Positions 1-64,000 of a stretch of 64,000 bases of DNA are shown here, in pieces. Each line of letters begins with the position of its first letter. Positions within the stretch are counted from its first letter, which is position 1. The notes under the pieces are model-generated. The model had not been told where the DNA came from, searched no databases, and saw nothing but the letters and a program-made list of their open reading frames with translations. The stretch lies in IMG/VR virus record IMGVR_UViG_3300011113_000257, positions 1 to 64,000 of that record; one strand, given 5' to 3'. Made by a program: the position numbers and the translations under genes. This DNA comes from a virus.

Positions 1-1904
1 ATTCCACCAGTCTCGGTGAAAGCCTTAAGAAGAAGTGCTATATTTACTAAAAATTCTCCGAAAACTGGACCAGTCGAGGTCATTTTATTGAAGATGTCTG
101 CAAAAATACCAGGGATAGGTTTGATTGCATCAAAGAAAGCCTTAACACCTTGATTACCACTAATTTGGTAGAACATCTTCATTACTTCACCAAGGAAACC
201 ACCAATAGCAATTACGTTATCTGCAATTGCATTAAACTTTTCTTGCAGTTCCCCTGTGCGTCTGCCTTCATCTGCAAACGCTTTTAACTTATCAAAAGCA
301 CCAGCAAAGGCATCAATAATCTTTTTACCAGAATCACTTGCCCCCGCGCCAAGAGATTTGAATGCACCAAAAGCACTACTTAATAGCCCGCCAATGCTTT
401 TAGCAAATTCTGCTGCTCTTTCAAAAGATGCAGTTAGTTCCCCTGTTGCATTCTTGAATCTAATTGTTCCGACTAAAGCATCTGCACTTTTCTTAATAAA
501 CTCAGAAAATTGTAGAGTTAAAGGTGCAACAGCATCAAGAAGATTAAGCGCTCCCTCGGCAATATCAACAAAAGCATCACCAAGATTTCTCATAATCTCA
601 ATATTTGCTCCACCAAATACTCGCTTAATAATGTCAAGATTATCTATACGGGTAAGCATTTCAGCAAATTTACGAGCAATATTGCCAATAACTCCGCCCA
701 TCTCGGTAAGCATTGGCTTTAAGACAGGGAAAAGTTTTGTTACAAGCATGTCTACAGCAACAGTGAGAGGACCAAATAATTTTTCACCAGCAGCAGCACG
801 TAGTTTTAAAAACTCTGGTTTTAGACTTGCAATGTAGATAGCAAATCTTCTTGCCTCGGCTGAGAGGTCCTTAAGAAGGTCAACTGAGGAAGCAGAGTTT
901 TGATTAGTTTTTTGTAGAGCCCTTTGTAGAGCAAGTTGCGCCTCAAGAATGTCTTGAGCATTATCACGCTGAGTCTTGAAGAGGTCTGCTTCTGCTTCTG
1001 CAAGATTTTCTTTTGCTGACTGAACTTCTTTAGTGCCTTCAATGCCAGTTTGAGCAGCGTACTCTTGAGCCTTAGCAAGGTCATTTGAACGGTCTGTTGC
1101 TTGGCGATAATCTAAGTCTGCTTGCTTAAAAGCAAGTTCAGCCTCTCGACGAGCACGAGAATCTGCAGGAAGGTCTTGACTACGAAGAAGGGTCTCGCGT
1201 GCGCGTTCTAGTTCAATTGCTGCTCTACTTTGCGCAATGGCAGCATCTTCAGCATCAAAACCAAGTTGCTGGAGCGACTCAGCGCCTTCTTCGTATGCTT
1301 GATTAAGAGCAACCTGAGCCTTACGAACTTTGTCATTGGCTGCAGCCATTTTTTCAGCAGCCTGTTGGTAAACTTGAGCAAGCCTTCTACGAGCATCTGC
1401 AATAGCAGCGTCGTTATTGGCTCCACCACCAGCAGCCGAGCCAGTTTTTTGTTTGAGAAGAGCGCCAATACCTTTTGCCACTCCGCCAAAGGCAAGTTTT
1501 GCCGTTAAAGCCCCCTGCGCAATCGCCGCCAAAAGTCCAGGCAGAACTGCAAGAGCAGGTGCTGCAGCGCCAACAGCAGAGCCAACGGCAAATAGTCCTA
1601 GAACTAAATCGCCAATAGCACTTACAGCACCTGAAATTGCTGGACCTAAAAAGTATCCAGTTTTAATTAATTTATTAAATGTTTTTCTGGCTGCATCTGC
1701 TTCTTTTTCAAGCCTAGCAAATGGGCTTCTACCGCCACTTCCCACGCCTCTAGAAACAGACTTACTAAACTCTTTACCGACATCTTCGCCCATTCTTTTT
1801 GTAACAGGTTTGATGTCTTTAAGAGCCTTTTCTACGTCCTCTTTAAAACCAGCAGTTACTGCCCTTATGACAATATTTGCTTCACCAATGTTTGTTACAG
1901 CCAT
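1..1904 (-). CDS. Tail tape measure protein (3'-truncated by window edge)
   Basis: The frame is open without a stop from the ATG at 1904 to the window start, about 634 codons. Residues 1-60 are followed by a hydrophobic Gly/Ala-rich stretch, then a long Ala/Glu/Gln/Arg-rich helical region of coiled-coil type, then more hydrophobic segments. This pattern, and the position directly after the two tail chaperone frames, is typical of tape measure proteins, which set tail length and occupy the tail lumen. The start is two codons past the chaperone stop (TAG at 1912) with a weak AGG-type SD. The C-terminus lies outside the window, so peptidase or lysozyme domains cannot be judged. Confidence 0.85.
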   Translation of the reverse strand, partial: MAVTNIGEANIVIRAVTAGFKEDVEKALKDIKPVTKRMGEDVGKEFSKSVSRGVGSGGRSPFARLEKEADAARKTFNKLIKTGYFLGPAISGAVSAIGDLVLGLFAVGSAVGAAAPALAVLPGLLAAIAQGALTAKLAFGGVAKGIGALLKQKTGSAAGGGANNDAAIADARRRLAQVYQQAAEKMAAANDKVRKAQVALNQAYEEGAESLQQLGFDAEDAAIAQSRAAIELERARETLLRSQDLPADSRARREAELAFKQADLDYRQATDRSNDLAKAQEYAAQTGIEGTKEVQSAKENLAEAEADLFKTQRDNAQDILEAQLALQRALQKTNQNSASSVDLLKDLSAEARRFAIYIASLKPEFLKLRAAAGEKLFGPLTVAVDMLVTKLFPVLKPMLTEMGGVIGNIARKFAEMLTRIDNLDIIKRVFGGANIEIMRNLGDAFVDIAEGALNLLDAVAPLTLQFSEFIKKSADALVGTIRFKNATGELTASFERAAEFAKSIGGLLSSAFGAFKSLGAGASDSGKKIIDAFAGAFDKLKAFADEGRRTGELQEKFNAIADNVIAIGGFLGEVMKMFYQISGNQGVKAFFDAIKPIPGIFADIFNKMTSTGPVFGEFLVNIALLLKAFTETGG

Positions 1905-1911
1905 TACTTAC

Positions 1912-2223
1912 CTAACCTAGAGGTGCTTCTCGGAGAACGCCACCAAATGGGTTCGCAGAATCAGGGTCAAAGTTAGTTGGGGGTACGTAAGGCTTTACGT
2001 TGTTTGTCTTGGAAGGAATGTAGTTTCCTTCTGCATCAAAAGGTTCAGAAGAGTATTGACCGTCAGCAGAGTCAAAATCTTTGCTCTTCTTTGTAGAGTA
2101 AGCAAATTTTCTGCCGTATACAGTTTCATATATAACATCTCTAGCAGAATTCTTTGTATCAAACTCTGCTTCGCTGGTAACAATAGCATCTTCTTCAAAG
2201 AGGTAGTGGATTACGTCTAACAT
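1912..2223 (-). CDS. Tail assembly chaperone, downstream frame (gpT-like)
   Basis: 103 codons from an ATG with a good SD (GGAGG, 8 nt upstream). The same frame stays open upstream of the ATG through coding-like sequence (EWALELWHYINGRCLL, then LKELEVSD) into the overlap with the preceding chaperone gene. The main product is therefore probably a -1 frameshift fusion with the gene ending at 2310, as in lambda gpG-T. The C-terminus is acidic and Pro/Asn-rich. Such proteins keep the tape measure soluble and recruit tail tube subunits during tail assembly. Independent translation from the ATG is also possible because of its SD. Confidence 0.75.
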   Translation of the reverse strand: MLDVIHYLFEEDAIVTSEAEFDTKNSARDVIYETVYGRKFAYSTKKSKDFDSADGQYSSEPFDAEGNYIPSKTNNVKPYVPPTNFDPDSANPFGGVLREAPLG

Positions 2224-2309
2224 GTCACTTACCTCCAGTTCCTTAAGATTTATTCCGTTTAGTAGACAACGACCATTAATGTAGTGCCAAAGTTCTAACG
2301 CCCACTCCG

Positions 2310-2645
2310 TTAGTCCGATGACACCTGCGTGGGGCGGTTTGAATAGGTCTCCAAAATCCAGCCAATAATTTCTCCTAGTGTTTCCACAGAGACAATCTTG
2401 TCTGGGTCTTCGATTAGTTTTTCAAAACGCTTGTGGCTTTCAGGAAGTAGGGCTACTTCGAAGAATCCAAGAATTGCATTTGTTGAGTCAGCAGCGTCTT
2501 CGGATGAACTACTTGCTGCAAACTTAAGAAGAACTTTGCCTTGAATTGCAGGACGGCAATTAAACTCTTCATCATATAACTTAAAAGATAGGCTTTCTTT
2601 GGCGTTATCCTCTAGAGGAGAACCAAAATCCTTAAATCGTGACAT
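2310..2645 (-). CDS. Tail assembly chaperone, upstream frame (gpG-like)
   Basis: 111 residues, acidic and helical, directly upstream of the downstream chaperone frame and the tape measure. The size, position and C-terminal ending (SNRPTQVSSD) fit the gpG-type chaperone. A C-run (CCCCACG read on the minus strand, 2328-2334) shortly before the stop would let the P-site proline tRNA re-pair after a -1 slip. That would join this frame to the open -1 frame continuing to 1912. The identification rests on synteny and the frameshift signature; the sequence family itself is fast-evolving. Confidence 0.75.
   Translation of the reverse strand: MSRFKDFGSPLEDNAKESLSFKLYDEEFNCRPAIQGKVLLKFAASSSSEDAADSTNAILGFFEVALLPESHKRFEKLIEDPDKIVSVETLGEIIGWILETYSNRPTQVSSD
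2328..2334 (-). promoter_or_regulatory. Probable -1 ribosomal frameshift site in tail chaperone
   Basis: Reading the minus strand, frame 0 is CGC CCC ACG. A one-base backward slip puts the P-site tRNA on CCC again and opens a frame that runs without stop through the whole downstream chaperone. The A-site codon does not re-pair (ACG to CAC), so the heptamer is not a canonical X XXY YYZ site. The slip position is inferred from where the two frames overlap. Confidence 0.5.
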
Positions 2646-2682
2646 AATTTTTTCCTTTGTCTTTGTATTATTTATTTATGCG

Positions 2683-3090
2683 TCAGTCCTTTAGTGCTAA
2701 GTATAGATTATCTGTGAGATACCTATTTGGCTTAGTACCAGGATGTCGAACACTTGTTGCGTAAATGACTCTGCTTCCCTTGTTAAAAACAAGATACTGA
2801 GAGCGGTTTGGGGTAATGATATGTGGCTTAGTTCCCTCGTGATGCATACGGGCATAATTAAGCGGAGAGCCTACTTTTACGAATTGACCACGAACGTCTC
2901 TTCGATGACTCATTGATATAGAGCGTTTTAAAGCCCCAGTATCAACTCCAACTTGCCTACGAGCAGCATTTGCCACTCTAAGTCCTCGTTTGCTAAGGCT
3001 TCTACCCACTGGACCAAGAGGGTTATTTAATAAATAATCTAGTCCTGCGTTATTAAACTTAATATCAGTTGCTGTAAAAGAGATTTTCAT
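2683..3090 (-). CDS. HK97 gp10-like head-tail/tail completion protein
   Basis: 135 residues, basic. The early segment with GRSLSKRGLRVANAARRQV and VDTGALKRSI matches the typical HK97-gp10 pattern (basic helix followed by D-T-G-x-L-x-x-S). The GTKPHIITP segment is also typical of this family (H-x-I-x-P). These small proteins act at the head-tail interface or tail terminator. It sits 2 nt downstream of the 3093-3599 gene, in an operon with the chaperones. Confidence 0.75.
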   Translation of the reverse strand: MKISFTATDIKFNNAGLDYLLNNPLGPVGRSLSKRGLRVANAARRQVGVDTGALKRSISMSHRRDVRGQFVKVGSPLNYARMHHEGTKPHIITPNRSQYLVFNKGSRVIYATSVRHPGTKPNRYLTDNLYLALKD

Positions 3091-3092
3091 GG

Positions 3093-3599
3093 TTACGGAA
3101 CCGCAATCGTAAAGGTCGCACTAACTGCTTGAAAACCACCCTCTGGAGAGGGGATATCTACAGTTCCAATGACCCCAAGACCAAAGGCTCCAGTAGTCTC
3201 CCACTGGTCTAAAAAGGCTACACAATCAAGCAATACCCATGCATCTACAGCAGAAATGTAAGAACCTTCTTCAATTTTAGTTGATGCAGGAACTAGACCT
3301 TTTCCGCTAGTCGTGGGAATCTCACGTACAACTGTTGCTTTAAGTACGGCACTGCGCGGAGAGTTACAACGCTGAGGCGCAGTTGCTTCGTCTCCTGGAG
3401 GACCAATATAGAGTTGCTGAAAAGACACGACCAACTGCTCGCAGTCGAATGCTTCTTGACCAGCCATCCAATACTGACGAGAAGGCAAGGTTACACCGTG
3501 GTGAGCATACCTATCTACAACAACCTGCAGAATGTCATCTAAAAGATTTTTAAGACTTAAAGAGTCAGCAGATGCACCAGCGATACTGGTAATCGGCAT
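3093..3599 (-). CDS. Putative neck/tail terminator protein
   Basis: 168 residues with no transmembrane segment. It lies between the short A/P/K-rich gene and the gp10-like protein, the usual place for the minor tail or tail-terminator protein. The N-terminal helix (LKNLLDDILQVVVDRY) and the later beta-rich part are compatible with that role. No catalytic motif is visible. The function is inferred from position and general resemblance to actinophage neck proteins. Confidence 0.5.
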   Translation of the reverse strand: MPITSIAGASADSLSLKNLLDDILQVVVDRYAHHGVTLPSRQYWMAGQEAFDCEQLVVSFQQLYIGPPGDEATAPQRCNSPRSAVLKATVVREIPTTSGKGLVPASTKIEEGSYISAVDAWVLLDCVAFLDQWETTGAFGLGVIGTVDIPSPEGGFQAVSATFTIAVP

Positions 3600-3601
3600 G
3601 G

Positions 3602-3760
3602 TTACTCAGTTTCTTCAGCAGGTGCTTCTTCTGCAACAACTTCAACTACAGGTGCTTCAACCTTTTTAGGCTTTGCAGGTGCAGTTTTCTTTGCAGGAGC
3701 AGGTGCAGATGTCTTAGCAGCGCCAATCATATCTTCAGCGCGAAAGTTTGTCTGTGCCAT
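3602..3760 (-). CDS. Small Ala/Pro/Lys/Glu-rich protein
   Basis: 52 residues starting MAQTNFRAEDMIGAAK, followed by a low-complexity A/P/K segment and an acidic tail. The ATG at 3760 follows AGGATATATA, a usable SD. The frame fills the gap between two virion genes almost exactly, which supports it being real. A similar A/P/K-rich composition occurs in the 61384-61599 gene. The function is unknown; a disordered virion or assembly accessory is possible. Confidence 0.6.
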   Translation of the reverse strand: MAQTNFRAEDMIGAAKTSAPAPAKKTAPAKPKKVEAPVVEVVAEEAPAEETE

Positions 3761-3826
3761 TATATATCCTTTGGTAGTAGGTGCTTCTATTTTATCGGAA
3801 TTACAGCATTCCTATTTCTTGCTTTG

Positions 3827-6800
3827 TTATCTAATGAACCATTCTTCTACCGTATCTGAAATATCTTGGAGTTTACGCCAACGCGGATTAACTGGCTTGC
3901 CCTTAATCATTCTGACTTTTCCAACTAAACCGATAGCATCCCATTCTTGTCTATCTTCTCTTGGAACATACTCGATTTCTGGGTCGTAGTTTGGATTAAC
4001 TTTATCTCTTTGCTGGATTACGGTTGTGTAGTTTTCTGGAAGTTCAATGTCTTGAAGGGCAAAATCATCAAAAGCATAAGCAACTTCTTTGGTTTCTCCC
4101 TTTTCATCAATTTCAGTCCATTGGTAGACTTCATAATCTTCTAGGATTCTACGACCAAAATCATCAATCAAATACTTTTCATTCCAATGGCTCCACGCAG
4201 AGTCGCCAATGAATCCTGGTCTACCAGAAACAATGCCAATAATTTCTTCTGAATCTTCAGTTGCTTCAACGATTTTATTTCCAACAAGAATTACTGGAAT
4301 GCCCACTCGGTCTTCCGCGTTAGGGTTGCCATCAAGCCATTCAAAGTATTCTGCGTAGTCAGCAGGAGATGTAATGGTTGCAACATCAGATGCAATTCTT
4401 CCGTCGCCTCTTACTTGGAAATCTAAATCAGCAGTTCCATTTGTATTTGAATAACAAAGAATAAAATCTGATGTTGTATCCGATGCACGACCTTTATTGT
4501 TGCGATGAAAAATTCCAGCGTATGAAGCGTTACTTAGTATTGAATATGTAGAATAATCTCCAGTTGTAGAGTCAATAAAGTAATAACCTACGTTAGTTGC
4601 TATTACCGCACCATCTCCAGCAGCGATGTTGTTTCCTAGTAGCCTTGATATGTCTAGTGTTCCCTTTAGAACGTGGCTTCCTGCTGAACTAATAAGTAGT
4701 TCATATGTAGCGTCATTAGCATTTGGTCTTATGTAGACCCCGCCACCAGTACCAGCGCCAATATATGTTGTGGTTCCATTGTTTAATAAAACATACTCTT
4801 GACCAGCCATGCCATTAGTAGCAAGACTTTCATAGGTACTACTACCAGTCCACTCGCGTAAAACAAGTCCACCGTCAACACCGTCAGAGTTAGAACGGAT
4901 TGAACCTGTTGCTGTTATATCAGCAGCAGACGCAGTCCCAGTAAAAGTTGGAGAACTTAGAGTTTTGTTAGTTAATGTTTGAGTAGTTGTGTCAGCAACT
5001 AAAACTTCATTTCCACTTGAAAGGTTGGCAGGTAACCTTAAATCAAGGTTTCCTCCAACATCTCCAAGAGGACCCTTTAGGGCTAGATTTCCACTAGTAG
5101 TACCAGTAAAATTAATGAAACTATTATTTATAGAGATAGGGGTTCCAGCAGTATAAGAACCTGTAGTTCCTTGGATGCCCTGTAAACCTTGTAAACCTTG
5201 AAGACCTTGAACTCCTTGAGAACCTGTGTTGCCAGTTATACCTTGTATGCCTTGTGCACCAGTGCTACCTGTTGAACCCGTTGTGCCTTGGAGACCTGTA
5301 AAGCCTTGTAAGCCTTGTAAGCCTTGCGTACCTGTAGAACCTATGGTTCCCTGAATACCTTGAGAACCTGTCGAGCCTGTATCACCTGTTGTTCCCTGAA
5401 AACCAATAAATCCTTGTAAACCAGTTATACCTTGAGCGCCAGTTGCGCCTGTATCACCTGTTACACCTTGAATTCCTTGTGTTCCAGTTGTACCTTGTGC
5501 ACCTATTGTGCCTTGTAAGCCAGTTGCACCAGTTGTTCCTTGAACTCCTTGTTCTCCAGTTGCTCCTGTAGTGCCTTGTATACCTTGTGTGCCACTAAGT
5601 CCTTGAATACCTTGCTCGCCTTGAGAACCAGTTGCGCCTAAGGTTCCTTGAACACCTTGAATTCCTTGCGAACCTGTAGAACCAGTTATACCTTGTATAC
5701 CTGACTCGCCTGTAGAACCTTGAGTACCTTGAATGCCTTGGAGACCTGTAAAGCCTTGTAAGCCAGTGGCTCCTTGTAAACCAATTGTTCCTTGAGAACC
5801 AGTTGCACCAGTTTCACCTGTTGTTCCTTGGCTCCCAGTAATACCTTGAACACCCGTGAGACCTTGGGAACCAGTAACTCCTTGAATGCCCTGAGCACCT
5901 ACGTCACCAGTTGTGCCTTGGGTTCCTTGGGTTCCTTGTAAGCCTTGTGTACCTTGGAATGAAAGACCTTGAATACCTTGGTTTCCAAGTAACCCTTGAA
6001 TGCCTTGTACGCCTTGTACGCCTTGAATACCATCCGAGCCATTTGTCCCATTAGCGCCAGTAGTTCCTTGAGCGCCTTGGATTCCTATAAATCCTTGGAT
6101 ACCATTATTTCCAGAAATTCCTTGACTGCCGACGGTTCCTTGTGCCCCCGTTTGTCCCGCTTCGCCTTGCGTGCCCTGAGTACCGCTCGCGCCCTGTATA
6201 CCTTGCGTTCCCTGAGCACCGCTAGACCCTGTGGAGCCTTGTATGCCAGTTGTTCCTTGGATGCCGTCTGACCCATTAAGACCAGCACTACCAGTAATAC
6301 CTTGAATACCTTGAATACCTTGCTCGCCTTGTATACCTTGTGCACCTGCTACACCTTGAGTTCCTGTTGCTCCTTGTACACCAGTTGAGCCTGTTGTACC
6401 TTGTAATCCAATCTCACCTTGAGCGCCAGTTACACCTTGTACTCCAATTGTTCCTTGGATACCTTGTATACCGCTACCAGTTGTTCCTTGAATACCTTGT
6501 ACACCGTCAGAACCAATGTAGCCAGAAGTTCCCTGTGCGCCTGTCTCTCCTTGTATGCCTTGAACACTTAAACCAGTTGTACCTTGAAAACCTAGTAGAC
6601 CCTGTGTGCCAGTCGCGCCCTGTGCACCTATAGTTCCTTGAGAACCAGCAACACCTTGTGTCCCAGTTAAACCTTGAAAACCTACAGTTCCTTGCGTTCC
6701 TATTGTTCCTTGCGCTCCTGTAGTTCCTTGTGCGCCTGTAGTTCCCTGAAAACCAATTAATCCTTGTGCACCTGCTGAGCCAGTTGCGCCTTGGGCACCT

Positions 6801-8062
6801 GTGGACCCTGTAGTTCCTTGTAAACCAGTTGAGCCAGTAGTTCCTTGGAAACCTAGTAAGCCCTGAGTACCAGTATTACCTGTCGTACCTTGAGAACCTA
6901 TTAACCCTTGTATACCTTGTGCGCCTGTTGAGCCTTGAGTTCCTGTAGCACCTTGAGTTCCCGTGGTGCCTTGAGCACCTAAAACTCCTTGAGAACCTGT
7001 AGCACCTTGTGTTCCTATAGAGCCTTGAGTACCAGTCGTTCCCTGTACGCCAATTAATCCTTGAACTCCCTGCGTGCCTTGAGCACCAAGCAGACCTTGA
7101 ATGCCAGTAGTGCCTTGAGTGCCTGCAGTTCCTTGTGCGCCTATAAAACCTTGTATACCTTGGGCACCAGTAGAGCCTTGCGTACCAGTGGCTCCTTGAA
7201 TACCTAGAGTTCCTTGGACACCCTGTGAACCTATAGTTCCTTGTGCGCCTGTAGTTCCCTGTGTACCCGTAGCGCCTTGAGTGCCTGTGTTTCCTTGAGT
7301 CCCCTGCGTACCCTGTGCTCCAGTTATTCCCTGAAAACCTAGCAAGCCTTGGGTGCCTGTTGCGCCTTGAGTACCTGTTGTACCTTGTGTTCCTTGTATT
7401 CCTTGTGCACCCGTGGAACCTTGAATACCTAATGTGCCCTGTGTTCCAGTTGTACCTTGGATACCTTGTGTTCCTTGGACACCCTGCGTACCTTGAGAGC
7501 CTGTAGTTCCTTGGGTACCCGTGGCACCTTGCGTACCCGTGGTGCCTTGCACGCCTTGTAGTCCTTGGACACCTTGAGTACCTTGCGTACCAGTGGCTCC
7601 TTGAGTTCCAGTTGTTCCTTGGGAGCCTGTTGTACCTTGAGAGCCTGTAGCACCTTGTGCACCTTGTAAGCCCTGTAAGCCTTGAATTCCCGTAGTACCC
7701 TGAGAGCCAGTTGCGCCTTGCAAACCCTGAATGCCTTGCGTACCTTGGAGTTGGGCAAAGCCAAAGCCTTGTAGACCTTGCGTGCCTTGCAACCCCTGAG
7801 TTCCTTGAGTACCTTGAACACCCATTTCGCCTTTGGCACCCTGAGGACCACTTTTACCAAGTTCTATAGTTGAGTTAACCTCAACAAGAGCAACTTCAGG
7901 CGAAGAACCTTCAATAGATATTTGTTGGTTTGTTTGGTTAATTTCAACCGTACCGCTAGGGGAAATACTTATAGTATCTTGACCGTCAGTAATGCTTACT
8001 ACATTGTTTCCGTTTTCTACAGATACTGAAACTACTTCGCCATTGATTTCTACTGAACTCAT
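3827..8062 (-). CDS. Collagen-like tail fibre with Peptidase_G2-type C-terminus
   Basis: 1411 residues. Residues 1-70 form a small beta-rich virion-attachment region. Residues about 72-970 are nearly uninterrupted Gly-X-Y repeats dominated by GTQG, GIQG and GATG units, i.e. a collagen-like triple helix. A beta-rich region follows, and from about 1230 a domain starts with ADYAEYFEWLDGN and contains RVGIPVILVG, IIGIVSGRPG and IGDSAW. This matches the autoproteolytic Peptidase_G2 domain, which trimerises and clips itself on phage fibres. Likely the host-recognition fibre. The start overlaps the connector stop (ATGA). The DNA of 5150-7850 is a degenerate tandem repeat. Confidence 0.85.
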   Translation of the reverse strand: MSSVEINGEVVSVSVENGNNVVSITDGQDTISISPSGTVEINQTNQQISIEGSSPEVALVEVNSTIELGKSGPQGAKGEMGVQGTQGTQGLQGTQGLQGFGFAQLQGTQGIQGLQGATGSQGTTGIQGLQGLQGAQGATGSQGTTGSQGTTGTQGATGTQGTQGVQGLQGVQGTTGTQGATGTQGTTGSQGTQGVQGTQGIQGTTGTQGTLGIQGSTGAQGIQGTQGTTGTQGATGTQGLLGFQGITGAQGTQGTQGNTGTQGATGTQGTTGAQGTIGSQGVQGTLGIQGATGTQGSTGAQGIQGFIGAQGTAGTQGTTGIQGLLGAQGTQGVQGLIGVQGTTGTQGSIGTQGATGSQGVLGAQGTTGTQGATGTQGSTGAQGIQGLIGSQGTTGNTGTQGLLGFQGTTGSTGLQGTTGSTGAQGATGSAGAQGLIGFQGTTGAQGTTGAQGTIGTQGTVGFQGLTGTQGVAGSQGTIGAQGATGTQGLLGFQGTTGLSVQGIQGETGAQGTSGYIGSDGVQGIQGTTGSGIQGIQGTIGVQGVTGAQGEIGLQGTTGSTGVQGATGTQGVAGAQGIQGEQGIQGIQGITGSAGLNGSDGIQGTTGIQGSTGSSGAQGTQGIQGASGTQGTQGEAGQTGAQGTVGSQGISGNNGIQGFIGIQGAQGTTGANGTNGSDGIQGVQGVQGIQGLLGNQGIQGLSFQGTQGLQGTQGTQGTTGDVGAQGIQGVTGSQGLTGVQGITGSQGTTGETGATGSQGTIGLQGATGLQGFTGLQGIQGTQGSTGESGIQGITGSTGSQGIQGVQGTLGATGSQGEQGIQGLSGTQGIQGTTGATGEQGVQGTTGATGLQGTIGAQGTTGTQGIQGVTGDTGATGAQGITGLQGFIGFQGTTGDTGSTGSQGIQGTIGSTGTQGLQGLQGFTGLQGTTGSTGSTGAQGIQGITGNTGSQGVQGLQGLQGLQGIQGTTGSYTAGTPISINNSFINFTGTTSGNLALKGPLGDVGGNLDLRLPANLSSGNEVLVADTTTQTLTNKTLSSPTFTGTASAADITATGSIRSNSDGVDGGLVLREWTGSSTYESLATNGMAGQEYVLLNNGTTTYIGAGTGGGVYIRPNANDATYELLISSAGSHVLKGTLDISRLLGNNIAAGDGAVIATNVGYYFIDSTTGDYSTYSILSNASYAGIFHRNNKGRASDTTSDFILCYSNTNGTADLDFQVRGDGRIASDVATITSPADYAEYFEWLDGNPNAEDRVGIPVILVGNKIVEATEDSEEIIGIVSGRPGFIGDSAWSHWNEKYLIDDFGRRILEDYEVYQWTEIDEKGETKEVAYAFDDFALQDIELPENYTTVIQQRDKVNPNYDPEIEYVPREDRQEWDAIGLVGKVRMIKGKPVNPRWRKLQDISDTVEEWFIR
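5150..7850. repeat. Degenerate tandem repeat encoding Gly-X-Y collagen helix
   Basis: About 2.7 kb of imperfect 9- and 18-base periodicity on DNA level (plus strand CCTTG/CCTGT-type units) that encodes the collagen-like part of the fibre. Codon choice varies between units, so repeats are similar but rarely identical. Such tracts change length by recombination. Antisense open frames here are by-products of the periodicity. Confidence 0.9.
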
Positions 8063-9789
8063 ATTGTGGTCACTTCGGGGGTCACAACGAACTGACCCTC
8101 AAGCAACCTAGTAACAGTCCCACTACTTGAAGTCAACTCTAAATCGTAAACATAACTTCCATCATCTAAATCTGAAGTGTAATCTGCATCAATAGTAATT
8201 ACAATAGTTCCAGCAGCGCCACCTAAAGTAATACCAGCATTAAGTGTGGAAGTAGGGCTTGCACCAAGTGCTAGAGCACCGTTTGTAGCCGTGTAAGCAA
8301 TGGTAAATGTTGTTGCAGTAGGTGCAGATAAAACAAGATACTTTACTGAACCTGAACTTGCAGTTAAATTAAACAGAGTTACAGTGCTTCCAGAGGTTAA
8401 ACCATGAGCAGTTGCTGTTGTTACGGTAGCAATATTACTAGAAACAGTAGCACTATTGATTACTTTTGCTGCTCCTGCTGTTGAAACTAAAGACAATGCT
8501 GAACTTGTACTAGAGTAAGATGCTCTAACCTGCATCGCAGCAGTGTAGTTAGTTATATTTACAGCAACTCCATCAATGCTCCAAGTCATAGTACGAGTGA
8601 ATGTCGCACCTTGCTGACAAGTTAGTCTTGTTGGGGTAGCAGAAGTTGTAGATATAGGATTAATTTGACTCTGTAGAACTTTCTTAATTTGAAGATTACC
8701 TTCAAGAAGTTCGGTTGTAGCGCCAGTGCCGTCTACAGCATAAAGAATCCATTTACCAGGGTCATTTGGACCTAAAGCATTGTAAGTGTTTTTGTAGTCA
8801 AAAGTTAAGTCTATATATGTAATTCCACCACTAGTCGAGAATGCAGCAGCAGTAGAGGCATAAGTTTTTGTGTAATGACCGTTCCAACTAACAGCATCAA
8901 GACGCAAGGTATAGGAAGCATTGTTGTATGCAGTCAACCCAGCATTAGCGCCAGTGCAAGCAATAGCCTTACTTCCTACAAAACTATTGGCACTTGATAG
9001 GACGACATCTTTTGTTGAATTAGCAGTCAAAACAATAGGACGTGGTGGAGCAGCGCGACGGGCACGAGGAGTATCTGGACTAAATACCTTTGATGGCGCA
9101 AGAGCCTTTGATGGGTTTGCAGTCTTGATAAATAGGTCAACGGCATAAATACCAATACGCATATTCTCAAGAAAATCTTGGTTGTCGAGGACGGTATAAG
9201 AAACGCCCTGACGAGAAATAGATGTAACACGGTCTGGAAGAGCGCAGTCATCCCCAGTCCAGAACTTAATAAGTTCAATTGCAAAAAGTTTTGCTGCCAT
9301 ACGACCTGAAACAGGTGGTCTGATGCCGTATGTATAAGTAACTTCTACGTTTCCTGGCGGCCAGGGAGTGCCACTGTAGGCGCGAATTTCGTTGTGCTCT
9401 GATACGTAGTAGTAGTCAGGGTCAACAATATGACCATCGTATAAAGAACGAACTAAGTGAACTTCTTGTACTGGCTTTCCGCGTAGGCGAATACGTGAGA
9501 TGGAAGAAGTTCCGTCTGATTGATATGCAGAATCGTTCCAGTCTTCTGAAGCCATATTATAGACAGACCCATTTACCAAATGCGCCTGAAAGTTTTTTGC
9601 AGAGATACCTTGATAACGGAAAGAATCAACAGATGTGATGTAACGCTCTGTTACAGTTGTAATTCCACTATATTTACGACCAGACATAGCCCAAAGAATG
9701 TTAGATGCCATTTGGCAAGCGTCATCGGCATACTCTGAATCAGAGTATGCTGTGCCTAAATCTGAAGGGACTACCCAAAGATTTGACAT
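8059..9789 (-). CDS. Head-tail connector fused to BppU-like beta domain
   Basis: 576 residues. The N-terminal 220 or so (YADDACQMASNILWAMSGRKYSG, with later Y-T-Y-G-x-R-P-P and AAKLFAIEL) resemble gp6/gp15-type head-tail adaptors of actinophages. The middle is beta-rich. From about residue 390 there is a BppU-N-like domain (QGATFTRTMTW, NITNYTAAMQVR, ending DLELTSSSGTVTRLLEGQFV). That domain is split by an inserted beta module at about 441-516 that also occurs in two neighbouring virion proteins. The end overlaps the fibre start. The connector role is moderately sure; the C-terminal role (fibre docking?) is inferred. Confidence 0.65.
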   Translation of the reverse strand: MSNLWVVPSDLGTAYSDSEYADDACQMASNILWAMSGRKYSGITTVTERYITSVDSFRYQGISAKNFQAHLVNGSVYNMASEDWNDSAYQSDGTSSISRIRLRGKPVQEVHLVRSLYDGHIVDPDYYYVSEHNEIRAYSGTPWPPGNVEVTYTYGIRPPVSGRMAAKLFAIELIKFWTGDDCALPDRVTSISRQGVSYTVLDNQDFLENMRIGIYAVDLFIKTANPSKALAPSKVFSPDTPRARRAAPPRPIVLTANSTKDVVLSSANSFVGSKAIACTGANAGLTAYNNASYTLRLDAVSWNGHYTKTYASTAAAFSTSGGITYIDLTFDYKNTYNALGPNDPGKWILYAVDGTGATTELLEGNLQIKKVLQSQINPISTTSATPTRLTCQQGATFTRTMTWSIDGVAVNITNYTAAMQVRASYSSTSSALSLVSTAGAAKVINSATVSSNIATVTTATAHGLTSGSTVTLFNLTASSGSVKYLVLSAPTATTFTIAYTATNGALALGASPTSTLNAGITLGGAAGTIVITIDADYTSDLDDGSYVYDLELTSSSGTVTRLLEGQFVVTPEVTTI

Positions 9790-9815
9790 AATCTACACAT
9801 CCTCGCTAAAGAAAC

Positions 9816-9855
9816 GGCGGGCGCGGGAACCGTTTTACCAGTCTCCACGCCCGCC
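9816..9855 (-). terminator. GC-rich hairpin between tail tube and connector genes
   Basis: A perfect 8-bp stem (GGCGGGCG at 9816-9823 with CGCCCGCC at 9848-9855) lies in the 98-nt gap after the tail tube gene and is followed, in the direction of transcription, by a short T-rich stretch. It could act as a partial terminator, lowering expression of the downstream tail genes relative to capsid and tube. Confidence 0.5.
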
Positions 9856-9887
9856 TCCGATTTTTCTAGTTAACTACCAACCTGAGA

Positions 9888-10919
9888 CTAAGCGTCGCTG
9901 TCGATGATATCTGTATCACCAGATAGGTAGGATTCCGAACCAGGTACGTTGAACGTGGTGTCAATGTCAGCAACTGGCAAGTTGTAAGTTGCAGTTGGAG
10001 CGCTTGTACCTGACCAAGTGTAGAAACCCCTGTATAGGTATGAAGATGGAGACCAATCCGAGCGAGCATATGCGTACGGACGGTCAGTAACTTCACTCCA
10101 AGACCAACGGGTGTCTGGACCAGTTCCGAAAGCGGTGTTACCAATGCCGTAACCTTCGAAAGTGTTAGCAAGCATACCGTTCTCAATTACGCGGTCACCT
10201 GATTGACGTAGACGAGCGTAAGGGAAAATCCAGTGGAAGTAAGGATTGGTTGCAGCGCGCTTTCCGTTAGCCACAGCATGTGACCAAACTTCAATTGCAA
10301 CACCGTTGCCTGAAGGGTCATCACCAATTGCAGGTGCAGCCCAACCAACCGAGGTGTCATCGCGGACAGTGACAAGACCTGTACCAGTAATATCTCCAGC
10401 AATCAGAGCAGTACCACTGTAAGCGTATGAAACAGATGTACTGCTTGTGGCAGTAATACGCTTAATACCGTTAAGTGCTGTTGGAATAAGACCTGAAACA
10501 GTTACGTTATCTCCCGCTACAATACCGTGACCTGCAGTCATTGTTAGAGTCACTGTACTTGTGCTGGCGGTACTAGAGGTTTCTGTAACAGGTTGTGCTG
10601 TTGCAGTTGAGTAATTCTTAGACAACAGAACGCCACCTGCAAGTAGTGCAGATAGTTCTGGGTCTGGCTCACAGATAGCAAGTTCCATAGTTGCGCGCTT
10701 TAGGCGGTCTGGAGCCTTGTACGAGACACATACTGTGCCATCGGCTGCCTTTTCTGTGATTTCTTCACCGTCTTCATATTCAGGGGTGAAGGACATACGA
10801 ATGAATGCGGACGTTGTGTAACTATCCAAGTCGCCATTAAGTAGCGAACCAGCCGCATTTAAGCGAGTGACGCGAATGGCAGCACCTTGGACAGAAGCCG
10901 CGTAATCTTGAGTTGCCAT
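9888..10919 (-). CDS. Major tail tube protein
   Basis: 343 residues. The first part has an acidic pattern (FTPEYEDGEEITEKAADGTVC), and the end carries YFHWIFPYARLRQSGDRVI followed by an EGYGIGN motif, the arrangement seen in major tail proteins of actinophages. Residues about 115-183 form a beta module shared with the two flanking virion proteins, probably displayed on the outside of the tail. It begins at an ATG just downstream of the 10946 gene and is followed by a GC hairpin. Confidence 0.75.
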   Translation of the reverse strand: MATQDYAASVQGAAIRVTRLNAAGSLLNGDLDSYTTSAFIRMSFTPEYEDGEEITEKAADGTVCVSYKAPDRLKRATMELAICEPDPELSALLAGGVLLSKNYSTATAQPVTETSSTASTSTVTLTMTAGHGIVAGDNVTVSGLIPTALNGIKRITATSSTSVSYAYSGTALIAGDITGTGLVTVRDDTSVGWAAPAIGDDPSGNGVAIEVWSHAVANGKRAATNPYFHWIFPYARLRQSGDRVIENGMLANTFEGYGIGNTAFGTGPDTRWSWSEVTDRPYAYARSDWSPSSYLYRGFYTWSGTSAPTATYNLPVADIDTTFNVPGSESYLSGDTDIIDSDA

Positions 10920-10945
10920 GTTGGGCTATCTCCTATTGTTGTTAA

Positions 10946-12094
10946 CTAGACGGATGATGAAAAATCGACCCGGACTGCGTAATGACAGTCTGGTTCAAAG
11001 TGGACAGCCGCTGCGCGGACGGCTTTTATGCGCATGTCATTGGTGTTAGACGAGGCTGTGATGCCTTGCGCCAAACTCTCATTAACTACCTTTATTGCAC
11101 CAAGGTGTACATCTACATAACCAGTAGCAAACATCCACTCAGTTGTATTTGTTACTGCACGGTTCGCATGTCCAATTGGACCAATGCCTGTGTATCCAGT
11201 TCCAACAATGACTGGTGTTCCTACTTTAGTTACGAGAATTTGACCCTTTTTATTAACATCATCTTCGTCAAGTCTTCCTGAAAAATCTACGCGCTCTAGT
11301 TGGTCGTAGCAGATTGCTGCCATACGACGAGACATGTGGATTACACCTTTAAGACCTGCAGGGCTGTTAGACAAAGCGCCCTCAAGACGAGCCAAGGCTA
11401 CACGGGGAACATCTCCGCCAGCAGTAACTGTTACATCCGTGGAAGCCTTCTCTTTTACAAGATAGTTATTGCTTAGGGTAGCAATTGGGCTTGTTCCAAG
11501 AGTTAAAGCACCATTTGATGCGGTGTACGCAAAAGTAAATGTTGTTGCAGTACCAGCAGTAATTACGTAGTTATCATAACCACTAGCAGAAGTTAAGTTA
11601 TAAACCGTAACAATATCGCCAACCTTAAACTGGTGCGTAGTTGCTGTTGTTACAGTTGCAAAGTTTGAAGTTACGGTTGCACCAGAGATTACATGGGATG
11701 TATACCCAGTGTAGTGCTGAGCAGCAGAACCAAGCCATAGTTCGCTTTCAATAGCCTTCTGACTACCTGCTTCTATAATTTTTTCGACGCGCTTGAAACG
11801 GTCCTGAGCAGGGAGGCTAAAAGTAGAAGAGAAGTCTTCGGCTTCAATCCCAAAGGGAACATAGTTAGCAAAGCGTTGCTTTGTTGTTCCGTCGTATAAC
11901 TCGCCATTAGTAACATCATCATCGTTGATGGTTAGTAGACGCAAGGCGAAAGCGTCTGAATCAAATTCATGGGCTGCGAATCGAGCCCAATGGTCTTGCG
12001 CTTCAGTGTATTGCGAAACGCTTGCGACGCTCAGAACCCCAAAAGGGTAAGGAGTTAAGGGGTGAGGTGCCGTAATAGACAAATCCTGAGCCAT
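10946..12094 (-). CDS. Virion structural protein, possibly capsid-related
   Basis: 382 residues, next to the major capsid gene. The fold is not recognised with certainty. Residues about 135-208 hold the inserted beta module (VISGATVTSNFATVTTATTH and onward) shared with the tube and connector proteins. The flanking part has IHMSRRMAAICYDQLE and GTPVIVGTGYTGIGP segments, as in capsid-type proteins that are checked for oligomer contacts. A second HK97-like or decoration protein is possible. The function is left open. Confidence 0.5.
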   Translation of the reverse strand: MAQDLSITAPHPLTPYPFGVLSVASVSQYTEAQDHWARFAAHEFDSDAFALRLLTINDDDVTNGELYDGTTKQRFANYVPFGIEAEDFSSTFSLPAQDRFKRVEKIIEAGSQKAIESELWLGSAAQHYTGYTSHVISGATVTSNFATVTTATTHQFKVGDIVTVYNLTSASGYDNYVITAGTATTFTFAYTASNGALTLGTSPIATLSNNYLVKEKASTDVTVTAGGDVPRVALARLEGALSNSPAGLKGVIHMSRRMAAICYDQLERVDFSGRLDEDDVNKKGQILVTKVGTPVIVGTGYTGIGPIGHANRAVTNTTEWMFATGYVDVHLGAIKVVNESLAQGITASSNTNDMRIKAVRAAAVHFEPDCHYAVRVDFSSSV

Positions 12095-12152
12095 TATCTT
12101 ATTTCTCCTATATTCTGAGCGTCGCGTTGCGTTTCTTTAGAGTCTAATTAGA

Positions 12153-14117
12153 TTAGAACTCTACGGTTGCTGATGCTGTACCAGCAAGGGTGTCGCGTAG
12201 TGCAGAGCGAGCACCGTTGATGCTGATTGTTGAAGTTACCTTGATGGATTCAACGCCAACCTTGGCAATACCTTCGAAGGTTTCAACGAACATCTTGTAG
12301 TCGTTGGTGCCAACAAGGGTTGAGTCACGGATAACTCCAAGGTCAAGCGTGCCACCATCTAGGAACAAGAATGTTCCTTCAGCGAAGATGTACCATACGA
12401 ATGAGTCATAGAACTCGTTCATAGCGCTTGCGCCCTGTGAAGCGTATGCGTTTGCATCATCCAAGTGCCATGTGACATTTACGCCACGAGCACGAAGAAG
12501 ACCGTCGATTTCGCTGTCAGAAACGTCCAACTTGCTGTCGCCTGGCATTTGTAGAGCGAAGTCAGCGCGAATGGCTGCCTTAACCCATGCTGGGCAAACA
12601 ACACGCAACTGTGCGTCGTCAGCCATACGGTGACGTGCACGGTACTGAGCACCAGCGCGACCAACCTGAAGCAGGAAGTCTACGCCAAGACCAAGTACGT
12701 TGGTGCTTGTTACAGCAGTGGAACCTGTGCTTAGTGCAGACAGAAGGTTCTCTTCTGCTTCACGAGCGTGCTGAATCAGACCTAGTTCGTTGTGACGAGC
12801 AATAAGTTCTGGGTAAGCACGTGTAGCAAGGTTACCGAACTGCATCTGCAGGGTTACTGCATCTGCAACTGCGGTTGTTTCGGTTGCAGCAGTTACAACA
12901 AGGTTTGCCTTGGTAGCACTTGAAGTAGCCGAGTTGGTTACGTAAGCGGTGTCAAGAGCAGTTGTCCAAACGCCAACAGCGTTGCCGTATGAAGACAATA
13001 CTGGTGGAACGATGTAACGGATACCGCCACGGTCAGCCTGGAATGATGGAAGAGCGTCGCGCACTGGGCGGACGTTTGTGCCAATTCCAAAGATGTCGTA
13101 ACGAGTAGCAAATGGAGACTGGTATGAACCAGAAGCAGTAAGAGCAGTTGGAGCACTCTTAATCTTTTCCATGTTTGCTTCTGCATCGCTACCAAGTTGC
13201 ATTGCTTCTGGGTATGCGGTGCTGAATGATGCAACGATGTGCTGTTCGCCGTCGCCACCGTTTACGCGGCGCAAGCCGTGTAGACGCTTGGCGAATGCAT
13301 CTGCTACATCGCTCATGTTGGATAGTTCTGTGCCTGCAGTCACACCTGGGATGTCAGCGCCAGCAGTAATTGCTACTGGAGTGGCGGTTGTCATCGAAGC
13401 GGGACGGCGGTCGGCTGGGACTTCAGGAGTTACATCCTGAGCGTCAAAAGCAGCGGCGGTCACTGTTGCCTCTTCCTGCACCTCTACTGGTGCATCAATT
13501 GGGGTTTCGGTTTCTTCGGTTGAAAGTTCAACAACTTCTTCTGTTGATAGTTCAACAGTTTCTTCAGTTGAAAGTTCGGTAATTTCTTCTGTTGAAAGTT
13601 CTGCTTCTGCAACTGGTGCTTCTTCAGTAACTTCTGGTTCTTCGGTAGAAAGTTCAATAACTTCTTCCGCAATAGTTGATGCTTCTTCAACTGCTGGTAC
13701 TTCATCGGCTTCTGCAGATGCCATCATTGGCTTCTCTTCATCCTTTTCCATACCTTCAGCGTCATCCTCTACTGGAGTCTCAGTCTCGACCTCTACTTCG
13801 GTCTCTTCTGGCATTTGTTCCATGTCAGTATCTTCCTCTGGTTGTTCGGTCGCGGCTTCCATCTCCTCGCCGTGCACACGAGCACTGGCTTCACTTGCTG
13901 TTGCAGCAAGTTCTTCAGCCTGTACTTCGCGACGCTGTACTTCAGAACGAACTGAATCGAGCATGTCGGCTAGTGAGGTCATCGCCTCAACTGTTTGGGG
14001 AGTTGGTTCTTCGCTTTCGACCGATTCGAACTGGTTGATGATTTCATTCTGAAGTTCGACGATTTGTTCGTCGGATAATTCAGTCATGGTTTCCATCATG
14101 TTGATAATGCGGTCCAC
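12153..14117 (-). CDS. Major capsid protein with N-terminal scaffold-like region
   Basis: 654 residues from a GTG at 14117. A strong SD (GGAGGAGG) sits 7 nt upstream, which decides the start over the upstream in-frame ATG at 14153. Residues 1-245 are highly acidic and helical with five ELSTEE units, like a fused delta/scaffold domain that is removed on maturation. The rest is an HK97-type capsid region (PVRDALPSFQADRGGIRYI, GVNVTWHLDD, a C-terminal FVETFEGIAKVGVESIKV). The protease polyprotein lies immediately upstream, consistent with processing. A 5' leader of about 150 nt precedes it. Confidence 0.85.
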   Translation of the reverse strand: MDRIINMMETMTELSDEQIVELQNEIINQFESVESEEPTPQTVEAMTSLADMLDSVRSEVQRREVQAEELAATASEASARVHGEEMEAATEQPEEDTDMEQMPEETEVEVETETPVEDDAEGMEKDEEKPMMASAEADEVPAVEEASTIAEEVIELSTEEPEVTEEAPVAEAELSTEEITELSTEETVELSTEEVVELSTEETETPIDAPVEVQEEATVTAAAFDAQDVTPEVPADRRPASMTTATPVAITAGADIPGVTAGTELSNMSDVADAFAKRLHGLRRVNGGDGEQHIVASFSTAYPEAMQLGSDAEANMEKIKSAPTALTASGSYQSPFATRYDIFGIGTNVRPVRDALPSFQADRGGIRYIVPPVLSSYGNAVGVWTTALDTAYVTNSATSSATKANLVVTAATETTAVADAVTLQMQFGNLATRAYPELIARHNELGLIQHAREAEENLLSALSTGSTAVTSTNVLGLGVDFLLQVGRAGAQYRARHRMADDAQLRVVCPAWVKAAIRADFALQMPGDSKLDVSDSEIDGLLRARGVNVTWHLDDANAYASQGASAMNEFYDSFVWYIFAEGTFLFLDGGTLDLGVIRDSTLVGTNDYKMFVETFEGIAKVGVESIKVTSTISINGARSALRDTLAGTASATVEF

Positions 14118-14265
14118 TACTGTCCCTCCTCCGGGGCAGTCGGGGGAAATCACCTATGTCTGTGACTTCCCGGCTTATGTAGTCGAGATTGAGGGACTCC
14201 GAACAGAAACCTGTAGGAGGCACTCCACCCATATCTGATAATACAGTATTCTTAAATATGCTATT
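14118..14265 (-). other. Leader upstream of major capsid gene
   Basis: 148 noncoding bases. The minus-strand copy begins with an AT-rich part carrying short inverted repeats (CTTAAA/TTTAAG and AATACTGTATT) and ends with the strong SD of the capsid gene. It may hold a late promoter or a processing site, but I see no convincing -35/-10 pair. Confidence 0.35.
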
Positions 14266-17200
14266 TTAAGTTAGCAATCTAAGAAGTTTATTCATTTTGC
14301 TAGAAATCTCTCCTTGGCTGTAAACGTCTCCGCCAGCCATGAAAGACTTTAACTCTGCGGTTGCTTCGGCAGCATCTTCAGCGCCAATTTTGTTCTCTAC
14401 TTTTTCAATCATATCTTCCATTAATTTAGCCAAAGCAGGTGGAACATCGCTAAAACGAAGTTTTACAGATTGATTTTGGAAAGGCAGAGGTAAGTTAGAG
14501 ATTGCTTCAGCCAAAGCAGTAGCACCAGTTCTTACATTAGTTAGTGCAGTGCTATCTAAAGCCCCTGTATCAATACGATTTACAGTGTCAATGACATCAC
14601 GAGCGCCCTGAGCAGCGCGGGAGTAGTCCCCAACATTGTCAAGGTTTTCGACCTCACCGATGCGTCGAGCAAGTGCATCAAGTGATGCAACTCCTGAGTC
14701 CCTCTTTAAACGGGCTAAAACTAGGCGAAACTTGCCTTGAGCATCTCTAGGCTGGGTTTTAGCAGTGTATTTACCTTCAGACCGAGAAGCCTCTTTAGAG
14801 GCTGGTGCTTTTGGGTCAACACCACCTGTGGCTTCCTTAGTTGCATCGGCTTCCATAATGTCAGCAGCAGCAGTCAAAGAAGTAGTAGAAATTTTGCTTC
14901 TCATGTCTGCTAAAGAGATTGAAAGTTCCATTCTGCTTGCAGAAAGGTTTTTCCACTCATCTGGTACAAGTTCTGGTTTGCCAAGAGCCTTAGCACGCTT
15001 AGTGATGTGACGGCGAACCTTAGCGCGGTCCGATGGCTTTGAGCGACCATAAGCACGAACAGCCTTGCGTAGGTCTGATACGTTTCGAATTGGGTAAGAA
15101 CCATTTGGTAAAGCCTCGCCAGTCTTGGCAAGTTTTTCACGAACGGCTTCAGACGGACCAGCAGCGACTAAACCTTGCTCTTCAAGTGCTGAAAAAACTG
15201 TTTCAAAATTTACTTCTACAGGCTCATTTTCAGTCACTAGTATTTCTACTTCACTAAGTGAAGAGGATAACTGCCATTGCCACTTCTGGTGCATATCAAT
15301 ACGACCAGCAATAAAATCAGCAACACCCTGCTCATTAGCAGCCTCAAGCATTTGGAACATAGTCTTAAGTTCATCAATTATTACTTCATTTGCAAGAAGC
15401 AAATCTGCAGCAAGAGCACGAGGACTTCCACTTGATAATTCGGAACCTGAAAGGCTAGACATGTGAGCGTAATCTGCTACGCCAACCTTAGGGAATCCTC
15501 CGAGTTTTCGGATGTTTTCTCCTAGAGGGTCAATTGAACTATAGACATCCTCATAGATTTCTTGAAATAGTTCGTGATACTGAGAAAAATCTGAGCCAAC
15601 TACGTTCCAGTGATAGCCATGAGCGCGGAAGTATAGGTTTATTACATCTGCCATAAGAGAATGTATAGCATTCATGTAAAGAGGCTCTATTGAGTCTCCG
15701 CCATGACCTAACGGATAGGTGCACTTAGGGCAACATTCGCCCCTACACATTGATGTGCAAGCAGGGCAACAGCCACATCCGCCACCTGCTGTAATACCAG
15801 ACTCGTTAGTAAATTCTTGTTTAAGCGATGCAAAACGACTCTTTGCAATTTCTGCATACTGGTTAAGTAGGTCTGGGTCATCCTTTAATCGCGCTAGGTA
15901 GTTTGCACCAGCAGCAACAAGAGCCATAACTTCGCCAGATGCGACACGGGCACGGGCAATTGGGAACCCTGGAACATTTACTTGGCATACAGCAACAAGT
16001 TCAAGTGCGCCTTGGATTGGTCGCCAGTCACCTGACGGAGCAGAAGCGCGAATAGCGCGAACTTGGTGAGCAGTAATCTCTGGACGAAGCGAGCCAGCAA
16101 CCCAGATTCCAAATGAATCTTCGCCAGCATGAACATCAGCAAATGCTGAAGCAGTGTCATCATAATGCTTTGCAGCAGACTTAGCAGATGCTTCTAGTGG
16201 AGCATGTCCACCAGCAAGAGTCAGTTGACCTACTGGAATATCGTCGCCTTCTTCAGTACGGCAAACACCTGTGTGGAAGTATGAGTAACCACTCTTCGAG
16301 CGAGGAGGCTTTGTTCCAAAAGAAAGACCAATATGGTCTACATGCCAAGCAGCAATGTGACCGAATACGCGACCATCGTCAGTAACTGTAAGAGGAGTAG
16401 GACCTTCTAATTTAGGGTTCTCAAACCATGACTTAGGTGGGGTCACTGGAATAGAAGCAACTACAGCAGCACAAGCCACTAAAGCGCTCTCATTAGAAAC
16501 AGGCTTCTTAACCTGCATACCGATTGAACTCACAGGTTCCTCCTGTACATCGACGATTTCGTCAGTTAATAGTATTCTACACTCTTGGAAGGCTGGCTTA
16601 GGAACTAAAGTAACGCCCATGATGCGTCCCTTAGTGATTTTTATTTTTCCTGTGCCAACCTTTTTATCTTCGTCAGAAGATGCTTCTTCTTCGGTTGCTT
16701 CAAATCTGTCTAAATCTGCAGAGACTCCGCGAATAAATCCACCACGAACTAAGCGCTCTGCTTCGCGACCATACTCACCTGAATCAAATATGCCATAAGC
16801 ATTTCCAATGCCGTCAGCAGTGCGTTCCATTTTGTCGATACGACCTACAACAACGGAGCCGTCATGCCCTTGAGCAGTCTTAATCTGCCACATTAAAGGA
16901 AGCGGAAGTTCGCGCATCGAAACAGCGCCTACTGAGAAACTTCTACCGTCACCTGATTCTGCTCCTTCAGGTAAAACAACAGGAATAAAGAATTCTGAAC
17001 CAGATGTCGCAGGGGCTTGGAATCCGCCAGAGGCAATAAGAACTCTATTTTTTAGTTCTTCTGCTTGAGCCGATAGTTCTGCATTTGAGATAATTTCTGC
17101 GCTAGAGCGAATGTAGTCATCGCTGTAAGTATTAAAAGCGCCCTTACGACCATACATTTGACGATGAGCCTTATCACCAGTCCACATTCCAGTCATTTCT

Positions 17201-19473
17201 TTATGACGCAAGGCGCAATAGCCCTTAGCACGAGGACCCATGTACTTGGATAGTTGACGAACGCAACGAGTCCAGTCTCCACCAGTTCCCCAGCGAATCT
17301 TGGCTCCACCCTTACCAACAGTCCAATAGCGACGAAGTGTTTCGGCATTTCCGCGATTGCGGTCCGCGCCACCTGCAGCAATGATTGCTAGAAGGTCACC
17401 AGTTGGTCCCCAAAGAACTGACAGTTGAGAGTTAATCTCTTCTTGTCTTTTCAATTCTTCTTCTTTTTCTATGCCACTTTTTTCCATCTGAACCATGACA
17501 TCGGAAAGAGTTTCATCATCTAGGACAACTACAGGAGGTGGTGTAGGAGAGTTAAGGTCAGTCAAAATTGCTTCGTCTTTAACCCATTTACCGTCTTGAC
17601 GCTTGAAAAGGGTAGGAGTTGTTGACTTGTTGTCGGCAGGAATAAGAGCAACCAAATTCATTACAGCCTGTGGGTCATCTTGAGCCACGATAGCCATGTA
17701 AATTGCTGGGACATCTGAATTTTCAGGGGTCAAAGCAGTTAAATCTGCAGATGCAGTAATGCTTTCGTACACCGAAGTGTAGTTTTTAGTTGTTGTGACA
17801 ACTCCGTCTTTCATAGAGACATTTTTATTCCACTTACCTGAGCCCTTGCCTGAGCCCTTGCCTTTAGAAGGACCTTTATAGCCCACAGATTTGGCACTTC
17901 TTTTTGCTTCAACATCATCAGTTCTTACCGGGTTGTACCAAGAACGATTAGGGTAAGTTTTCTTTGAGCCCTTGCCGTATACAGTGTCTAGCCAACGACG
18001 TAAGTACGGGTCGTTATAGGCATTTGGAGCCAATACATCATCAGCCTGAGTATTGACGCTAATTCTAGGAATTTCTTGCCTGTTTGCTTCGTAGTATGCG
18101 CGTTGGTCTGAAACCCACGAGCCCCAGTCGTTAAGCATTGTTTGCATACTGTCTACAGTTAAAGGTGGAAGACGGTTAGGTAGTCCAGCAAGTTTAGGAT
18201 TTGCTGACTGACGAGGTTCGCCAAGAATTCCTGAAACATCTAGCGGTTGACCAAAGCGAGGTGGCGGAACTGCTGCAGGTGTTTCTTCTGCTGGTTTAGT
18301 ATCGCTAATAGCAACGTCAGCAGTGTTTCCGTTGTCAAACTCAACGGTAGCCATTTTGCCTTTTACTGCTTTAATGGTTCCAGTTGCTTGCGGGTTGTTG
18401 GCAACAGTTACTTTTCCGCCCATTTTTGCAAACTTGCCAGAAGCGTCGCGTACTTGGCTTTCTACGTTTTCTGCACGCTCTTCGGGGGTGTAGTTACCGT
18501 CGGTGGCAGATGCTTCAGCAAATGTAAGAGAATCTATGTAACCCCAGTCAATATCTGCAGATGCTGCTAGTACCATTTCAGTTTCGGTAACATCAATGTT
18601 TTGGATGCTAGTAGCCAAAAATGGACTGGAATCTAAAAGAGCAGAGGCAACAAGAGCAGCCTCTGGGTCTACAGGGAAGTGATAGAAAAACTTGCCGTCT
18701 ATGTCAAAATCTAAAGCAGAATCTATGTCTTGGAAAGATTTGCAGGATTCTCCTAAATTAAACCAAGAACCGTTATCCCAAACTTCAACAGAGTTGTCTT
18801 GGTGAATTGCGTATAGACGGTCAATTCCAGCACCATCACCTTGAACTCTAATAGCAAAATCTACATTAGTAGAACTTGAAAAATATGAAACATCAATGTT
18901 GTCTACTTTTTTGTATATTGATGCAGTTACAGTTTTTTTGTTCTCACGCTCTACGATTGCTGAAGCCCAACGCTGAGCAGAGTCGCCACCCCAGAGAGCC
19001 CAAGCGATACGACCATTAGACGGGTAGCCATCTTGTCCTGGTTTGTATCCTTTAGCCTTTTTATCTACTTCATGGCGCGGAAAATATTTTGCAATGTGAC
19101 GCACTTTACGAATACCAATTTGTCCGCCTTTTGCAAGGGTGCGAGCAGTGTTTAATCCAACAGGAGTTCCACCGCGTCCTTCTTCCTTGCGCCACTCAAG
19201 AGCACGCTTGGCTTCAGCCTGAACAGCCTTTGGAATGGTATACATGCGGTCGCTGTCTGCAAAAACTTTAATATCTAAATCAACTTCATATCCTGTAGCA
19301 AGTTCGTATGAAGTGGTTAGAGGTTCTTCTCCATGCTCATTCCAAGAGACTGAAGCAAGCACTGAAGCAATGTTGTCTACGGAGATGACTTCGTTAGTGT
19401 CCTCGTTCACAATGAGAGATACATTGTCGGATGTTAGGAGAACATCACTACCGTTGCGACCGACAAATTGCAT
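14266..19473 (-). CDS. Capsid maturation protease polyprotein with Dps-like domain
   Basis: 1735 residues. About 100-175: a conserved head-protein segment (GQIGIRKVRHIAKYF). About 640-790: a Trp/Arg-rich segment common in actinophage protease proteins (RYWTVGKGGAKIRWGTGGDW). About 829-970: a prohead-protease core, with GHDGSVVVGRI supplying the likely His, FIRGVSADL the likely Ser, and MGVTLVPKPAF. About 1235-1250: a Cys cluster (CGCCPAC, CRGECCPKC). About 1267-1405: a Dps/ferritin-like helical domain with H1288, H1300, D1315 and E1319 at the spacing of the Dps ferroxidase ligands. About 1453-1510: a DUF6582-like basic segment. It probably cleaves capsid and itself; the Dps role is unknown. 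Confidence 0.8.
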   Translation of the reverse strand: MQFVGRNGSDVLLTSDNVSLIVNEDTNEVISVDNIASVLASVSWNEHGEEPLTTSYELATGYEVDLDIKVFADSDRMYTIPKAVQAEAKRALEWRKEEGRGGTPVGLNTARTLAKGGQIGIRKVRHIAKYFPRHEVDKKAKGYKPGQDGYPSNGRIAWALWGGDSAQRWASAIVERENKKTVTASIYKKVDNIDVSYFSSSTNVDFAIRVQGDGAGIDRLYAIHQDNSVEVWDNGSWFNLGESCKSFQDIDSALDFDIDGKFFYHFPVDPEAALVASALLDSSPFLATSIQNIDVTETEMVLAASADIDWGYIDSLTFAEASATDGNYTPEERAENVESQVRDASGKFAKMGGKVTVANNPQATGTIKAVKGKMATVEFDNGNTADVAISDTKPAEETPAAVPPPRFGQPLDVSGILGEPRQSANPKLAGLPNRLPPLTVDSMQTMLNDWGSWVSDQRAYYEANRQEIPRISVNTQADDVLAPNAYNDPYLRRWLDTVYGKGSKKTYPNRSWYNPVRTDDVEAKRSAKSVGYKGPSKGKGSGKGSGKWNKNVSMKDGVVTTTKNYTSVYESITASADLTALTPENSDVPAIYMAIVAQDDPQAVMNLVALIPADNKSTTPTLFKRQDGKWVKDEAILTDLNSPTPPPVVVLDDETLSDVMVQMEKSGIEKEEELKRQEEINSQLSVLWGPTGDLLAIIAAGGADRNRGNAETLRRYWTVGKGGAKIRWGTGGDWTRCVRQLSKYMGPRAKGYCALRHKEMTGMWTGDKAHRQMYGRKGAFNTYSDDYIRSSAEIISNAELSAQAEELKNRVLIASGGFQAPATSGSEFFIPVVLPEGAESGDGRSFSVGAVSMRELPLPLMWQIKTAQGHDGSVVVGRIDKMERTADGIGNAYGIFDSGEYGREAERLVRGGFIRGVSADLDRFEATEEEASSDEDKKVGTGKIKITKGRIMGVTLVPKPAFQECRILLTDEIVDVQEEPVSSIGMQVKKPVSNESALVACAAVVASIPVTPPKSWFENPKLEGPTPLTVTDDGRVFGHIAAWHVDHIGLSFGTKPPRSKSGYSYFHTGVCRTEEGDDIPVGQLTLAGGHAPLEASAKSAAKHYDDTASAFADVHAGEDSFGIWVAGSLRPEITAHQVRAIRASAPSGDWRPIQGALELVAVCQVNVPGFPIARARVASGEVMALVAAGANYLARLKDDPDLLNQYAEIAKSRFASLKQEFTNESGITAGGGCGCCPACTSMCRGECCPKCTYPLGHGGDSIEPLYMNAIHSLMADVINLYFRAHGYHWNVVGSDFSQYHELFQEIYEDVYSSIDPLGENIRKLGGFPKVGVADYAHMSSLSGSELSSGSPRALAADLLLANEVIIDELKTMFQMLEAANEQGVADFIAGRIDMHQKWQWQLSSSLSEVEILVTENEPVEVNFETVFSALEEQGLVAAGPSEAVREKLAKTGEALPNGSYPIRNVSDLRKAVRAYGRSKPSDRAKVRRHITKRAKALGKPELVPDEWKNLSASRMELSISLADMRSKISTTSLTAAADIMEADATKEATGGVDPKAPASKEASRSEGKYTAKTQPRDAQGKFRLVLARLKRDSGVASLDALARRIGEVENLDNVGDYSRAAQGARDVIDTVNRIDTGALDSTALTNVRTGATALAEAISNLPLPFQNQSVKLRFSDVPPALAKLMEDMIEKVENKIGAEDAAEATAELKSFMAGGDVYSQGEISSKMNKLLRLLT

Positions 19474-19554
19474 GTTTTCGTCTCCAGATTCTAGACAGAT
19501 ACACTAATAATAACAAAAGAACAGAAAGGTTATTTTGTTAAATTACTTAAATTA

Positions 19555-20256
19555 CTACTTTTCTTCAGTTACTGGTCCACCAGCAACCCAAGCATCGCAT
19601 GTTCTACCAGCAGCGCATTTGAAGTCAAAAGCCTCGCAGTATCCAAGGTCTCCAGCGTCAATAGCGCCCCAAGCATCATTTCCTTGCTCGTTGCCTAAAC
19701 CAGACTCAATGCAATCAAGCATTCTAGGTGTCTTGATAAACACTGCGCAGTTTCCGCAACGTGAGGATTTTGCCTCTTCAATATCAGTAGACCAACGGTC
19801 AGCCTTTTTCTGCCAAAAATCTTTATTTGGACGAGCAGGATTTAGAGGACCGTATCCAGCAAATGTAATAGCGTGTTGGCGGTTCTCAAGATTGACCATT
19901 ATGTCTTGGGTGGCAGGAGGACAAACACCACTAGCAGCAGTTATTGATGCAGGAGTTTGAGGCTTAATATCAAACATAGGGTCAATTCCAAACTTGGAAT
20001 TAATTTCTTCGTAAGTAGGGTATTCGCGGTAAACCATATGAGCATCAAAGTCTGGGATAAACTCTGGTTTAACGAATGACAACATAGCGCCAGAACCAAC
20101 AGGATTTGTTTGGTCTGTTGTAGGAAGCCACTCTCCGTTTACGCGGGAAAAAGAGCCTTCTGAGGAGTTATAAATAAGACCTGTTAGTTTTCCTTCTAGA
20201 CCGAAGGTAGCCATCAAATCTGACGGTTTTTCAGGTGCTTCTGGGGTAAATGCCAT
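19555..20256 (-). CDS. Cys-rich head-associated protein
   Basis: 233 residues. The C-terminal third has ordered cysteines (CGNCAVF, a single C in MLDCIESG, LGYCEAF, then KCAAGRTCDAWV), a pattern like iron-sulfur or zinc sites of high-potential type and seen in structural proteins of marine tailed phages. It lies between the giant protein genes and starts at the stop of the 20256-20870 gene (1-nt overlap). A virion or assembly role is inferred from position; whether a metal cluster forms is not known. Confidence 0.5.
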   Translation of the reverse strand: MAFTPEAPEKPSDLMATFGLEGKLTGLIYNSSEGSFSRVNGEWLPTTDQTNPVGSGAMLSFVKPEFIPDFDAHMVYREYPTYEEINSKFGIDPMFDIKPQTPASITAASGVCPPATQDIMVNLENRQHAITFAGYGPLNPARPNKDFWQKKADRWSTDIEEAKSSRCGNCAVFIKTPRMLDCIESGLGNEQGNDAWGAIDAGDLGYCEAFDFKCAAGRTCDAWVAGGPVTEEK

Positions 20257-20870
20257 TAGTCTTCTTCCTCTGTCTCTGGTTCTTGGTATTTATACTTTAA
20301 ACTATGCCTATTAAGAACTAAACCTTTAGAGAAGTCTAGTCCTTCTGTCTGACCAGCAAGCCAAGGCTCTAGCCAAGGATTTAAGTCACGGGTCCCAGCA
20401 GCATCAATCATAGAAAGAATCCACGCTTTTTCTGCGTCTTCCGAGATAGAGTCGGTTTCTCCATAAGCAAATGCTTCGAATTCTGGGTCCTCAAGAAGTG
20501 TATCAGCAGCAATATTCATTTTTTGCTCTGAAGGCTTTAGACCACTCTGCTGAGAAAAATCGGTTTTTAGTTCTTTTAATTCTTGATTTATTGCTTCTTT
20601 TACTGATTTAAAAGGTTTTTCAGGAGTAAATTCTTTTGCTATATAAGAATTTAAGTTAAATAAAGCAATGTCCAACCAACCAACTACAGTTTTTGGCGTT
20701 ATACCACCTCGAACCTCAATAATTTTATTTGTTCGCTGGGTTCCATCAAAAGGTTCTCGACCTTCAGGAAAGACATACCGAACAGAAGAATCCGAAGCAA
20801 CAATAGAAAACTTATGACCGCCATTTCCATAAATGGAGTCGTAGAGCCTTACTACTTTAATTTCAGCCAT
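20256..20870 (-). CDS. Unknown structural-region protein
   Basis: 204 residues, acidic, with no recognised domain. The N-terminus is beta-rich with VRYVFPEG and the middle is a helical Lys/Glu stretch. The ATG at 20870 closely follows the end of the giant gene and the stop overlaps the next start, so the three are translated together. A virion assembly function is inferred only from the operon. Confidence 0.5.
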   Translation of the reverse strand: MAEIKVVRLYDSIYGNGGHKFSIVASDSSVRYVFPEGREPFDGTQRTNKIIEVRGGITPKTVVGWLDIALFNLNSYIAKEFTPEKPFKSVKEAINQELKELKTDFSQQSGLKPSEQKMNIAADTLLEDPEFEAFAYGETDSISEDAEKAWILSMIDAAGTRDLNPWLEPWLAGQTEGLDFSKGLVLNRHSLKYKYQEPETEEED

Positions 20871-20884
20871 GCTTTACTCTAGTC

Positions 20885-23800
20885 CTATCCGTAAATTTCT
20901 GTCCAAGTGTCAGGACTATAATTTCTTATTTCGCCCATTCTGTCCACAAACATATTTAAAATTTCTTGCGGTATGTGAGGACCATATTCTGCTCTAAGCC
21001 TGTCAAAAGCATCATCTATAATCTTGTCGATTAACGCCTTTAGTGTTACAGGACCAAACCTATCATAAAATTGCTTACCAAGTTCATTGCTTTGGGCAAA
21101 ACTTCTTGATAAGTAATCGTATGGACTTTGATATCCTACGCTAGTCTGCTCTAGTGCTGTCTGAACTGCTACGGATGCAGCGTTATCAAACGGAATCGGA
21201 ATGTATGATTCAGATTCATTTTGATGAGATGAACTGTTAGGGACATCATTTCCTCTGACCATTATAACATTCTGAGGATTTCTGTCTTCGTTTTGAATTA
21301 CTGCATCAAGAATTAGCATTCCTAAAGAGTTATTCACGCTTACTCGGCTTGAGACATCAGTTTCATCGATATCAAACAACCTAGACTCACTCATTTTAAC
21401 TAAGTATGCGGTGTCTAGTTCAGGACTATCGTTTGGAGCAACAACAAGTTCCTGAGTTCTAAGTGCAGGGATGCTTAAGTTAGTTCCAAGTTCACTAGTG
21501 ATAATCAAATTTCTGTCATCACTGCTGTGCTTTTCTATAACTGGTAGACCTATAATTCCAAGAGCACGTCCAAGTGCATTAGATGATGTCTCAGCCAAGG
21601 CAGCAGTGTTAGTCGAGGCATCTTTAACATAAAATACTTCTCCAGTTATGTTACTTTCTACTTTCCAACTATTACTTGCTCCAGAGTAAGGACCAGATAT
21701 TGAAGGTCCTGTAGTAGGTGATACGGAAGACTGTCTAACAAGTTTTGTAATTGTTAGAGGAAGGATTTCTCCTGTGTCTGGATTCATAACTTCTTGAGCC
21801 ACGCCCTCAGGCATTAAAGGATTAAAAATGCTTGACGGCAAGGTCAACACGGACTCACCTTGGGAACTAAAACTTTCTCTGTTAGGTTCTAGGGCTAGTC
21901 TATCTTTTTGTAGTGCGCTTAAAATATTGACTAAATCAGAAATAATTCCAGCATCTACAGCCCTTCCAGAAGGCGTGTCTTCATTTGTTAGTGAAAGATT
22001 TTCTTGGTTTGCAAGAGTAGTAGCGATATATTTACCAAGAGCAGCCTTAGCAGGTGGAGATAGTAACGAAACAGAACGACTTCCGTCATAGCCTACAAGT
22101 AGCGTTAACTCGTCTGCATATGGTGCGATAATTTCTCCATCACCTTGATATGTTTCTCTATTAGTGAAGTGTCTTTTTATGTTTTCGTTATTCTCGAAGG
22201 AAGTTTCTCCTGTAGAAGACAAGACATCTACAGCATCTTTCATTGCATCGTAGGCGTGGTTTTGTTTTCTTTCAGTAGCGTTAGGGTCTAGAACTTTTTT
22301 GCCATTCCATTGATTAGCAATCATGTAAGACTTACCGAACCACTTAAGTTGAGTCTTTCTTGCGTTAGGGTCCCAGCCAACCATTGCTAATTCGCGAGGG
22401 GTAGGGAAAGACGGATGTACATCCATAACTGCTGCTTGACGTAGTTCTTCCCAAGAAGAAACGCCATAGGCATCGAAGGCTTGCTGAACGTAAGCCTCCA
22501 TGTCAGCACGAGACCTAGCCTTGTCAGCAGAACCAGAGACATAGCGACTGCCATCTCTTTGGATTTCATCATACATTTTTTTAAGTCTGTCATACCCAAC
22601 AGAAGCACTTGCCCAGTTGAAGCCAGTAATAGCCCAGACATAAGCACCTGTCGCATCGCCACCACCCGCAGCGGTAACTGTAATGAATTTTGCTCCGTTT
22701 GCTATGTAGTAATTTTCAGCAAATTGATTGAATAGAGAGGAGAAACCTGAAGGTGTTGCTCCTTCAATAAACATGCTTGCATTGTAGACATTATCAAGTT
22801 TTCCATCTACAAAGTTAAAAGTTCTACGAGCATTGTATGTTTTTCCTGTAGTAGTGTCTTTTATTGTTACAAAAGCATATATACTACTAGCACCTGTTTC
22901 TCTCACTCTTCCGTCAGCAGTCACTGACTGAACTTTTAGTGCTGGACCAAACATATTTCCAGCGCCTAGTATGAGTTTGAAGGCTTCGTTTAACTCTCTT
23001 TCAGTTCCTTCCCTACTAATTCTAGCAACCTCTGCTATTGAGGGACGAGATGTTCCAGCGCGAGCAATTTGAGCAGCCTTTTGCGCTTCCCAGCCTTTGT
23101 CTTGGAAGTATTGCTGGTCGACAAAATCTCCGTTAGGAGTCAATACTGGGTTGTCATCTATTCTGTCAAAATTAATATCTGACACGCCTTCCATAGAACC
23201 ATCAAACTCTAACTGCTGTACAGGAAGGATTTCTCCCATTAGACGGTTAAGGAATCTCCTAGCAAGAGGTACTCGGTTAGGTGTCAACTCAAGATTTTCA
23301 AAACTTTCTTGAATTTCTCCAGCCTTAGCCGTTGCTCGTGCCTGCTTTGCGGCAAGGGTCTCTTCATTATTCTGAGACACTAATTCGGAGACCTTATCTC
23401 TTATTGAGTCAACTAATTGGTCATAATTACTTGAAGGTGTTAATTCATAAACATCAGACTCGCCATTAGGTTTTACTACGGAAACACTTGCAGAACTTTC
23501 TCCATCAAGGCTTATAGATACGTCTACTTTGTACCCATTTACATAACCCTTTGGCTTGTGCTGGAAAGATGCCTCCCATGTATCGTTGGGACCCGCAGAG
23601 TCTTTTGTAAAACTTCTATATTCAGAAGAATTATAGTCTGGAAGACTTCTAATTAAATCTCCTAATTGTCTTCTAGAAGAACCAAATCTTGTAATTTGAT
23701 ATTGATTCACGCTATCGCTTGCTTTAGTTACAAGTTGGTCGATAGCATCATTAGTTTTAGGCTTTGATGCACCATTTATCAATCGACCATCGTCCGAAAC

Positions 23801-26800
23801 TCTATTTATGGTCCAACCACCTCTACCAAGGCTATGAGTCATAACTCCTTCGTAGCCAGTTAGAGGAATTTTTATAGAAATAGAATTGTTATCTTCTCTG
23901 ATAGACACTTCAAAAGGAGTAGCAGATATTAAATTACCTGCTCTAGTGGCAAACTCGGCTCTAATGTTTTCTAACTCTTCTGGAGTTATTTCTCGGTCTG
24001 CTCTTGGTTGTAGAGGATAAGGGTTTCTAGCAGTAGCCCTACGAACAGTTGGAGTGGTAGCAGTAGTTTGAGCAGGTTCGCTTGTTGTTTGTCTAAAAGG
24101 TCTAGCACCTTCAAGGCGAGATACTGCTTCTAGACCTGCTGCATCAAGGTCGGCAAAATACCCAACTTCATCAAGACCGCCTCTTGCAACAGAGTATCCC
24201 TGAGCATCCTCATCCCACTTAATTCTAACGGCAAGACTACCATTCCTGTCGTCAATAATAAGTAGAGTATCATTTCCTGCTAATCTACTTATTTCTGCCA
24301 TTTTTGCTCTTATGCCGTTTTCTGAATTTCCTGAAGTTAGGCTATTAAAGTTATCTACAAAGTCTGCTAACTCAGTGGCTCTTTCTTGCTCTGGGTTAGT
24401 AGGCGCAAGAGTTGGCGTAGGTTGCTCAGCGCTCTCTTCTTGAATCGGACCTGAAGTTGGTGGAGGAGGTGGAGGAATTGAACCAGCAGGAACTGCATCT
24501 ACACTACGAAGTGCATCTAAGAAATCCCGACCATGACGCGCTCTAGCGGTGTTACTAAACCAATCAACAGAACCATCAGGCTTAAATTCTCCAACATTAC
24601 GCTGTCCTACGGTATCAAAGATATAAACTAAATCTCCAACATCTGTTAAAGCAGTATTTCCTGCTCTTAGGTCTCTACCACCTTTGTCGTAGTAGCCCAT
24701 GAGGTTTTGATAAACCTCTGGAGATAACTGAGACTCGTTGTATAGCGCATCAGTAGGAGTAAGAGTTGATTCAGGTGTTGGAGTGCTAGGAGGTGTCACA
24801 GGCGGGGTTCCGCCACCGTCATTATTGTCTCCGCTAGGACCTGCTGGAGGTGTTGGAGGTGTAGGAGGTGTTCCACCCATCATACGAATCCAAGTACGAC
24901 CACGTCCATCTCGAGAATCTACATCAGGAATCACAAGAGGCAAATCGCTTTGTGCAAGTACAGGCAAACCATTTTGACGACGGTATTCGTTAATTTGGTC
25001 TAGAATTTCGCCCCACATGCGATACGCACGACGAGTTTCACCAACTTGAGCACCTTGACGCTTAGATATATACGGGTAAATCTTTACTTGGTATGTTCCG
25101 TCTTGATTTCGGTAACTTCTCTTGACGATGTATTTATTCGTCAGAGCATATTGCTCTCTACGCATAGGGTCAAGATTTGGACGTGTTTCAAGTTCCTTTG
25201 GTGGTTCGTAATCAGTACGGTTTTCCATACCTGCAGTACGACCATTTAGGAACAACATACGGGTAGCCCATAGAGCATAGGAGCCATCGCGGAACGCAAC
25301 AATTGCATAGCCTTCGCGTGGGATATCTCCATCATTTTCTACAACATGCCAGCCAACTACTGTTCCTTCGCCTCGGCTATTCCAGCCGTCATATGAATGA
25401 ACTACTCTATCGCCAACACGGGCTTGGTTTACTCCGTCAGCGTATATATTGTTTCTTGCTTGCCACTTACGGAAAATTTTGTTTCCAATGATTCTCCTGC
25501 GCATTGCAGGAGTTCCTGACATCATTGACTCATCTGTTGTGTAAGGGGATGAGTCTCCTGGAGTAACTGCACGGACATCAGTATTTGCGTCAAAGTTGTA
25601 GTCAGCCTGTATAGAGCCATCTGCAAGACCATTAATCATGTCCGCATGAAGAGCCTTTGCTTCTCCAAGTGTTGCAGCACTTGATGCCTTTGCTCGTCGG
25701 TTAGGGTTATTAGGGTCAACAGCAACCACTTCGTAGCGCTCTGGAGCGCCGTCAATACGAGGAAGTAGAATTGTTGCTACGTCATACTCTCTACCGTCTG
25801 GACCAACTACACGCTGAGGCGCAATAATAGTTCCACCTTCAAGAATGACGTTACCATCAACAGGAGTTCCCGGTTCGAACACAACTGGTTCTTCGGTACC
25901 TTCTTGGTCGTCATCATTAAGGTCGCTTAGGTCCTTGTTAAGAAGTTCTGTAGTTACATCTTCTGGACTTTCTACAACGCGCTCGCCTTGAGCACCAAAG
26001 ACGCGACCAATACTCAAATCTCCTGCTTGTTCAGGGTCACTCATATCTAGTGGAACAGTAGACTCGTCTGGATTTCTCCATACATAAGAACCTTCACCGT
26101 CTACGCTTTGGTAGATTAAGTAGGCACCGTTTTGAATTCGTGCACGCTTTGCTTCTAAGTTCTGTTGCTTTGAACGGGCTGGCTTCTTAGGAGTTTTTAC
26201 TGCTGGCTGTAGGAATTTGTTAATCTCTTCAGTAGCAGATTTTGCATCTTCTAAAGTTTCAAATCTTTGGAAGTTAGCAATGTTTACTCCCTCGCCAAGG
26301 AAGCGCTCCTGTGCTTCTTCCCAGTTGCTTAAGCCCTTGTCCTTAAAGACACCAACTTCATAACCGCCACCAAAACGCTTAGGCATTTGCATAACTGTAA
26401 TTTTGTAAGCAACGCCATCCTTGTCATAGACAATCGCTTCAGACCTCTGTGTTGGATAAGTAACATCTAGAATCTGTGAAGGCTTTTCTTCTTCAGTAGG
26501 CTTTGTGTCTTTCTCAGCGTTAAACATTTCTAGAGAAAGAGCAATAATGTCTTCATGCAATGCGCGTAGTACGCTATCTCCAATTGTCTGGGCTTCATCA
26601 ACAGAGTCAACAATGTTTTCTTGCTCGCCAACTAAGTCGCCGTTTTCATCAAATACCTTGGTAGTAGCAGTAAGTGTTCCATCTCCGTTATCTTCGACAG
26701 TTGTTTCAGCGTTAAAATCGTCGATATTGTCAGCAGTGTGCTCTAACCTTGGAGCAGGCTTCTCACTAGGTTCTACAACATCAGTTAATGTTGGGTCGCC

Positions 26801-29800
26801 CTCTTCGCCAGTGCTTAGAGAGTTGGCGCTGATTGGACGACGAACATTATCAAGACGTGTACCGCCCCAATAAGGACCACTAACAAATTCTTCGCCACTT
26901 TCAAGGTCAATACGATGGATGCTAAATCGGTTGTCTTCAACCTCTTCAACACCAACAACCTGAGACCAACGGTCACCCTTACGGGTACGCATAAAGTCTC
27001 CAACTTCAAGAGAGTTAGCGCGAACATCTTCACGGTCAATTGGGCGAGTGTTAGCGTCATTTAGTACCCACTCAGTTTTACCTAAGCGAGTTGGCTTTGA
27101 TGCTAAATCTTTAGATGCCTTTACACCAGCAACATCTTCAGCAGATTCTGGAGTGATATTTTCAGTAGTGTTTTTAGCATCACTAACTAACTGGTCAACA
27201 TCAACATCGTTACCAGCAAGAGCATTTGCTACAGCCTGAGACATATTCCATGCTTCAAGGTCGCGTAGGTAGTTAGGGTAAGTTACTGAGTCATAGAAGG
27301 CTGAATCTTCTGCGTGCTTAGCAGCGATTGCATCAACATCAAACTGACCATTAGCAAGGTTCTCTGCTTGAGCGCGGTCAAGAAGTTTTCCAAAGATTAA
27401 CGCTGCTGCTTCTGCATCAGCATCGGCACTATGCCAGTTCTCTAGTGATACTCCGTACTCTTCTGCAAGTTTACCTAAGGCAACTCCCTTGCGAGGGTTA
27501 CCAGCATCAGCATTAATTGCTCTAGCAAGAGACTGAGGGTCAATGTAGCCTGTAGGAGTGAAATCTACACCTGTGTTAGATAAAACATTTTCCAAGAATT
27601 TACGGTCAAACCTAGAGTTCTGAGCGCCAAGAATCGTATCGGCTCCGACCCAATCAGCAAATGCTTGATGAGCCTCTTCCATACTTGCTTGTTGTTGTAG
27701 GAACTCGTCGGACAGAGGATTTCCATCGCCGTCCTTTAGGTTGTCTTTTGACCAACCTTCAAGCGGTCTACCTGGATTCATGTACATATTGAATCGGTCT
27801 ACTACAACGCCATCTTTAATCTTTACAGCGCCAAGTTGAACAGGGTTTTCTGTATTAGGGTCAAGACCAGTTGTTTCGTAGTCAAAGAATGTGAAGGTCA
27901 TGCCCTTCATAGCCTCGCGAAGATTTTCCCAACTTCCAGCCTCGCGTAGCATTTCAGCAAATGCACCCTGTGCAAATGGGTCGCTTACCTCGAAAGGAGA
28001 GCGTGGCTCGCGTTCAGGAACTGGGCGAGGTGCTTCTCGGAGCGCAGGGTTGACTTCCTGAGGGTAGTCAACTTCTGGAGCATCGCTTGGGAAGTTATAA
28101 AGTGATGCAGCAGTAGCGAGGTTCTGATTGTATTGCTTAAGAAACTCTGGGTCAGTGTTGCGAACATAACGTCCGTCAATAACTTCACCTTGGTTGATTG
28201 CAGGCAATGGACCTGATTCAGGAAGTTCACTGTTACGAATAACTTCCATCTTGTATTCGCGACCGTTGCGACCTTCTTGACGAGGCTTCCACTGCTTTTC
28301 TTGGAGTTCGTGTCCTGGGTAGTAGCCCTTGACTATAAGAAGACCTTGATTGATTGCATCTGCATGGTCTGGATTGTCTGGGTTAGGGTCAGAAACGCTA
28401 ACAATAACAAAGTTACCTTTGGTCGCGTCAGCCATAACATCGCCTGGCTTAAGTTCGTTTGTGTGAACTTTTACGCGGTGGATGTCTGTGGTTGGATTAA
28501 ATTCGTAAGAGGCTACGTCGTAGCGATTAGTCCAACGCCCACGCGCTGCATTAATCATTCCGCGCCATTTAGCGTAAGCAAGTTTAAATTCTTGGCTATT
28601 GCTTCCGCCTTGGAAGTCTGCGTATCTAGGCTTATGAATTTCTGGAAGATTACCTGACATAGGCATATCTTCTGCTGGGATGCCTCTTACAAAGTTAATA
28701 GGAGTTGTGTTTTTCCATAACTTTTCTTGTACTGGGTGCCCTGGGAAGTAACCCTTAACAGAAATTTTACCGCGAGAATCTGGTTCGGTTCCAACTTCAG
28801 TAATAGTAAAGTTATCGCCAATTGTTACATCGCCAGGTTGCATATCAGTTACAGGAGCACTGAACTTTACAATGCTTGCCTTGCTAGGAAGATTGCTTTC
28901 TGTATTGAGACCCCAGATATCTTCAGGAGAGTCTGTAACTTTTGTTTCGGCATTAGGATTTTTGTATGAAGAAGGGTTAAAAGTCGTAAACTTTTGCGCA
29001 TCAGAACTTACATCTACAACTACTGTTCGGTCAATCTCGTTACCATAAGCATCAAAGCCAGTGATATATCCAGTGATAGATGAGGTGGTTACACCGTTTT
29101 CATCAGTATCCTCAATAATTTCCTCATCACGAGGAGTGAACCCCATATACCAAGAGTGAGAGCCATTAGGTACGTCTACATCAAATTGACTTGGGTCAAT
29201 GTAGTCGCCAAACTCAAGTTCGTTGAGTGGTAGATTTGATTGCTTTACTGATAGAGGAGTACCAGCAGGACTTACTGGTCCTGTTGCTTCTTCTTCAGCG
29301 CTTGTCCCAGACCCCTCGCGTATTCCCTCAGTTCCTCTTCCGTCATCTGGTTGAGTTTCTTCGGTGCCTTCACTAGGCTGACTTTCTGTGGCTTCTTCTC
29401 GGTCACCAGTTCCTCCTGTATTAACTACTTCGTTACTACCAATATCATAGATTGCTTGCTGATTTCTGTCAATTCCAGCCTGAATACCTGCTTCTCTGTC
29501 ACTGAAAACCTCAGAAACATCAAGCACCATCTCGTTATTTTCTTCATCGTGCCAGAAACCTAAGTACATATTGTCTTCAGAAAGTGCGTCCTTGTTTTCA
29601 GCAAGGTAGTCGTAAATGTACTTTTCTGGGTCAGACATAAACTCGTCGAAGTTAATTTCTTTATTGAATCCCTGACGGGCTACAACAAAGCCTTCTGTCG
29701 GCTCCGAGCCGTCAAGCGTGTCAATCGTTAGACCTCCGCCAGGCTGGATTCCACGAGCGCGTTCAGCAATAACTTCTGTAACGGAAGGCTCTTCTGCGAT

Positions 29801-32368
29801 GCCTTCGCCATCCATCATTGCTTGCATTTCTTCGTCAGTTAGGTCACCAGATGAGCGACCTTCTTCTACGTCAGAAGCAACTGGCTTATTATCAGCCTGC
29901 GCAGCCCAAGCGCGGTCGGCAATTTCTTGAAGGATTTCGTTGGTATCTTCGCCTTGAAGTTGAAGCGCATCGCGAATGTATTCTGGAGCAATTTCCATAA
30001 CAAACTCGTCGCCATTTTCATCAGTGTAGGAGAATGGTGCTTTGCCTGCGGAATATTTGCTGCCTTCATCACGAGGCTCTAGAGCAAACTCGAGGCTGTC
30101 AATAAGGTCCTCAGAAGGAAAATCTTGTGCAAGAACATATGGGTCATCAGTCCAACCAACAGGAATGCCTTCTTGGTTTAGAGCATCCCCTTCTTCAACT
30201 GTGAGGATATCTTCAAGAGCGACTGGGTTAGGGTCAATCTGAGTGTAACTCTCTGGAAATTTGATGTCTTCATTGCTTGGTAAAAATGGAACGTGGTCAA
30301 AACCGCTATCAACCCATGACTGCAACTCATCTTCAGTCAGACCTTCAATAAGAGCAGGGTGGTTAGGGTCTTCTTCTTCGCTCTCTTCTTCAGCAGTATT
30401 TACATCTTCAATTGGCTGTTTGCCCTTCGCAGGAGTTATTTCGCTAACTTCTGGGATATCTTTAATGCGGTCGAGAGCGTCTGCAACGTCCTCGCCTCTA
30501 ATTTCTGCAATAGGCTTTGCTTCTGGAGTTTCTACTACAGAAGGTTCTTCTATTTCCGCTTCTGGTTCTTGTGCGCGGTCTAGGCGAGCCTTGCCCTTTT
30601 CATAAGTGTCAGCAACAAACTTATCTGCATTCTTACCTTGCTTCTTAAGAGCAAAGTAAAGTGCTTCTGCTGGAACTTCTTCTACTCCCTCGTTGAACTC
30701 TAAACCGCCGTAGCCTAAGCCATTAATACGGTCTAGACTGTCTCCAATAAGAGCCTCTTGTAGAGCGTTAGCAATTTCCCGTGGCTTAAATTTAGTAGCA
30801 AGTGTTTCAGGGTCATCGGTGAAGTCAGTGCTGTCTTCAGTTACGCGACCGCTTGGAGTGTAGTCTCCTTGCTCGAGTTCGTAAGCACCCTGCGGAACTT
30901 CAAGAGCAGGAGCAGTTTCCTTAGGAAGTTTTGCAATAGGTTGTTGTTTTTCTTCTTTTTTGTCTTGCTGTATTTCCTGTCCACCAAGTTTTTTAGTGAT
31001 AGCCTCTGCGCCCTTGCGGAAGTCATCTTCAAAGCCTTGGAATTTTTTACCAAAAGTTACTTGATTTGGTCTAGCATCTGCATCATTAGCAAGTACGTTA
31101 GCAATATTTTCTGCTTGCTCGGCAAGTTGTTCTGGGGTACGGTCTGAAGGGGCAGTGCCGTCACGTAGGAATGCAGCAATGTTTTGTGCAACATTGCGCA
31201 TTGCTCCTGCAGTTTCGTTGTTTGCAATTTCGTCAAGACCTTCAAGAAGCATGTCTTCAGTAATCTCTTGTGACGGCTCAGCCCCGCCAATAGCATCTTT
31301 TGCGGACTCGTCAAGCATTGAAGCCCAACTATCGCCCTTAGCAACTTCGTCTCCATTTTCGTCAATCAAACGGTAAGACTTTGAGCCGTCCTCATTGTCA
31401 GTCTGAGCAACAGTGTAAACACCATCTGAGAAAGCCTTTTCGCCTGGGTTGCCTTGAAAATTATCTACTGGCACCCAGCCTGCAGGAGAATCTACAAACT
31501 CTAAATCTGCTTCGTCAATAATGTCTGACTCATCTGCTGCTGAAAGACGAGCAGGAACAGGACTATAGCCATCTTTAGTTTTTCCTGGAAGATATGCTTC
31601 AACATTTTCTACAGAACTTGCAGGAACGCGAACAATGCCTTTAGGAGTTTGAATATCATAAGTATTTGAACTGGCAGTAGCACCGACCACGGTGCCAGTC
31701 AGCCAGCGCTTAGAGCCATCTTTAGTGCGTACAGGAACACGGGCTCCACCACCTTGGTAAGCAAATTGACCTAAGCGGTTACGAAGTTGGCGCATAGCAC
31801 GCATACGACGATTAATATAAGAGTTACCATCGCCAGAGAATGCTGCAGTAATTGCTTCAAGGGCTTGCGCACCATCTCGAGTGGAACTCAAGCGAGTTGT
31901 AGCGTACTTACGCTGTTCTTCAGTTGACTCAACTGAGAAAGCAGAAGCAAGAAGAGGAGCATGTTCTTCAGAAATACGAGGGTCAGCCAAGTACCACTGC
32001 ATCTGAGCATCTGCAAGAGCAGAAGCAGTCATTGCATGAGGTGCTGCTGAGAATGGGTGAGCAGTTGTAAGAAGGTCAGAGTACTTAGAAACTGAAGAGT
32101 AAGAAACATGACCTTGCGCAAGATTAATGAATGACTTAAGTTCATTAAATGCGTAACTACGACGACTAGAGAAAAGACTAAAGTGGCGACTTTCGTTTAG
32201 AGCACGCCAAACTACTTCGATAGCAGATGCATCAGTTACTTGACGTAGTGGAGCAACTCTGGAGTTAGCAGAGGCAACAACAGCCAAAACGTCTTGACGA
32301 ATTAAAAGAGCCTGTTCAACTGCTGAACGACGCTTCACGCCTTTAGTTACTTTAGTTCTGTTATTCAC
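20885..32368 (-). CDS. Giant multidomain head protein: exonuclease and kinase-like domains
   Basis: 3827 residues from a GTG that overlaps the previous stop (GTGA). Residues 1-240: helical and basic, capsid-associated in style. About 300-1000: acidic repetitive linker with repeated IADAL-type helices. Two related modules, GYFPGHPVQEKLW (~1211) and GYYPGHELQEKQW (~1351). About 1490-1660: a DEDDh exonuclease with D1496 and E1498 (FFDYETTGLDP), D1588 (NSRFDRKF) and H1646/D1651 (HSADAD). Pro-rich linkers near 2518 and 2633. About 3241: GAYVWAITGFNW. About 3550-3810: a HipA/PI-kinase-like fold with K3582 and a catalytic-loop motif QNEDRNPQN (D3695). Probably packaged in the head and ejected; the activity is inferred. 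Confidence 0.75.
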   Translation of the reverse strand: MNNRTKVTKGVKRRSAVEQALLIRQDVLAVVASANSRVAPLRQVTDASAIEVVWRALNESRHFSLFSSRRSYAFNELKSFINLAQGHVSYSSVSKYSDLLTTAHPFSAAPHAMTASALADAQMQWYLADPRISEEHAPLLASAFSVESTEEQRKYATTRLSSTRDGAQALEAITAAFSGDGNSYINRRMRAMRQLRNRLGQFAYQGGGARVPVRTKDGSKRWLTGTVVGATASSNTYDIQTPKGIVRVPASSVENVEAYLPGKTKDGYSPVPARLSAADESDIIDEADLEFVDSPAGWVPVDNFQGNPGEKAFSDGVYTVAQTDNEDGSKSYRLIDENGDEVAKGDSWASMLDESAKDAIGGAEPSQEITEDMLLEGLDEIANNETAGAMRNVAQNIAAFLRDGTAPSDRTPEQLAEQAENIANVLANDADARPNQVTFGKKFQGFEDDFRKGAEAITKKLGGQEIQQDKKEEKQQPIAKLPKETAPALEVPQGAYELEQGDYTPSGRVTEDSTDFTDDPETLATKFKPREIANALQEALIGDSLDRINGLGYGGLEFNEGVEEVPAEALYFALKKQGKNADKFVADTYEKGKARLDRAQEPEAEIEEPSVVETPEAKPIAEIRGEDVADALDRIKDIPEVSEITPAKGKQPIEDVNTAEEESEEEDPNHPALIEGLTEDELQSWVDSGFDHVPFLPSNEDIKFPESYTQIDPNPVALEDILTVEEGDALNQEGIPVGWTDDPYVLAQDFPSEDLIDSLEFALEPRDEGSKYSAGKAPFSYTDENGDEFVMEIAPEYIRDALQLQGEDTNEILQEIADRAWAAQADNKPVASDVEEGRSSGDLTDEEMQAMMDGEGIAEEPSVTEVIAERARGIQPGGGLTIDTLDGSEPTEGFVVARQGFNKEINFDEFMSDPEKYIYDYLAENKDALSEDNMYLGFWHDEENNEMVLDVSEVFSDREAGIQAGIDRNQQAIYDIGSNEVVNTGGTGDREEATESQPSEGTEETQPDDGRGTEGIREGSGTSAEEEATGPVSPAGTPLSVKQSNLPLNELEFGDYIDPSQFDVDVPNGSHSWYMGFTPRDEEIIEDTDENGVTTSSITGYITGFDAYGNEIDRTVVVDVSSDAQKFTTFNPSSYKNPNAETKVTDSPEDIWGLNTESNLPSKASIVKFSAPVTDMQPGDVTIGDNFTITEVGTEPDSRGKISVKGYFPGHPVQEKLWKNTTPINFVRGIPAEDMPMSGNLPEIHKPRYADFQGGSNSQEFKLAYAKWRGMINAARGRWTNRYDVASYEFNPTTDIHRVKVHTNELKPGDVMADATKGNFVIVSVSDPNPDNPDHADAINQGLLIVKGYYPGHELQEKQWKPRQEGRNGREYKMEVIRNSELPESGPLPAINQGEVIDGRYVRNTDPEFLKQYNQNLATAASLYNFPSDAPEVDYPQEVNPALREAPRPVPEREPRSPFEVSDPFAQGAFAEMLREAGSWENLREAMKGMTFTFFDYETTGLDPNTENPVQLGAVKIKDGVVVDRFNMYMNPGRPLEGWSKDNLKDGDGNPLSDEFLQQQASMEEAHQAFADWVGADTILGAQNSRFDRKFLENVLSNTGVDFTPTGYIDPQSLARAINADAGNPRKGVALGKLAEEYGVSLENWHSADADAEAAALIFGKLLDRAQAENLANGQFDVDAIAAKHAEDSAFYDSVTYPNYLRDLEAWNMSQAVANALAGNDVDVDQLVSDAKNTTENITPESAEDVAGVKASKDLASKPTRLGKTEWVLNDANTRPIDREDVRANSLEVGDFMRTRKGDRWSQVVGVEEVEDNRFSIHRIDLESGEEFVSGPYWGGTRLDNVRRPISANSLSTGEEGDPTLTDVVEPSEKPAPRLEHTADNIDDFNAETTVEDNGDGTLTATTKVFDENGDLVGEQENIVDSVDEAQTIGDSVLRALHEDIIALSLEMFNAEKDTKPTEEEKPSQILDVTYPTQRSEAIVYDKDGVAYKITVMQMPKRFGGGYEVGVFKDKGLSNWEEAQERFLGEGVNIANFQRFETLEDAKSATEEINKFLQPAVKTPKKPARSKQQNLEAKRARIQNGAYLIYQSVDGEGSYVWRNPDESTVPLDMSDPEQAGDLSIGRVFGAQGERVVESPEDVTTELLNKDLSDLNDDDQEGTEEPVVFEPGTPVDGNVILEGGTIIAPQRVVGPDGREYDVATILLPRIDGAPERYEVVAVDPNNPNRRAKASSAATLGEAKALHADMINGLADGSIQADYNFDANTDVRAVTPGDSSPYTTDESMMSGTPAMRRRIIGNKIFRKWQARNNIYADGVNQARVGDRVVHSYDGWNSRGEGTVVGWHVVENDGDIPREGYAIVAFRDGSYALWATRMLFLNGRTAGMENRTDYEPPKELETRPNLDPMRREQYALTNKYIVKRSYRNQDGTYQVKIYPYISKRQGAQVGETRRAYRMWGEILDQINEYRRQNGLPVLAQSDLPLVIPDVDSRDGRGRTWIRMMGGTPPTPPTPPAGPSGDNNDGGGTPPVTPPSTPTPESTLTPTDALYNESQLSPEVYQNLMGYYDKGGRDLRAGNTALTDVGDLVYIFDTVGQRNVGEFKPDGSVDWFSNTARARHGRDFLDALRSVDAVPAGSIPPPPPPTSGPIQEESAEQPTPTLAPTNPEQERATELADFVDNFNSLTSGNSENGIRAKMAEISRLAGNDTLLIIDDRNGSLAVRIKWDEDAQGYSVARGGLDEVGYFADLDAAGLEAVSRLEGARPFRQTTSEPAQTTATTPTVRRATARNPYPLQPRADREITPEELENIRAEFATRAGNLISATPFEVSIREDNNSISIKIPLTGYEGVMTHSLGRGGWTINRVSDDGRLINGASKPKTNDAIDQLVTKASDSVNQYQITRFGSSRRQLGDLIRSLPDYNSSEYRSFTKDSAGPNDTWEASFQHKPKGYVNGYKVDVSISLDGESSASVSVVKPNGESDVYELTPSSNYDQLVDSIRDKVSELVSQNNEETLAAKQARATAKAGEIQESFENLELTPNRVPLARRFLNRLMGEILPVQQLEFDGSMEGVSDINFDRIDDNPVLTPNGDFVDQQYFQDKGWEAQKAAQIARAGTSRPSIAEVARISREGTERELNEAFKLILGAGNMFGPALKVQSVTADGRVRETGASSIYAFVTIKDTTTGKTYNARRTFNFVDGKLDNVYNASMFIEGATPSGFSSLFNQFAENYYIANGAKFITVTAAGGGDATGAYVWAITGFNWASASVGYDRLKKMYDEIQRDGSRYVSGSADKARSRADMEAYVQQAFDAYGVSSWEELRQAAVMDVHPSFPTPRELAMVGWDPNARKTQLKWFGKSYMIANQWNGKKVLDPNATERKQNHAYDAMKDAVDVLSSTGETSFENNENIKRHFTNRETYQGDGEIIAPYADELTLLVGYDGSRSVSLLSPPAKAALGKYIATTLANQENLSLTNEDTPSGRAVDAGIISDLVNILSALQKDRLALEPNRESFSSQGESVLTLPSSIFNPLMPEGVAQEVMNPDTGEILPLTITKLVRQSSVSPTTGPSISGPYSGASNSWKVESNITGEVFYVKDASTNTAALAETSSNALGRALGIIGLPVIEKHSSDDRNLIITSELGTNLSIPALRTQELVVAPNDSPELDTAYLVKMSESRLFDIDETDVSSRVSVNNSLGMLILDAVIQNEDRNPQNVIMVRGNDVPNSSSHQNESESYIPIPFDNAASVAVQTALEQTSVGYQSPYDYLSRSFAQSNELGKQFYDRFGPVTLKALIDKIIDDAFDRLRAEYGPHIPQEILNMFVDRMGEIRNYSPDTWTEIYG

Positions 32369-33480
32369 GAAGAAGAACCCTTCTCGAAGCGAGGCAATAA
32401 GTCAGCGTCTTTACTGTCGTATGTATATTCTGCCACATTTTTTACACGACTATATGGGTCTTCGTTATCTTTAACTGCTCGCAACCACGTTGCGCGAAGT
32501 GCTGGGATAACTTCATAACCTAAACCAGAAAATTCTGCTAAGGCAGTAATAGCATCTTCTGTTGATTCGTATTCTTCTAAATCTTTAAGGGTTGTAGAAA
32601 GTTCTTGCTCGTAGTACATGTCATCTACATCTTGCTTAAGTTTTGCTCTGTCGTATTCAATAACAGCATCATCGTTGACAGCACCTTCAGGAAGAACTGC
32701 AAAACGGCATTTGCCCATAGGCTCTACTGGTAGAGCAATAATTTGGCACTGGTCTCCGCCTTGATAGAAAACGCAGTTAGCACAGATGACACCAATCGAA
32801 GCAACTTCATTTTCTGCAGCAGGAGTATAGCCAGCCCAAACGCCAATCTGGTCTTCGTTGAACTTTCCGTGCTTAGCAACAACTTCAAGCAGAGCATCTG
32901 CTAGGTCTCGCTCTTCTGGAACCAATCGAGCAGAGGCTGTAAGCGCTGAAGCAGAACTTTTTGTACTACGAGGATGTGACGCAGGAAGTAAGTCGTTATC
33001 TTGCTTGTAGGCAGCGTTAGAAGGCTTTCCAGACTTAAGAAGTTTTAGGAAAGCGTTAACGCGAGCCATAGCCCACTGGTCGCGAGTCATACCTGGTCGA
33101 TGTGAGACTGAGAAAGCACCTGCTCCACGGCGGTAAACAGCCTTAAGCATTCCTAAAGTAGCCTTGCGACCTTCTTTAGCCTTTTCGTTATGGTCAGAGA
33201 CTTTATTTTTTAGAGACTCTTCTACTTTTGCAGAAAACTTAATAGCCTTAGATTTTCCAGTTGAGGCAGAGCCTTTAGGGTTTGTGCTGGAACCTTTAAT
33301 TCTGTCTTTCTTTGGAGCAGGAGTCTGAGAAATAGTTCTTTTCTTTTTCGCTGCAAATTCTGCATCGCTTGAATCGTCAGAAGCATCTATTGGCACACAG
33401 TTAGGAACCATTTGTCCATCTTTGCCTTTCTTCATACCAACTTGCTTATAGCCATCCCAGCAAGGATTATTATCAGGCAT
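32365..33480 (-). CDS. Head protein with basic domain and Cys motif
   Basis: 371 residues. The N-terminus has a CWDGYKQVGMKKGKDGQMVPNC-like opening (two Cys) and a Lys/Ser-rich linker. About 115-165 holds VYRRGAGAFSVSHRPGMTRD, a domain found in head proteins of many large phages. About 225-265 has CANCVFYQGGDQC and a later GKCRF, a four-Cys set resembling the cluster of the 19555 gene. It overlaps the portal end by 8 nt and the giant gene by 4 nt. Likely XkdF-like or minor capsid in role. Confidence 0.6.
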   Translation of the reverse strand: MPDNNPCWDGYKQVGMKKGKDGQMVPNCVPIDASDDSSDAEFAAKKKRTISQTPAPKKDRIKGSSTNPKGSASTGKSKAIKFSAKVEESLKNKVSDHNEKAKEGRKATLGMLKAVYRRGAGAFSVSHRPGMTRDQWAMARVNAFLKLLKSGKPSNAAYKQDNDLLPASHPRSTKSSASALTASARLVPEERDLADALLEVVAKHGKFNEDQIGVWAGYTPAAENEVASIGVICANCVFYQGGDQCQIIALPVEPMGKCRFAVLPEGAVNDDAVIEYDRAKLKQDVDDMYYEQELSTTLKDLEEYESTEDAITALAEFSGLGYEVIPALRATWLRAVKDNEDPYSRVKNVAEYTYDSKDADLLPRFEKGSSS

Positions 33481-35218
33481 TTTCTACACCTTCTGTAGGC
33501 GGACCAAACAATTCAGGGAAGTTTTCTACTGTTGGTTCTAGAGTCATACCAGTTTCAACTGGTTCTTCTGTAGGGGCTTCAGGGGCTTGAGGCTCCTCTG
33601 GTGTTGGCTCTATTGGTGCTTCTCCTGAAAGGGCTTGAGTAACCTCAGGTGGAAGTGGACCAACAGAATTAGCCTGTTGCGCACCCTTAATCTTTGTCAT
33701 CATGTCAGGAGCAAGGGCAGCGAGTGCTGCTTCTGTAAGTTCAGGTGTGAGCATTCCTTTTTCGAAGAACATACGAATTGCAAGTTCTTCAGGAGTAGGT
33801 GCATCTGCATCCGAGAAACCGTGAGCATGTCGCCAAGTAGAAAGCGAGATTGCCATCTTGTCAAAACCTGCATCAGCATCAGCAGCGCGGTCATTGCGAG
33901 TTGAAATTGCTGATGGGTCATACCAAACAACAATGCGGTCTACGTCTGATTCTGCGAAACCATTTGCCAAAAGGTAAGGGCGTAAGTAAACAACTGTAAT
34001 TGCATCTGCAATAAGAAGCATGAGTGGCTCAATATGGGTCTTGTAGAGCGTCTCATCAATCTGCAGGGCGTTTGAGTACTTGACGTTGGCTAAGCCAGTG
34101 ATTACGTCTTTAGGCACGTCTACGCCCTGCAGAATGCGTTCCAGTACGCGGTCAGCACGTTGGGCTAGGGCAGGGTCAAAGGAGCGCTCAAACTTAAATT
34201 GCTTAATAGCATCGCCAAGTTCTGCAGGACCACGAATGATAAGTGGAACAACTGCGCTGGCAGAGTCCTCATCCTTAATAGGAGTGGTCATTGCATCGAT
34301 AAGTTGCTCTTCAAAGTCGTCTTGCTGTTCTTCAATAAGAATGTCTGGGTCTACGTCTACGTCATCAGAGTATGGGTAGTCAGGTTGTGCATTTGCTGCA
34401 ACGCTTAGACCATCTGGTAAGTAAAGTGCGCCAGCGTTGAGGCGTGAACGCGCTGTTGCACGGAAAGTACGATTAAGAAGTAGAAGTTCTGCGCAAAGGT
34501 CTAACAAACCGCGTAATGATGAGTCTGCCTCGTCTGAGTAGCGTGGGTGTGAGCGCCAGATGCGTCCTACAAATGCTTGACTACCTAGTTGATGGCTAGA
34601 TTTGTTGTTTGAGCCACCCATACCGTTGCCCATAGCCTGTTCACGGCGACCAATTACGCTGTAACCACCCTTAGGGTCTGCAAGAACTTCGTCAACGGAC
34701 TTAATATCCCACGACTCAGAAGTTCCACGCATAGGCTGTGAAGGCATTTGCACTAAGTAGCATTCGCCAGCAACAGAAAGGTTAAGAGCAGCGTCGCGCA
34801 AGAGTCCAGCCTGACCACCGTAAGCGGAATCAAGACGACCTAAGGCGCGTTCTGCGCCATCCTTCATGCGTTGGTCAATAATTGAAGAGTCTCTTACATT
34901 TACAGGAGTTTCAGAAGGATTTTCTACAACTGCTGCGTAAATGCGAATGCGTGAAATTACAGAGGCTACAAGATTGAATGCATATTTTAATTCGCCGATT
35001 GCATCGTAGTATTCCCAAGCCTCGGCTTGCCAAGAAGATGAATTAGAAGAGCGACGTGCGCGAAATTGTTCGTATTCCCCTTTGTCCCCAATTTTCATTT
35101 GTTGCGCTGCAGCAGTTAAAGGACGAATTGCTGAATATGGCAGTGGTTCTAGTGGAGTACCACCAGAATTTAAAGCGCGTACTGGACGGTCGGCATCATC
35201 GCGACTAAATACACCCAT
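33473..35218 (-). CDS. Portal protein
   Basis: 581 residues. The features are those of SPP1/HK97-type portals of actinophages: WEYYDAIGELKYAFNLVASVISR near residue 75, LLDLCAELLLLNRTFRATARSR near 240, VPKDVITGLANVKYSNALQI near 375 and a Pro/Glu-rich C-terminus. The portal forms the dodecameric vertex ring through which DNA is packaged. Start ATG 35218 with SD AAAGGAG. The head protein follows with an 8-nt overlap. The large terminase expected upstream is not found in this window. Confidence 0.85.
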   Translation of the reverse strand: MGVFSRDDADRPVRALNSGGTPLEPLPYSAIRPLTAAAQQMKIGDKGEYEQFRARRSSNSSSWQAEAWEYYDAIGELKYAFNLVASVISRIRIYAAVVENPSETPVNVRDSSIIDQRMKDGAERALGRLDSAYGGQAGLLRDAALNLSVAGECYLVQMPSQPMRGTSESWDIKSVDEVLADPKGGYSVIGRREQAMGNGMGGSNNKSSHQLGSQAFVGRIWRSHPRYSDEADSSLRGLLDLCAELLLLNRTFRATARSRLNAGALYLPDGLSVAANAQPDYPYSDDVDVDPDILIEEQQDDFEEQLIDAMTTPIKDEDSASAVVPLIIRGPAELGDAIKQFKFERSFDPALAQRADRVLERILQGVDVPKDVITGLANVKYSNALQIDETLYKTHIEPLMLLIADAITVVYLRPYLLANGFAESDVDRIVVWYDPSAISTRNDRAADADAGFDKMAISLSTWRHAHGFSDADAPTPEELAIRMFFEKGMLTPELTEAALAALAPDMMTKIKGAQQANSVGPLPPEVTQALSGEAPIEPTPEEPQAPEAPTEEPVETGMTLEPTVENFPELFGPPTEGVENA

Positions 35219-35257
35219 TTATTACTCCTTTGTCGTTTTTATTACGGAGCATGAGGG

Positions 35258-35557
35258 TTATTCCTTGTTCTCATACGCGGTAAGCAATCCCGCCATCGCA
35301 GAAAGTGCTAATGCAACTGCAAAAAAGCGGAATGTTGTTGCATCGATTGTATACCAAGTTGCAAAGCCTAATCCTAGCCACACACTAGAGCACCACTCGC
35401 AAGTAAATAGGTATCCTATGCGTGTAGTTTCTGGTGGATAGCGGTTCCATATCTTATTTCTGACGTTAGAAAAAATTTCATCTTGCGTAACTAGCCTTGT
35501 AGCGCGATAAATTGCTAGTGAAAACACAATAAAATCAACAATATTTAGAGTTTGCAT
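35258..35557 (-). CDS. DUF1360-like small membrane protein
   Basis: 99 residues. The N-terminal segment FIVFSLAIYRATRLVTQDEIF, then CEWCSSVWLGLGFATWYT and a C-terminal hydrophobic helix (FFAVALALSAMAGLL) match the DUF1360 pattern (R-x-T-R-L, then C-x-x-C-x-S-x-W). Several helices insert in the membrane. These proteins are common in Firmicutes and actinobacterial phages; the function is unknown. SD AAGGA precedes the ATG. Confidence 0.7.
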   Translation of the reverse strand: MQTLNIVDFIVFSLAIYRATRLVTQDEIFSNVRNKIWNRYPPETTRIGYLFTCEWCSSVWLGLGFATWYTIDATTFRFFAVALALSAMAGLLTAYENKE

Positions 35558-35565
35558 ATAAATCC

Positions 35566-35925
35566 TTAGTTAGCGCTCAAAATTGAGCCAACTGGTGACC
35601 AGTTTTTTAGTCGTGAACCGCAACCACAAGACTTATCTTTTTTAACTGCGATAATTTTATTCGTAACTGTAATAAAACGTGTTATTTTTTGTTGGTCAAC
35701 GTCTTTTTGCGTGTATTGCTCCCTAAAAAACATCACAGGACCAGTACTAGAATCAACGCCAATGTAAACAGTTGTCTCATCTGCAATAACACGGGCAACA
35801 GGGAGCAGTTTTGAGCCTCTCACTGCAGAGTTTTGTTGGTGATTGATTTGGTACATATCTATGTTTGGATATGTTTCGCTTGGAGTAATGTGAACATTGG
35901 CTGGAAAAGTGTCTAAAAGTCTCAA
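35566..35925 (-). CDS. Unknown protein near portal
   Basis: 119 residues if started at the TTG at 35925, which has AGGA 8 nt upstream. The longer frame to 35991 would overlap the upstream gene by 56 nt. It holds VARVIADETTVYIGVDSSTG and ends with SCGCGSRLKNW, a CxC pair. No family is recognised. Confidence 0.45.
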   Translation of the reverse strand: MRLLDTFPANVHITPSETYPNIDMYQINHQQNSAVRGSKLLPVARVIADETTVYIGVDSSTGPVMFFREQYTQKDVDQQKITRFITVTNKIIAVKKDKSCGCGSRLKNWSPVGSILSAN

Positions 35926-35935
35926 GAGGGGTTTC

Positions 35936-36223
35936 CTATCGGATGTAGTGCGTGAATTGGAAGTCTTCCCAACCAAGCATTTCGGTAGCAAGTTCGGTGG
36001 AAATGATAATAGGTGATTCGGGACTTGAACTGTTCAGTCTTTTCTGAAAATCGTCTTCTGAATAAATGTAAGTAGCGTTTTTGAAGGCTTGTAGTTCCTC
36101 GCGAGGGATTGAAAGTGGTTTTGGTGGCGTTCCGTGACTAGTTAGGGCTTGAAGAAGCCTTGATTGGGGGTGGTCTGAGCGTGATGGGTTTAACCACACA
36201 ACACAGCAAAGGTCAGTTGTCAT
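35936..36223 (-). CDS. Unknown small protein
   Basis: 95 residues with no recognised domain. It starts 4 nt inside the end of the HTH gene (ATGA-type overlap at 36220-36223), so it is translationally coupled to it. It has a hydrophobic N-terminus with CCVVWLNP and a Ser/Pro-rich middle. Confidence 0.5.
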   Translation of the reverse strand: MTTDLCCVVWLNPSRSDHPQSRLLQALTSHGTPPKPLSIPREELQAFKNATYIYSEDDFQKRLNSSSPESPIIISTELATEMLGWEDFQFTHYIR

Positions 36224-36687
36224 AGGTTTGATAGTCCTTTACTTACTCGGCGAAACATTGCACGAGGGGAGACCTCGCAGGCTTTAGCGATTCTTTGGAC
36301 GGGAACGCCTTTTAGGTATAAATCGGTGGCAAGTTTGGTTAGGTCTTCATTTGCTAGGCGAAATGGCGAGGACGGGGGCGTTTTTGCTCGACAGCGTTGC
36401 GCTAGATGAGAAAGACGCTTAAGTTCTGGAACAAGTTTAGGTGGGACTTTAGGGGAGATTGGGCGTACAGGAAGATTAGGAGTTGGTAGAGGGGCTGGGT
36501 TTTTCTCGTCTGTGTAGCCAGTGTCTTCCTGTTTAATCCAGTTATAAACCGTAGATTTTGGGCGCGGAGGTATTAGGGAGTCGCCTAGTTCTTTGAGAGA
36601 CCAACCAGCCTCGTGGAGCGCCAAAAGACGGTTTGGAATTAGTGGTCCAAGTGAGTTCAGAAACTCTTTTTCAGATTCTGGGAGCAT
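36220..36687 (-). CDS. Two-HTH DNA-binding protein
   Basis: 155 residues. Two helix-turn-helix-like segments can be seen: an N-terminal one around WSLKELGDSLIPPRPKSTVY and a C-terminal one around GVPVQRIAKACEVSPRAMF. They are separated by a Pro-rich linker. This could be a transcription regulator or a small terminase-type DNA-recognition protein. It lies first in the virion gene block after the tiny zinc-finger gene, which fits either role. Confidence 0.6.
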   Translation of the reverse strand: MLPESEKEFLNSLGPLIPNRLLALHEAGWSLKELGDSLIPPRPKSTVYNWIKQEDTGYTDEKNPAPLPTPNLPVRPISPKVPPKLVPELKRLSHLAQRCRAKTPPSSPFRLANEDLTKLATDLYLKGVPVQRIAKACEVSPRAMFRRVSKGLSNL

Positions 36688-36691
36688 GGCT

Positions 36692-36823
36692 CTATTGTAC
36701 AGAGTTTTCTCTTAAGTGTTTCTCCTCGCAGTCACGGGCGAGTTGGGGGACAACGTATTGTTTGCCGCACCAGTCGCAGAACCAAAGATGGTCGTAATTA
36801 GACTTCGAGTTCGAGTCTGACAA
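36692..36823 (-). CDS. Zinc-finger microprotein
   Basis: 43 residues from a TTG at 36823 with AAAGGA upstream. The sequence contains HLWFCDWCGKQYVVPQLARD followed by C and later H, i.e. a C-x2-C-x(12)-C-x(3)-H zinc-finger arrangement. It is shorter than most annotation cut-offs. It ends 4 nt before the HTH gene start, so both share one transcript. Confidence 0.5.
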   Translation of the reverse strand: MSDSNSKSNYDHLWFCDWCGKQYVVPQLARDCEEKHLRENSVQ

Positions 36824-37198
36824 AGAGTTCCTTTCGACACTTACATTCTAAGCCGGGATAAGTTGAACGGAAAGACGAAAAAGGTGAACAGTAACTTTAT
36901 TTGGATTTGGGCGCTGAGGCGGCTGTCGTTGTTTCGTACACTTGTTCTAATCGTTTCGGCATTTTTATTTGAATTTTCAACTAACAAACTTTTAGAAATT
37001 TTTTATTTCTTTGTGCCTTTGTCTTTAAGTTTGCCTTTGCTTTTTGTCTTTATCCTTTTACCTTTTTGTGTGCCTGCCTTTATGACTTGCCTTGCCTTAT
37101 GAGTGTTGCCTACTCATTAAACACGCTCAACACGCTGAAGGAATACAATTATTTTTCCTAGTGTCATAAGGCTTTTCAAAGTATTTACTAAATTCAAC
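36824..37198. other. Noncoding divergent region with polypyrimidine tract
   Basis: About 375 bases between the leftward virion block and the first rightward gene. Roughly 36990-37100 of the plus strand is strongly pyrimidine-rich with recurring CTTTG/GCCTT units. A 79-codon plus-strand frame with a TTG start (36863) crosses it, but its composition simply mirrors the T-rich tract, so I do not call it a gene. The promoter of the leftward block may also lie here. Confidence 0.4.
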
Positions 37199-37227
37199 TT
37201 GCACTAACCTGACTTTTCTGAGACAAT
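37199..37227 (+). promoter_or_regulatory. Promoter for 37272 gene plus 5' hairpin
   Basis: -35 TTGCAC (37199-37204), 17-nt spacer containing TAACCTGAC, -10 GACAAT (37222-37227). A hairpin GTTGC-AAGGG-GCAAC follows at 37239-37253, then SD AAGGAG. Confidence 0.65.
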
Positions 37228-37271
37228 TGTTTTATCAAGTTGCAAGGGGCAACTGATAGAAGGAGACCAAG

Positions 37272-37478
37272 ATGTCTAACTACCTAACCAAGTCGTATGA
37301 GATTCGCGCCTACACTTTAATGGGCGAGTTCATCTGCGTAGAGTGTGGAGAAAGTCTTTTCAGAAACTCTGACGATGACCCTCAGCCAGTGTTCAGTGAC
37401 CAGTGGAACACTCAGGAGATGCTTGAGACTTATGGGCTAGAAATACCTTGCTTCGCCTGTTACGAAGAAATACGATAG
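37272..37478 (+). CDS. Zinc-ribbon small protein
   Basis: 68 residues with FICVECGESLF and a C-terminal PCFACYEEI, a C-x2-C / C-x2-C zinc ribbon. Rightward, on a short transcript with its own promoter, leader hairpin, AGAAGGAGA SD and a terminator at 37490-37520. It probably binds host or phage RNA polymerase or other partners, but no specific function is known. Confidence 0.75.
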   Translation: MSNYLTKSYEIRAYTLMGEFICVECGESLFRNSDDDPQPVFSDQWNTQEMLETYGLEIPCFACYEEIR

Positions 37479-37489
37479 CCAAAGGCATA

Positions 37490-37520
37490 AGCCCCTACAC
37501 CGCAAGGTGTGGGGGTTTAT
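37490..37520 (+). terminator. Terminator with GCAA tetraloop
   Basis: A stem of about 10 bp (CCCCTACACC / GGTGTGGGGG) closed by GCAA is followed by a T-rich run, directly after the 37272-37478 gene. Confidence 0.8.
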
Positions 37521-37578
37521 CTTTGCTTACCGCAGATAGGCATAACCGCAACACGCCAAAAACTTTTTACCGTATGAC

Positions 37579-37607
37579 TTGCATTAACCTGACTTTTCTG
37601 GAATAAT
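37579..37607 (+). promoter_or_regulatory. Promoter for 37648 gene plus 5' hairpin
   Basis: -35 TTGCAT (37579-37584), 17-nt spacer with TAACCTGAC, -10 AATAAT (37602-37607). A 6-bp hairpin at 37618-37634 has loop AAGGG. Nearly identical to the 37199 promoter. Confidence 0.7.
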
Positions 37608-37647
37608 CATCTTATGAGGTTGCAAGGGGCAACCGCGAGAGGAAGCA

Positions 37648-37959
37648 ATGACCGTAGAAAAACTAATCGAAGAATACCTAGAGGTTCTAAACGATAAGGC
37701 ACTAACTATCTGCACTACCGCATACGGAGTAAGCAAGGGACGTAAGTTTGCAAAGGTACTGGCACACGGTACTCAGACATCAGTACACGCTTTCGTAAAC
37801 CTAGAGAACGGTGACGTAATCAAGCCAGCAACATTCAATGCACCGCAGAAAAATTCTGACGGTACTTTTTCAGTCCGCTACAACTTAGTGGATGACGAAT
37901 CACGCAAGGCACTATTCGCAGAGTTAGACCCGTATGGTCACTACCTTTACGCAAGGTAG
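37648..37959 (+). CDS. Conserved phage protein of unknown function
   Basis: 103 residues. The middle has SVHAFVNLENGDVIKPATF, a motif familiar from small proteins of many phages (VHAF-D-x-x-GDV-x-KPA). Monocistronic, with its own promoter, leader hairpin and a shared bidirectional terminator. Function unknown. Confidence 0.75.
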   Translation: MTVEKLIEEYLEVLNDKALTICTTAYGVSKGRKFAKVLAHGTQTSVHAFVNLENGDVIKPATFNAPQKNSDGTFSVRYNLVDDESRKALFAELDPYGHYLYAR

Positions 37960-37971
37960 CCAACTAGAAAA

Positions 37972-38003
37972 ACCCCCCCACCGCAAGGTGAGGGGGCTTT
38001 CTT
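37972..38003. terminator. Bidirectional terminator with GCAA loop
   Basis: A strong stem (CCCCCACC / GGTGAGGGGG) around GCAA with A-run on one side and T-run on the other, between convergent genes ending at 37959 and 38016. It can stop both transcripts. Confidence 0.85.
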
Positions 38004-38015
38004 ATTTACGAAAGA

Positions 38016-38285
38016 TTAAACGCTTTCGCTTTTCTTGCCTTTTGACTTTGTATCAACCGAGTTAAACACTTCATCAATTTCTGCATCAGACAAGTCACCG
38101 TCATTAATGTAGGCGCGTGATAAGCCCTCGACTACGGTAGCGACTCCACCGACTCCAGCCATAAGAATTGCTTGCCAGAGTTCGACTCCAGCAATAGTTC
38201 CAGCACCGATAACCGATAGACCTGAAGCAGAGAATACGGCAAGAATACGCAAGGTAATCTTTCGTATCTTATTAGTTACTGTCAT
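38016..38285 (-). CDS. Small membrane protein, holin-like
   Basis: 89 residues from the ATG at 38285 with SD GGAAGGA; the longer frame to 38387 lacks support. Two hydrophobic helices (ILAVFSASGLSVIGAGTIAG and a Leu/Gly-rich one from AILMAGVGGVATVVEGL) and a charged C-terminus are reminiscent of actinophage holins. A second candidate is at 61613. Whether it makes lytic pores or serves another membrane role is not known. Confidence 0.55.
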   Translation of the reverse strand: MTVTNKIRKITLRILAVFSASGLSVIGAGTIAGVELWQAILMAGVGGVATVVEGLSRAYINDGDLSDAEIDEVFNSVDTKSKGKKSESV

Positions 38286-38387
38286 AGTGTGTCGTCCTTC
38301 CAAAATTTCACACGGTGCTAAAACAATTTCAGCACCCAGCCTTACGAGTTTATCGCAGGTATTGGGTGCTGAAATTATTTGTGGCAA

Positions 38388-38663
38388 CTACTTAACAATA
38401 ATTCTCATTGCTGTCGGTGCAGTTACTTCAACAACTGGTGCAGGTGCAGGTTCGACAACTGGTTCAATAATTGGTTCTGGTTCTGGCTCAACCGTAGGTT
38501 CAACTACGACTGGTTCAGGTGCAGACTTCCTACCTTTGTATGTCTTTGCAACTGGTTCTTCTACCGTAACTTCCGCTACTGGTTCGACAACTAATTCAGT
38601 CACGGACTCTTCGAGTTCCGCAACTTCATCAACTGTCACTTCAAGTTCTGGATTCAGTTCCAT
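38388..38663 (-). CDS. Glu/Pro/Val-rich low-complexity protein
   Basis: 91 residues from the ATG at 38663 with AAAGGA. It is almost wholly E/P/V with VEPEPEPIIEPVVEPAPAP-type repeats, probably extended and disordered. Such acidic proteins can mimic DNA or act as spacers. No partner can be named. Confidence 0.55.
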   Translation of the reverse strand: MELNPELEVTVDEVAELEESVTELVVEPVAEVTVEEPVAKTYKGRKSAPEPVVVEPTVEPEPEPIIEPVVEPAPAPVVEVTAPTAMRIIVK

Positions 38664-38719
38664 AGTATTCCTTTGTTGAGGTTGTGCCTTGTATCTATTG
38701 TAAGACACAACTCAACTTC

Positions 38720-38872
38720 CTAGTTCTCTCTAATAGAGAGTAACGCAAGGCTAACCGCGTTAAGACCGAAAGCAAGTGTTAGCAAGTCTTTGCCTAACAT
38801 TGCCGAAACTACTGCCAATACCCCCGCGCCGAGCGAGGCTACTGCCACCCAAATAATTTCAGTTCTATTCAC
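38720..38872 (-). CDS. Two-helix membrane microprotein
   Basis: 50 residues from a GTG at 38872 inside the end of the HTH gene (8-nt overlap), with AAGG upstream. Two hydrophobic helices (IIWVAVASLGAGVLAVVSAM and LLTLAFGLNAVSLALLSI) are joined by GKD. Holin- or antiholin-like in shape and near another holin-like gene; activity unproven. Confidence 0.6.
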   Translation of the reverse strand: MNRTEIIWVAVASLGAGVLAVVSAMLGKDLLTLAFGLNAVSLALLSIREN

Positions 38873-39059
38873 TAGAAACCTTTTTCGGGCGAGTTCGACC
38901 CTTTAACCGAGTAGACGAGTCACGCAACTCAACGCCTTCAGCCCAAACTGCCTTCCGCGCTGTACGGTAGCAAACATCTAGTTCACTAGCAATAGTTTCA
39001 ATAGACTTACCTTCTAGGTACATTTCGCTTGCTTGCTTACTAATTTTCTTGACAATCAT
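38865..39059 (-). CDS. Small HTH DNA-binding protein
   Basis: 64 residues. A helix-turn-helix is evident (KSIETIASELDVCYRTARKA) after a helical start. The C-terminus is basic (RLKGRTRPKKVSSE). It probably regulates phage genes or helps recombination. SD AAAAGGAAAAG. A stem-loop CTACCCC/GGGGTAG lies upstream at about 39090-39118. Confidence 0.75.
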   Translation of the reverse strand: MIVKKISKQASEMYLEGKSIETIASELDVCYRTARKAVWAEGVELRDSSTRLKGRTRPKKVSSE

Positions 39060-39107
39060 TATTTACTTTTCCTTTTCTTTTTCTATGTAGGGGCTTGCCC
39101 TACCCCC

Positions 39108-39266
39108 TTAGGGGTAGAGCAAGTCTTTACAACTTTGAGATAACTCAACGGTATCCACCTTGCATCTATCTGGCGTAGCCAAGTTCTCTGCTACTACAAA
39201 CATCGCAATCAGTATTACCGCAATGAATACGTTCCGAACACGTTCTCCGCGCTTAGTAAGTTTCAT
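39108..39266 (-). CDS. Single-pass membrane protein
   Basis: 52 residues from the ATG at 39266 with SD AAAGGAGAG. A basic N-terminus (KLTKRGERVR) precedes one transmembrane helix (VFIAVILIAMFVVA) and a C-terminal domain with two Cys. The orientation is probably N-in. Function unknown. Confidence 0.65.
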   Translation of the reverse strand: MKLTKRGERVRNVFIAVILIAMFVVAENLATPDRCKVDTVELSQSCKDLLYP

Positions 39267-39304
39267 CTTGCTCTCCTTTTCGTTGAACCATTCAACTAAG
39301 GACA

Positions 39305-39333
39305 ATCTTACGCACTAACCTGCACTTTGTCAA
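39305..39333 (-). promoter_or_regulatory. Promoter for 39266 gene, inside HDAC gene end
   Basis: -35 TTGACA (39328-39333), 17-nt spacer with AGGTTAGTGCG, -10 TAAGAT (39305-39310). It overlaps the last codons of the deacetylase-like gene. A GTTGAA-TGG-TTCAAC hairpin follows. Confidence 0.7.
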
Positions 39334-40252
39334 GTCCAGACACGCGAGTCTTTTCATAGACGTTAGCCACTACTTCAGCCCAGATAGACGGCGTATGCGT
39401 ATGAGGTTGATAACCACCCGCACCGCCTATCAACACGCGCCCTTGAGCGTAAGTGTTAGCAATGTCCGCAACTATGTCTGAGGCGTATGCATAGCCGTCA
39501 TAGTCAAATTGCAAACTAGCAAGCGGGTCAGTCTTGTGACCATCCGCGCCAGTAGCCAGTAGCACAACATCAGGTTGATACTTATCCGCAAGTTCACGGA
39601 TGTCATCCATAGCCTGAGCAAACTCCAAGTTCCCAGCACCACGAGGCAACGCCCAGTTGTAAACTGAATTTTTTTCGTCGTGACCACTACGCCCAGTTCC
39701 AGGGAATACAGTCCCGTCGTGAATACTCATAGTTGGAATGTCCGTATGGTAAAGCAATGCCTCAACTCCGTCACCGTGATGAGCATCCCAGTCAATGTAC
39801 ATAGTCTTTAGACCTGCTTCACCGAACTTCTTTCCAGCCCAAGCAATGTCATTAAACACGCAAAAACCACTTGAGTAGTCATAGTGAGCGTGATGCTTTG
39901 CACCTTGAGGATTAAAGCCAACTTGCACTTCTCCAGCAATCATCTTCTCAACTAGCCGAGCCGTACCTGCAAACATCTTGAGCGCAGTAAGACCAAGTTC
40001 TGGTTTTGTTCCTGCCCACTCATTCGATAAGCCAAGTAGCACTTCTTGAATGTAGGCAGGGTGATGCACTTTATGTAGTTCTTTAATGTCCGCATCCGTG
40101 CTTTTAGGCGCAACAATCTTTACGCTATTTTTGCCTAACTTGTCAATAAGCAAGTCGGTAGCAAGCAATGCGCGTTCTGGATTAGTAGGGTGACCTTCAC
40201 CTAACTGCCAATCCAAATAATCATTTCCGTATGCAATGTGTAATTTTGTCAT
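39308..40252 (-). CDS. Histone deacetylase-like amidohydrolase
   Basis: 314 residues, full family length. HPTNPERALLA near residue 21, GAKHHAHYDYSSGFCVFND (the His-His catalytic dyad region) around 118, DWDAHHGDG (zinc ligands D and H) around 150, GADGHKTDPLA (zinc ligand D) around 236 and GGAGGYQ near 285 are all in place. It should hydrolyse acetyl groups from lysine or polyamine substrates. It is coupled to the phosphatase gene (stop TAA directly followed by this ATG). Phage deacylases are uncommon; the substrate is unknown. Confidence 0.92.
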   Translation of the reverse strand: MTKLHIAYGNDYLDWQLGEGHPTNPERALLATDLLIDKLGKNSVKIVAPKSTDADIKELHKVHHPAYIQEVLLGLSNEWAGTKPELGLTALKMFAGTARLVEKMIAGEVQVGFNPQGAKHHAHYDYSSGFCVFNDIAWAGKKFGEAGLKTMYIDWDAHHGDGVEALLYHTDIPTMSIHDGTVFPGTGRSGHDEKNSVYNWALPRGAGNLEFAQAMDDIRELADKYQPDVVLLATGADGHKTDPLASLQFDYDGYAYASDIVADIANTYAQGRVLIGGAGGYQPHTHTPSIWAEVVANVYEKTRVSGLDKVQVSA

Positions 40253-40759
40253 TTAGTCATTTCCTTTCTTCTCTAAATCTAGTAACCACTTTTCGTAGTC
40301 TTTGTTGCAAAGTACAAGAACACTTCTTGACTGTCGCAAGTATGTGATACTTTCCTCAGCCGAGTAGCCTCTACTCATTAGCACTAATGCGCTAACAAGT
40401 CCAGACCTATTCAGCCCAGACAAGCAACGAATCAGAACACTCTTTCCCGCGTCAAGTTCGTAGTTCACAAAGTCCACTAAAAATTTCAGTTCTTCTTCGT
40501 TAAACTCCGCAACACTTCCATCTTCAAAGTGTTGCCGAAACTCTCTAACGTGCCAGTCCACGGGATTACTCCAAGCGTGTAGTGTCACCACCGTATCAAA
40601 GTCCTGCTTTGTAATCCGTGGTTCTATCTCTGGCTTTCCAACAATGTCATCTTCATCAGTTCCGCCCATAAATAAATTGGGATAAACTTCTGTCCATAAC
40701 TCTTTTGGCATCAGTTCCGCATAAGTTCCGAGTCCTTCTTCCTTTTCGTATTTTGTCAT
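40253..40759 (-). CDS. Dual-specificity protein phosphatase-like
   Basis: 168 residues. The P-loop reads CLSGLNRSG (C-x5-R-S) at about residues 126-134, preceded by Arg instead of the common His. A DSP-type ending follows (SAEESITYLRQSRSVLVLCN). It would dephosphorylate Tyr or Ser/Thr phosphoproteins. It shares its transcript with the deacetylase-like gene, and its promoter lies at 40777-40805. Confidence 0.85.
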   Translation of the reverse strand: MTKYEKEEGLGTYAELMPKELWTEVYPNLFMGGTDEDDIVGKPEIEPRITKQDFDTVVTLHAWSNPVDWHVREFRQHFEDGSVAEFNEEELKFLVDFVNYELDAGKSVLIRCLSGLNRSGLVSALVLMSRGYSAEESITYLRQSRSVLVLCNKDYEKWLLDLEKKGND

Positions 40760-40776
40760 TTTTTCCTTTCCCTTGA

Positions 40777-40805
40777 AGAATAACAGGTTAATAACATTTT
40801 GTCAA
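40777..40805 (-). promoter_or_regulatory. Promoter for phosphatase-deacetylase operon
   Basis: -35 TTGACA (40800-40805), 17-nt spacer, -10 TATTCT (40777-40782). The GATAAC direct repeats lie just upstream at 40828-40851. Confidence 0.7.
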
Positions 40806-40827
40806 ATTGACGGGAAAAGATAAAACC

Positions 40828-40851
40828 CTGTTATCAAATCGTTATCAAATG
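40828..40851. repeat. GATAAC direct-repeat operator-like site 1
   Basis: Two copies of GTTATCAAAT-type units about 10 bp apart (opposite strand reads GATAACGATTTGATAAC), between the divergent promoters of the phosphatase and the 40925 gene. The same pair recurs near 57979-57996 and 61875-61900. Confidence 0.55.
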
Positions 40852-40853
40852 GA

Positions 40854-40883
40854 TTAGGAAATGTCAGGGTAATGCGCTATGCT
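40854..40883 (+). promoter_or_regulatory. Promoter for 40925 gene plus 5' hairpin
   Basis: -35 TTAGGA (40854-40859, weak), 18-nt spacer with ATGTCAGGGTA, -10 TATGCT (40878-40883). A hairpin CCAAC-AAGGG-GTTGG at 40895-40909 follows, then SD AAGGGG. Confidence 0.6.
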
Positions 40884-40924
40884 TAGTACATAAGCCAACA
40901 AGGGGTTGGTGAAAAGGGGTAACA

Positions 40925-41167
40925 ATGAATTGCACTCAATGTGAGAGAAAGGCTTACTCCGTAGGTCTTTGTACTGCGCACTATATGGCTAACTATCGGG
41001 CAAAGAAAAAATACGGCATACCTACCAAAGTCTCTAAGCGACACGGTGGCTGTGTAGAGGCTGGTTGTGAGCGAGAGATTTACTCAAACTCCATTTGCAG
41101 GACACACTATATGAGGGTCTATCGCCGTAGGGTAAAGATACGAAATAAAGAAGGTCTAAAGATTTAG
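40925..41167 (+). CDS. Double zinc-finger microprotein
   Basis: 80 residues with two copies of a C-x2-C-x(n)-C-x2-H motif: CTQCERKAYSVGLCTAHY and a second one with ICRTHY after a C-rich segment. The rest is basic, so nucleic-acid binding is plausible. Convergent with the 41156-41341 gene, overlapping its end by 12 nt. Confidence 0.75.
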   Translation: MNCTQCERKAYSVGLCTAHYMANYRAKKKYGIPTKVSKRHGGCVEAGCEREIYSNSICRTHYMRVYRRRVKIRNKEGLKI

Positions 41168-41341
41168 AATCCTATACACGGGCTCACAAGGGTCGCCACC
41201 TTCGTCAGCGTATTCCTGTTCTTCAGGGGTTAAGTAATCCCAACCACTATCGTGTACCGCGCAATACTGCTCGCTAATCCACCCTTTTGTTCTGCCAAAC
41301 AGTATCCACTCCGCGCGTTCATCCCATTCTTCGTCTTGCAT
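41156..41341 (-). CDS. Acidic small protein
   Basis: 61 residues from the ATG at 41341, 6 nt after AGGGG; the longer frame begins at an unsupported GTG. It contains YCAVHDSGWDYLTPEEQEYA and DPCEPVY. It follows the HslV-like gene at 17 nt, and the repeated CTGAAATTTTTA element lies between them. Function unknown. Confidence 0.6.
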   Translation of the reverse strand: MQDEEWDERAEWILFGRTKGWISEQYCAVHDSGWDYLTPEEQEYADEGGDPCEPVYRILNL

Positions 41342-41358
41342 CTGCACCCCTAAAAATT

Positions 41359-41919
41359 TCAGTTATCTTTGTACTGTACCGCAATGTGGATAGTTCCGCC
41401 AGTACCTGAATCCAAGTAAGACGAAATAGTTATGGCTTCTTTTAGATAAGTCTTTGCTTCCTCGACCGTAACTTTAGTCCTGACCATAGAATGCAATGCG
41501 CCAAGCGCGAATGATGAGCCACTACCAATACCGTAGATACCTGCAACATCTCTTGCCCAGCAGTAGTCATCATCAATCTCGTAGACAACACCATTAACGC
41601 AAAGGATAATGTTAAACTCTTGGTTTCCGTCTTTTGCGTAACCATTTGTTTCAAAGTAGCCCCTGATTACTGGAATTACTTTAGTAGAAACAAACCTGTC
41701 AAGTTTAACTCCACTTAAGTTTTCCGCATCAGGTAAAGGAATGTCCGCAAGTAAGTTCACAGCCCTCAAGTCTCCTGCAGCACCTATGAGATAGTTCCCG
41801 TTCTTAGATACTTTCTTTATCCCACTTGGTAAAAGATAAACTCTGTTGTCTGATGAAATTTGAGAGTCAAACCCAACAACCGTAAATCCGTCTCCCTGAA
41901 TTGCTGCAATAGTTGTCAT
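41359..41919 (-). CDS. HslV/proteasome-beta-like Ntn hydrolase
   Basis: 186 residues beginning M-T-T-I-A. Removal of the Met would expose Thr1. The Asp of GFDSQIS is residue 17 of the mature form, as in HslV and proteasome beta subunits. A Lys pair in GIKKVSK sits at 34/35 (33 in HslV). An IGSGSSFALGAL segment matches the GSGG loop. It should be a threonine peptidase forming rings. No ATPase partner is adjacent; the MoxR-like protein at 55836 is a remote candidate. Confidence 0.85.
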   Translation of the reverse strand: MTTIAAIQGDGFTVVGFDSQISSDNRVYLLPSGIKKVSKNGNYLIGAAGDLRAVNLLADIPLPDAENLSGVKLDRFVSTKVIPVIRGYFETNGYAKDGNQEFNIILCVNGVVYEIDDDYCWARDVAGIYGIGSGSSFALGALHSMVRTKVTVEEAKTYLKEAITISSYLDSGTGGTIHIAVQYKDN

Positions 41920-41922
41920 TAG

Positions 41923-41934
41923 AAAAGATTTCAG
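41923..41934 (-). repeat. Variant AAAAGATTTCAG element upstream of HslV-like gene
   Basis: A one-base variant of the recurring TAAAAAATTTCAG element occupies the ribosome-binding position of the 41919 start. It stands between the stop of the 42203 gene and this ATG, with no SD otherwise visible. Confidence 0.5.
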
Positions 41935-41936
41935 TT

Positions 41937-42203
41937 CTAGACTTCGTAGTCAATCGCGTCATCCCAGAGCAGGTCTTTAAGTTCATTTTCATACTTTGCT
42001 GAGTTCCAACCATTAGTTTTTTCCGAGATGTCTTCCTCATCAACAATCGAATCTAAAGACAAAACTGCCGTGTAGCCGTCATCCTCAAACATAATAATTA
42101 ACTTAGTGTCATCTCTTTCCGCGTCATCAACGATAGCAACAACAAAGGACTCGCCCGTACGATTAGTGTGGTACGCGCTCTGGAGAATTTCTAGTCTGCT
42201 CAT
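41937..42203 (-). CDS. Acidic small protein, unknown
   Basis: 88 residues, acidic (EDISEKTNGWNSA, ENELKDLLWDDAI). No domain is recognised. It ends shortly before the HslV-like gene, so the two are probably cotranscribed. The SD is poor. Confidence 0.55.
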   Translation of the reverse strand: MSRLEILQSAYHTNRTGESFVVAIVDDAERDDTKLIIMFEDDGYTAVLSLDSIVDEEDISEKTNGWNSAKYENELKDLLWDDAIDYEV

Positions 42204-42252
42204 AGCAAAAACATTACCGCATCCTTAGAAAGGCTATTTTTGCTTAAAAAAC

Positions 42253-42483
42253 CTACTTAAAAACAGTAGTGAGCCTGTCGCTTAGGTTTACTATCTTGAC
42301 TATCTTGCTAGTGTTGTCTGGATTAAGTTCCCTAATCAACGCACTAGCCTTTGGATTATTGACCGCACTAAGTTGCTTATGGGCGTAGGCAATAGCCAGC
42401 CCCAAAGAGGTTTGAGTTCTACTCTCGAACGGAGGCTTTATTTCTTTGCCCTTCGAGGTCATTAGTGATACTGAATACTTCAT
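42253..42483 (-). CDS. Small basic protein, leaderless transcript
   Basis: 76 residues; N-terminus MKYSVSLMTSKGKEIKPPFE. The -10 (TAGACT at 42490-42495) lies only 6 nt before the ATG, so the transcript likely begins at or next to the start codon, with an AAAGGT sequence overlapping. Function unknown. Confidence 0.65.
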   Translation of the reverse strand: MKYSVSLMTSKGKEIKPPFESRTQTSLGLAIAYAHKQLSAVNNPKASALIRELNPDNTSKIVKIVNLSDRLTTVFK

Positions 42484-42489
42484 ACCTTT

Positions 42490-42517
42490 AGTCTACCTAA
42501 AAGATTTCATTTGTCAA
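42490..42517 (-). promoter_or_regulatory. Promoter of 42483 gene
   Basis: -35 TTGACA (42512-42517), 16-nt spacer holding a variant of the recurring element (TGAAATCTTTTAGG), -10 TAGACT (42490-42495). Confidence 0.6.
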
Positions 42518-42518
42518 G

Positions 42519-42713
42519 TTAATCAAAATACTCAATAACTACCGCGCCCACGAAAGAAACCGCGCCAACTATAAGGGTTGCTACCAAGTAAGTAGGCGTT
42601 ATCACTACTGGCTTTAGCAGACCGATAAACATAAGTTGTAGTTCTAGTAGTGCTAAAGGCAATGAGCCAATAGCAACAAAAGTTAAAACATCCCGTAAGT
42701 GGAATAGAAACAT
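42519..42713 (-). CDS. Two-helix membrane protein
   Basis: 64 residues with VLTFVAIGSLPLALLELQ and LVATLIVGAVSFVGAVVI as two probable transmembrane helices, ending EYFD. SD GGGAGGT lies in the end of the upstream zinc-ribbon gene, so translation is coupled. Confidence 0.6.
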   Translation of the reverse strand: MFLFHLRDVLTFVAIGSLPLALLELQLMFIGLLKPVVITPTYLVATLIVGAVSFVGAVVIEYFD

Positions 42714-42716
42714 CTC

Positions 42717-42857
42717 TTAGACCTCCCACTCTCTGTAGCAATCTTGGCAAACCCAATCGAGGGTTATCCAATCGGTGCTTGACGGTGAAACATTAAAACC
42801 ACCGCGAACTGAATCTCCGCACTGTGGACACTGATGTGATTCCTTAAACTTTAACAT
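42717..42857 (-). CDS. Zinc-ribbon microprotein
   Basis: 46 residues from ATG 42857 with SD AAAGGAGAG. CPQCGDSVRGG and WVCQDCYREWEV give a C-x2-C / C-x2-C ribbon. It heads a small operon with the membrane protein. Confidence 0.7.
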   Translation of the reverse strand: MLKFKESHQCPQCGDSVRGGFNVSPSSTDWITLDWVCQDCYREWEV

Positions 42858-42893
42858 CTTGCTCTCCTTTTTATCGCCCCTTGCGATAGTTCT

Positions 42894-42923
42894 ATCATAA
42901 CACAAGTCTCTGACCTTTGTCAA
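42894..42923 (-). promoter_or_regulatory. Promoter for 42857 gene plus 5' hairpin
   Basis: -35 TTGACA (42918-42923), 18-nt spacer with GGTCAGAG, -10 TATGAT (42894-42899). Hairpin TATCGC-AAGGG-GCGATA at 42872-42888. Confidence 0.65.
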
Positions 42924-42975
42924 GTTAAACGCTAGACGCGCCACCGAAAGGGGATAAGGTGACGCGCCTAACATT

Positions 42976-43006
42976 TATGAGTGGGGAGAAAGGGGGGGCA
43001 ACCCCA
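42976..43006 (-). terminator. Hairpin after the 43107 gene
   Basis: An 8-bp stem GAGTGGGG/CCCCACTC with a G/C-rich loop. It lacks a clear T-run, so it may stop transcription only partly. Confidence 0.5.
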
Positions 43007-43106
43007 CTCGTATTCGGAGCATAGGGAGAAGGGAGAAAACCCTCGCTCTACGAACTCCTCTACTTTAGCATAAAAAAATTTCAGTTATGCCTCCGTGTCG
43101 GAAAAT

Positions 43107-43199
43107 TTAACAATCCCCACAAACTGACTTACTCGAAACCTTTTTCGAGTCAAGCCCAAACCTTTTACCGCATCTCCAACAATTAGTAAAGATAGTCAC
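43107..43199 (-). CDS. Zinc-ribbon microprotein (30 aa)
   Basis: 30 residues from a GTG at 43199 (GGAG 8 nt upstream); a second in-frame GTG overlaps the previous stop. CWRCGKRFGL and VCGDC give C-x2-C / C-x2-C spaced for a zinc ribbon. Coupled to the 43205 gene. Confidence 0.5.
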   Translation of the reverse strand: MTIFTNCWRCGKRFGLDSKKVSSKSVCGDC

Positions 43200-43204
43200 T
43201 ACCC

Positions 43205-43429
43205 TCACTCCCCAATCTCTGGAATGTCGTAGTCGTTCTGCCAACCGCACTTAGGGCAAGTCCAAACACCGCGCCCCCAGTCGTCAAAAGATACTTCCTC
43301 TGTACCCTCAAACTTGCAGTCAATCTCCGCGCCTGACTGAAACTCAATAATGCCTTTGCACTCTAGGTCATCAATCTCTGCTGAATCCGCGTAGAATCCT
43401 GAACCTCTTAGTGAACCTTCGTAACTCAT
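43205..43429 (-). CDS. Zinc-ribbon small protein
   Basis: 74 residues. Cysteines in LECKG and IDCKF and the strong WTCPKCGWQND motif near the end indicate metal binding. Acidic overall. Own promoter at 43468 with a TATCGC hairpin in the leader. Confidence 0.7.
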   Translation of the reverse strand: MSYEGSLRGSGFYADSAEIDDLECKGIIEFQSGAEIDCKFEGTEEVSFDDWGRGVWTCPKCGWQNDYDIPEIGE

Positions 43430-43467
43430 TTTGTTTCCCTTCTTCTATCGCCCCTTGCGATAAATCT

Positions 43468-43496
43468 ATTTAACCACATAATCTGACTAATGTCAA
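43468..43496 (-). promoter_or_regulatory. Promoter for 43429 gene plus 5' hairpin
   Basis: -35 TTGACA (43491-43496), 17-nt spacer with TTAGTCAGATT, -10 TTAAAT (43468-43473). Hairpin TATCGC-AAGGG-GCGATA at 43446-43462. Confidence 0.6.
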
Positions 43497-43497
43497 G

Positions 43498-43671
43498 TTA
43501 CTTGATAACTGTGCCTGTCCAACCCTCTGGAATTGAGTATTTAGTTTTTAGTGCCGTGTGAAAAGTGTCCACAACTATCTGACAAACACCGTCTAGTATC
43601 TCGTCACTCATTCCGTCAAGGTATGTCCGCAAGTTTTCCTGCAACTGTTCTTGCAATTCAAAAGTATTCAT
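43498..43671 (-). CDS. Small helical acidic protein
   Basis: 57 residues from ATG 43671, SD AAAGGAG. Sequence MNTFELQEQLQENLRTYLDG, then a helical middle and YSIPEGWTGTVIK. No domain known. The -35 of the 43429 promoter lies at its stop. Confidence 0.6.
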   Translation of the reverse strand: MNTFELQEQLQENLRTYLDGMSDEILDGVCQIVVDTFHTALKTKYSIPEGWTGTVIK

Positions 43672-43683
43672 CTTGTTCTCCTT

Positions 43684-43735
43684 TCAAGAGTAAAGTTCCC
43701 CAACCCTAAATTTCCAAAACATCTAGGGGTGGGGA
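43684..43735 (-). terminator. Hairpin between 43741 and 43671 genes
   Basis: Inverted repeat CCCCACCCCTA/TTAGGGTTGGGG with a mismatch, loop of about 15 nt. Could be a terminator or an mRNA-processing structure, since no separate promoter is visible for the 43671 gene. Confidence 0.45.
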
Positions 43736-43740
43736 ATCCT

Positions 43741-43935
43741 TTATTTGTCGTTGATACCTAACAAAGCGAAAATTTCATCTTCGTTCAAGACAGTAACCTT
43801 GTCGCCACTATCATCAACAATTTTTACGCTAGTTACACGGTAAGAGTTAGCAACCAAGTCACGAACTTCTTGCGCCGTGTTAGCGGTAAAACTGTACTCG
43901 TTATCTTTCGACTTCATTGTTACGTTGTAAGCCAT
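43741..43935 (-). CDS. Small beta-rich protein
   Basis: 64 residues starting MAYNVTMKSKDNEYSF at ATG 43935 (SD AAGGGAG). A longer frame to 44088 crosses the structured leader RNA and is unlikely. The TANTAQEVRDLVANSYRVTS segment is helical. Function unknown; the long structured leader suggests regulation. Confidence 0.6.
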   Translation of the reverse strand: MAYNVTMKSKDNEYSFTANTAQEVRDLVANSYRVTSVKIVDDSGDKVTVLNEDEIFALLGINDK

Positions 43936-43989
43936 TTCGTTCTCCCTTCTTGGCTCTACCCTTCCCGCACTTTGCGGAAAAGTTTTCAG

Positions 43990-44135
43990 TTTATGAAGTA
44001 GGTAGGTGGCTCTCTCAACCACCTGTATGCGCTTCCCCACGCTTCCTATTCGGCTACCTACTTCAGTATTGACTGGCGAACTACGCACCGCACTCCAGTT
44101 GTAGTTTTCTTACCTAGTGCAAGACCAGTCAAGTC
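43990..44135 (-). ncRNA. Structured leader RNA or small RNA, unknown class
   Basis: Two long inverted repeats. TTGACTGG (44125-44132) pairs with CCAGTCAA (44069-44076), enclosing AACTAC/GTAGTT (44101-44106 with 44079-44084). TGAAGTAGGTAG (44054-44065) pairs with CTACCTACTTCA (43994-44005), 12 bp, enclosing a 7-bp GGTGGTT/AGCCACC hairpin. It starts about 20 nt after the promoter at 44159 and lies before the 43935 gene. No tRNA motifs are present. Riboswitch, leader or stand-alone RNA all remain possible. Confidence 0.6.
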
Positions 44136-44158
44136 TTTCTCTATTTAGTTATGACCCT

Positions 44159-44187
44159 AGTCTATCATACTAGGTTTGCTTTCGCAA
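44159..44187 (-). promoter_or_regulatory. Promoter for structured RNA / 43935 gene
   Basis: -35 TTGCGA (44182-44187), 17-nt spacer ending GTATGA, -10 TAGACT (44159-44164). It abuts the 3' end of the tRNA gene. Confidence 0.65.
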
Positions 44188-44188
44188 G

Positions 44189-44267
44189 TCCCAAGAGTAG
44201 GAATCGAACCTACCGTGCCAAAGCGAGTGATTTACAGTCACCTTCCCCACCTTGAGGAATCCTTGGG
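44189..44267 (-). tRNA. tRNA-Tyr (anticodon GUA)
   Basis: Folds into a cloverleaf: acceptor CCCAAGG/TCTTGGG, anticodon stem GGTGA/TCACT with loop CTGTAAA (anticodon GTA), a variable region of about 12 nt and a T-arm GTAGG-TTCGATT-CCTAC. Discriminator A. No CCA is encoded after it. Own promoter at 44287-44315. It may aid translation of phage genes. Confidence 0.9.
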
Positions 44268-44286
44268 GTTATTTAGTTATGGAACT

Positions 44287-44315
44287 AGTTTATCATACTA
44301 GTTATCTTTTTGCAA
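44287..44315 (-). promoter_or_regulatory. Promoter for tRNA-Tyr
   Basis: -35 TTGCAA (44310-44315), 17-nt spacer ending GTATGA, -10 TAAACT (44287-44292). The -35 lies in the end of the 44469 gene. Confidence 0.65.
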
Positions 44316-44469
44316 GTTCTTCGATTAATCTTGTTCGGCGTACAACATCTTTCGTACTCCAACCTTGACCAATCTCCGCGCAAGACTCCAAGTAGTAATC
44401 TAAGTCCTGAATTTCATCGTGAAGTTCGTTCACGGTGAGTTCCTCTACTGGTTTGTTTCTTGTAAGCAT
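44302..44469 (-). CDS. Small helical protein, unknown
   Basis: 55 residues from ATG 44469 with SD AAAGGGG. MLTRNKPVEELTVNELHDEI and a Glu/Arg-rich helix with one Cys. Acidic-basic helical character. Function unknown. It is not covered by any long frame in the standard cut-off but has promoter, SD and spacing. Confidence 0.6.
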   Translation of the reverse strand: MLTRNKPVEELTVNELHDEIQDLDYYLESCAEIGQGWSTKDVVRRTRLIEELAKR

Positions 44470-44490
44470 CTTTGCCCCTTTCGTTCCTCA

Positions 44491-44519
44491 AGTGTACAAC
44501 ACTTTCCTGACAAATGCAA
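44491..44519 (-). promoter_or_regulatory. Promoter for 44469 gene
   Basis: -35 TTGCAT (44514-44519), 17-nt spacer with TTGTCAGG, -10 TACACT (44491-44496). Confidence 0.65.
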
Positions 44520-44559
44520 GTCACGGGAAAAGATAATTTAGCGAAGGCGGGACTCAGAA

Positions 44560-44572
44560 TAAAAAATTTCAG
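44560..44572. repeat. Recurring TAAAAAATTTCAG element (example copy)
   Basis: Copy of the element seen at 41351, 43071, 44560, 45554, 46180, 46913, 49085, 50208, 51240, 52895, 53756, 53795, 58007, 58048, 59951, 61283 and 61331. It stands after a terminator and before the next promoter. Orientation varies. Confidence 0.7.
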
Positions 44573-44582
44573 TTTTACCAAA

Positions 44583-44620
44583 AAAGAAAACCCCCGCAAT
44601 GCGCGAGGGCTTTCCATTTT
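44583..44620 (-). terminator. Terminator after 44625 gene
   Basis: Stem CCCTCGCG/TGCGGGGG with an intervening loop, followed by a long T-rich run on the minus strand. Confidence 0.8.
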
Positions 44621-44624
44621 TAGA

Positions 44625-44798
44625 TTAGTAGTTTTCGTTCACCCAATCCACAACGTCTTGCATTTTATCCGCGCTACGCGCTACCGCTAGAAAGTTTTCA
44701 TCTTCTAGTAATAGGCTTTCGTGAACAGTGGTCTCACCTGCTACGAAACCCAGTACGACTCTTAGATTAAGAGTTGATAGTAGTTGTCCTGTTGCCAT
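44625..44798 (-). CDS. Small unknown protein
   Basis: 57 residues from ATG 44798 with SD AAAGGGG; the longer frame to 44837 has no support. MATGQLLSTLNLRVVLGFVA, then an acidic helical end (MQDVVDWVNENY). No domain recognised. Confidence 0.6.
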   Translation of the reverse strand: MATGQLLSTLNLRVVLGFVAGETTVHESLLLEDENFLAVARSADKMQDVVDWVNENY

Positions 44799-44827
44799 TT
44801 TTTCACCCCTTTCCGTGTGATAACACG

Positions 44828-44856
44828 AGTCTATCATACCTACCTGACATTTGCAA
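44828..44856 (-). promoter_or_regulatory. Promoter for 44798 gene
   Basis: -35 TTGCAA (44851-44856), 17-nt spacer with ATGTCAGGTAGGTATGA, -10 TAGACT (44828-44833). A CGTGT/ACACG hairpin adjoins the -10; it would begin upstream of the transcript start here. Confidence 0.6.
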
Positions 44857-44880
44857 CCCTAACGCCCGAGCGTGGTGGGG

Positions 44881-45030
44881 CTAGTTGCCCCCACCACCGC
44901 ATTCGCCATCGGCGAATTCGAGACAACCGCCACAGCAGTCGTCACAAGTACGCACCCAGATAACATCTAGGGCAGGAATGTGTAGAGTTGAGTGAGTTGA
45001 GGTTGTGTTGCAGAATTGGCATTTGGACAT
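44881..45030 (-). CDS. Cys-rich microprotein
   Basis: 49 residues from ATG 45030 with AAAGGGG. CQFCNTT, then CDDCCGGC and a final C give seven Cys. A zinc-binding fold is likely. Own promoter at 45080 and leader hairpin. Confidence 0.65.
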   Translation of the reverse strand: MSKCQFCNTTSTHSTLHIPALDVIWVRTCDDCCGGCLEFADGECGGGGN

Positions 45031-45079
45031 TTGAAACCCCTTTAGGTTTAGTATCAAGACCCCTTGCCTTGATGAATCA

Positions 45080-45108
45080 AGTCTATCATACCTACCTGAC
45101 ATTTGCAA
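45080..45108 (-). promoter_or_regulatory. Promoter for 45030 gene plus 5' hairpin
   Basis: -35 TTGCAA (45103-45108), 17-nt spacer ATGTCAGGTAGGTATGA, -10 TAGACT (45080-45085). Hairpin at 45053-45073 with an 8-bp stem and loop AAGGG. Confidence 0.7.
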
Positions 45109-45119
45109 GCACATAAGAA

Positions 45120-45145
45120 AACCCCCTCCGTAGAGGGGGCTTTCC
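45120..45145 (-). terminator. Terminator after 45158 gene
   Basis: Stem CCCCCTC/GAGGGGG with short CGTA loop and T-run on the minus strand. Confidence 0.8.
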
Positions 45146-45157
45146 AAAGGGGTCGCG

Positions 45158-45466
45158 CTAGACGTTAAATAGTTTTTGCACGGCGGTTAGTGCCTTTATG
45201 TCTTTACCACCAATGTGCCAATCGTATTGACCGTAGTTAATTCCGCTTTCGTAGTTCTTCCAGTCGTAGATACTCGCGACAAATACTTCGCCAGTTGTTT
45301 CATCTTCAAACTTTAGCAACCATTCTGCCTGTACTTTATCTTCGGTATAGCCCAAGTAGTGTGGCTCTCCCAACTTTTCTACGATAGTCGCGTAGGTTGT
45401 TCTTACATAACCAAGTAGGAAAGTTCCGCTTGTGTCTACAGAATTACTTTTTTCTATGAGTTTCAT
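45158..45466 (-). CDS. Unknown phage protein
   Basis: 102 residues from ATG 45466 with GGGAG. Sequence features a beta-rich pattern (FLLGYVRTTYATIVEKLG, WLLKFEDETTGEVFVASIYD). No domain recognised with confidence. Own promoter, leader hairpin and terminator. Confidence 0.65.
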   Translation of the reverse strand: MKLIEKSNSVDTSGTFLLGYVRTTYATIVEKLGEPHYLGYTEDKVQAEWLLKFEDETTGEVFVASIYDWKNYESGINYGQYDWHIGGKDIKALTAVQKLFNV

Positions 45467-45500
45467 TTTTTCTCCCTTTCGTGGTATTTCCACTACCTAA

Positions 45501-45529
45501 AGTAAACCACTTTATCTGACAAAAGTCAA
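45501..45529 (-). promoter_or_regulatory. Promoter for 45466 gene plus 5' hairpin
   Basis: -35 TTGACT (45524-45529), 17-nt spacer with TTTGTCAG, -10 TTTACT (45501-45506). Hairpin GTGG-AAATA-CCAC at 45481-45493. Confidence 0.6.
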
Positions 45530-45587
45530 ATCAAATTAAATCCCGCGTGTCCCTAAAAAATTTCAGTTTTACGTTCCCGCACAAAAA

Positions 45588-45616
45588 AAATAACCCACCC
45601 CGTAGGGTGGGCTACT
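45588..45616 (-). terminator. Terminator after 45625 gene
   Basis: Stem CCCACCC/GGGTGGG-type (with CGTA loop) followed by a long T-run on the minus strand. Confidence 0.8.
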
Positions 45617-45624
45617 TTTGTAGA

Positions 45625-46098
45625 TTAGAATCTGCGAGCGCAGACCGGGCCGATACCGCGAGCAACTGATACCTCATCAGTTAATTCACGACCGCAAGCG
45701 CAACATACGCCAAACTGGATACCGTAATCGCAAGCCTGTTCAAGAGTCATCTTGTCATCAGCCGAGATAGCACGGATGTAACTAGGGTCGTACTGGAATG
45801 ACCCACCAACCAACTTGGTTGCGTATGGGCGACCTGACGACTGCGAAATCTTAACGCGGTAGACAGAACCCTCCTTAAAGTAAACGCCGACCTCAAGGGC
45901 GACAACTGGCGCGGTGGTGCGTGGCTCACGCGGTGCGTATGGAAACGACCGCAAAGCGTCAATGACGGAACTAATTTCGCGCTTGGATAGCGCGGTGATG
46001 TCGCCTAAAGAAGCGCGGAACGTGTCCGAAACTGCGCGTGAAGCGAGCAGGGACTGGGCATACGAGATTTGGCTCTCGGTGGCTTGTGTTGTGTTCAT
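45625..46098 (-). CDS. Protein with DUF6011-type zinc motif
   Basis: 157 residues. The C-terminus has CCACGRELTDEVSVARGIGP with a following C, the hallmark of a zinc-binding DUF6011 module found in many phages. The N-terminal half is helical (MNTTQATESQISYAQSLLAS). The -10 lies 6 nt before the ATG (46098), so the mRNA appears leaderless; no SD is visible. Confidence 0.75.
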   Translation of the reverse strand: MNTTQATESQISYAQSLLASRAVSDTFRASLGDITALSKREISSVIDALRSFPYAPREPRTTAPVVALEVGVYFKEGSVYRVKISQSSGRPYATKLVGGSFQYDPSYIRAISADDKMTLEQACDYGIQFGVCCACGRELTDEVSVARGIGPVCARRF

Positions 46099-46104
46099 AG
46101 AACA

Positions 46105-46133
46105 ACCTTATCAAACAACCTGATAAAAGTCAA
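46105..46133 (-). promoter_or_regulatory. Promoter for 46098 gene (leaderless)
   Basis: -35 TTGACT (46128-46133), 17-nt spacer TTTATCAGG, -10 TAAGGT (46105-46110). The transcript start would fall on or next to the ATG. Confidence 0.6.
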
Positions 46134-46205
46134 GCCAACAACTCATAACTATTTTTTCCGGGCAGCGGCGGCGGCAGAACTGAAATTTTTTATTTCTCCC
46201 GCGCA

Positions 46206-46240
46206 AGAAAAAAATCCCCACCTTTCGGCGGGGTTCTTTC
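46206..46240 (-). terminator. Terminator after 46247 gene
   Basis: Stem CCCCGCC/GGTGGGG with GAAA tetraloop and a run of seven T on the minus strand. Confidence 0.85.
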
Positions 46241-46246
46241 TTTGGT

Positions 46247-46366
46247 TTAGGCTCTGGTTAGAAAGCGTTTTCCCTCGTGGCGGTGGAACAATGCGATTCC
46301 GTAGCGGTGGGCTACTTCTTTTCCGCATAAGTAGCAATTTGCTTTCCCGTAAAGTTTTCCAAACAT
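46247..46366 (-). CDS. Zinc-finger microprotein (39 aa)
   Basis: 39 residues from ATG 46366 with GGGAG. CYLCGKEVAHR followed by FHRHEGKR gives C-x2-C and His pairs. Basic. Probably a small nucleic-acid or protein binder. Confidence 0.6.
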   Translation of the reverse strand: MFGKLYGKANCYLCGKEVAHRYGIALFHRHEGKRFLTRA

Positions 46367-46410
46367 TTTGTTCTCCCTCTATCGGTTACTTCCTGCAACC
46401 TGATAAATCA

Positions 46411-46439
46411 AGTATAACACACTAACCTGACAAATGCAA
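46411..46439 (-). promoter_or_regulatory. Promoter for 46366 gene plus 5' hairpin
   Basis: -35 TTGCAT (46434-46439), 17-nt spacer TTGTCAGGTTAGTGTGT, -10 TATACT (46411-46416), the best consensus match. Hairpin GGTTGC-AGGAA-GTAACC at 46384-46400. Confidence 0.75.
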
Positions 46440-46476
46440 GTTAGGTGCGCCAGCCGTAGCCAGCGCACCCGTAACC

Positions 46477-46821
46477 TTAAACGGCTAACCCAAATTCCTT
46501 TAGGAACTCTAATTGCTTTTCGGTAAGTCCAGTAGTTTCGCCCTGTCCGTCATTAGATGTAAGAAATACATCTCCAACGATTATGTCTGTACCAATTCCG
46601 TACTTGTCCCAGAATAACTGAGTTGCAATTCTATTTGGCTCTAGTCCAATTAGTTTGCCCTCTTCGTTTAGCCATAGGTCAATCTCTTCACCTACGACCG
46701 CGCACTCAATCCAACCGTCTACCGCGTTACGAATTACTTCGTAAGACTGTCCAACTGTGAACTCGCGAGTTTCAACTGTGCCGTCTACTCCAATGAATAG
46801 ACCCTTTGCTTTGTCGCTCAT
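46477..46821 (-). CDS. Unknown phage protein (DUF3846-like?)
   Basis: 114 residues from ATG 46821 with AAAGGG. GLFIGVDGTVETREF, YEVIRNAVDGWIECAV and DLWLNEEGKLIGLEPN give a DUF3846-style pattern (a small conserved family in phages), ending with a helix. Function unknown. Confidence 0.6.
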   Translation of the reverse strand: MSDKAKGLFIGVDGTVETREFTVGQSYEVIRNAVDGWIECAVVGEEIDLWLNEEGKLIGLEPNRIATQLFWDKYGIGTDIIVGDVFLTSNDGQGETTGLTEKQLEFLKEFGLAV

Positions 46822-46856
46822 TTGCTTCCCTTTCTCTGTGGTACTTCCACTAAAAA

Positions 46857-46885
46857 ATAATAACACATCTCCCTGACATTTGCAA
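46857..46885 (-). promoter_or_regulatory. Promoter for 46821 gene plus 5' hairpin
   Basis: -35 TTGCAA (46880-46885), 17-nt spacer ATGTCAGGGAGATGTGT, -10 TATTAT (46857-46862). Hairpin GTGG-AAGTA-CCAC at 46838-46850. Confidence 0.7.
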
Positions 46886-46937
46886 ATTATCTTTTCCGCG
46901 TGTCCCCTGACCTAAAAAATTTCAGTTATCTAACTCA

Positions 46938-46978
46938 GCGCAAAAAGAACCCCGCACTTTCGCACGGGGAACTTTTTG
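46938..46978 (-). terminator. Terminator after 46984 gene
   Basis: CCCCG/CGGGG stem with a GAAA-containing loop and T-rich end on the minus strand. Confidence 0.7.
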
Positions 46979-46983
46979 TTTGG

Positions 46984-47142
46984 TTAAAGTATTTCTCCTA
47001 CTGTTGCTTCCTCGCAAGGGTCGCAAATCCAACCCTCTACTCCGTGCTGGTCAAAAGGAATCATAGTGTCCTTGCATTCAACGCATACAACGTATTTTGT
47101 CCCGTCTGTAGACGTAGCAACTAAACTATCTAATGCGTTCAT
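46984..47142 (-). CDS. Zinc-ribbon microprotein
   Basis: 52 residues from ATG 47142, SD GGGGAGG in the end of the upstream gene. VVCVECKDTMIP and ICDPCEEATVG give a two-knuckle zinc ribbon. Coupled with the 47145-47333 zinc ribbon. Confidence 0.65.
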   Translation of the reverse strand: MNALDSLVATSTDGTKYVVCVECKDTMIPFDQHGVEGWICDPCEEATVGEIL

Positions 47143-47144
47143 CT

Positions 47145-47333
47145 TTACACCTCCCCTGCTTCTAAAGTTTCAAAGTAGTTGTTCACATCAACAATCGAGC
47201 AAGGCTCGCATTGTTCATAACCTCCGTCAAGACTGAACTTGTCTAGCGCGTTACCGCACTCTACGCACTTCTCATCTTCGCCTAGTGCTTCTTCCGCACC
47301 GCGTAGTAGCCATTCATCAAATCCTTGTAGCAC
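47145..47333 (-). CDS. Zinc-ribbon microprotein
   Basis: 62 residues from a GTG at 47333 with GGGAGG, the better start over the 47372 frame. CVECGNALDKF and CEPCSIVDV give C-x2-C pairs. Followed at once by a second zinc ribbon, so they form an operon. Confidence 0.65.
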   Translation of the reverse strand: MLQGFDEWLLRGAEEALGEDEKCVECGNALDKFSLDGGYEQCEPCSIVDVNNYFETLEAGEV

Positions 47334-47360
47334 TTTGCTACCTCCCTTTCTTGTATTCCC

Positions 47361-47389
47361 ATTGTAGCGCATTAGCCTGACATTCGCAA
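47361..47389 (-). promoter_or_regulatory. Promoter for 47333 operon
   Basis: -35 TTGCGA (47384-47389), 17-nt spacer ATGTCAGGCTAATGCGC, -10 TACAAT (47361-47366). Confidence 0.7.
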
Positions 47390-47398
47390 GTTACCGCG

Positions 47399-47428
47399 CA
47401 AAAAGAAAGAGCGAGCCTTTCGGCTCGC
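47399..47428 (-). terminator. Terminator after 47441 gene
   Basis: Stem GCGAGCC/GGCTCGC with GAAA tetraloop, followed by a T-rich run on the minus strand. Confidence 0.85.
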
Positions 47429-47440
47429 CCCTCCTAGAGT

Positions 47441-47851
47441 TTAGTAAGTAGCAAAGGTTCGATTAGAGCCTAAGTCCTTAGCAAATTCGTAGATGTGTTC
47501 AAGGTTGATTGTTTTGCTTTCGCCCTTGTTGTTGAAAGCAACCGTGTCGCCTTGAAAGTAACGATACTTTTCCCAACCAACCGAGATAATTACCGCAACC
47601 CAGTCGTCTTGTAGGTGTCGCTTGAATACTTCTGCCCAGTCTACCTCGACAGTTTCATCTTCTTCTTCACTCCACACACTCCATAGGTTTGCTTCACCGT
47701 CTGGGTCAGCGTCAATAAATCCGTAAAGTGTTACGCCGTCTTTCTCTTGCGTAATTACTTCAACAGGATAGTTTGCAAGTTCTGTCTTAAACGCTTCCGC
47801 GTCTTTAACTGCAAAGTAGTTGCTTCGTGCCTGACCAAAAAATTGAGCCAT
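47441..47851 (-). CDS. Conserved phage protein of unknown function
   Basis: 136 residues. The N-terminus (ARSNYFAVKDAEAFKTEL) is a motif seen in small proteins of many phages and plasmids. Then an acidic region (SEEEDETVEVDW) and RHLQDDWVAVIISVGWEKYR. Monocistronic with its own promoter, hairpin and terminator. No enzymatic signature. Confidence 0.7.
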   Translation of the reverse strand: MAQFFGQARSNYFAVKDAEAFKTELANYPVEVITQEKDGVTLYGFIDADPDGEANLWSVWSEEEDETVEVDWAEVFKRHLQDDWVAVIISVGWEKYRYFQGDTVAFNNKGESKTINLEHIYEFAKDLGSNRTFATY

Positions 47852-47895
47852 TTCTTATCCCTTCCGCAAGTAAGCCCTTCTTACTCGCTGTATCT

Positions 47896-47924
47896 ATAAT
47901 ACTAAATTACTTGACTATTGTCAA
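47896..47924 (-). promoter_or_regulatory. Promoter for 47851 gene plus 5' hairpin
   Basis: -35 TTGACA (47919-47924), 17-nt spacer with ATAGTCAAG, -10 TATTAT (47896-47901). Hairpin AGTAAG-AAGGG-CTTACT at 47869-47885. Confidence 0.7.
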
Positions 47925-48165
47925 ACTCTCCTTGTAAGAGTCCGCAACTTTTGCACACGAAATCATCTATCTCAAGTTCGTAAAAGTATCTGTGCTCGCA
48001 GTCTACGCGCCAAATTGAATAACACTCGCAAGCAAAACAACGGTGCTTATCTTCGCCGAGTTCGATTACCTCATCTTTTTGGATAATCCAATTACAAGTA
48101 TCACACCGAAAAGATTTCACTTTTTCATTCGAGTTGTTGCTGACGTAAATCCATTCCTCTGACAT
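47902..48165 (-). CDS. Zinc-ribbon small protein
   Basis: 87 residues with CDTCNWIIQKDE, CFACECYSIW and FVCKSCGLLQG, three C-x2-C pairs. The start overlaps the stop of the preceding gene (TAATG). Likely binds two zinc ions. Confidence 0.7.
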   Translation of the reverse strand: MSEEWIYVSNNSNEKVKSFRCDTCNWIIQKDEVIELGEDKHRCFACECYSIWRVDCEHRYFYELEIDDFVCKSCGLLQGEFDNSQVI

Positions 48166-48266
48166 TAATCGTTCCCTTGTTCATAGCAGTTGTAGCAAGT
48201 CCAACCGCTTTCGATTAGGTCATCATCTAGCAAGTCGCATTGGCAGTTTATGGTGTCCGCGTTCAT
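48165..48266 (-). CDS. Zinc-ribbon microprotein (33 aa)
   Basis: 33 residues between two zinc-ribbon genes with TAATG overlaps at both ends. Cys arranged as CQC and CYNC. Very short but the two overlaps make it convincing. Confidence 0.6.
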   Translation of the reverse strand: MNADTINCQCDLLDDDLIESGWTCYNCYEQGND

Positions 48267-48490
48267 TAGAACACTCTCCCATACTCGTTTTCAACTACTG
48301 ATAAATCAACAGGTGATGTAACTTCCCATTGTTCGTATGGTGTTGGGTCGTAACTATCTCGGCATTCGTTACACCATAGTTCGGGAAACCAACGGTGCTT
48401 TTTAGACATTTCGGCGATTGGAAAGTCTTGTTCGCAATCCACGCAAAAATCGTTTTCTTCTGGTATTTCAACTCCAAGCCATTGTGTCAT
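48266..48490 (-). CDS. Zinc-ribbon small protein
   Basis: 74 residues with FCVDCEQDFPIAEM and LWCNECRDSYD. First gene of a three-gene zinc-ribbon operon coupled by TAATG overlaps. Own promoter at 48533. Confidence 0.7.
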   Translation of the reverse strand: MTQWLGVEIPEENDFCVDCEQDFPIAEMSKKHRWFPELWCNECRDSYDPTPYEQWEVTSPVDLSVVENEYGRVF

Positions 48491-48532
48491 TTTGTTCTCC
48501 TTTTTGTTTTCGCGGGCTATCCGCTTAGTAAT

Positions 48533-48561
48533 ACTTTATCATACTATTTTGTTTGGTGCAA
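48533..48561 (-). promoter_or_regulatory. Promoter for 48490 operon plus 5' hairpin
   Basis: -35 TTGCAC (48556-48561), 17-nt spacer ending GTATGA, -10 TAAAGT (48533-48538). Hairpin GCGG-ATAGC-CCGC at 48512-48524. Confidence 0.65.
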
Positions 48562-48594
48562 GTAGTAGGGGGCTTGCGCCCCCCACCGCATTTG

Positions 48595-48765
48595 CTAAAC
48601 GTATTCACATACTAGTTCTAGTAAATCCGCGTAAGTTTCTACCCCATTTAATAAGCCGTAGATAGCGTCTGTTAGTTCTGTAGAGTTCCTGATAGTTTCA
48701 ACTAGCAAACTTTCCTCAACTAGCAAGTCACCTGCAAGACAACGAATTGTCATTTCTGCACTCAT
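48595..48765 (-). CDS. Small helical acidic protein
   Basis: 56 residues from ATG 48765 with AAAGGG. LVEESLLVETIRNSTELTD and LLELVCEYV. Leucine-rich helices; may dimerise. Function unknown. Confidence 0.55.
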   Translation of the reverse strand: MSAEMTIRCLAGDLLVEESLLVETIRNSTELTDAIYGLLNGVETYADLLELVCEYV

Positions 48766-48806
48766 TTTGGTTTCCCTTTCTTGTAAGGAGTTTCCTTACA
48801 TTTCTA

Positions 48807-48835
48807 ATAGTACGGACTTTCTTGACATTTGTCAA
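48807..48835 (-). promoter_or_regulatory. Promoter for 48765 gene plus 5' hairpin
   Basis: -35 TTGACA (48830-48835), 17-nt spacer with AATGTCAAG, -10 TACTAT (48807-48812). An 8-bp hairpin TGTAAGGA/TCCTTACA is at 48782-48800. Confidence 0.7.
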
Positions 48836-48839
48836 GTGA

Positions 48840-48992
48840 TTACGCAAACTCGTTTATTGCGTGTCGGCGTTGGGCAGACCTGTCACGATTACGGCGTGTA
48901 CGCCTATCCGCAAACTTTGCAGACTTTTGGTTTAGGACATAGTTCCCTCGACCTGTCACTAGATTGTCTAGTGGACTCTTGCGCTTAGCCAT
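48840..48992 (-). CDS. Basic Arg-rich microprotein
   Basis: 50 residues from ATG 48992 with AAAGGAG. MAKRKSPLDNLVTGRGNY, then a strongly basic segment (DRRTRRNRDRSAQRRH). It may bind nucleic acid. No fold recognised. Confidence 0.6.
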   Translation of the reverse strand: MAKRKSPLDNLVTGRGNYVLNQKSAKFADRRTRRNRDRSAQRRHAINEFA

Positions 48993-49015
48993 CTCTGACT
49001 CCTTTCGATAAATCT

Positions 49016-49044
49016 ATTGTAGCACACTTCCCTGACATTATCAA
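49016..49044 (-). promoter_or_regulatory. Promoter for 48992 gene
   Basis: -35 TTGATA (49039-49044), 17-nt spacer ATGTCAGGGAAGTGTGC, -10 TACAAT (49016-49021). Confidence 0.7.
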
Positions 49045-49106
49045 ATCGAACCGCGCTCGGCGTGTCGCAATTTAATAATCTCCGTAAAAAATTTCAGTTA
49101 TGAAAA

Positions 49107-49138
49107 TAAGAAAACCCCCACTTTTGGTGGGGGCTTCC
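49107..49138 (-). terminator. Terminator after 49144 gene
   Basis: CCCCCACC/GGTGGGGG-type stem with a short loop and T-run. Confidence 0.8.
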
Positions 49139-49143
49139 TTGCC

Positions 49144-49452
49144 TTACATAAATCGGTGGTAGAACTCTACTACCTTTTCCCGTGCCTCTTTCCAGTCTGC
49201 CGTAGCGCAGATAGTGACTGTCTGCTCGATACCATTCACATCATCTACCCAACCTATGGCTTCATAGATAGTCACGCCGTCATCATAGTCATAGACCCTG
49301 ACTTCGGCATCTACCGTTTCGTTCATCTCGATAGTGATTGCGTTGTCTGTTACTGGGTTAAGTAGCACCCGTGTAATTCGACTTGCTGGGTGGCGTAGCG
49401 TGGCTAGAAATAATCTAGTGGTTTCGCTGTATGTTGGAATTGTAGTTTCCAC
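49144..49452 (-). CDS. Unknown phage protein
   Basis: 102 residues starting METTIPTYSETTRLFLATLR. Beta-rich with YDYDDGVTIYEAIGWVDDV. No family recognised. Leader hairpin TACCGC-AAGGC-GCGGTA at 49479-49495. Confidence 0.65.
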   Translation of the reverse strand: METTIPTYSETTRLFLATLRHPASRITRVLLNPVTDNAITIEMNETVDAEVRVYDYDDGVTIYEAIGWVDDVNGIEQTVTICATADWKEAREKVVEFYHRFM

Positions 49453-49502
49453 TTTTGTTTTACCCCTTTTGAGTTATCTACCGCGCCTTGCGGTATGTAG
49501 TA

Positions 49503-49531
49503 ATCGTATCATACCTTTATGACATTTTCTG
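49503..49531 (-). promoter_or_regulatory. Promoter for 49452 gene
   Basis: Weak -35 (ACAGAA at 49526-49531), spacer with AATGTCAT and ending GTATGA, -10 TACGAT (49503-49508). The extended -10 may compensate for the weak -35. Confidence 0.5.
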
Positions 49532-49544
49532 TATTTCGAGAAAA

Positions 49545-49572
49545 TAAACCCCGCCCGTAGGCGGGGCTTATC
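49545..49572 (-). terminator. Terminator after 49586 gene
   Basis: Stem CCCCGCC/GGCGGGG with CGTA loop; T-run follows on the minus strand. Confidence 0.8.
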
Positions 49573-49585
49573 TCGAGTATCCGCA

Positions 49586-50101
49586 TTAGCAGATAGAGAA
49601 CCCACCGCTTTCGGCTAAGAACTCCGCGAACTCGCGTACGTTCTGAACATCAAACGGGTAACTTGCTGCCCAATTCTCTTTTGAGCCAACACCGTCACAA
49701 CCATTACACCAGCCGAACTCGCGCCCGACAAGGATAGCCACTTCTGGTGATAAGGCTCGGTCAGGCTGACCCGCACTCACGCCAACTTCATCTGTACGAA
49801 TACCTGTTGAATTGCAGTGCTTACAATCCTCGCGTGGTAAATCCGCAATCTCTGCGTAGTAGTCTTTTTGGTACTGGGCGGTATGTCCTCGACCAATCTT
49901 TTCAAACAAGATGTTTGATAAAGCAATCGCGCCTTCGGCGTTTAGCCCATCTCCATCATTGTATTCACCACTTACTTCTGAAGTAAGTTCAGGTGCAACT
50001 TCAATGCAGTAATTCCAAAGTGGTCGCCACCACCATACATTGTTGCGGAAGTATTCACCGCGCTCTGTTGTCGGTGCAGTTCCAAAAACGTCCATTCCCA
50101 T
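49586..50101 (-). CDS. Protein with DnaJ-type zinc knuckles
   Basis: 171 residues from ATG 50101 with AGAAGGG. It contains CKHCNSTGIR and CNGCDGVGSK, C-x2-C-x-G-x-G-like knuckles as in DnaJ zinc fingers, embedded in an otherwise unknown protein (GMDVFGTAPTTERGEYF, WWWRPLWNYCIEVAP). Phage members of this family are known, without assigned function. Confidence 0.65.
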   Translation of the reverse strand: MGMDVFGTAPTTERGEYFRNNVWWWRPLWNYCIEVAPELTSEVSGEYNDGDGLNAEGAIALSNILFEKIGRGHTAQYQKDYYAEIADLPREDCKHCNSTGIRTDEVGVSAGQPDRALSPEVAILVGREFGWCNGCDGVGSKENWAASYPFDVQNVREFAEFLAESGGFSIC

Positions 50102-50145
50102 TTGGGTTTCCCTTCTGTAAGCAAGTCCCTCTTGCTCACTCTGTG

Positions 50146-50174
50146 AGTTTATCATACTAGCCTGACATTCGCAA
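50146..50174 (-). promoter_or_regulatory. Promoter for 50101 gene plus 5' hairpin
   Basis: -35 TTGCGA (50169-50174), 17-nt spacer ATGTCAGGCTAGTATGA, -10 TAAACT (50146-50151). Hairpin AGCAAG-AGGGA-CTTGCT at 50120-50136. Nearly identical to the 51174 cassette. Confidence 0.7.
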
Positions 50175-50227
50175 CTCAAACGAAAAACTTTTTTCGTGTC
50201 GCCATAACTGAAATTTTTTAAGTAGGC

Positions 50228-50268
50228 AACAAAAAATCCGCGCAATCTTCCGCGCGGACTTTCTTTTG
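50228..50268 (-). terminator. Terminator after 50270 gene
   Basis: Stem TCCGCGC/GCGCGGA and T-run on the minus strand. Confidence 0.8.
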
Positions 50269-50269
50269 T

Positions 50270-50536
50270 TTAGAACTTGTAGGTGATGTTAAAGTCTTTC
50301 CGCGTGAACGGGATAAAGGTTTCCCCGTACTCCACATCTCCAGCGTAATTTGTACCGATTTCGTAGCGAACTACAATCTCATCATTCTCTACGAACACGC
50401 TAACTAATTCTGAAAGATAACTTGTAGTCGCGTAATCTCTCCAGTTAGTTGTGATGTCCTCGATAGCGGTGTCTATTGTGTCATACAAAACTTCGCCGTC
50501 TACTTCGATAATGTCTATTGTTCTCACGTCTGACAT
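50270..50536 (-). CDS. Unknown small protein
   Basis: 88 residues from ATG 50536. MSDVRTIDIIEVDGEVLYDT, then acidic beta-rich sequence ending FTRKDFNITYKF. No family recognised. Confidence 0.6.
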   Translation of the reverse strand: MSDVRTIDIIEVDGEVLYDTIDTAIEDITTNWRDYATTSYLSELVSVFVENDEIVVRYEIGTNYAGDVEYGETFIPFTRKDFNITYKF

Positions 50537-50576
50537 TTTGTTTCCTCTCTTTCGCAACCCCTTGTTGCTAGTACCT

Positions 50577-50605
50577 AGCGTACCCTACTTCCCTGACATT
50601 TGCAA
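50577..50605 (-). promoter_or_regulatory. Promoter for 50536 gene plus 5' hairpin
   Basis: -35 TTGCAA (50600-50605), 17-nt spacer ATGTCAGGGAAGTAGGG, -10 TACGCT (50577-50582). Hairpin GCAAC-AAGGG-GTTGC at 50554-50568. Confidence 0.65.
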
Positions 50606-50609
50606 GTTG

Positions 50610-50643
50610 AAAAAGGGGCGAGTTTCCCCGCCCCCTTTTCGTG
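50610..50643 (-). terminator. Terminator after 50656 gene
   Basis: GGGGCG/CGCCCC stem flanked by A- and T-runs on the minus strand. Confidence 0.75.
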
Positions 50644-50655
50644 CGCCCTCCGCGC

Positions 50656-51129
50656 TTACCAAGAACTCTTGTAAGCAAAACTCCAGCCCTCTGGAACTTT
50701 AGAGAGTATGCGCCCAAGTTGAACAAGGGTATCTTCAACCTGTTCCCAATACCACTCGTCAATCTCATACGAGCCGAAGAAGAAACCTGCTTGAGTTGGT
50801 AGCAATTCTTCCGCCAACTCTTTGTTCTTGCTTTTCCAAACTTTCATACAGACATCATTTAATTCCTGCAACTGCTCTCGGCTAACGTAATACTCCGCGC
50901 AATTATCTTCACCCTCTTGCACGTTGTCCACGAACCATTGGTGTATCTGGTTAGCCTTGCGCCAGTAGCCAACTTTTACCTTGACCGTAATTGACGGGTA
51001 CTCCTCGTTCTCGAAATCTCCTGCGCCAATCGCATCAGAAACTTTTGCGTATGCATCTCTGGTTGCTTGTTCTTGCCATTCGCCACCTGATAGGTAGTTA
51101 CTTGCATAAAGGTACTGGTCTAGTCCCAT
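50656..51129 (-). CDS. Conserved phage protein, MGLDQYLY family
   Basis: 157 residues from ATG 51129. MGLDQYLYASNYLSGG at the start, WRKANQIHQWFVDNVQ, YYVSREQLQEL and LLPTQAGFFFGSYEIDEWYW form a signature of a small protein family common in diverse phages. Function unknown. Confidence 0.75.
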   Translation of the reverse strand: MGLDQYLYASNYLSGGEWQEQATRDAYAKVSDAIGAGDFENEEYPSITVKVKVGYWRKANQIHQWFVDNVQEGEDNCAEYYVSREQLQELNDVCMKVWKSKNKELAEELLPTQAGFFFGSYEIDEWYWEQVEDTLVQLGRILSKVPEGWSFAYKSSW

Positions 51130-51173
51130 TTTGTTTTCCCTTCCGTAAGCAAGTCCGTCTTGCTCACTCTGTA

Positions 51174-51202
51174 AGTTTATCATACTAGCCTGACATTTGC
51201 AA
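51174..51202 (-). promoter_or_regulatory. Promoter for 51129 gene plus 5' hairpin
   Basis: -35 TTGCAA (51197-51202), 17-nt spacer ATGTCAGGCTAGTATGA, -10 TAAACT (51174-51179). Hairpin AGCAAG-ACGGA-CTTGCT at 51148-51164. Confidence 0.7.
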
Positions 51203-51259
51203 CCTGAACGCGAAACTATTTTTTCCGCGCCCGCGCCAGAAAAAATTTCAGTTTTCAAT

Positions 51260-51297
51260 TTGAGATAAACGCGGATTTCTCCGCGCTCTCTCGTTTG
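51260..51297 (-). terminator. Terminator after 51298 gene
   Basis: CGCGGA/TCCGCG stem with a short loop and moderate T content downstream. Confidence 0.65.
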
Positions 51298-51687
51298 TTA
51301 TTCGACTTCGTTATCCGCAAGGATTTGCTTGACGGCTTCAATCGCTTCCTCTAGAGTTTCGCAAACTTCCCACCACTCATCGTCAGCCTTTGGCTCATAG
51401 AACTCAAACCAATTATTATTCACCCAGACATCTTGCTCTGCGTGTGCCGTGTTGAACTCTGCCAACTTCGTGTCCGTGTCAATCCCTGCGGAGATTAGGT
51501 CGCTTGTGTAACGCCAGACATCTCCGTTAGGTAGGTTGATACGCATCTCGCCGTTAGACCCAATGTGAAACTCTCGGTCGCCCGACTTAACTACGGCTAG
51601 AACTTCCCAGCCGTTAGTCCAGCAATAGAACGCCGAGTCTGTCTGCTCTGGGTTCTGCTCTACTAAATACTCAACCGTGTAATCCAT
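51298..51687 (-). CDS. Unknown acidic protein
   Basis: 129 residues from ATG 51687 after AGGTGG. YTVEYLVEQNPEQTDSAFY and many Trp residues (NNNWFEFYEP, DDEWWEVCET). A helical end (AIEAVKQILADNEVE). No family recognised. Last gene of a three-gene operon. Confidence 0.6.
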   Translation of the reverse strand: MDYTVEYLVEQNPEQTDSAFYCWTNGWEVLAVVKSGDREFHIGSNGEMRINLPNGDVWRYTSDLISAGIDTDTKLAEFNTAHAEQDVWVNNNWFEFYEPKADDEWWEVCETLEEAIEAVKQILADNEVE

Positions 51688-51695
51688 CACGCCAC

Positions 51696-51965
51696 CTAGT
51701 CCTCGTCTGACTCAACTCGGACACCGCAAGTAAAACACTTTAAGTTTTCCCAGTCAGGGTACTCGTAGCAAGTATCGTGGATACAGTCGTTAGTATCGAA
51801 CACCGCGCCAAGTAGTTCCAACAAACCGTCAAGGTACTCTACGGGGAACGCTTTCATCTCGCCGTACTTTGACGGTAAGGAAACAACTCCCGACATAATG
51901 TCCTCTGAAAGTTCCGCAAGAAAGTCAAACTGCTCTTGCAACATTTCATAGTCAATGTTTTTCAT
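51696..51965 (-). CDS. Acidic protein with Cys pair
   Basis: 89 residues. Helical start MKNIDYEMLQEQFDFLAELS and a Cys set near the end (CIHDTCYEYPD, CFTCGVRV) consistent with zinc binding. Coupled by ATGA overlap to the 51962 gene. Confidence 0.6.
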   Translation of the reverse strand: MKNIDYEMLQEQFDFLAELSEDIMSGVVSLPSKYGEMKAFPVEYLDGLLELLGAVFDTNDCIHDTCYEYPDWENLKCFTCGVRVESDED

Positions 51966-52279
51966 TTTGTTTTCTCCCCATTGAGTTCTAGCAACACCGC
52001 ATTTAGAGTGTCGTAAAGTTCTTCGTCTTTTGCGTAGTTCGCATCATTGTCAATCGCGTGAGTCCACTCATTTGTTGCCGTGTCGTAAACAGTTCCGTCA
52101 AAGTAACGAGTTTCATTTTCAATGTTCCACTTGCCTGTTTCGGTATCGAAACACACTACATAGTGATGCTGTGTAGTTGAGGGGTAGTAACCCTGCTCGC
52201 CTTCACAAGTTTTGCAGAACGGTGTGCAGTCGAAACCGCCCCCGTGTTCTGGACACTCAACCATTTCTAGTTTGCTCAT
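51962..52279 (-). CDS. Cys-rich N-terminal small protein
   Basis: 105 residues. EHGGGFDCTPFCKTCEGEQG near the start (zinc-type Cys/His set), then beta-rich and acidic parts. First gene of the 52279-51298 operon. Confidence 0.6.
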   Translation of the reverse strand: MSKLEMVECPEHGGGFDCTPFCKTCEGEQGYYPSTTQHHYVVCFDTETGKWNIENETRYFDGTVYDTATNEWTHAIDNDANYAKDEELYDTLNAVLLELNGEKTK

Positions 52280-52322
52280 TTTGTTTCCCTTTCTTAGAGT
52301 GAGTCCCTCTCGCTCTATGATA

Positions 52323-52352
52323 AGTATACGCCCCTAGCCTGACATTTGTCAA
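52323..52352 (-). promoter_or_regulatory. Promoter for 52279 operon plus 5' hairpin
   Basis: -35 TTGACA (52347-52352), 18-nt spacer with AATGTCAGGCTAGG, -10 TATACT (52323-52328). Hairpin at 52306-52326, loop AGGGA. Confidence 0.7.
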
Positions 52353-52373
52353 ATCAGGGGCGCACACCGCGTG

Positions 52374-52610
52374 TTACCAATTCAGTTCTTCGCCATTCTC
52401 GTCTTGGAAGATTAAGTCACTCGTATCTGCCGTGTGACCCCAACCGCAACTAAAGTCATTCTCAATCCACACTTCAACTCTCTGCATAATGTCCCACAGG
52501 GTTATTTCACTATGTGGAGTTTCAGTTTCCGCGTGTATGTCGTTAGCAATCTGGTTTACGTCATACGAGACAACTTTCATCACGTTAATGCGTTCTGGTA
52601 ATTCTCTCAT
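52374..52610 (-). CDS. Unknown small acidic protein
   Basis: 78 residues. MRELPERINVMKVVSYDVNQ and WIENDFSCGWGHTADTSDL. Starts at the TAATG overlap with the 52610 gene. No family recognised. Confidence 0.55.
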   Translation of the reverse strand: MRELPERINVMKVVSYDVNQIANDIHAETETPHSEITLWDIMQRVEVWIENDFSCGWGHTADTSDLIFQDENGEELNW

Positions 52611-52777
52611 TATTTCTCCATTCCGTGTCCAACGTGGACTAATCTAATTTCTGGCTCGCCGACTTCGATTCCCCAGCCATTCTTTAGTAGTTCTAATGCT
52701 TCTTCTTCGCTAGTGCAAAGTTTAAGATTCTTAGAGTCAATCTCTAATGTCTTGATTACTTGAAACTCGTAACGCAT
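52610..52777 (-). CDS. Small beta-helical protein
   Basis: 55 residues from ATG 52777. MRYEFQVIKTLEIDSKNL, a helix with LCTSEEEALELLKNGWGI and a basic end. Coupled to the 52374 gene (TAATG). Confidence 0.6.
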   Translation of the reverse strand: MRYEFQVIKTLEIDSKNLKLCTSEEEALELLKNGWGIEVGEPEIRLVHVGHGMEK

Positions 52778-52819
52778 TTGGTTTCCCTTCCTTAGCAAGC
52801 CCTTCTTGCTAATAACTCT

Positions 52820-52848
52820 ATGATACATCAATACCCTGACATTTGCAA
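52820..52848 (-). promoter_or_regulatory. Promoter for 52777 operon plus 5' hairpin
   Basis: -35 TTGCAA (52843-52848), 17-nt spacer ATGTCAGGGTATTGATG, -10 TATCAT (52820-52825). An 8-bp hairpin TTAGCAAG-AAGGG-CTTGCTAA sits at 52792-52812. Confidence 0.75.
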
Positions 52849-52919
52849 CTTGAACACGAAATTATCTTTTCCCGTGCCTTCGCTGAGTTCCGCATAAAAA
52901 ATTTCAGTTTTGTGAAACC

Positions 52920-52955
52920 AAGAAACCCCTAGCCTTTCGGCTAAGGGCATCTTTT
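52920..52955 (-). terminator. Terminator after 52959 gene
   Basis: Stem CCTTAGCC/GGCTAGGG with GAAA tetraloop and T-rich end on the minus strand. Confidence 0.8.
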
Positions 52956-52958
52956 GGA

Positions 52959-53135
52959 TTAGGCGGTGATTAGTCCCTCGTCTATCAAGGTGCTGGCAAT
53001 TCTGCCGTAAGAACCTTGCAGTTGCCACGCTAGTCGCGTATCAACTAGTTGCTGAAACAAGTTAATTGTTTCTTCTCTGTCAAGATTACCTTCTTCGAAC
53101 TCGATGATTAAGTTCGTGATGTCGTGTAGTGACAT
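52959..53135 (-). CDS. Small conserved phage protein
   Basis: 58 residues from ATG 53135. REETINLFQQLVDTRLAWQL and GSYGRIASTLIDEGLI form a helical pair seen in other phage small proteins. Function unknown. Confidence 0.7.
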   Translation of the reverse strand: MSLHDITNLIIEFEEGNLDREETINLFQQLVDTRLAWQLQGSYGRIASTLIDEGLITA

Positions 53136-53177
53136 TTGCTTCCCTTTCGTATTCGCCGTACTTCGGCTTATGTAGTA

Positions 53178-53207
53178 AGGATACACTAAACCCCTGACAT
53201 TTGTCAA
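53178..53207 (-). promoter_or_regulatory. Promoter for 53135 gene plus 5' hairpin
   Basis: -35 TTGACA (53202-53207), 18-nt spacer AATGTCAGGGG, -10 TATCCT (53178-53183). Hairpin GCCG-AAGTA-CGGC at 53155-53167. Confidence 0.7.
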
Positions 53208-53227
53208 GGGCTTAGTGTCCCGTGTCT

Positions 53228-53656
53228 TTAGTCTTCTTCTTCGTACTCATCTTCGTCTTCGTCTTCGTCTTCGTCTTCGTCTTCACGGCATCTGTCGCAG
53301 ATTGAGTCATAGTCCGCGCCAGACTCGCCACATAGTTGGCAAAACTCGTCTTCGTATCCCTGTGGGATTATGCTTTCGTATCCCTCGTTAGGGTCGTCCT
53401 CGTTAGTTGCTACTGATTGCACAAACTTTAGCCCGCAAGAGCCTTCGTACCAACGCTTGACTAGGGTAAGCATTTCGTCAGGGGTTGAGTCGGTAACAAG
53501 GAAACTTCCGTCCTCGCCATAGCCCCACTCTGCACTCTGCTTGACTTGCTGGTCGTCTTTCAAGATGTAAATCTTGTGACAACCATCAAACGAGATGCCT
53601 TTGGCTTCGTCAAGTTCTGCCTTAACTTCGTCCCAGATGTCTTGGAAAGTAGTCAT
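53228..53656 (-). CDS. Zinc-knuckle protein with Asp-Glu tail
   Basis: 142 residues from ATG 53656. N-terminal helical part (MTTFQDIWDEVKAELDEAKG), zinc set CQLCGESGADYDSICDRC near 115 and a C-terminal (Asp-Glu)n tail encoded by a 6-base tandem repeat (53240-53285). The tail probably binds basic partners or metal ions. Length variation of the repeat is expected. Confidence 0.65.
   Translation of the reverse strand: MTTFQDIWDEVKAELDEAKGISFDGCHKIYILKDDQQVKQSAEWGYGEDGSFLVTDSTPDEMLTLVKRWYEGSCGLKFVQSVATNEDDPNEGYESIIPQGYEDEFCQLCGESGADYDSICDRCREDEDEDEDEDEDEYEEED
53240..53285. repeat. GACGAA/CTTCGT tandem repeat
   Basis: About seven 6-base units coding for alternating Asp and Glu at the end of the 53228 gene. 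Prone to slippage. Confidence 0.8.
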
Positions 53657-53701
53657 TTTGATTTCCCTTTCTATCAGTAAGCCTTTCTTGCTGATAAAAC
53701 T

Positions 53702-53731
53702 ATCATACCACACTATCCTGACATTACCTAA
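53702..53731 (-). promoter_or_regulatory. Promoter for 53656 gene plus 5' hairpin
   Basis: -35 TTAGGT (53726-53731, weak), 18-nt spacer AATGTCAGGATAG, -10 TATGAT (53702-53707). Hairpin at 53674-53696, stem ATCAG..CTGAT, loop AAAGG. Confidence 0.6.
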
Positions 53732-53779
53732 TCGGGGCTTTAGCGCGTGTCGCAGAAAAAATTTCAGTTATCTAAAATT

Positions 53780-53820
53780 ACGAAACCCGTACCAAAAAAA
53801 TTTCAGTACGGGCTTCGCTT
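53780..53820 (-). terminator. Hairpin with the recurring element in its loop
   Basis: Stem CCCGTAC/GTACGGG encloses the TGAAATTTTT element, then T-rich sequence on the minus strand. Located after the stop of the VWA gene (53890). Confidence 0.65.
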
Positions 53821-53889
53821 AGAAACTGTCGGAAGGCTGACACACGCTGGAAGGACGATACCCCCCGACAGGGCTTATGGGTTATTCAA

Positions 53890-55698
53890 TTATCCGTTAC
53901 GGTTTCCCATAGCGGTTAGTGCTTTCGCACACGCTTGTCCGATAGCGTTGGACGCTTCCGTTGGAGAAGCCACACCGCTTAACGGCTCTACCGTTGTCCC
54001 CCTTAGGAGACTTCTGGCACTTGAACCGTTGTCGAACGGTATCCATACTACCGCCACGCCGTTGCTCTCACACTGCGACACCCAACTCCGAGCCTTTTGG
54101 GTCTCGTCGTAAGTGTACACGCCGTCGGATACCACGACTAAAAGCCTAGCACCGTCACCGTTGAGCAGGTTCAACTCGCCGTCTATTGCCTTGAACGCCT
54201 TGTCAAACTTTTCCGTACCGTCTGGTGCTGTGTACACCGTTACGTCCGTTAAGTGCTGACCAGACTTGAGCGTAGGGAACACGTCGTCGCCGTAGTACAC
54301 CATCGCGCACTTGCCTTGGACTCGCCGAGTTGCTTCCGACATTACCCACGCCGTTGTCGCCATCGGTTGCATCGCCGAATTCATCGAACCGCTAATGTCT
54401 ACCATCACGCCGACCTTTAGTGTTGGCTCGTCCGTTGTCTTACGGACTCGCTTACGCCAAGGTTGCGCCGTTGGTTGCATACCTATCGCCTTGTGTGCTT
54501 CGTTCTGCATAGCCGAGCGAGTTCGTAGCCGTCCACCGGGAACAATGCTACGCACTTCAACAACATCGCGCTCGCGATACTTTGCACGCTCTAATGCGCT
54601 CGCCACTTTCACCGCGCTGATACGCTCGTCTGCCGTAGGCTTACGAACCTCTGTTGCATAACTACGAGTACGAGTAGATGCTGATGGACCAGTACCTCGC
54701 CCGAAAACTTCTTGAGCAACTTTAACATTCTCACGACTTTGCTTTGCACTGTCCGCGCGATTCTTAACTTCCTCTTTCCATTCCTCTGACTCCTCTTGGT
54801 CTGCAAGTTCGGAGTAGTTAGACACCGCAACATTTTCAGATGCTTCTTTCAACTTCTCAAGTAACTCTTTTAATGCTTCGCCAACTTCAGATGTAGACTC
54901 ACCACTTCCACCAGAAGTACTTTCACTACCAGAATTATCCTCGCCACGTTCGTTTGCAAGGTCGCGAACAATCTGTGCCCACTCACGCGCTAATGGATAA
55001 ACAGGTTCCATGTTTCGATGGTCTGTGTGTGTAATGAAACGCTCGATAACACTGCATAACTTTTCAACAGTTTCGTTGCCTAAGTATTCCTCTATAAATT
55101 CTGTAACCTCTAGAACATCATCACGCTCTAAAATTCCACCAATGATTCGACCATGCACTAGTCCAACTAAAGTTGCAATGTTTGAAACACTACCCTGTGT
55201 CAAATCCTCTGACTCAAAATCTGCAATAACAATTTCCATTGCACTTGAGCATAGAAATGCGCGATACCGAGCATCAAGCAAAATACCTTGTGCTTCGATT
55301 CGTGATTCCTCAAGAAGCATTAGTGCTTCGTACTCGTCTGACTTTAATGCTTCGTAAGCAGACTCTAAACTCCACTTCGAGAAACGAGCGTGAAATGCTT
55401 CGTGCATTATCGCGCCAGTTGCCTTTGGAAATTCGTACTGCGTTGAGCGTTGATTAATGTCGCTAATGTGTTCTGGCTTAATGCCAAACCCGAAAGCAAT
55501 TTCTGTGTTCACTTCAATTTCTGCAATCGCTGGCTTGTAGCACGCTGGCGCATTGCTACCTGCAACAGGAGATGCAAGTCCAACTAAATCACCGCGACCT
55601 GCGATTGAGTTTGCTAGTTGCGCAATCTGCGAACCAACTGCATACCATTCTGGATGTCTTTCACCAGAAGTCTTACTGTGTGTGTCAATGTGTGCCAT
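53890..55698 (-). CDS. VWA-domain protein with HEXXH motif (MoxR partner)
   Basis: 602 residues from ATG 55698, SD GGAAGGAG. Around residue 98 lies HEAFHARF, a HEXXH metallopeptidase-type motif as in DUF2201/VWA-like proteins. An Asp/Glu/Ser-rich middle follows. Around 430 the MIDAS Asp-x-Ser-x-Ser (DISGSMNSAM) begins the C-terminal von Willebrand A domain. Together with the MoxR-like ATPase upstream it matches MoxR-VWA chaperone or metal-insertion pairs (CobS/CobT style). Such pairs remodel protein complexes; the phage target is unknown. Confidence 0.85.
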   Translation of the reverse strand: MAHIDTHSKTSGERHPEWYAVGSQIAQLANSIAGRGDLVGLASPVAGSNAPACYKPAIAEIEVNTEIAFGFGIKPEHISDINQRSTQYEFPKATGAIMHEAFHARFSKWSLESAYEALKSDEYEALMLLEESRIEAQGILLDARYRAFLCSSAMEIVIADFESEDLTQGSVSNIATLVGLVHGRIIGGILERDDVLEVTEFIEEYLGNETVEKLCSVIERFITHTDHRNMEPVYPLAREWAQIVRDLANERGEDNSGSESTSGGSGESTSEVGEALKELLEKLKEASENVAVSNYSELADQEESEEWKEEVKNRADSAKQSRENVKVAQEVFGRGTGPSASTRTRSYATEVRKPTADERISAVKVASALERAKYRERDVVEVRSIVPGGRLRTRSAMQNEAHKAIGMQPTAQPWRKRVRKTTDEPTLKVGVMVDISGSMNSAMQPMATTAWVMSEATRRVQGKCAMVYYGDDVFPTLKSGQHLTDVTVYTAPDGTEKFDKAFKAIDGELNLLNGDGARLLVVVSDGVYTYDETQKARSWVSQCESNGVAVVWIPFDNGSSARSLLRGTTVEPLSGVASPTEASNAIGQACAKALTAMGNRNG

Positions 55699-55741
55699 CT
55701 CTGGCTCCTTCCTTTTGTACGCCCCTTTGACGTACTCTGTG

Positions 55742-55770
55742 AGTTTATCATACCTTCTTGATATTTCCAA
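55742..55770 (-). promoter_or_regulatory. Promoter for VWA gene plus 5' hairpin
   Basis: -35 TTGGAA (55765-55770), 17-nt spacer ATATCAAGAAGGTATGA, -10 TAAACT (55742-55747). Hairpin GTACG/CGTAC at 55717-55735. Confidence 0.65.
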
Positions 55771-55835
55771 ATTGAAGGGTGGGGAGTCGGGAAACACTCA
55801 CGAAAACCGACTCCCCTTAGCAAGGATGAAAGGGA

Positions 55836-56867
55836 CTAAATCCTTGCTGGCTTGTATTCCGCACCAAACACGCGAGACAGAACATCTGCCACGATTGGTC
55901 TGTCCATCTCTGGTGCAGAAGCAAGTAAGTTCGAGATACCAAACGGAACCCCGAATGTTGTAACGATGTCGCGGAACGCTAAAAGTTCGCGCATCTGTGG
56001 AGCCCACGAGACTTCACCAGACTCTTGTTTCTTAGCAAGATTCTGCGCAACAGTAACGAGGTTGCTAGGTACACCTAAGGTGCGAGCAAGTGACCAGTCA
56101 GTTGCCATCTCTGCTTGAACAGTAAAGCGAGATAGTAAGGCTTCTGAAAGTCGTACTCCCGGAGCATTAGGGTTAGTTGCACCCACAACATAAAAGTCAG
56201 GGTGAACCTTAACAGTACCTCTGTCAGGATTAGCAGTGACAGTAATTTCGCCACGTCCATCCATCACGCCATACAAACCTGAAAGTTGCTTAGGGTCAAT
56301 CAGACCAATCTCGTCAATGAACAAGACTGCACCTTCCTCTACTGCTCGCACAAGTGGACCATCTACCCACTCGAAACCACCAGCAGGATTCTGTACGAAC
56401 CCACCAAGGAAGTCTGACATTTCGATGTCAGCAGTTCCAAGTACTGTGTACATATTTCCACCAAACGCTGCTTCGACTAATGCAGTCTTACCAGTTCCCG
56501 GTGCGCCATAAAGCAACGCGAACATTGGCGAGCCAACTTTGTCTGTGACAGACAAGGTAGTTGCTTCACGAGCCTTGCGTAATGTTGCAACATCTTGATG
56601 TTCACCCCAAGTACGAGCGTGGTACACACTTCCATTTGGACGAATGTATTGACTACTACTTGATTCAAGTGTGACACCTGATGTTGTAATTGGTGTCGCT
56701 ACGCGAGCAACGCGAGGTGCGCGTTCTACGAAACGACCTTGTGGTAAAACCTGCGAGATTACTCTCATAGATGCTTCTGTTGATACTGACTGCGCAACCA
56801 TGTCGTCTAACATGGAAGTGAATTCAGTTCCCCACTTTGAATAAATTTCATTTTCTTTGATGCTCAT
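55836..56867 (-). CDS. MoxR-type AAA+ ATPase
   Basis: 343 residues. Walker A GAPGTGKTALVEAAF at about 125, Walker B VLFIDEIGLID at about 181, sensor-type VVGATNPN and an Arg-rich end typical of the MoxR/CobS branch. The N-terminus is a helical substrate-binding region. Expected to hydrolyse ATP and act with the VWA protein on a client, perhaps virion or host complexes. It follows the 56884 gene at 16 nt and precedes the VWA gene. Confidence 0.9.
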   Translation of the reverse strand: MSIKENEIYSKWGTEFTSMLDDMVAQSVSTEASMRVISQVLPQGRFVERAPRVARVATPITTSGVTLESSSSQYIRPNGSVYHARTWGEHQDVATLRKAREATTLSVTDKVGSPMFALLYGAPGTGKTALVEAAFGGNMYTVLGTADIEMSDFLGGFVQNPAGGFEWVDGPLVRAVEEGAVLFIDEIGLIDPKQLSGLYGVMDGRGEITVTANPDRGTVKVHPDFYVVGATNPNAPGVRLSEALLSRFTVQAEMATDWSLARTLGVPSNLVTVAQNLAKKQESGEVSWAPQMRELLAFRDIVTTFGVPFGISNLLASAPEMDRPIVADVLSRVFGAEYKPARI

Positions 56868-56883
56868 AATTTTCAGTCCCTTT

Positions 56884-57351
56884 CTACGCTGTGAACATTT
56901 CTGGATAAGATAATGCAGTTCGAGTCTGGTTGATTCGATGCACGACCTTAGTTGGAGTCTTACCTTCTGTTACATCTGTCAAGTCTTTCTGTGAAACTTC
57001 CACAAAAAATGGCTTGCCAATAAGTACGCTACTAATTGAAACGCGCTTCATAAACCACGCTAGTGTTTGAAGTCGCTCCTCGCGATGGTTCTCTGATGTA
57101 ACCCCTGTTGCTGGGTCTACGAGACTACGCTGAAGTGCTTGCACCTTCCATTGTTTCTTTGGCTGTGATGCCGAAAGACGACGATAGTAGACACGCGCTG
57201 TCGAAAAATTTCCAAGTTCATTCCAACCATCTGGAGTAATGAACATCTGAAAAATCTGTTGGTATTCATTCTTGAATTCCGCGTACAAGGCTGTGCCCTG
57301 TACTTTCTTTTCTGGGTCTGTAAGCAGACCAAGAGGTGTTTCTGTTGACAT
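56884..57351 (-). CDS. Unknown protein of the MoxR-VWA operon
   Basis: 155 residues from ATG 57351. No fold recognised; beta-rich centre (RVYYRRLSASQPKKQW). The position as first gene in the MoxR-VWA transcript suggests it helps or is the client of that system. The promoter is at 57398. Confidence 0.55.
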   Translation of the reverse strand: MSTETPLGLLTDPEKKVQGTALYAEFKNEYQQIFQMFITPDGWNELGNFSTARVYYRRLSASQPKKQWKVQALQRSLVDPATGVTSENHREERLQTLAWFMKRVSISSVLIGKPFFVEVSQKDLTDVTEGKTPTKVVHRINQTRTALSYPEMFTA

Positions 57352-57397
57352 AGTGAGTATTTCCTTTCTTTATGTCTTTTGTCCCTGTGACATTTCT

Positions 57398-57426
57398 AGT
57401 TTAGCATAACGCTATGATGGAGTCAA
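57398..57426 (-). promoter_or_regulatory. Promoter for MoxR operon plus 5' hairpin
   Basis: -35 TTGACT (57421-57426), 17-nt spacer, -10 TAAACT (57398-57403). Hairpin TGTC-ACAGG-GACA at 57380-57392. Confidence 0.65.
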
Positions 57427-57430
57427 ATCG

Positions 57431-57462
57431 GGGTAGGAGTATGTCTAAGGAGACCTACCCCG
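57431..57462 (-). terminator. Terminator after 57476 gene
   Basis: Stem CGGGGTAGG/CCTACCCCG, 9 bp, loop about 14 nt. The T-run is weak. Confidence 0.65.
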
Positions 57463-57475
57463 ACCTGACTTCTAA

Positions 57476-57808
57476 CTACTTAGCGACAATGATGTCGTAA
57501 GTAGAAACCTTTGAACAGGTTTCGTATGCTTCTGGATAAACTTCTTTCAGAAGCGTTGAGTCCACATTGGTGCGTGAACGTGGTGCAAGTTCCACTACTG
57601 GAAGCCCTGCGACAGTACCAACCTTGGCAGAACCAATTAGGTCACGAATTGCGCTGTCAAGTTCTGACTTTGCTTTTTCGAGTTCCTTGATTGCAAGTTT
57701 TGCGTTAGCAAAATCTGCAAGCAGGTTCGCGATGTTGGTGTTGTCCAATTCAACGGTGGACGTTTCCGTGACAACCTGTGTTGTCGTTACCTGTGTGCGT
57801 ATGCTCAC
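57476..57808 (-). CDS. Helical protein resembling YqaJ exonuclease C-terminal region
   Basis: 110 residues from a GTG at 57808 with AAAGGGG. KAKSELDSAIRDLIGSAKVG, VAGLPVVELAPRSRTNVDST and LLKEVYPEAYETC resemble the helical region found after the catalytic core in YqaJ-type phage recombinases. The nuclease core itself is absent, so it could be a stand-alone accessory or a remnant. Two promoters precede it. Confidence 0.55.
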   Translation of the reverse strand: MSIRTQVTTTQVVTETSTVELDNTNIANLLADFANAKLAIKELEKAKSELDSAIRDLIGSAKVGTVAGLPVVELAPRSRTNVDSTLLKEVYPEAYETCSKVSTYDIIVAK

Positions 57809-57863
57809 TTTGGCGATTCCCCTTTCAAGGAAAGTTCGATAGACCATCTAACGAACAGTTCTA

Positions 57864-57893
57864 ACTTTACGCCCTACACCTGACATTTGTCAA
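57864..57893 (-). promoter_or_regulatory. Promoter (proximal) for 57808 gene
   Basis: -35 TTGACA (57888-57893), 18-nt spacer AATGTCAGGTGTAGGGCG, -10 TAAAGT (57864-57869). Confidence 0.65.
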
Positions 57894-57942
57894 ATCGAGC
57901 GTTTCCACCCCGATTTCTCGGGCTGTTTTCGTTCATAGAACC

Positions 57943-57971
57943 AATGTAACACATTACCCTGACATCCGCAA
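57943..57971 (-). promoter_or_regulatory. Promoter (distal) for 57808 gene
   Basis: -35 TTGCGG (57966-57971), 17-nt spacer ATGTCAGGGTAATGTGT, -10 TACATT (57943-57948). A CCCGA-GAAA-TCGGG hairpin lies between the two promoters, around 57909-57922. Confidence 0.65.
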
Positions 57972-57978
57972 GTTTATT

Positions 57979-57996
57979 TGATAACGATTTGATAAC
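57979..57996. repeat. GATAAC direct-repeat operator-like site 2
   Basis: TTTGATAACGATTTGATAAC: two copies of TTGATAAC about 10 bp apart, just upstream of the distal 57943 promoter. Confidence 0.55.
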
Positions 57997-58072
57997 GGAC
58001 CGGGAACTGAAATTTTTTAGTTCCGGGTTGTTGAAGGCGGGCTCCAATAAAAAATTTCACTTTTGGGCAAAA

Positions 58073-58121
58073 AGAAACCCCCGTTCGAAACTCACTGGTT
58101 TCGATTTAACGGGGGTTGGTC
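58073..58121 (-). terminator. Strong terminator after 58123 gene
   Basis: 9-bp outer stem ACCCCCGTT/AACGGGGGT plus inner stem CGAAAC/GTTTCG, followed by TTTCTTTTTG on the minus strand. Confidence 0.85.
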
Positions 58122-58122
58122 T

Positions 58123-58311
58123 TTAGAGTTCTTGCTCCCACTTTTCGATGTCAAACATTTCCCAGATTTCATCATCTGTGAAATTTTCCTTCAACCAAAT
58201 AGCGGTGCGCTTTTGGACTACTGGGTTTTCGTCTACTGGCTTAGCAGTTCCGAAGATGCTACCCATAAGGGCTTGGTATGCGTGTGCGTTTGCTTCATGC
58301 GGTTTGTTCAT
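58123..58311 (-). CDS. Unknown small protein
   Basis: 62 residues: MNKPHEANAHAYQALMGSIF, then FTDDEIWEMFDIEKWEQ. The start overlaps the previous stop (ATGA). Last gene of a four-gene operon with the glycosylase-family protein. Confidence 0.65.
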   Translation of the reverse strand: MNKPHEANAHAYQALMGSIFGTAKPVDENPVVQKRTAIWLKENFTDDEIWEMFDIEKWEQEL

Positions 58312-58772
58312 ACTCCTACGGTAACACGAGGCACTGACATTTCTTCAGGTGTCCAAATGTAGGGGAGGTCACTTGGCGTATCGGGAAAAAATTCAGAGTA
58401 GTACTCAGGGGCTTTGCGCAAGAGATTCGAGCGGTGCGATTCGTGGAACCGTGAGTTCCCGATGAACCAAGGCAAGCCTTCGTACCGCTTACCTTGCACC
58501 GTTAGGTCTCGCATCTTCTCGATGAAGTACGGTAGCAGGTTGTCGACATACCCTCTCCGTTTCCACTCCAGCGACATTATTGAACCGTAGTACGCGAGTG
58601 CGAACTCGTGCCCACGCCACATCTTGGTCGCAGGGTGGTTGACCCAACCCGTTGTCTCGCCGTTGAGCGCCATCAGTATTTGCTTGGTCTCAACCCGTTG
58701 CTTCCCGAGCCGTCGGTAGTCCAATACCCTCGCCGTCTTTTCAAAATCGGCGTATGGCAGGAACGTCTGCAT
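58308..58772 (-). CDS. Pyrimidine dimer glycosylase-family (Pyr_excise) protein
   Basis: 154 residues from ATG 58772, inside TAATG with the previous gene; the longer frame to 58829 is unlikely. MQTFLPYADFEKTARVLDYR, RLGKQRVETKQILMAL and VNHPATKMWRGHEFALAYYG match the Pyr_excise family (pfam03013), homologous in part to T4 endonuclease V. Might repair or recognise DNA. Whether it has glycosylase activity is uncertain, since many members lack assay data. Confidence 0.75.
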   Translation of the reverse strand: MQTFLPYADFEKTARVLDYRRLGKQRVETKQILMALNGETTGWVNHPATKMWRGHEFALAYYGSIMSLEWKRRGYVDNLLPYFIEKMRDLTVQGKRYEGLPWFIGNSRFHESHRSNLLRKAPEYYSEFFPDTPSDLPYIWTPEEMSVPRVTVGV

Positions 58773-58933
58773 TAGCCCTCGCCGTTCTCTCGAACTAGCG
58801 CGATGGCTCTCGCCATGCCTGCAGACCAACCGTCGTTAAACGCGACATCCGTCTCGTCCATTTCCTCAGCGTCCGTCATGTCTTCTTCGGTTACCCGTTC
58901 CCACTCCTCCATTAAAATTTCTAATAGTGTCAT
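58772..58933 (-). CDS. Small acidic helical protein
   Basis: 53 residues from ATG 58933, overlapping the previous stop by ATGA. MTLLEILMEEWERVTEEDMT, then DGWSAGMARAIALVRENGEG. Function unknown; cotranscribed with the glycosylase-family gene. Confidence 0.65.
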   Translation of the reverse strand: MTLLEILMEEWERVTEEDMTDAEEMDETDVAFNDGWSAGMARAIALVRENGEG

Positions 58934-59091
58934 GTGGTCACGCCCGCTAACGCCCACGCCTTCTTGAGGTCGCGGTCGAAGTCGCGTTGCAACTTATCCC
59001 ACGCCGTTTCGTCAAAAAGGATTGGGTGCGCCTCTTGCTTATTTCTGCTAAGCACTCGCCGTATAAAAGATTTCAGTTCCGTGTAGTTCAT
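58930..59091 (-). CDS. Small unknown protein
   Basis: 53 residues from ATG 59091 with GGAGGAG. MNYTELKSFIRRVLSRNKQE and FDRDLKKAWALAGVTT. First gene of the four-gene operon. It contains a variant of the recurring AAAGATTTCAG element in its coding sequence. Confidence 0.65.
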   Translation of the reverse strand: MNYTELKSFIRRVLSRNKQEAHPILFDETAWDKLQRDFDRDLKKAWALAGVTT

Positions 59092-59151
59092 GTTCTTGCT
59101 CCTCCTTTGTTTTGCGGGGCACGCCGTGTGCCTCGCCGTCGTGATGTATTA

Positions 59152-59180
59152 ACTTTATGATAAAAGTTTCTAGATGTCAA
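59152..59180 (-). promoter_or_regulatory. Promoter for 59091 operon plus 5' hairpin
   Basis: -35 TTGACA (59175-59180), 17-nt spacer, -10 TAAAGT (59152-59157). Hairpin GGCAC-ACGGC-GTGCC at 59118-59132. It overlaps the end of the 59170 gene. Confidence 0.65.
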
Positions 59181-59454
59181 GCGCGTACTCTGGGAGTTCC
59201 ATCCCTGCCCCAACTAACGCGCGCCGTATTAAACCTTGCTGACGCGAAGTTGTCTGCGAGTATTTATCTACGTTCAGATAAGTAACCTGACGTTTTTCTG
59301 TGTTTATACTAGCCATCCGTGTTGAGTAAGAGTAGATGTCGTAGATGATGTCGCCACCAGCGTCGCACCATTTCGAGGCTCTCATGCTGTGACCGTGCTT
59401 GAATGGTTTGAATGCTGGAATAAATTCTTCTGCAATTTCTTTGTAACTAGGCAT
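59170..59454 (-). CDS. Unknown protein
   Basis: 94 residues. MPSYKEIAEEFIPAFKPFKH, then beta-rich sequence with NVDKYSQTTSRQQG. No domain recognised. Own promoter at 59497. Confidence 0.6.
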   Translation of the reverse strand: MPSYKEIAEEFIPAFKPFKHGHSMRASKWCDAGGDIIYDIYSYSTRMASINTEKRQVTYLNVDKYSQTTSRQQGLIRRALVGAGMELPEYALDI

Positions 59455-59496
59455 TTTTATTTCCCTTCCCGTTGATGTGTCTCACCAACAAGAACC

Positions 59497-59525
59497 ATTC
59501 TATCATACCAACCTGACATTCGCAA
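59497..59525 (-). promoter_or_regulatory. Promoter for 59454 gene plus 5' hairpin
   Basis: -35 TTGCGA (59520-59525), 17-nt spacer ATGTCAGGTTGGTATGA, -10 TAGAAT (59497-59502). An imperfect hairpin GTTGGTG/CATCAAC is at 59471-59489. Confidence 0.65.
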
Positions 59526-59539
59526 CTTAAGGCACGCCA

Positions 59540-59839
59540 TTAGATTTCTTCAGTGTCTTCCATTAGTTCAGGAAGATTTTCCTCAACCATCTCCCAGAAG
59601 GTATCAAAAATTTCGATATTCTCTCGAACCTCTTCAACGGGTGCATCGTATTCAATGGTAACGATTTCGTGGACGTGCTCTTCGTCTTCCTCAACGTGGT
59701 GAGTTCGAAACACATAGTCACCGTCTTCGGTGATTAGGTAATTAATAAACATCACGGAGCACTCAGATGTGAGCGCGACTTGGTATGTCTCGGTTAGGGG
59801 GTCGTAGATAGGACAGCAAGCAGAAATGATGTCGTGCAT
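59540..59839 (-). CDS. Acidic small protein
   Basis: 99 residues if started at ATG 59839 (AAAGGG 7 nt upstream); an upstream ATG at 59893 would lie on a leaderless transcript. Sequence CCPIYDPLTETYQVALTSEC and an acidic tail. No domain recognised. Confidence 0.55.
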   Translation of the reverse strand: MHDIISACCPIYDPLTETYQVALTSECSVMFINYLITEDGDYVFRTHHVEEDEEHVHEIVTIEYDAPVEEVRENIEIFDTFWEMVEENLPELMEDTEEI

Positions 59840-59899
59840 GTAGTGCCCTTTTTTGATGACACGGCTTGGGTGAATGTTGTTCGGTTTGTTCATACTAGC

Positions 59900-59928
59900 A
59901 GTATTGCACATCCGTCTGACATTTCCAA
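59900..59928 (-). promoter_or_regulatory. Promoter for 59839 gene
   Basis: -35 TTGGAA (59923-59928), 17-nt spacer ATGTCAGACGGATGTGC, -10 AATACT (59900-59905). The ATG at 59893 is 6 nt after it. Confidence 0.6.
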
Positions 59929-60004
59929 ATCGGGCTCAGGGCACACCGTTTAAAAAATTTCAGTTTTGAGTTTGCACGGATGGATTTTGCGGTCCTAGCC
60001 CGGA

Positions 60005-60060
60005 AAATATAAAAAGGAGGCGGGTGGCCTGGGCGGCTCTTCCAGGCTAAGCGGTTTAAC
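60005..60060 (-). terminator. Hairpins ending the 60064 operon
   Basis: CGGTT/AACCG (near 60050-60060) and GCCTGG/CCAGGC stems followed by CCTCCTTTTTAT. Probably a rather weak terminator. Confidence 0.5.
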
Positions 60061-60063
60061 CGT

Positions 60064-60141
60064 TTAAAAGATTGCGTCAACAATCAGGGCGGCTAGAATA
60101 AGCGCCCCGAGAAATGCAAAAGGAAATTTAAACTCGCTCAT
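60064..60141 (-). CDS. Single-helix membrane microprotein (25 aa)
   Basis: 25 residues: MSEFKFPFAFLGALILAALI and VDAIF. One transmembrane helix. Start overlaps the previous gene (14 nt). Short, but the reading frame, overlap and hydrophobicity fit a real product. Confidence 0.5.
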   Translation of the reverse strand: MSEFKFPFAFLGALILAALIVDAIF

Positions 60142-60295
60142 CGGTCATCTCGGCGGTCAGCATCTTAACCAGTTCCGTTGCGCGGTTGGCTCTTGCGGTT
60201 ACGCGGATGTGCTCTTCGCGGGTCTTCGCAAGCGGGATGTCTGCGGTTAGGTCACGGGCTAATTCTTCGGCGACTGCTAATAAGTTATTTGTCAT
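60128..60295 (-). CDS. Small helical protein
   Basis: 55 residues from ATG 60295 inside the end of the 60285 gene. MTNNLLAVAEELARDLTADI and a helical end (ATELVKMLTAEMTDERV). Function unknown. Confidence 0.55.
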   Translation of the reverse strand: MTNNLLAVAEELARDLTADIPLAKTREEHIRVTARANRATELVKMLTAEMTDERV

Positions 60296-61268
60296 CAGGG
60301 CTCGCCGCCTGGTCTTCTGAGGCTGCATCCGTTATTATATTTTCCGGGCGGTCATCAGGATTGGATACAATCACGGCATCCGTTATCTCGTAGGTGGCTA
60401 CATCCGTTGGTGTTTCTTCCGGGGACAGGACGCTATAAACGCTCGCCGCTCCTGCAGCAAGCCGTTGCAATCTTTCAGCAACAATGACATGTGGCGGTCG
60501 CGCATCGTTGACTTCGACATCAACGCTAAGTTCCATTCCTCCGCGCACGCCCGCACGGTCGAGAATCTCCGTCGCCGCTTTTAACTTAACGGGTTCAGAC
60601 TCAGCGTTCTCCATCATATCTTCTAGAACGTCGACTGCATACGGTGCGGCTTGGATGAGTTTGCGTCTCGCCCGTTCTACATCTTCGCCCGGTTTGCGGA
60701 CGGACTTTAAGTGGGCTCGGCACAAGCCGTCATCTTTGAGGCGACCAGATGCCCACAACATACAGCGCAAGCCGTCATCCTTGATAGTTCGGCATCGCGT
60801 CGGGAGAACTGCGGGTTGCTTTCTTTCGCTCGCCGTTGGTTCGTTTTGTTCCGCTACCCACTTACGGGTCGCGCCGATAACCCAAGGCGGAGAAATCTTC
60901 ATGGCGTTGTCATCAAGCAGGAGGTCAACACCCGTTAGGTAATCTGAATTATTATTTGAACCGTCAACTAAAAGCGGTCGCTTCTCAACGAGTGAGAGGA
61001 CACGCCGTTCGCGCATTGCCTCTGGAGACCGTGCGGCTATCATACCCGTTGGGTTACCCGTTGCGTCGTAAACGGAATCCCAGTTGTAATGGGCTCGCCG
61101 TAATAGGGAGCGGTTGTCGTAGGTGTCGTCGCACACGCCCCGTTCGTGCTCTATGATACCGAGTTCGGAAAGGTCGGGGCGTAGGTCTAGCGGTGTATCA
61201 AGGCGTGGCGCTCTATCCGTTGGGTCATCTTTGGGACCCTCGGAATCAAACTTTATAACTTCTGTCAT
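60285..61268 (-). CDS. Putative small terminase subunit-like protein
   Basis: 327 residues. C-terminal half with KLIQAAPYAVDVLEDMMENA, VKLKAATEILDRAGVRGG and ELSVDVEVND resembles terminase small subunits of actinophages. A Cys/His cluster (CRTIKDDGLRC, GLCRAHL) in the middle may bind zinc. The large subunit is not in the window and the portal is 25 kb away, so the assignment is tentative. Confidence 0.45.
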   Translation of the reverse strand: MTEVIKFDSEGPKDDPTDRAPRLDTPLDLRPDLSELGIIEHERGVCDDTYDNRSLLRRAHYNWDSVYDATGNPTGMIAARSPEAMRERRVLSLVEKRPLLVDGSNNNSDYLTGVDLLLDDNAMKISPPWVIGATRKWVAEQNEPTASERKQPAVLPTRCRTIKDDGLRCMLWASGRLKDDGLCRAHLKSVRKPGEDVERARRKLIQAAPYAVDVLEDMMENAESEPVKLKAATEILDRAGVRGGMELSVDVEVNDARPPHVIVAERLQRLAAGAASVYSVLSPEETPTDVATYEITDAVIVSNPDDRPENIITDAASEDQAASPDDK

Positions 61269-61383
61269 GCCTCGCCGTTCAATAAAAAATTTCAGTTATC
61301 GTCTCACAATGTGGAACGATTGCTCGCCGTTAAAAAATTTCAGTTTTGCGGGCGGGGAAGCCGCCGCTGCCTGGAAGTTGTAA

Positions 61384-61599
61384 CTATTTTTTCTTGGGGG
61401 CGGGAGTCGCCGTCTTCTTTTTGGCAGGTGCCTTTTTAGCCGGGGCTTTCTTGGCTGGTGCCTTTGTTGCGGATGGTGCAACAACTGGGGCTGGGGCTGG
61501 GGTGGTGTCTAGGAAACGACCCTTTTTGTCGCGTGGCATTTTCTCGGCGGCTTTGCGTCGTGCGCGGGAGCCAAGAAGTTCTTTTAATTTTTTAAGCAT
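61384..61599 (-). CDS. Lys/Ala/Pro-rich histone H1-like protein
   Basis: 71 residues. Basic helical start (MLKKLKELLGSRARRKAAEK) followed by a K/A/P-rich tail (APAKKAPAKKAPAKKKTA) like linker-histone C-termini. Likely nonspecific DNA binding. The phage also encodes a deacetylase-like enzyme, so regulated acetylation is an open possibility. Confidence 0.65.
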   Translation of the reverse strand: MLKKLKELLGSRARRKAAEKMPRDKKGRFLDTTPAPAPVVAPSATKAPAKKAPAKKAPAKKKTATPAPKKK

Positions 61600-61612
61600 T
61601 GGGAGTTCCGTT

Positions 61613-61834
61613 CTAGTTCTTTGTGATGGAGGCGGAGTTTGAGTCGCCGACCTGTGTGGATGCGATACTGGACAAAACGGACAAAAGGGCAGCGCCGAGG
61701 GAAACCTTTAGGGTGTCTACGGTTGCGATGGTAAAGATGCCAGCCATGTCTGAACCGACAAGGGCAATGAAGGTTTGGGCAAAGGTTTTAATCGCTCTTT
61801 CGGCGAGGTCGTTCAAGAACTTTTTATTATACAT
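61613..61834 (-). CDS. Holin (r1t/Lactococcus family-like)
   Basis: 73 residues. Motif AIKTFAQTFIALVG, then DTLKVSLGAALLSVLSSIAS as the second helix, and a short polar tail (TQVGDSNSASITKN), matching the r1t-type holin pattern. It would permeabilise the host membrane for lysis. SD CGGAG before the ATG at 61834. No endolysin is adjacent. Confidence 0.8.
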   Translation of the reverse strand: MYNKKFLNDLAERAIKTFAQTFIALVGSDMAGIFTIATVDTLKVSLGAALLSVLSSIASTQVGDSNSASITKN

Positions 61835-61874
61835 AAAATGTCTCCGTTGTCAAATCCAGCGTGTGTATCTTTTA

Positions 61875-61900
61875 TAACGATTAGATAACAAGATGATAAC
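61875..61900. repeat. GATAAC repeat operator-like site 3
   Basis: ATAACGATTAGATAACAAG and a third GATAAC copy overlap the probable holin promoter (-35 TTATCA, -10 TATAAA on the minus strand). Similar pairs occur at 40828 and 57979. Confidence 0.5.
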
Positions 61901-61974
61901 GGTTTAAATCTCGGACGATTTTTTTGGCGCGTGGAGAGAGTGGCGAGCCGTTTTGCCCCTTCTATAAAGAGAAC

Positions 61975-62040
61975 CCCATAAAATAAGGGTTTTCTAGTAA
62001 CTAAGTATTATACACTTTTAGCCCTAAAAAAGTGTTTATA
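61975..62040 (-). terminator. Two hairpins after the 62056 gene
   Basis: CACTTTT-AGCCCT-AAAAAAGTG and AACCCC/GGGGTT-type stems with flanking A/T runs. They end the transcript of the 62056-63009 block. Confidence 0.65.
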
Positions 62041-62055
62041 TTTGGGCGTGTCGCA

Positions 62056-62151
62056 TCACTTTTCTGGGTTCAGAACTGCCCAGACTGCCCAAGCACAGAC
62101 TCCAACACCGATAGCCAATCCGACAACTAATCCAACTAGAAACTCAAACAT
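62056..62151 (-). CDS. Single-helix membrane microprotein (31 aa)
   Basis: 31 residues: MFEFLVGLVVGLAIGVGVCA and WAVWAVLNPEK. One long transmembrane helix. TAATG overlap with the previous gene. Possibly involved in lysis timing next to the holin. Confidence 0.6.
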   Translation of the reverse strand: MFEFLVGLVVGLAIGVGVCAWAVWAVLNPEK

Positions 62152-62624
62152 TAGACTTCCTCTCTACATTCCTGACATAATAAAGCATCATACCCTGTTG
62201 CGTATGACGTGGCGTGTCCGCTCTTAGTTACAGGAACGGGAGTCACAATCTCGTCAACTTTTCCGCATCTGTCGCACTTCAAATCAACAATCCATTCTGC
62301 TGATTTACCTGACATTATCAAGGCACTCAATCCGCGACTCAAGGCGTGCATAGCCCCACCACCCACAGTCCTGCGTAGGAATGCGCGAGTATCGTCAACT
62401 TCTAGAACTGCTCTAGGAGATTTGCAAGGGCAGTCCAACCGAGAAGGCTTACACATAATTTCCCCAGCAATTTCCTTATGTCGTGACATTCCGTGCCCAC
62501 AGATACAGATTCGGCTATCCCTGACTTTTCCCCTCTGCTTGTGAGCATTGTCGGTTATTACTGCCATATCAGGGTCAACCCCAATGGCTATCAAAGCATT
62601 TCTTGCACTGTCGTCAGTCGTCAT
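62151..62624 (-). CDS. Zinc-binding protein with four Cys clusters
   Basis: 157 residues from ATG 62624. Cys/His sets RICICGHGMSRH, DCPCKS, LKCDRCGKVDE and LLCQECREEV suggest two or more zinc sites. Overlaps the previous gene by 11 nt. No family recognised. Confidence 0.65.
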   Translation of the reverse strand: MTTDDSARNALIAIGVDPDMAVITDNAHKQRGKVRDSRICICGHGMSRHKEIAGEIMCKPSRLDCPCKSPRAVLEVDDTRAFLRRTVGGGAMHALSRGLSALIMSGKSAEWIVDLKCDRCGKVDEIVTPVPVTKSGHATSYATGYDALLCQECREEV

Positions 62625-62814
62625 AATTTTCCATTTCTTTGGATAGGTTTTCCGCAATCTCGATAAAAGTCATTTCATCCTCGATGCTCTTTTTTAACTC
62701 GGAGTAGAGCCCTAGCATGGCTTGCGTTTTCTTAAAATTAAGGTATGATGTATAGCCCACCACAGCCAGTCCTGCACCCAAAAAGGCACTCAGTCCTACG
62801 AGCAAATATTCCAT
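62614..62814 (-). CDS. Single-pass membrane protein
   Basis: 66 residues from ATG 62814 (a TTG one codon upstream is an alternative). MEYLLVGLSAFLGAGLAVVG membrane helix, then a coiled-coil-like cytoplasmic part with LYSELKKSIEDEMTFIE. Could be a spanin- or Rz-like lysis protein, but this is only shape. Confidence 0.6.
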   Translation of the reverse strand: MEYLLVGLSAFLGAGLAVVGYTSYLNFKKTQAMLGLYSELKKSIEDEMTFIEIAENLSKEMENYDD

Positions 62815-62817
62815 CAA

Positions 62818-63009
62818 CTAATCCCCATCTCTAGTCTCCAACAATACTTCCTTAACCCCGTGACTGTCAAGCAGTGACTTCACAACTTCCTTAGCCTTGA
62901 CTTCCCATCTGTCTTTTTCTTCCTGACTTAAATCATTCATACCATTTGGGAACCAATATCTCAGGGTATCGTCCACGAAATTCTCGTAGGCTCGCTTCAT
63001 CCGACTCAC
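62818..63009 (-). CDS. Small acidic-basic helical protein
   Basis: 63 residues from a GTG at 63009 with AAGGAG. MSRMKRAYENFVDDTLRYWF and KAKEVVKSLLDSHGVKEVL. Function unknown; it lies beside the putative origin. Confidence 0.6.
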   Translation of the reverse strand: MSRMKRAYENFVDDTLRYWFPNGMNDLSQEEKDRWEVKAKEVVKSLLDSHGVKEVLLETRDGD

Positions 63010-63445
63010 ACTAACTCCTTAAAGTTATCCACAGGCGCACCCTGATTCCAACTATAGTACCGACTATAACATAAAAAAACTAAACATTAAACATAAAACA
63101 TAAAAGTCAACTATATTTTACCAACCCCCCTAAGCGCACGCATACGCGCGTATGGAAAATATAGTTAACTTTTATGTATGGTGTATAGTTATTTTAGTGT
63201 TACTAGTCAGATTATTTTATCCGAAAATATTTTTTTCTGCTAGTAACTTACCACTTCGACTCATTTCGACCCGAAACTAAACATTAAAAAACCATACACT
63301 ATAAACCATACACTAAACATAAAAGTCGACTATATTTCCCAGACCAAAATCACAAATCCAACACAAAGTTATCCACAGCCCTTACCTCAAAAATTGCCAC
63401 ATCACCCCCCTTGACAGACCCAAATCCAAGGAGTAACCTACCGAT
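63010..63445. other. Putative replication origin region
   Basis: 436 noncoding, AT-rich bases between divergent transcription units. Two identical AAAGTTATCCACAG elements (63021-63034 and 63365-63378) contain perfect DnaA boxes (TTATCCACA). In between, three 21-22-bp copies of ACATAAAAGTCAACTATATT lie at 63098-63119 (direct), 63156-63177 (inverted) and 63317-63337 (direct). A perfect 14-bp palindrome CATACGCGCGTATG sits at 63141-63154. Iterons, DnaA boxes and AT-richness are origin hallmarks. Confidence 0.65.
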
Positions 63446-63754
63446 ATGAATTCTGAAATATACCTGACTCTTGAAGAGTACAACGATTTTGTGTCACAGG
63501 CACATGCTCAATATATGATAAACCGTCTGCAACATACTCCGTCAGACACCTACAAAAAGTATCATCCGTCTGACCTTGCAATCGAAACCGCATCATTCTT
63601 TGAAGCGTCCTATTTAGTGCTTGACTCCTATCTAGATATAATCACAGCACGACTACGCGCAGAGAGAGAAGCAAAACAAGAACCCGTAGAACCATTCTTT
63701 GACCACAAACCAACCAAGCCAAAGAAGGAAAGAAAGCAAGTAAAAGAGAAATGA
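63446..63754 (+). CDS. Unknown protein beside origin
   Basis: 102 residues. MNSEIYLTLEEYNDFVSQAH, a helical middle and a basic Pro/Lys tail (HKPTKPKKERKQVKEK). SD CAAGGAG. First rightward gene after the origin; may be early or replication-related. Confidence 0.65.
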   Translation: MNSEIYLTLEEYNDFVSQAHAQYMINRLQHTPSDTYKKYHPSDLAIETASFFEASYLVLDSYLDIITARLRAEREAKQEPVEPFFDHKPTKPKKERKQVKEK

Positions 63755-63837
63755 GATATTTAATGAAAAAAATTAAACTAATAAAAACCAACCGACTCCT
63801 AAAAAAGCACGTTGGTAAATCAACTTACTGGGATTAA
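63751..63837 (+). CDS. Basic microprotein (28 aa)
   Basis: 28 residues, ATGA overlap with the previous gene: MRYLMKKIKLIKTNRLLKKH and VGKSTYWD. Strongly basic. Plausible but short. Confidence 0.4.
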   Translation: MRYLMKKIKLIKTNRLLKKHVGKSTYWD

Positions 63838-63849
63838 GTAGGAGAACTA

Positions 63850-63999
63850 ATGACACATATGATTTCGGTAGGGACACACGAATTATTACTAAACCTGTTT
63901 GAGGAAAAGATAGACCTAGAAACATTTAAGAATCTTTCTAATCTACCTGAAGAAGAACTCAACGCAATTTTAGAACTCTTATTAGAAACAGGTTGCTAA
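63850..63999 (+). CDS. Small leucine-rich helical protein
   Basis: 49 residues from ATG 63850 with GTAGGAG upstream. MTHMISVGTHELLLNLFEEK and LPEEELNAILELLLETGC. It ends at the window edge with TAA, complete. Function unknown. Confidence 0.55.
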   Translation: MTHMISVGTHELLLNLFEEKIDLETFKNLSNLPEEELNAILELLLETGC

Positions 64000-64000
64000 A

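Follow-up and report, generated by a model that had tools for sequence, protein, structure and literature searches.

What does an actinobacteriophage gain from opening many of its small transcription units with the same kind of hairpin? The question is raised by the window analysed here, the whole 64,000-nucleotide stretch of IMG/VR record IMGVR_UViG_3300011113_000257, in which similar promoters, many of them followed by a hairpin, lie between positions 37199 and 59928.

The promoter array

The small-gene region carries about 37 sigma70-like promoters, usually of the form TTGNNA-ATGTCAGG-N9-TANNNT. They were counted from a listing of gene starts (the last few starts by eye) together with the sites of a 29-base promoter matrix trained on 18 seeds. 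Scores above 9 bits are reached by 33 sites in the window and by about 3.6 in shuffled sequence, a partly circular figure as the training seeds are counted. Exact TGTCAGG is also over-represented: the minus strand from 44 to 60 kb holds 17 copies, and chance would give about one. ATGTCAGG keeps a rigid position 9 nt from the -10 box, whereas the TTG can shift by one base (TTGCAA.. or TTGACAA..); this accounts for the spacer of 17-18 nt given in the original prediction. The about 37 promoters and about 25 hairpins of that prediction agree with the present counts of about 37 and about 27. Its description of the array holds at the core and is extended by members on the plus strand (37.2, 37.6, and 40.9 kb); the coupling that it implied between the spacer motif and the hairpin is not supported, as only 23 of the 109 hairpin promoters family-wide carry an exact TGTCAGG. 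The conserved TGTCAGG has a partial dyad, TGACA-AA-TGTCA, and is a better operator candidate than the hairpin stems.

Besides the promoters with a hairpin, at least 5 are leaderless and 5 have short unstructured leaders (17-29 nt). Hence, the hairpin is not required for expression. Promoters of these two kinds include:

57943..57971, minus strand: promoter before a leaderless ATG, 6 nt past the -10 box, used as internal calibration of +1 (promoter matrix)
59900..59928, minus strand: promoter of a leaderless gene, outermost of the array (promoter matrix)
44491..44519, minus strand: array promoter, short unstructured leader, no hairpin (promoter matrix and gene-start listing)
44828..44856, minus strand: array promoter, 29-nt leader, no hairpin at +1 (promoter matrix and gene-start listing)
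47361..47389, minus strand: array promoter, short leader, no hairpin (promoter matrix and gene-start listing)
49016..49044, minus strand: array promoter, short leader, no hairpin (promoter matrix and gene-start listing)

Hairpins at the predicted start of the transcript

The leader hairpins of the window are given with the loop in brackets:

37238..37254, plus strand: AGTTGC(AAGGG)GCAACT, leader of the gene at 37272
37618..37634, plus strand: GGTTGC(AAGGG)GCAACC, leader of the gene at 37648; orthologue L086:5036 identical
39282..39296, minus strand: GTTGAA(TGG)TTCAAC, leader of the gene at 39266; promoter 39304-39333
40894..40910, plus strand: GCCAAC(AAGGG)GTTGGT; promoter 40855-40883
42872..42888, minus strand: TATCGC(AAGGG)GCGATA from +1; promoter 42894-42923
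43446..43462, minus strand: TATCGC(AAGGG)GCGATA, leader of the gene at 43429
45053..45073, minus strand: ATCAAGGC(AAGGG)GTCTTGAT from +1; promoter 45080-45108
45481..45493, minus strand: GTGG(AAATA)CCAC; promoter -35 at 45529
46384..46400, minus strand: GGTTGC(AGGAA)GTAACC, with an ATC/GAT extension reaching +1; promoter 46411-46439
46838..46850, minus strand: GTGG(AAGTA)CCAC at +1; promoter 46857-46885; orthologue loop AAATA
47866..47888, minus strand: GCGAGTAAG(AAGGG)CTTACTTGC; promoter 47896-47924
48512..48524, minus strand: GCGG(ATAGC)CCGC, leader of the gene at 48490; promoter without TGTCAGG
48782..48800, minus strand: TGTAAGG(AAACT)CCTTACA at +1; promoter 48807-48835
49479..49495, minus strand: TACCGC(AAGGC)GCGGTA, leader of the gene at 49452
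50117..50139, minus strand: GTGAGCAAG(AGGGA)CTTGCTTAC exactly from +1; promoter 50146-50174
50554..50568, minus strand: GCAAC(AAGGG)GTTGC at +3; promoter 50577-50605; orthologue L006:16779 has loop AGGGA
51145..51167, minus strand: GTGAGCAAG(ACGGA)CTTGCTTAC exactly from +1; promoter 51174-51202
52296..52316, minus strand: AGAG-C-GAG(AGGGA)CTC-A-CTCT at +1; promoter 52323-52352
52792..52812, minus strand: TTAGCAAG(AAGGG)CTTGCTAA at +2; promoter 52820-52848
53155..53167, minus strand: GCCG(AAGTA)CGGC at +5; promoter 53178-53207
53672..53696, minus strand: TATCAGCAAG(AAAGG)CTTACTGATA at predicted +1; promoter 53702-53730
55717..55735, minus strand: GTACGTC(AAAGG)GGCGTAC from +1; promoter 55742-55770
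57380..57392, minus strand: TGTC(ACAGG)GACA, short, leader of the gene at 57351
57834..57856, minus strand: GTTCGTTAGATGGTCTATCGAAC, longer stem, not of the pentaloop type; promoter 57864-57893
59114..59137, minus strand: GGCGAGGCAC ACGGC GTGCCCCGC, leader of the gene at 59091; weaker promoter, -35 at 59180
59471..59489, minus strand: GTTGGTG(AGACA)CATCAAC; promoter 59497-59525

The hairpins are in large excess over chance. Among 124 promoters from the window and its relatives, picked without regard to the hairpin, 52% have a stem score of at least 11 and 32% a score of at least 14, compared with 11.8% and 2.7% in dinucleotide shuffles. The stems are mostly of 4-10 bp, and the loop is 5 nt long in 52 of the 64 hairpins of this set. 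In the window itself, 15 pentaloop hairpins with a leading A stand ahead of starts with a Shine-Dalgarno (SD) sequence, versus 0.8 in shuffles. Dinucleotide shuffles served as the control; reversal of the leaders was discarded, as the reversed sequence keeps its hairpins.

The position of +1 we infer from leaderless neighbours. Leaderless genes on array-type promoters put it seven bases past the -10 box, with the ATG peak exactly 6 nt past -10 (13 cases). Stem starts fall mostly 5-10 nt past -10, a range in which the shuffles are flat, so that the stems begin at the predicted +1 to +5, within a few bases of +1 as had been proposed, and finish ahead of a free SD site. All 109 canonical-loop leader hairpins lie directly behind a promoter-like -10 (89 strict TANNNT and 20 near variants); hence, none of that set precedes an internal operon gene. 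This strict adjacency favours a role at the 5' end. In all 10 window leaders folded with RNAfold (z -1.3 to -5.2), the hairpin starts at nucleotide 1 or 2 and the main SD is for the most part unpaired; a few show a weak small hairpin near the SD. The leaders would probably fold alike in vivo. Two marks of a 5'-terminal stabilising hairpin are thus predicted, namely a stem within a few nucleotides of the 5' end, on the +1 calibrated by leaderless genes, and an SD and start codon predicted to be unpaired downstream in those 10 leaders.

Covariation of the stems

Selection on RNA folding had been proposed from the varying stems, with a lack of covariation in related phages named beforehand as refuting it. 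Covariation is present and strong. When leaders of distant orthologues were aligned automatically, many pairs looked falsely 'broken', because whole stems are replaced; hence, only close orthologues were taken from that alignment, and covariation was tested on 115 distinct rows from related IMG/VR phages that were anchored on the promoter and loop and not on complementarity. Paired cells made up 65.1% against 39.3 ± 1.6 after shuffling, and the covariation score was 0.549 against 0.179 ± 0.017 in shuffled rows and 0.09-0.18 with the partners slid. All five inner pairs were formed in 56 of 122 rows, with 33 different stems, versus 1 of 91 for permuted 5-mers. Each of the six loop-flanking pairs occurs as several Watson-Crick types in the relatives and covaries far above both controls. 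As the loop motif is also found in SDs, some loop-anchored rows are certainly not hairpins, and the measured pairing is lowered by them. Close orthologues keep their pairing; for example, the hairpin at 59471..59489 has the orthologue GTTGATG(AGACA)CGTCAAC, in which every pair is retained. Distant orthologues of the gene at 39266 swap the whole stem and keep a hairpin, with loops of the AAGG/AAGGG type. The covariation demonstrates RNA-level selection on the hairpin stems.

The same data bear on a DNA-level element, in which a dimeric DNA-binding protein would use the inverted repeats as operators, the role proposed for ESAS. The repeats do adjoin promoters and a Cro/C1-type HTH protein is encoded elsewhere in the genome, but a DNA reader needs conserved arms, and here 33 unrelated stems share the same non-palindromic loop; TGTCAGG is moreover the better candidate operator. 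This explanation is therefore extremely unlikely.

The loop

The loops are pentaloops of the form A-R-R-G-R. The first base is A in 113 of 118 and the fourth G in 96 of 118, purines occupy positions 2 and 3 and usually 5, and the closing pair varies freely (CG 63, GC 25, UA 12, AU 3). The original view that the loop stays close to AAGGG or AGGGA holds apart from some leaders with different loops (TGG at 39282, ATAGC at 48512, and the longer stem at 57834); family members vary within limits (AAGGG, AGGGA, AAAGG, AGACA, and AAATA). Terminators in the same phages have GNRA or UNCG loops, which never occur in the leader hairpins (UNCG in 0 of 145), and CTTCGG is found in the window at chance level only. 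Plain end protection needs no single loop, and GNRA or UUCG loops, which these phages have in terminators and never in leaders, would serve it well; this speaks against protection alone and means that something beyond stability has been selected. This suggests that the fixed loop serves recognition or a fixed fold. It is possible, tentatively, that A-R-R-G-R is a code recognised by a dedicated RNA-binding factor, the hairpins forming a regulon that controls about 27 transcripts at once post-transcriptionally, in which only the loop and its 5'-terminal position are read and the stems are free.

As a rival account of the whole array, a specific RNA-binding protein or nuclease, from the phage or the host, would read the ARRGR loop and switch the stability or translation of all array genes jointly. 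The constrained loop beside a free closing pair and the different loop types of leaders and terminators agree with it, and T4 gp43 offers a precedent by reading a fixed-loop hairpin upstream of its own start codon (PMC3014915). This account is nonetheless rather doubtful: no RNA-binding domain is among the phage Pfam matches listed (one list, 25 of 63 families), CsrA is absent from the phage, AAGGG lacks its GGA core, and the loop does vary.

Ribosome recruitment, where the loop displays a second SD-like sequence as a 30S standby site before the shift to the real SD, draws on the three commonest loops (AAGGG, AGGGA, and AAAGG) being the three commonest SD 5-mers in the leaders. However, the loops hardly ever read AAGGA or AGGAG, although the SDs often do (37 and 29 times), AGACA, AAATA, and AAGTA loops have no SD match, the distance from stem to start is loose (11-24 nt), and canonical hairpins never precede internal genes, which would benefit from a standby site just as much. 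Hence, it is unlikely.

An antitermination or pausing signal (boxB- or put-like) that a phage factor on RNA polymerase reads would also sit at the transcript start, and terminator-like hairpins do follow many units. The lambda-type boxB is a purine pentaloop too, but of the form GNRNA, whereas the loops here start with A. The units are short, each with its own promoter, and would gain little from read-through, which leaves such a signal very unlikely.

A probable protective leader

The best explanation, and on balance a probable one, is by analogy that these are 5'-terminal mRNA-protecting hairpins across the small-gene array, like the leaders of T7 gene 10, ompA, and T4 gene 32. About 27 small transcription units would share one leader module. 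A host-type (sigma70/SigA-like) promoter would fire, the first 15-25 nt of the RNA would fold into a hairpin from +1 to +5, and a purine-rich SD and the start codon would follow unpaired. The hairpin most likely blocks decay that depends on the 5' end (RppH-like decapping, RNase J, RNase E) and leaves the ribosome site open, making many short phage messages long-lived and well translated. The A-R-R-G-R loop is separately selected, either as a fixed purine-stacked cap that stays unpaired with the rest of the purine-rich leader or as the target of a putative phage or host RNA-binding factor.

Relatives and host

In a tree of the AAA-ATPase all arrays fall within one subclade, and sibling phages such as DSL-LC01 are without the module; among the genomes compared, it is restricted to one clade. 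Actinomycetia phage DSL-LC01 (OQ999401) is a relative (portal 69%, AAA-ATPase 59% identity) and has a small-gene array in which many genes own a near-identical promoter. However, its promoter core is TCTAAAGNTGTTATAAT, without ATGTCAGG, and its leaders are mostly unstructured CAACAAC..CGAAAGGACAA, without the A-pentaloop hairpin. That such siblings manage similar arrays without the hairpin speaks against the protective reading. The array was absent from the stretches read of the known relatives Pumpernickel and Phendrix. Against cellular genomes, the portal protein had no relative and the exact promoter core had 37 scattered matches with no actinobacterial cluster; hence, neither host nor host origin was found by these searches.

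Significance

Evolution has supplied well over 100 phage 5' leaders that share one architecture and differ freely in their stems. The sequence rules for a 5'-terminal hairpin that is protective, or read by a protein, can be learned from this natural library alone. With the module, transcript starts can be predicted to within a few bases in uncultured phages; it also marks one phage subclade, and its leaders may be ready-made parts for actinobacteria. An ESAS-like layout in another actinobacteriophage group is here an RNA feature, not a DNA site.

Comparison with known systems

Rfam 15 gave no match on the array at the gathering score, only sub-threshold ones, one of them on a tRNA, and no earlier report of conserved phage leader hairpins of this kind was found in the papers searched, with subscription journals mostly outside the search. 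Such hairpins are known singly; neither Rfam nor those papers yielded a set that spans a clade and shares one loop code.

The likeness to the SAS/ESAS of cluster K mycobacteriophages lies in repeated inverted repeats just upstream of SD-like sequences at many small actinobacteriophage genes (PMC3203893). The difference that had been anticipated is real. SAS (GGGATAGGAGCCC, up to 2 mismatches, upstream of starts) occurs 0 times in the window, with 0.5 expected, and in place of 17-bp inverted repeats with a per-genome consensus there are 33 distinct inner stems among the paired rows. ESAS arms keep a consensus, and the changes between left and right repeats were judged unsupportive of RNA pairing by the ESAS authors (PMC3203893); here, the arms are free and strongly covarying and the loop is conserved.

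CsrA/RsmE targets were rejected, as AAGGG, AAATA, and AGACA loops are without the GGA core and CsrA is absent from the phage. Likewise, intrinsic terminators or attenuators do not fit, the stems being followed by purine-rich SD tails and not a T run.

The T7 gene 10 leader, made by the phage RNA polymerase, carries a 5'-terminal hairpin between a phage promoter, directly upstream, and a strong SD. Its stem-loop raised expression 1.5-3-fold and mRNA abundance (PMC6146998). It is a single leader, whereas there are about 27 divergent copies here, with host-type promoters and a conserved loop. Similarly, ompA mRNA is stabilised by 5'-terminal stem-loops (Emory, Bouvet and Belasco 1992, as cited in PMC7509114), in which the stem likewise lies at the very 5' terminus and few bases are left unpaired, 5'-end protection being their function; ompA is a host gene, without a loop code or array. 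PMC8948821 describes the stabilisation of T4 gene 32 mRNA by a 5' CUUCGG hairpin and, citing Tuerk 1988, the CUUCGG hairpins of T4 as phage-wide, with variable stems, a fixed loop, and a mostly intergenic position. Their UUCG loop closed by C-G is seen in none of the 145 leader hairpins, which have an ARRGR pentaloop instead, stand at the predicted +1 of most units in one gene array, and, as canonical-loop copies, occur only behind promoters.

Phage and promoter array

The whole IMG/VR virus record comprises 110,857 bp, of which the window represents bases 1-64000. Since it encodes portal, major head, r1t-type holin, proteasome-like protease, WhiB, and ThyX, and its BLAST relatives are Actinomycetia phage DSL-LC01, Microbacterium phages Pumpernickel, A3Wally, and Cece, and Gordonia phages, the phage is, judged by gene content and similarity, an actinobacteriophage from a large group, most of which is uncultured. 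In its nearest relative (G001; 119,711 bp, AAA-ATPase 97% identical), an array of this kind lies on orthologous genes.

The promoters share the core TTGCAA-ATGTCAGG-N9-TANNNT, in which ATGTCAGG lies 9 nt from the −10 box in both spacing classes while the TTG floats by one base. Thirty viral contig stretches, several from this phage group, carry the exact core, which showed no clustering in actinobacterial genomes. In the −35 region the core includes a partial dyad, TGACA-AA-TGTCA, at a fixed distance from the −10 (e.g., window 48807-48835 and 52323-52352). A phage regulator could use this dyad as operator or activator site; a Cro/C1-type HTH gene is present at 238-528 of stretch L166 (record position ~64.2 kb). 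With the last gene starts read by eye, ~37 units were counted (~27 with a hairpin, 5 leaderless, and 5 with short leaders), close to the ~37 promoters and ~25 hairpins of the original prediction. The hairpin does not need TGTCAGG, as only 23 of 109 hairpin promoters carry it exactly.

A repeated 14-mer, a candidate UP-like element or protein site, occurs in intergenic stretches of the window, where it often closely follows a terminator and precedes an array promoter by 40-70 bp. Next to a tRNA gene are two array-like promoter sequences, TTGCGAAAGCAAACCTAGTATGATAGACT and one resembling it at 44315.

44573, 45567, 46926, 49098, 51252, 52908, 53768, 53807, 59964, 61296, 61344 (-), 14-mer ACTGAAATTTTTTA
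46179, 50207, 58006 (+), 14-mer ACTGAAATTTTTTA
44188-44267 (-), tRNA-Tyr (gta) gene

Hairpins at the predicted transcript start

Among 124 promoters of score ≥20, chosen without regard to hairpins, 52% had a stem score of at least 11 and 32% of at least 14, against 11.8% and 2.7% in dinucleotide shuffles. Stem starts concentrate at offsets 5-11, a range without any peak in the null, and the loop has five bases in 52 of 64 hairpins. Likewise, pentaloop hairpins starting with A before Shine-Dalgarno (SD) starts numbered 15 in the window (0.8 shuffled), 17, 17, and 18 in the relatives G001, G003, and G002 (0.6, 0.2, and 0.6), and 188 over all loci (25).

Of the 124 promoters, 13 have a start ATG at precisely 6 nt past the −10, a count that no other offset comes near, and hence +1 was assigned to the seventh base past the −10. 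Five such starts are in the window.

42483, 46098, 57936, 58311, 59893, leaderless starts (ATG 6 nt after −10)

On this calibration ten or more hairpins begin at the predicted +1 itself and the others within ~5 nt, which bears out the proposed position within a few bases of +1. Each of the 109 canonical-loop hairpins that precede an SD start immediately follows a promoter-like −10 (strict TANNNT in 89, of which 77 have TTG as well, and near variants such as AATAAT and CATAAT in 20), and none precedes an internal operon gene. This, together with a tight distance to the −10 and a loose one to the start codon (11-24 nt for nearly all), ties the element to the 5′ end of the RNA and not to the ribosome site.

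Covariation of the stems

Alignment rows were anchored on a sigma70-like promoter and one of three loop 5-mers; complementarity was not required, which avoids circularity. At each of the six flanking pairs, the frequency of pairing exceeded that of all 500 shuffles, and all five inner positions paired in 56/122 rows, with 33 different inner stems, against 1/91 for permuted 5-mers. In the 115-row alignment, paired cells reached 65.1% (39.3 ± 1.6 shuffled), double-changed cells 241 (105.5 ± 9.6), and the covariation score 0.549 (0.179 ± 0.017), falling to 0.09-0.18 when partners were slid by 1 to 3 columns. The rows are not phylogenetically independent; relatedness alone is nevertheless an unlikely cause, given the effect size and the slide control. 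Close orthologues keep pairing, for example GTTGGTG(AGACA)CATCAAC and GTTGATG(AGACA)CGTCAAC. The claimed selection on RNA folding is thus upheld by covariation in relatives.

Loop and possible function

The loop of 118 promoter-linked pentaloop hairpins reads A (113), A/G (106), G/A (109), G (96), and G/A/T, and 103 five-base loops are closed by CG (63), GC (25), UA (12), or AU (3). GNRA or UNCG loops occur in 85/194 terminators of the same phages and 0/145 leader hairpins, so that the loop is a leader-specific trait and no genome-wide preference.

The function is somewhat more probably than otherwise protection of the 5′ end while the ribosome site stays open: a stem that starts at +1 and leaves few 5′ bases unpaired would shield the mRNA, and the SD would stay free. 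The same arrangement protects ompA mRNA (PMC7509114) and raises expression from the T7 gene 10 leader (PMC6146998); T4 gene 32 mRNA has a 5′ CUUCGG hairpin (PMC8948821). End protection alone does not explain the fixed loop. A specific factor reading it is a less probable but serious rival. Still less probable, though also a serious rival, is an SD-like docking loop: the loop sequences seen most often are also the most frequent SD 5-mers, but loops hardly ever carry AAGGA or AGGAG, both of which are frequent in SDs.

The leader of the r1t-type holin gene is long and structured (GGTGCTGAAA-TTG-TTTTAGCACC), and the upstream CAGCACCC might serve as an alternative partner. The leader's conservation can be recognised in ~20 relatives, with protein identities as low as 56%, and it may be a separate regulatory RNA.

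38285-38380 (-), structured leader of the r1t-type holin gene

Distribution among phages

In the AAA-ATPase tree, every phage with at least two such hairpins falls in one 19-row subclade (support 92/73) nested in a 29-row group (98/98). Some subclade members lack hairpins on the short stretch examined, and in the remaining 45 rows there are either no hairpins or isolated ones that look like chance. Portal-based relatives outside that tree (L093, L104, L105-L109, and L153) also bear them. The sibling phage DSL-LC01, in contrast, has TCTAAAGNTGTTATAAT promoters and mostly unstructured leaders; its positions 22600-43400 hold an array of >20 almost identical promoters GATTCTAAAGATGTTATAATAGAATC, in which an inverted repeat surrounds the −10 and the leaders are of CAACAAC type. 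In other phage groups (L026, L039, L041, L080, L082, and others), leader hairpins behind TATAAT boxes have loops of 3-4 nt with A-U (A-CAG-U, A-ACG-U) or C-G (AAAC) as closing pair, and may represent a related version of this module.

Comparison with known elements

The leader hairpins of the array have no match in Rfam at the gathering score, and a CsrA target set was rejected for them, as was the T4 CUUCGG family (UNCG loops 0/145). The element is, as had been proposed, distinct from the SAS/ESAS repeats of cluster K mycobacteriophages, since SAS is absent and the arms covary without a consensus, whereas RNA pairing of those repeats was considered unsupported by their authors (PMC3203893). 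The element works like a known kind in a new form, with many copies, one gene array, and one loop code.
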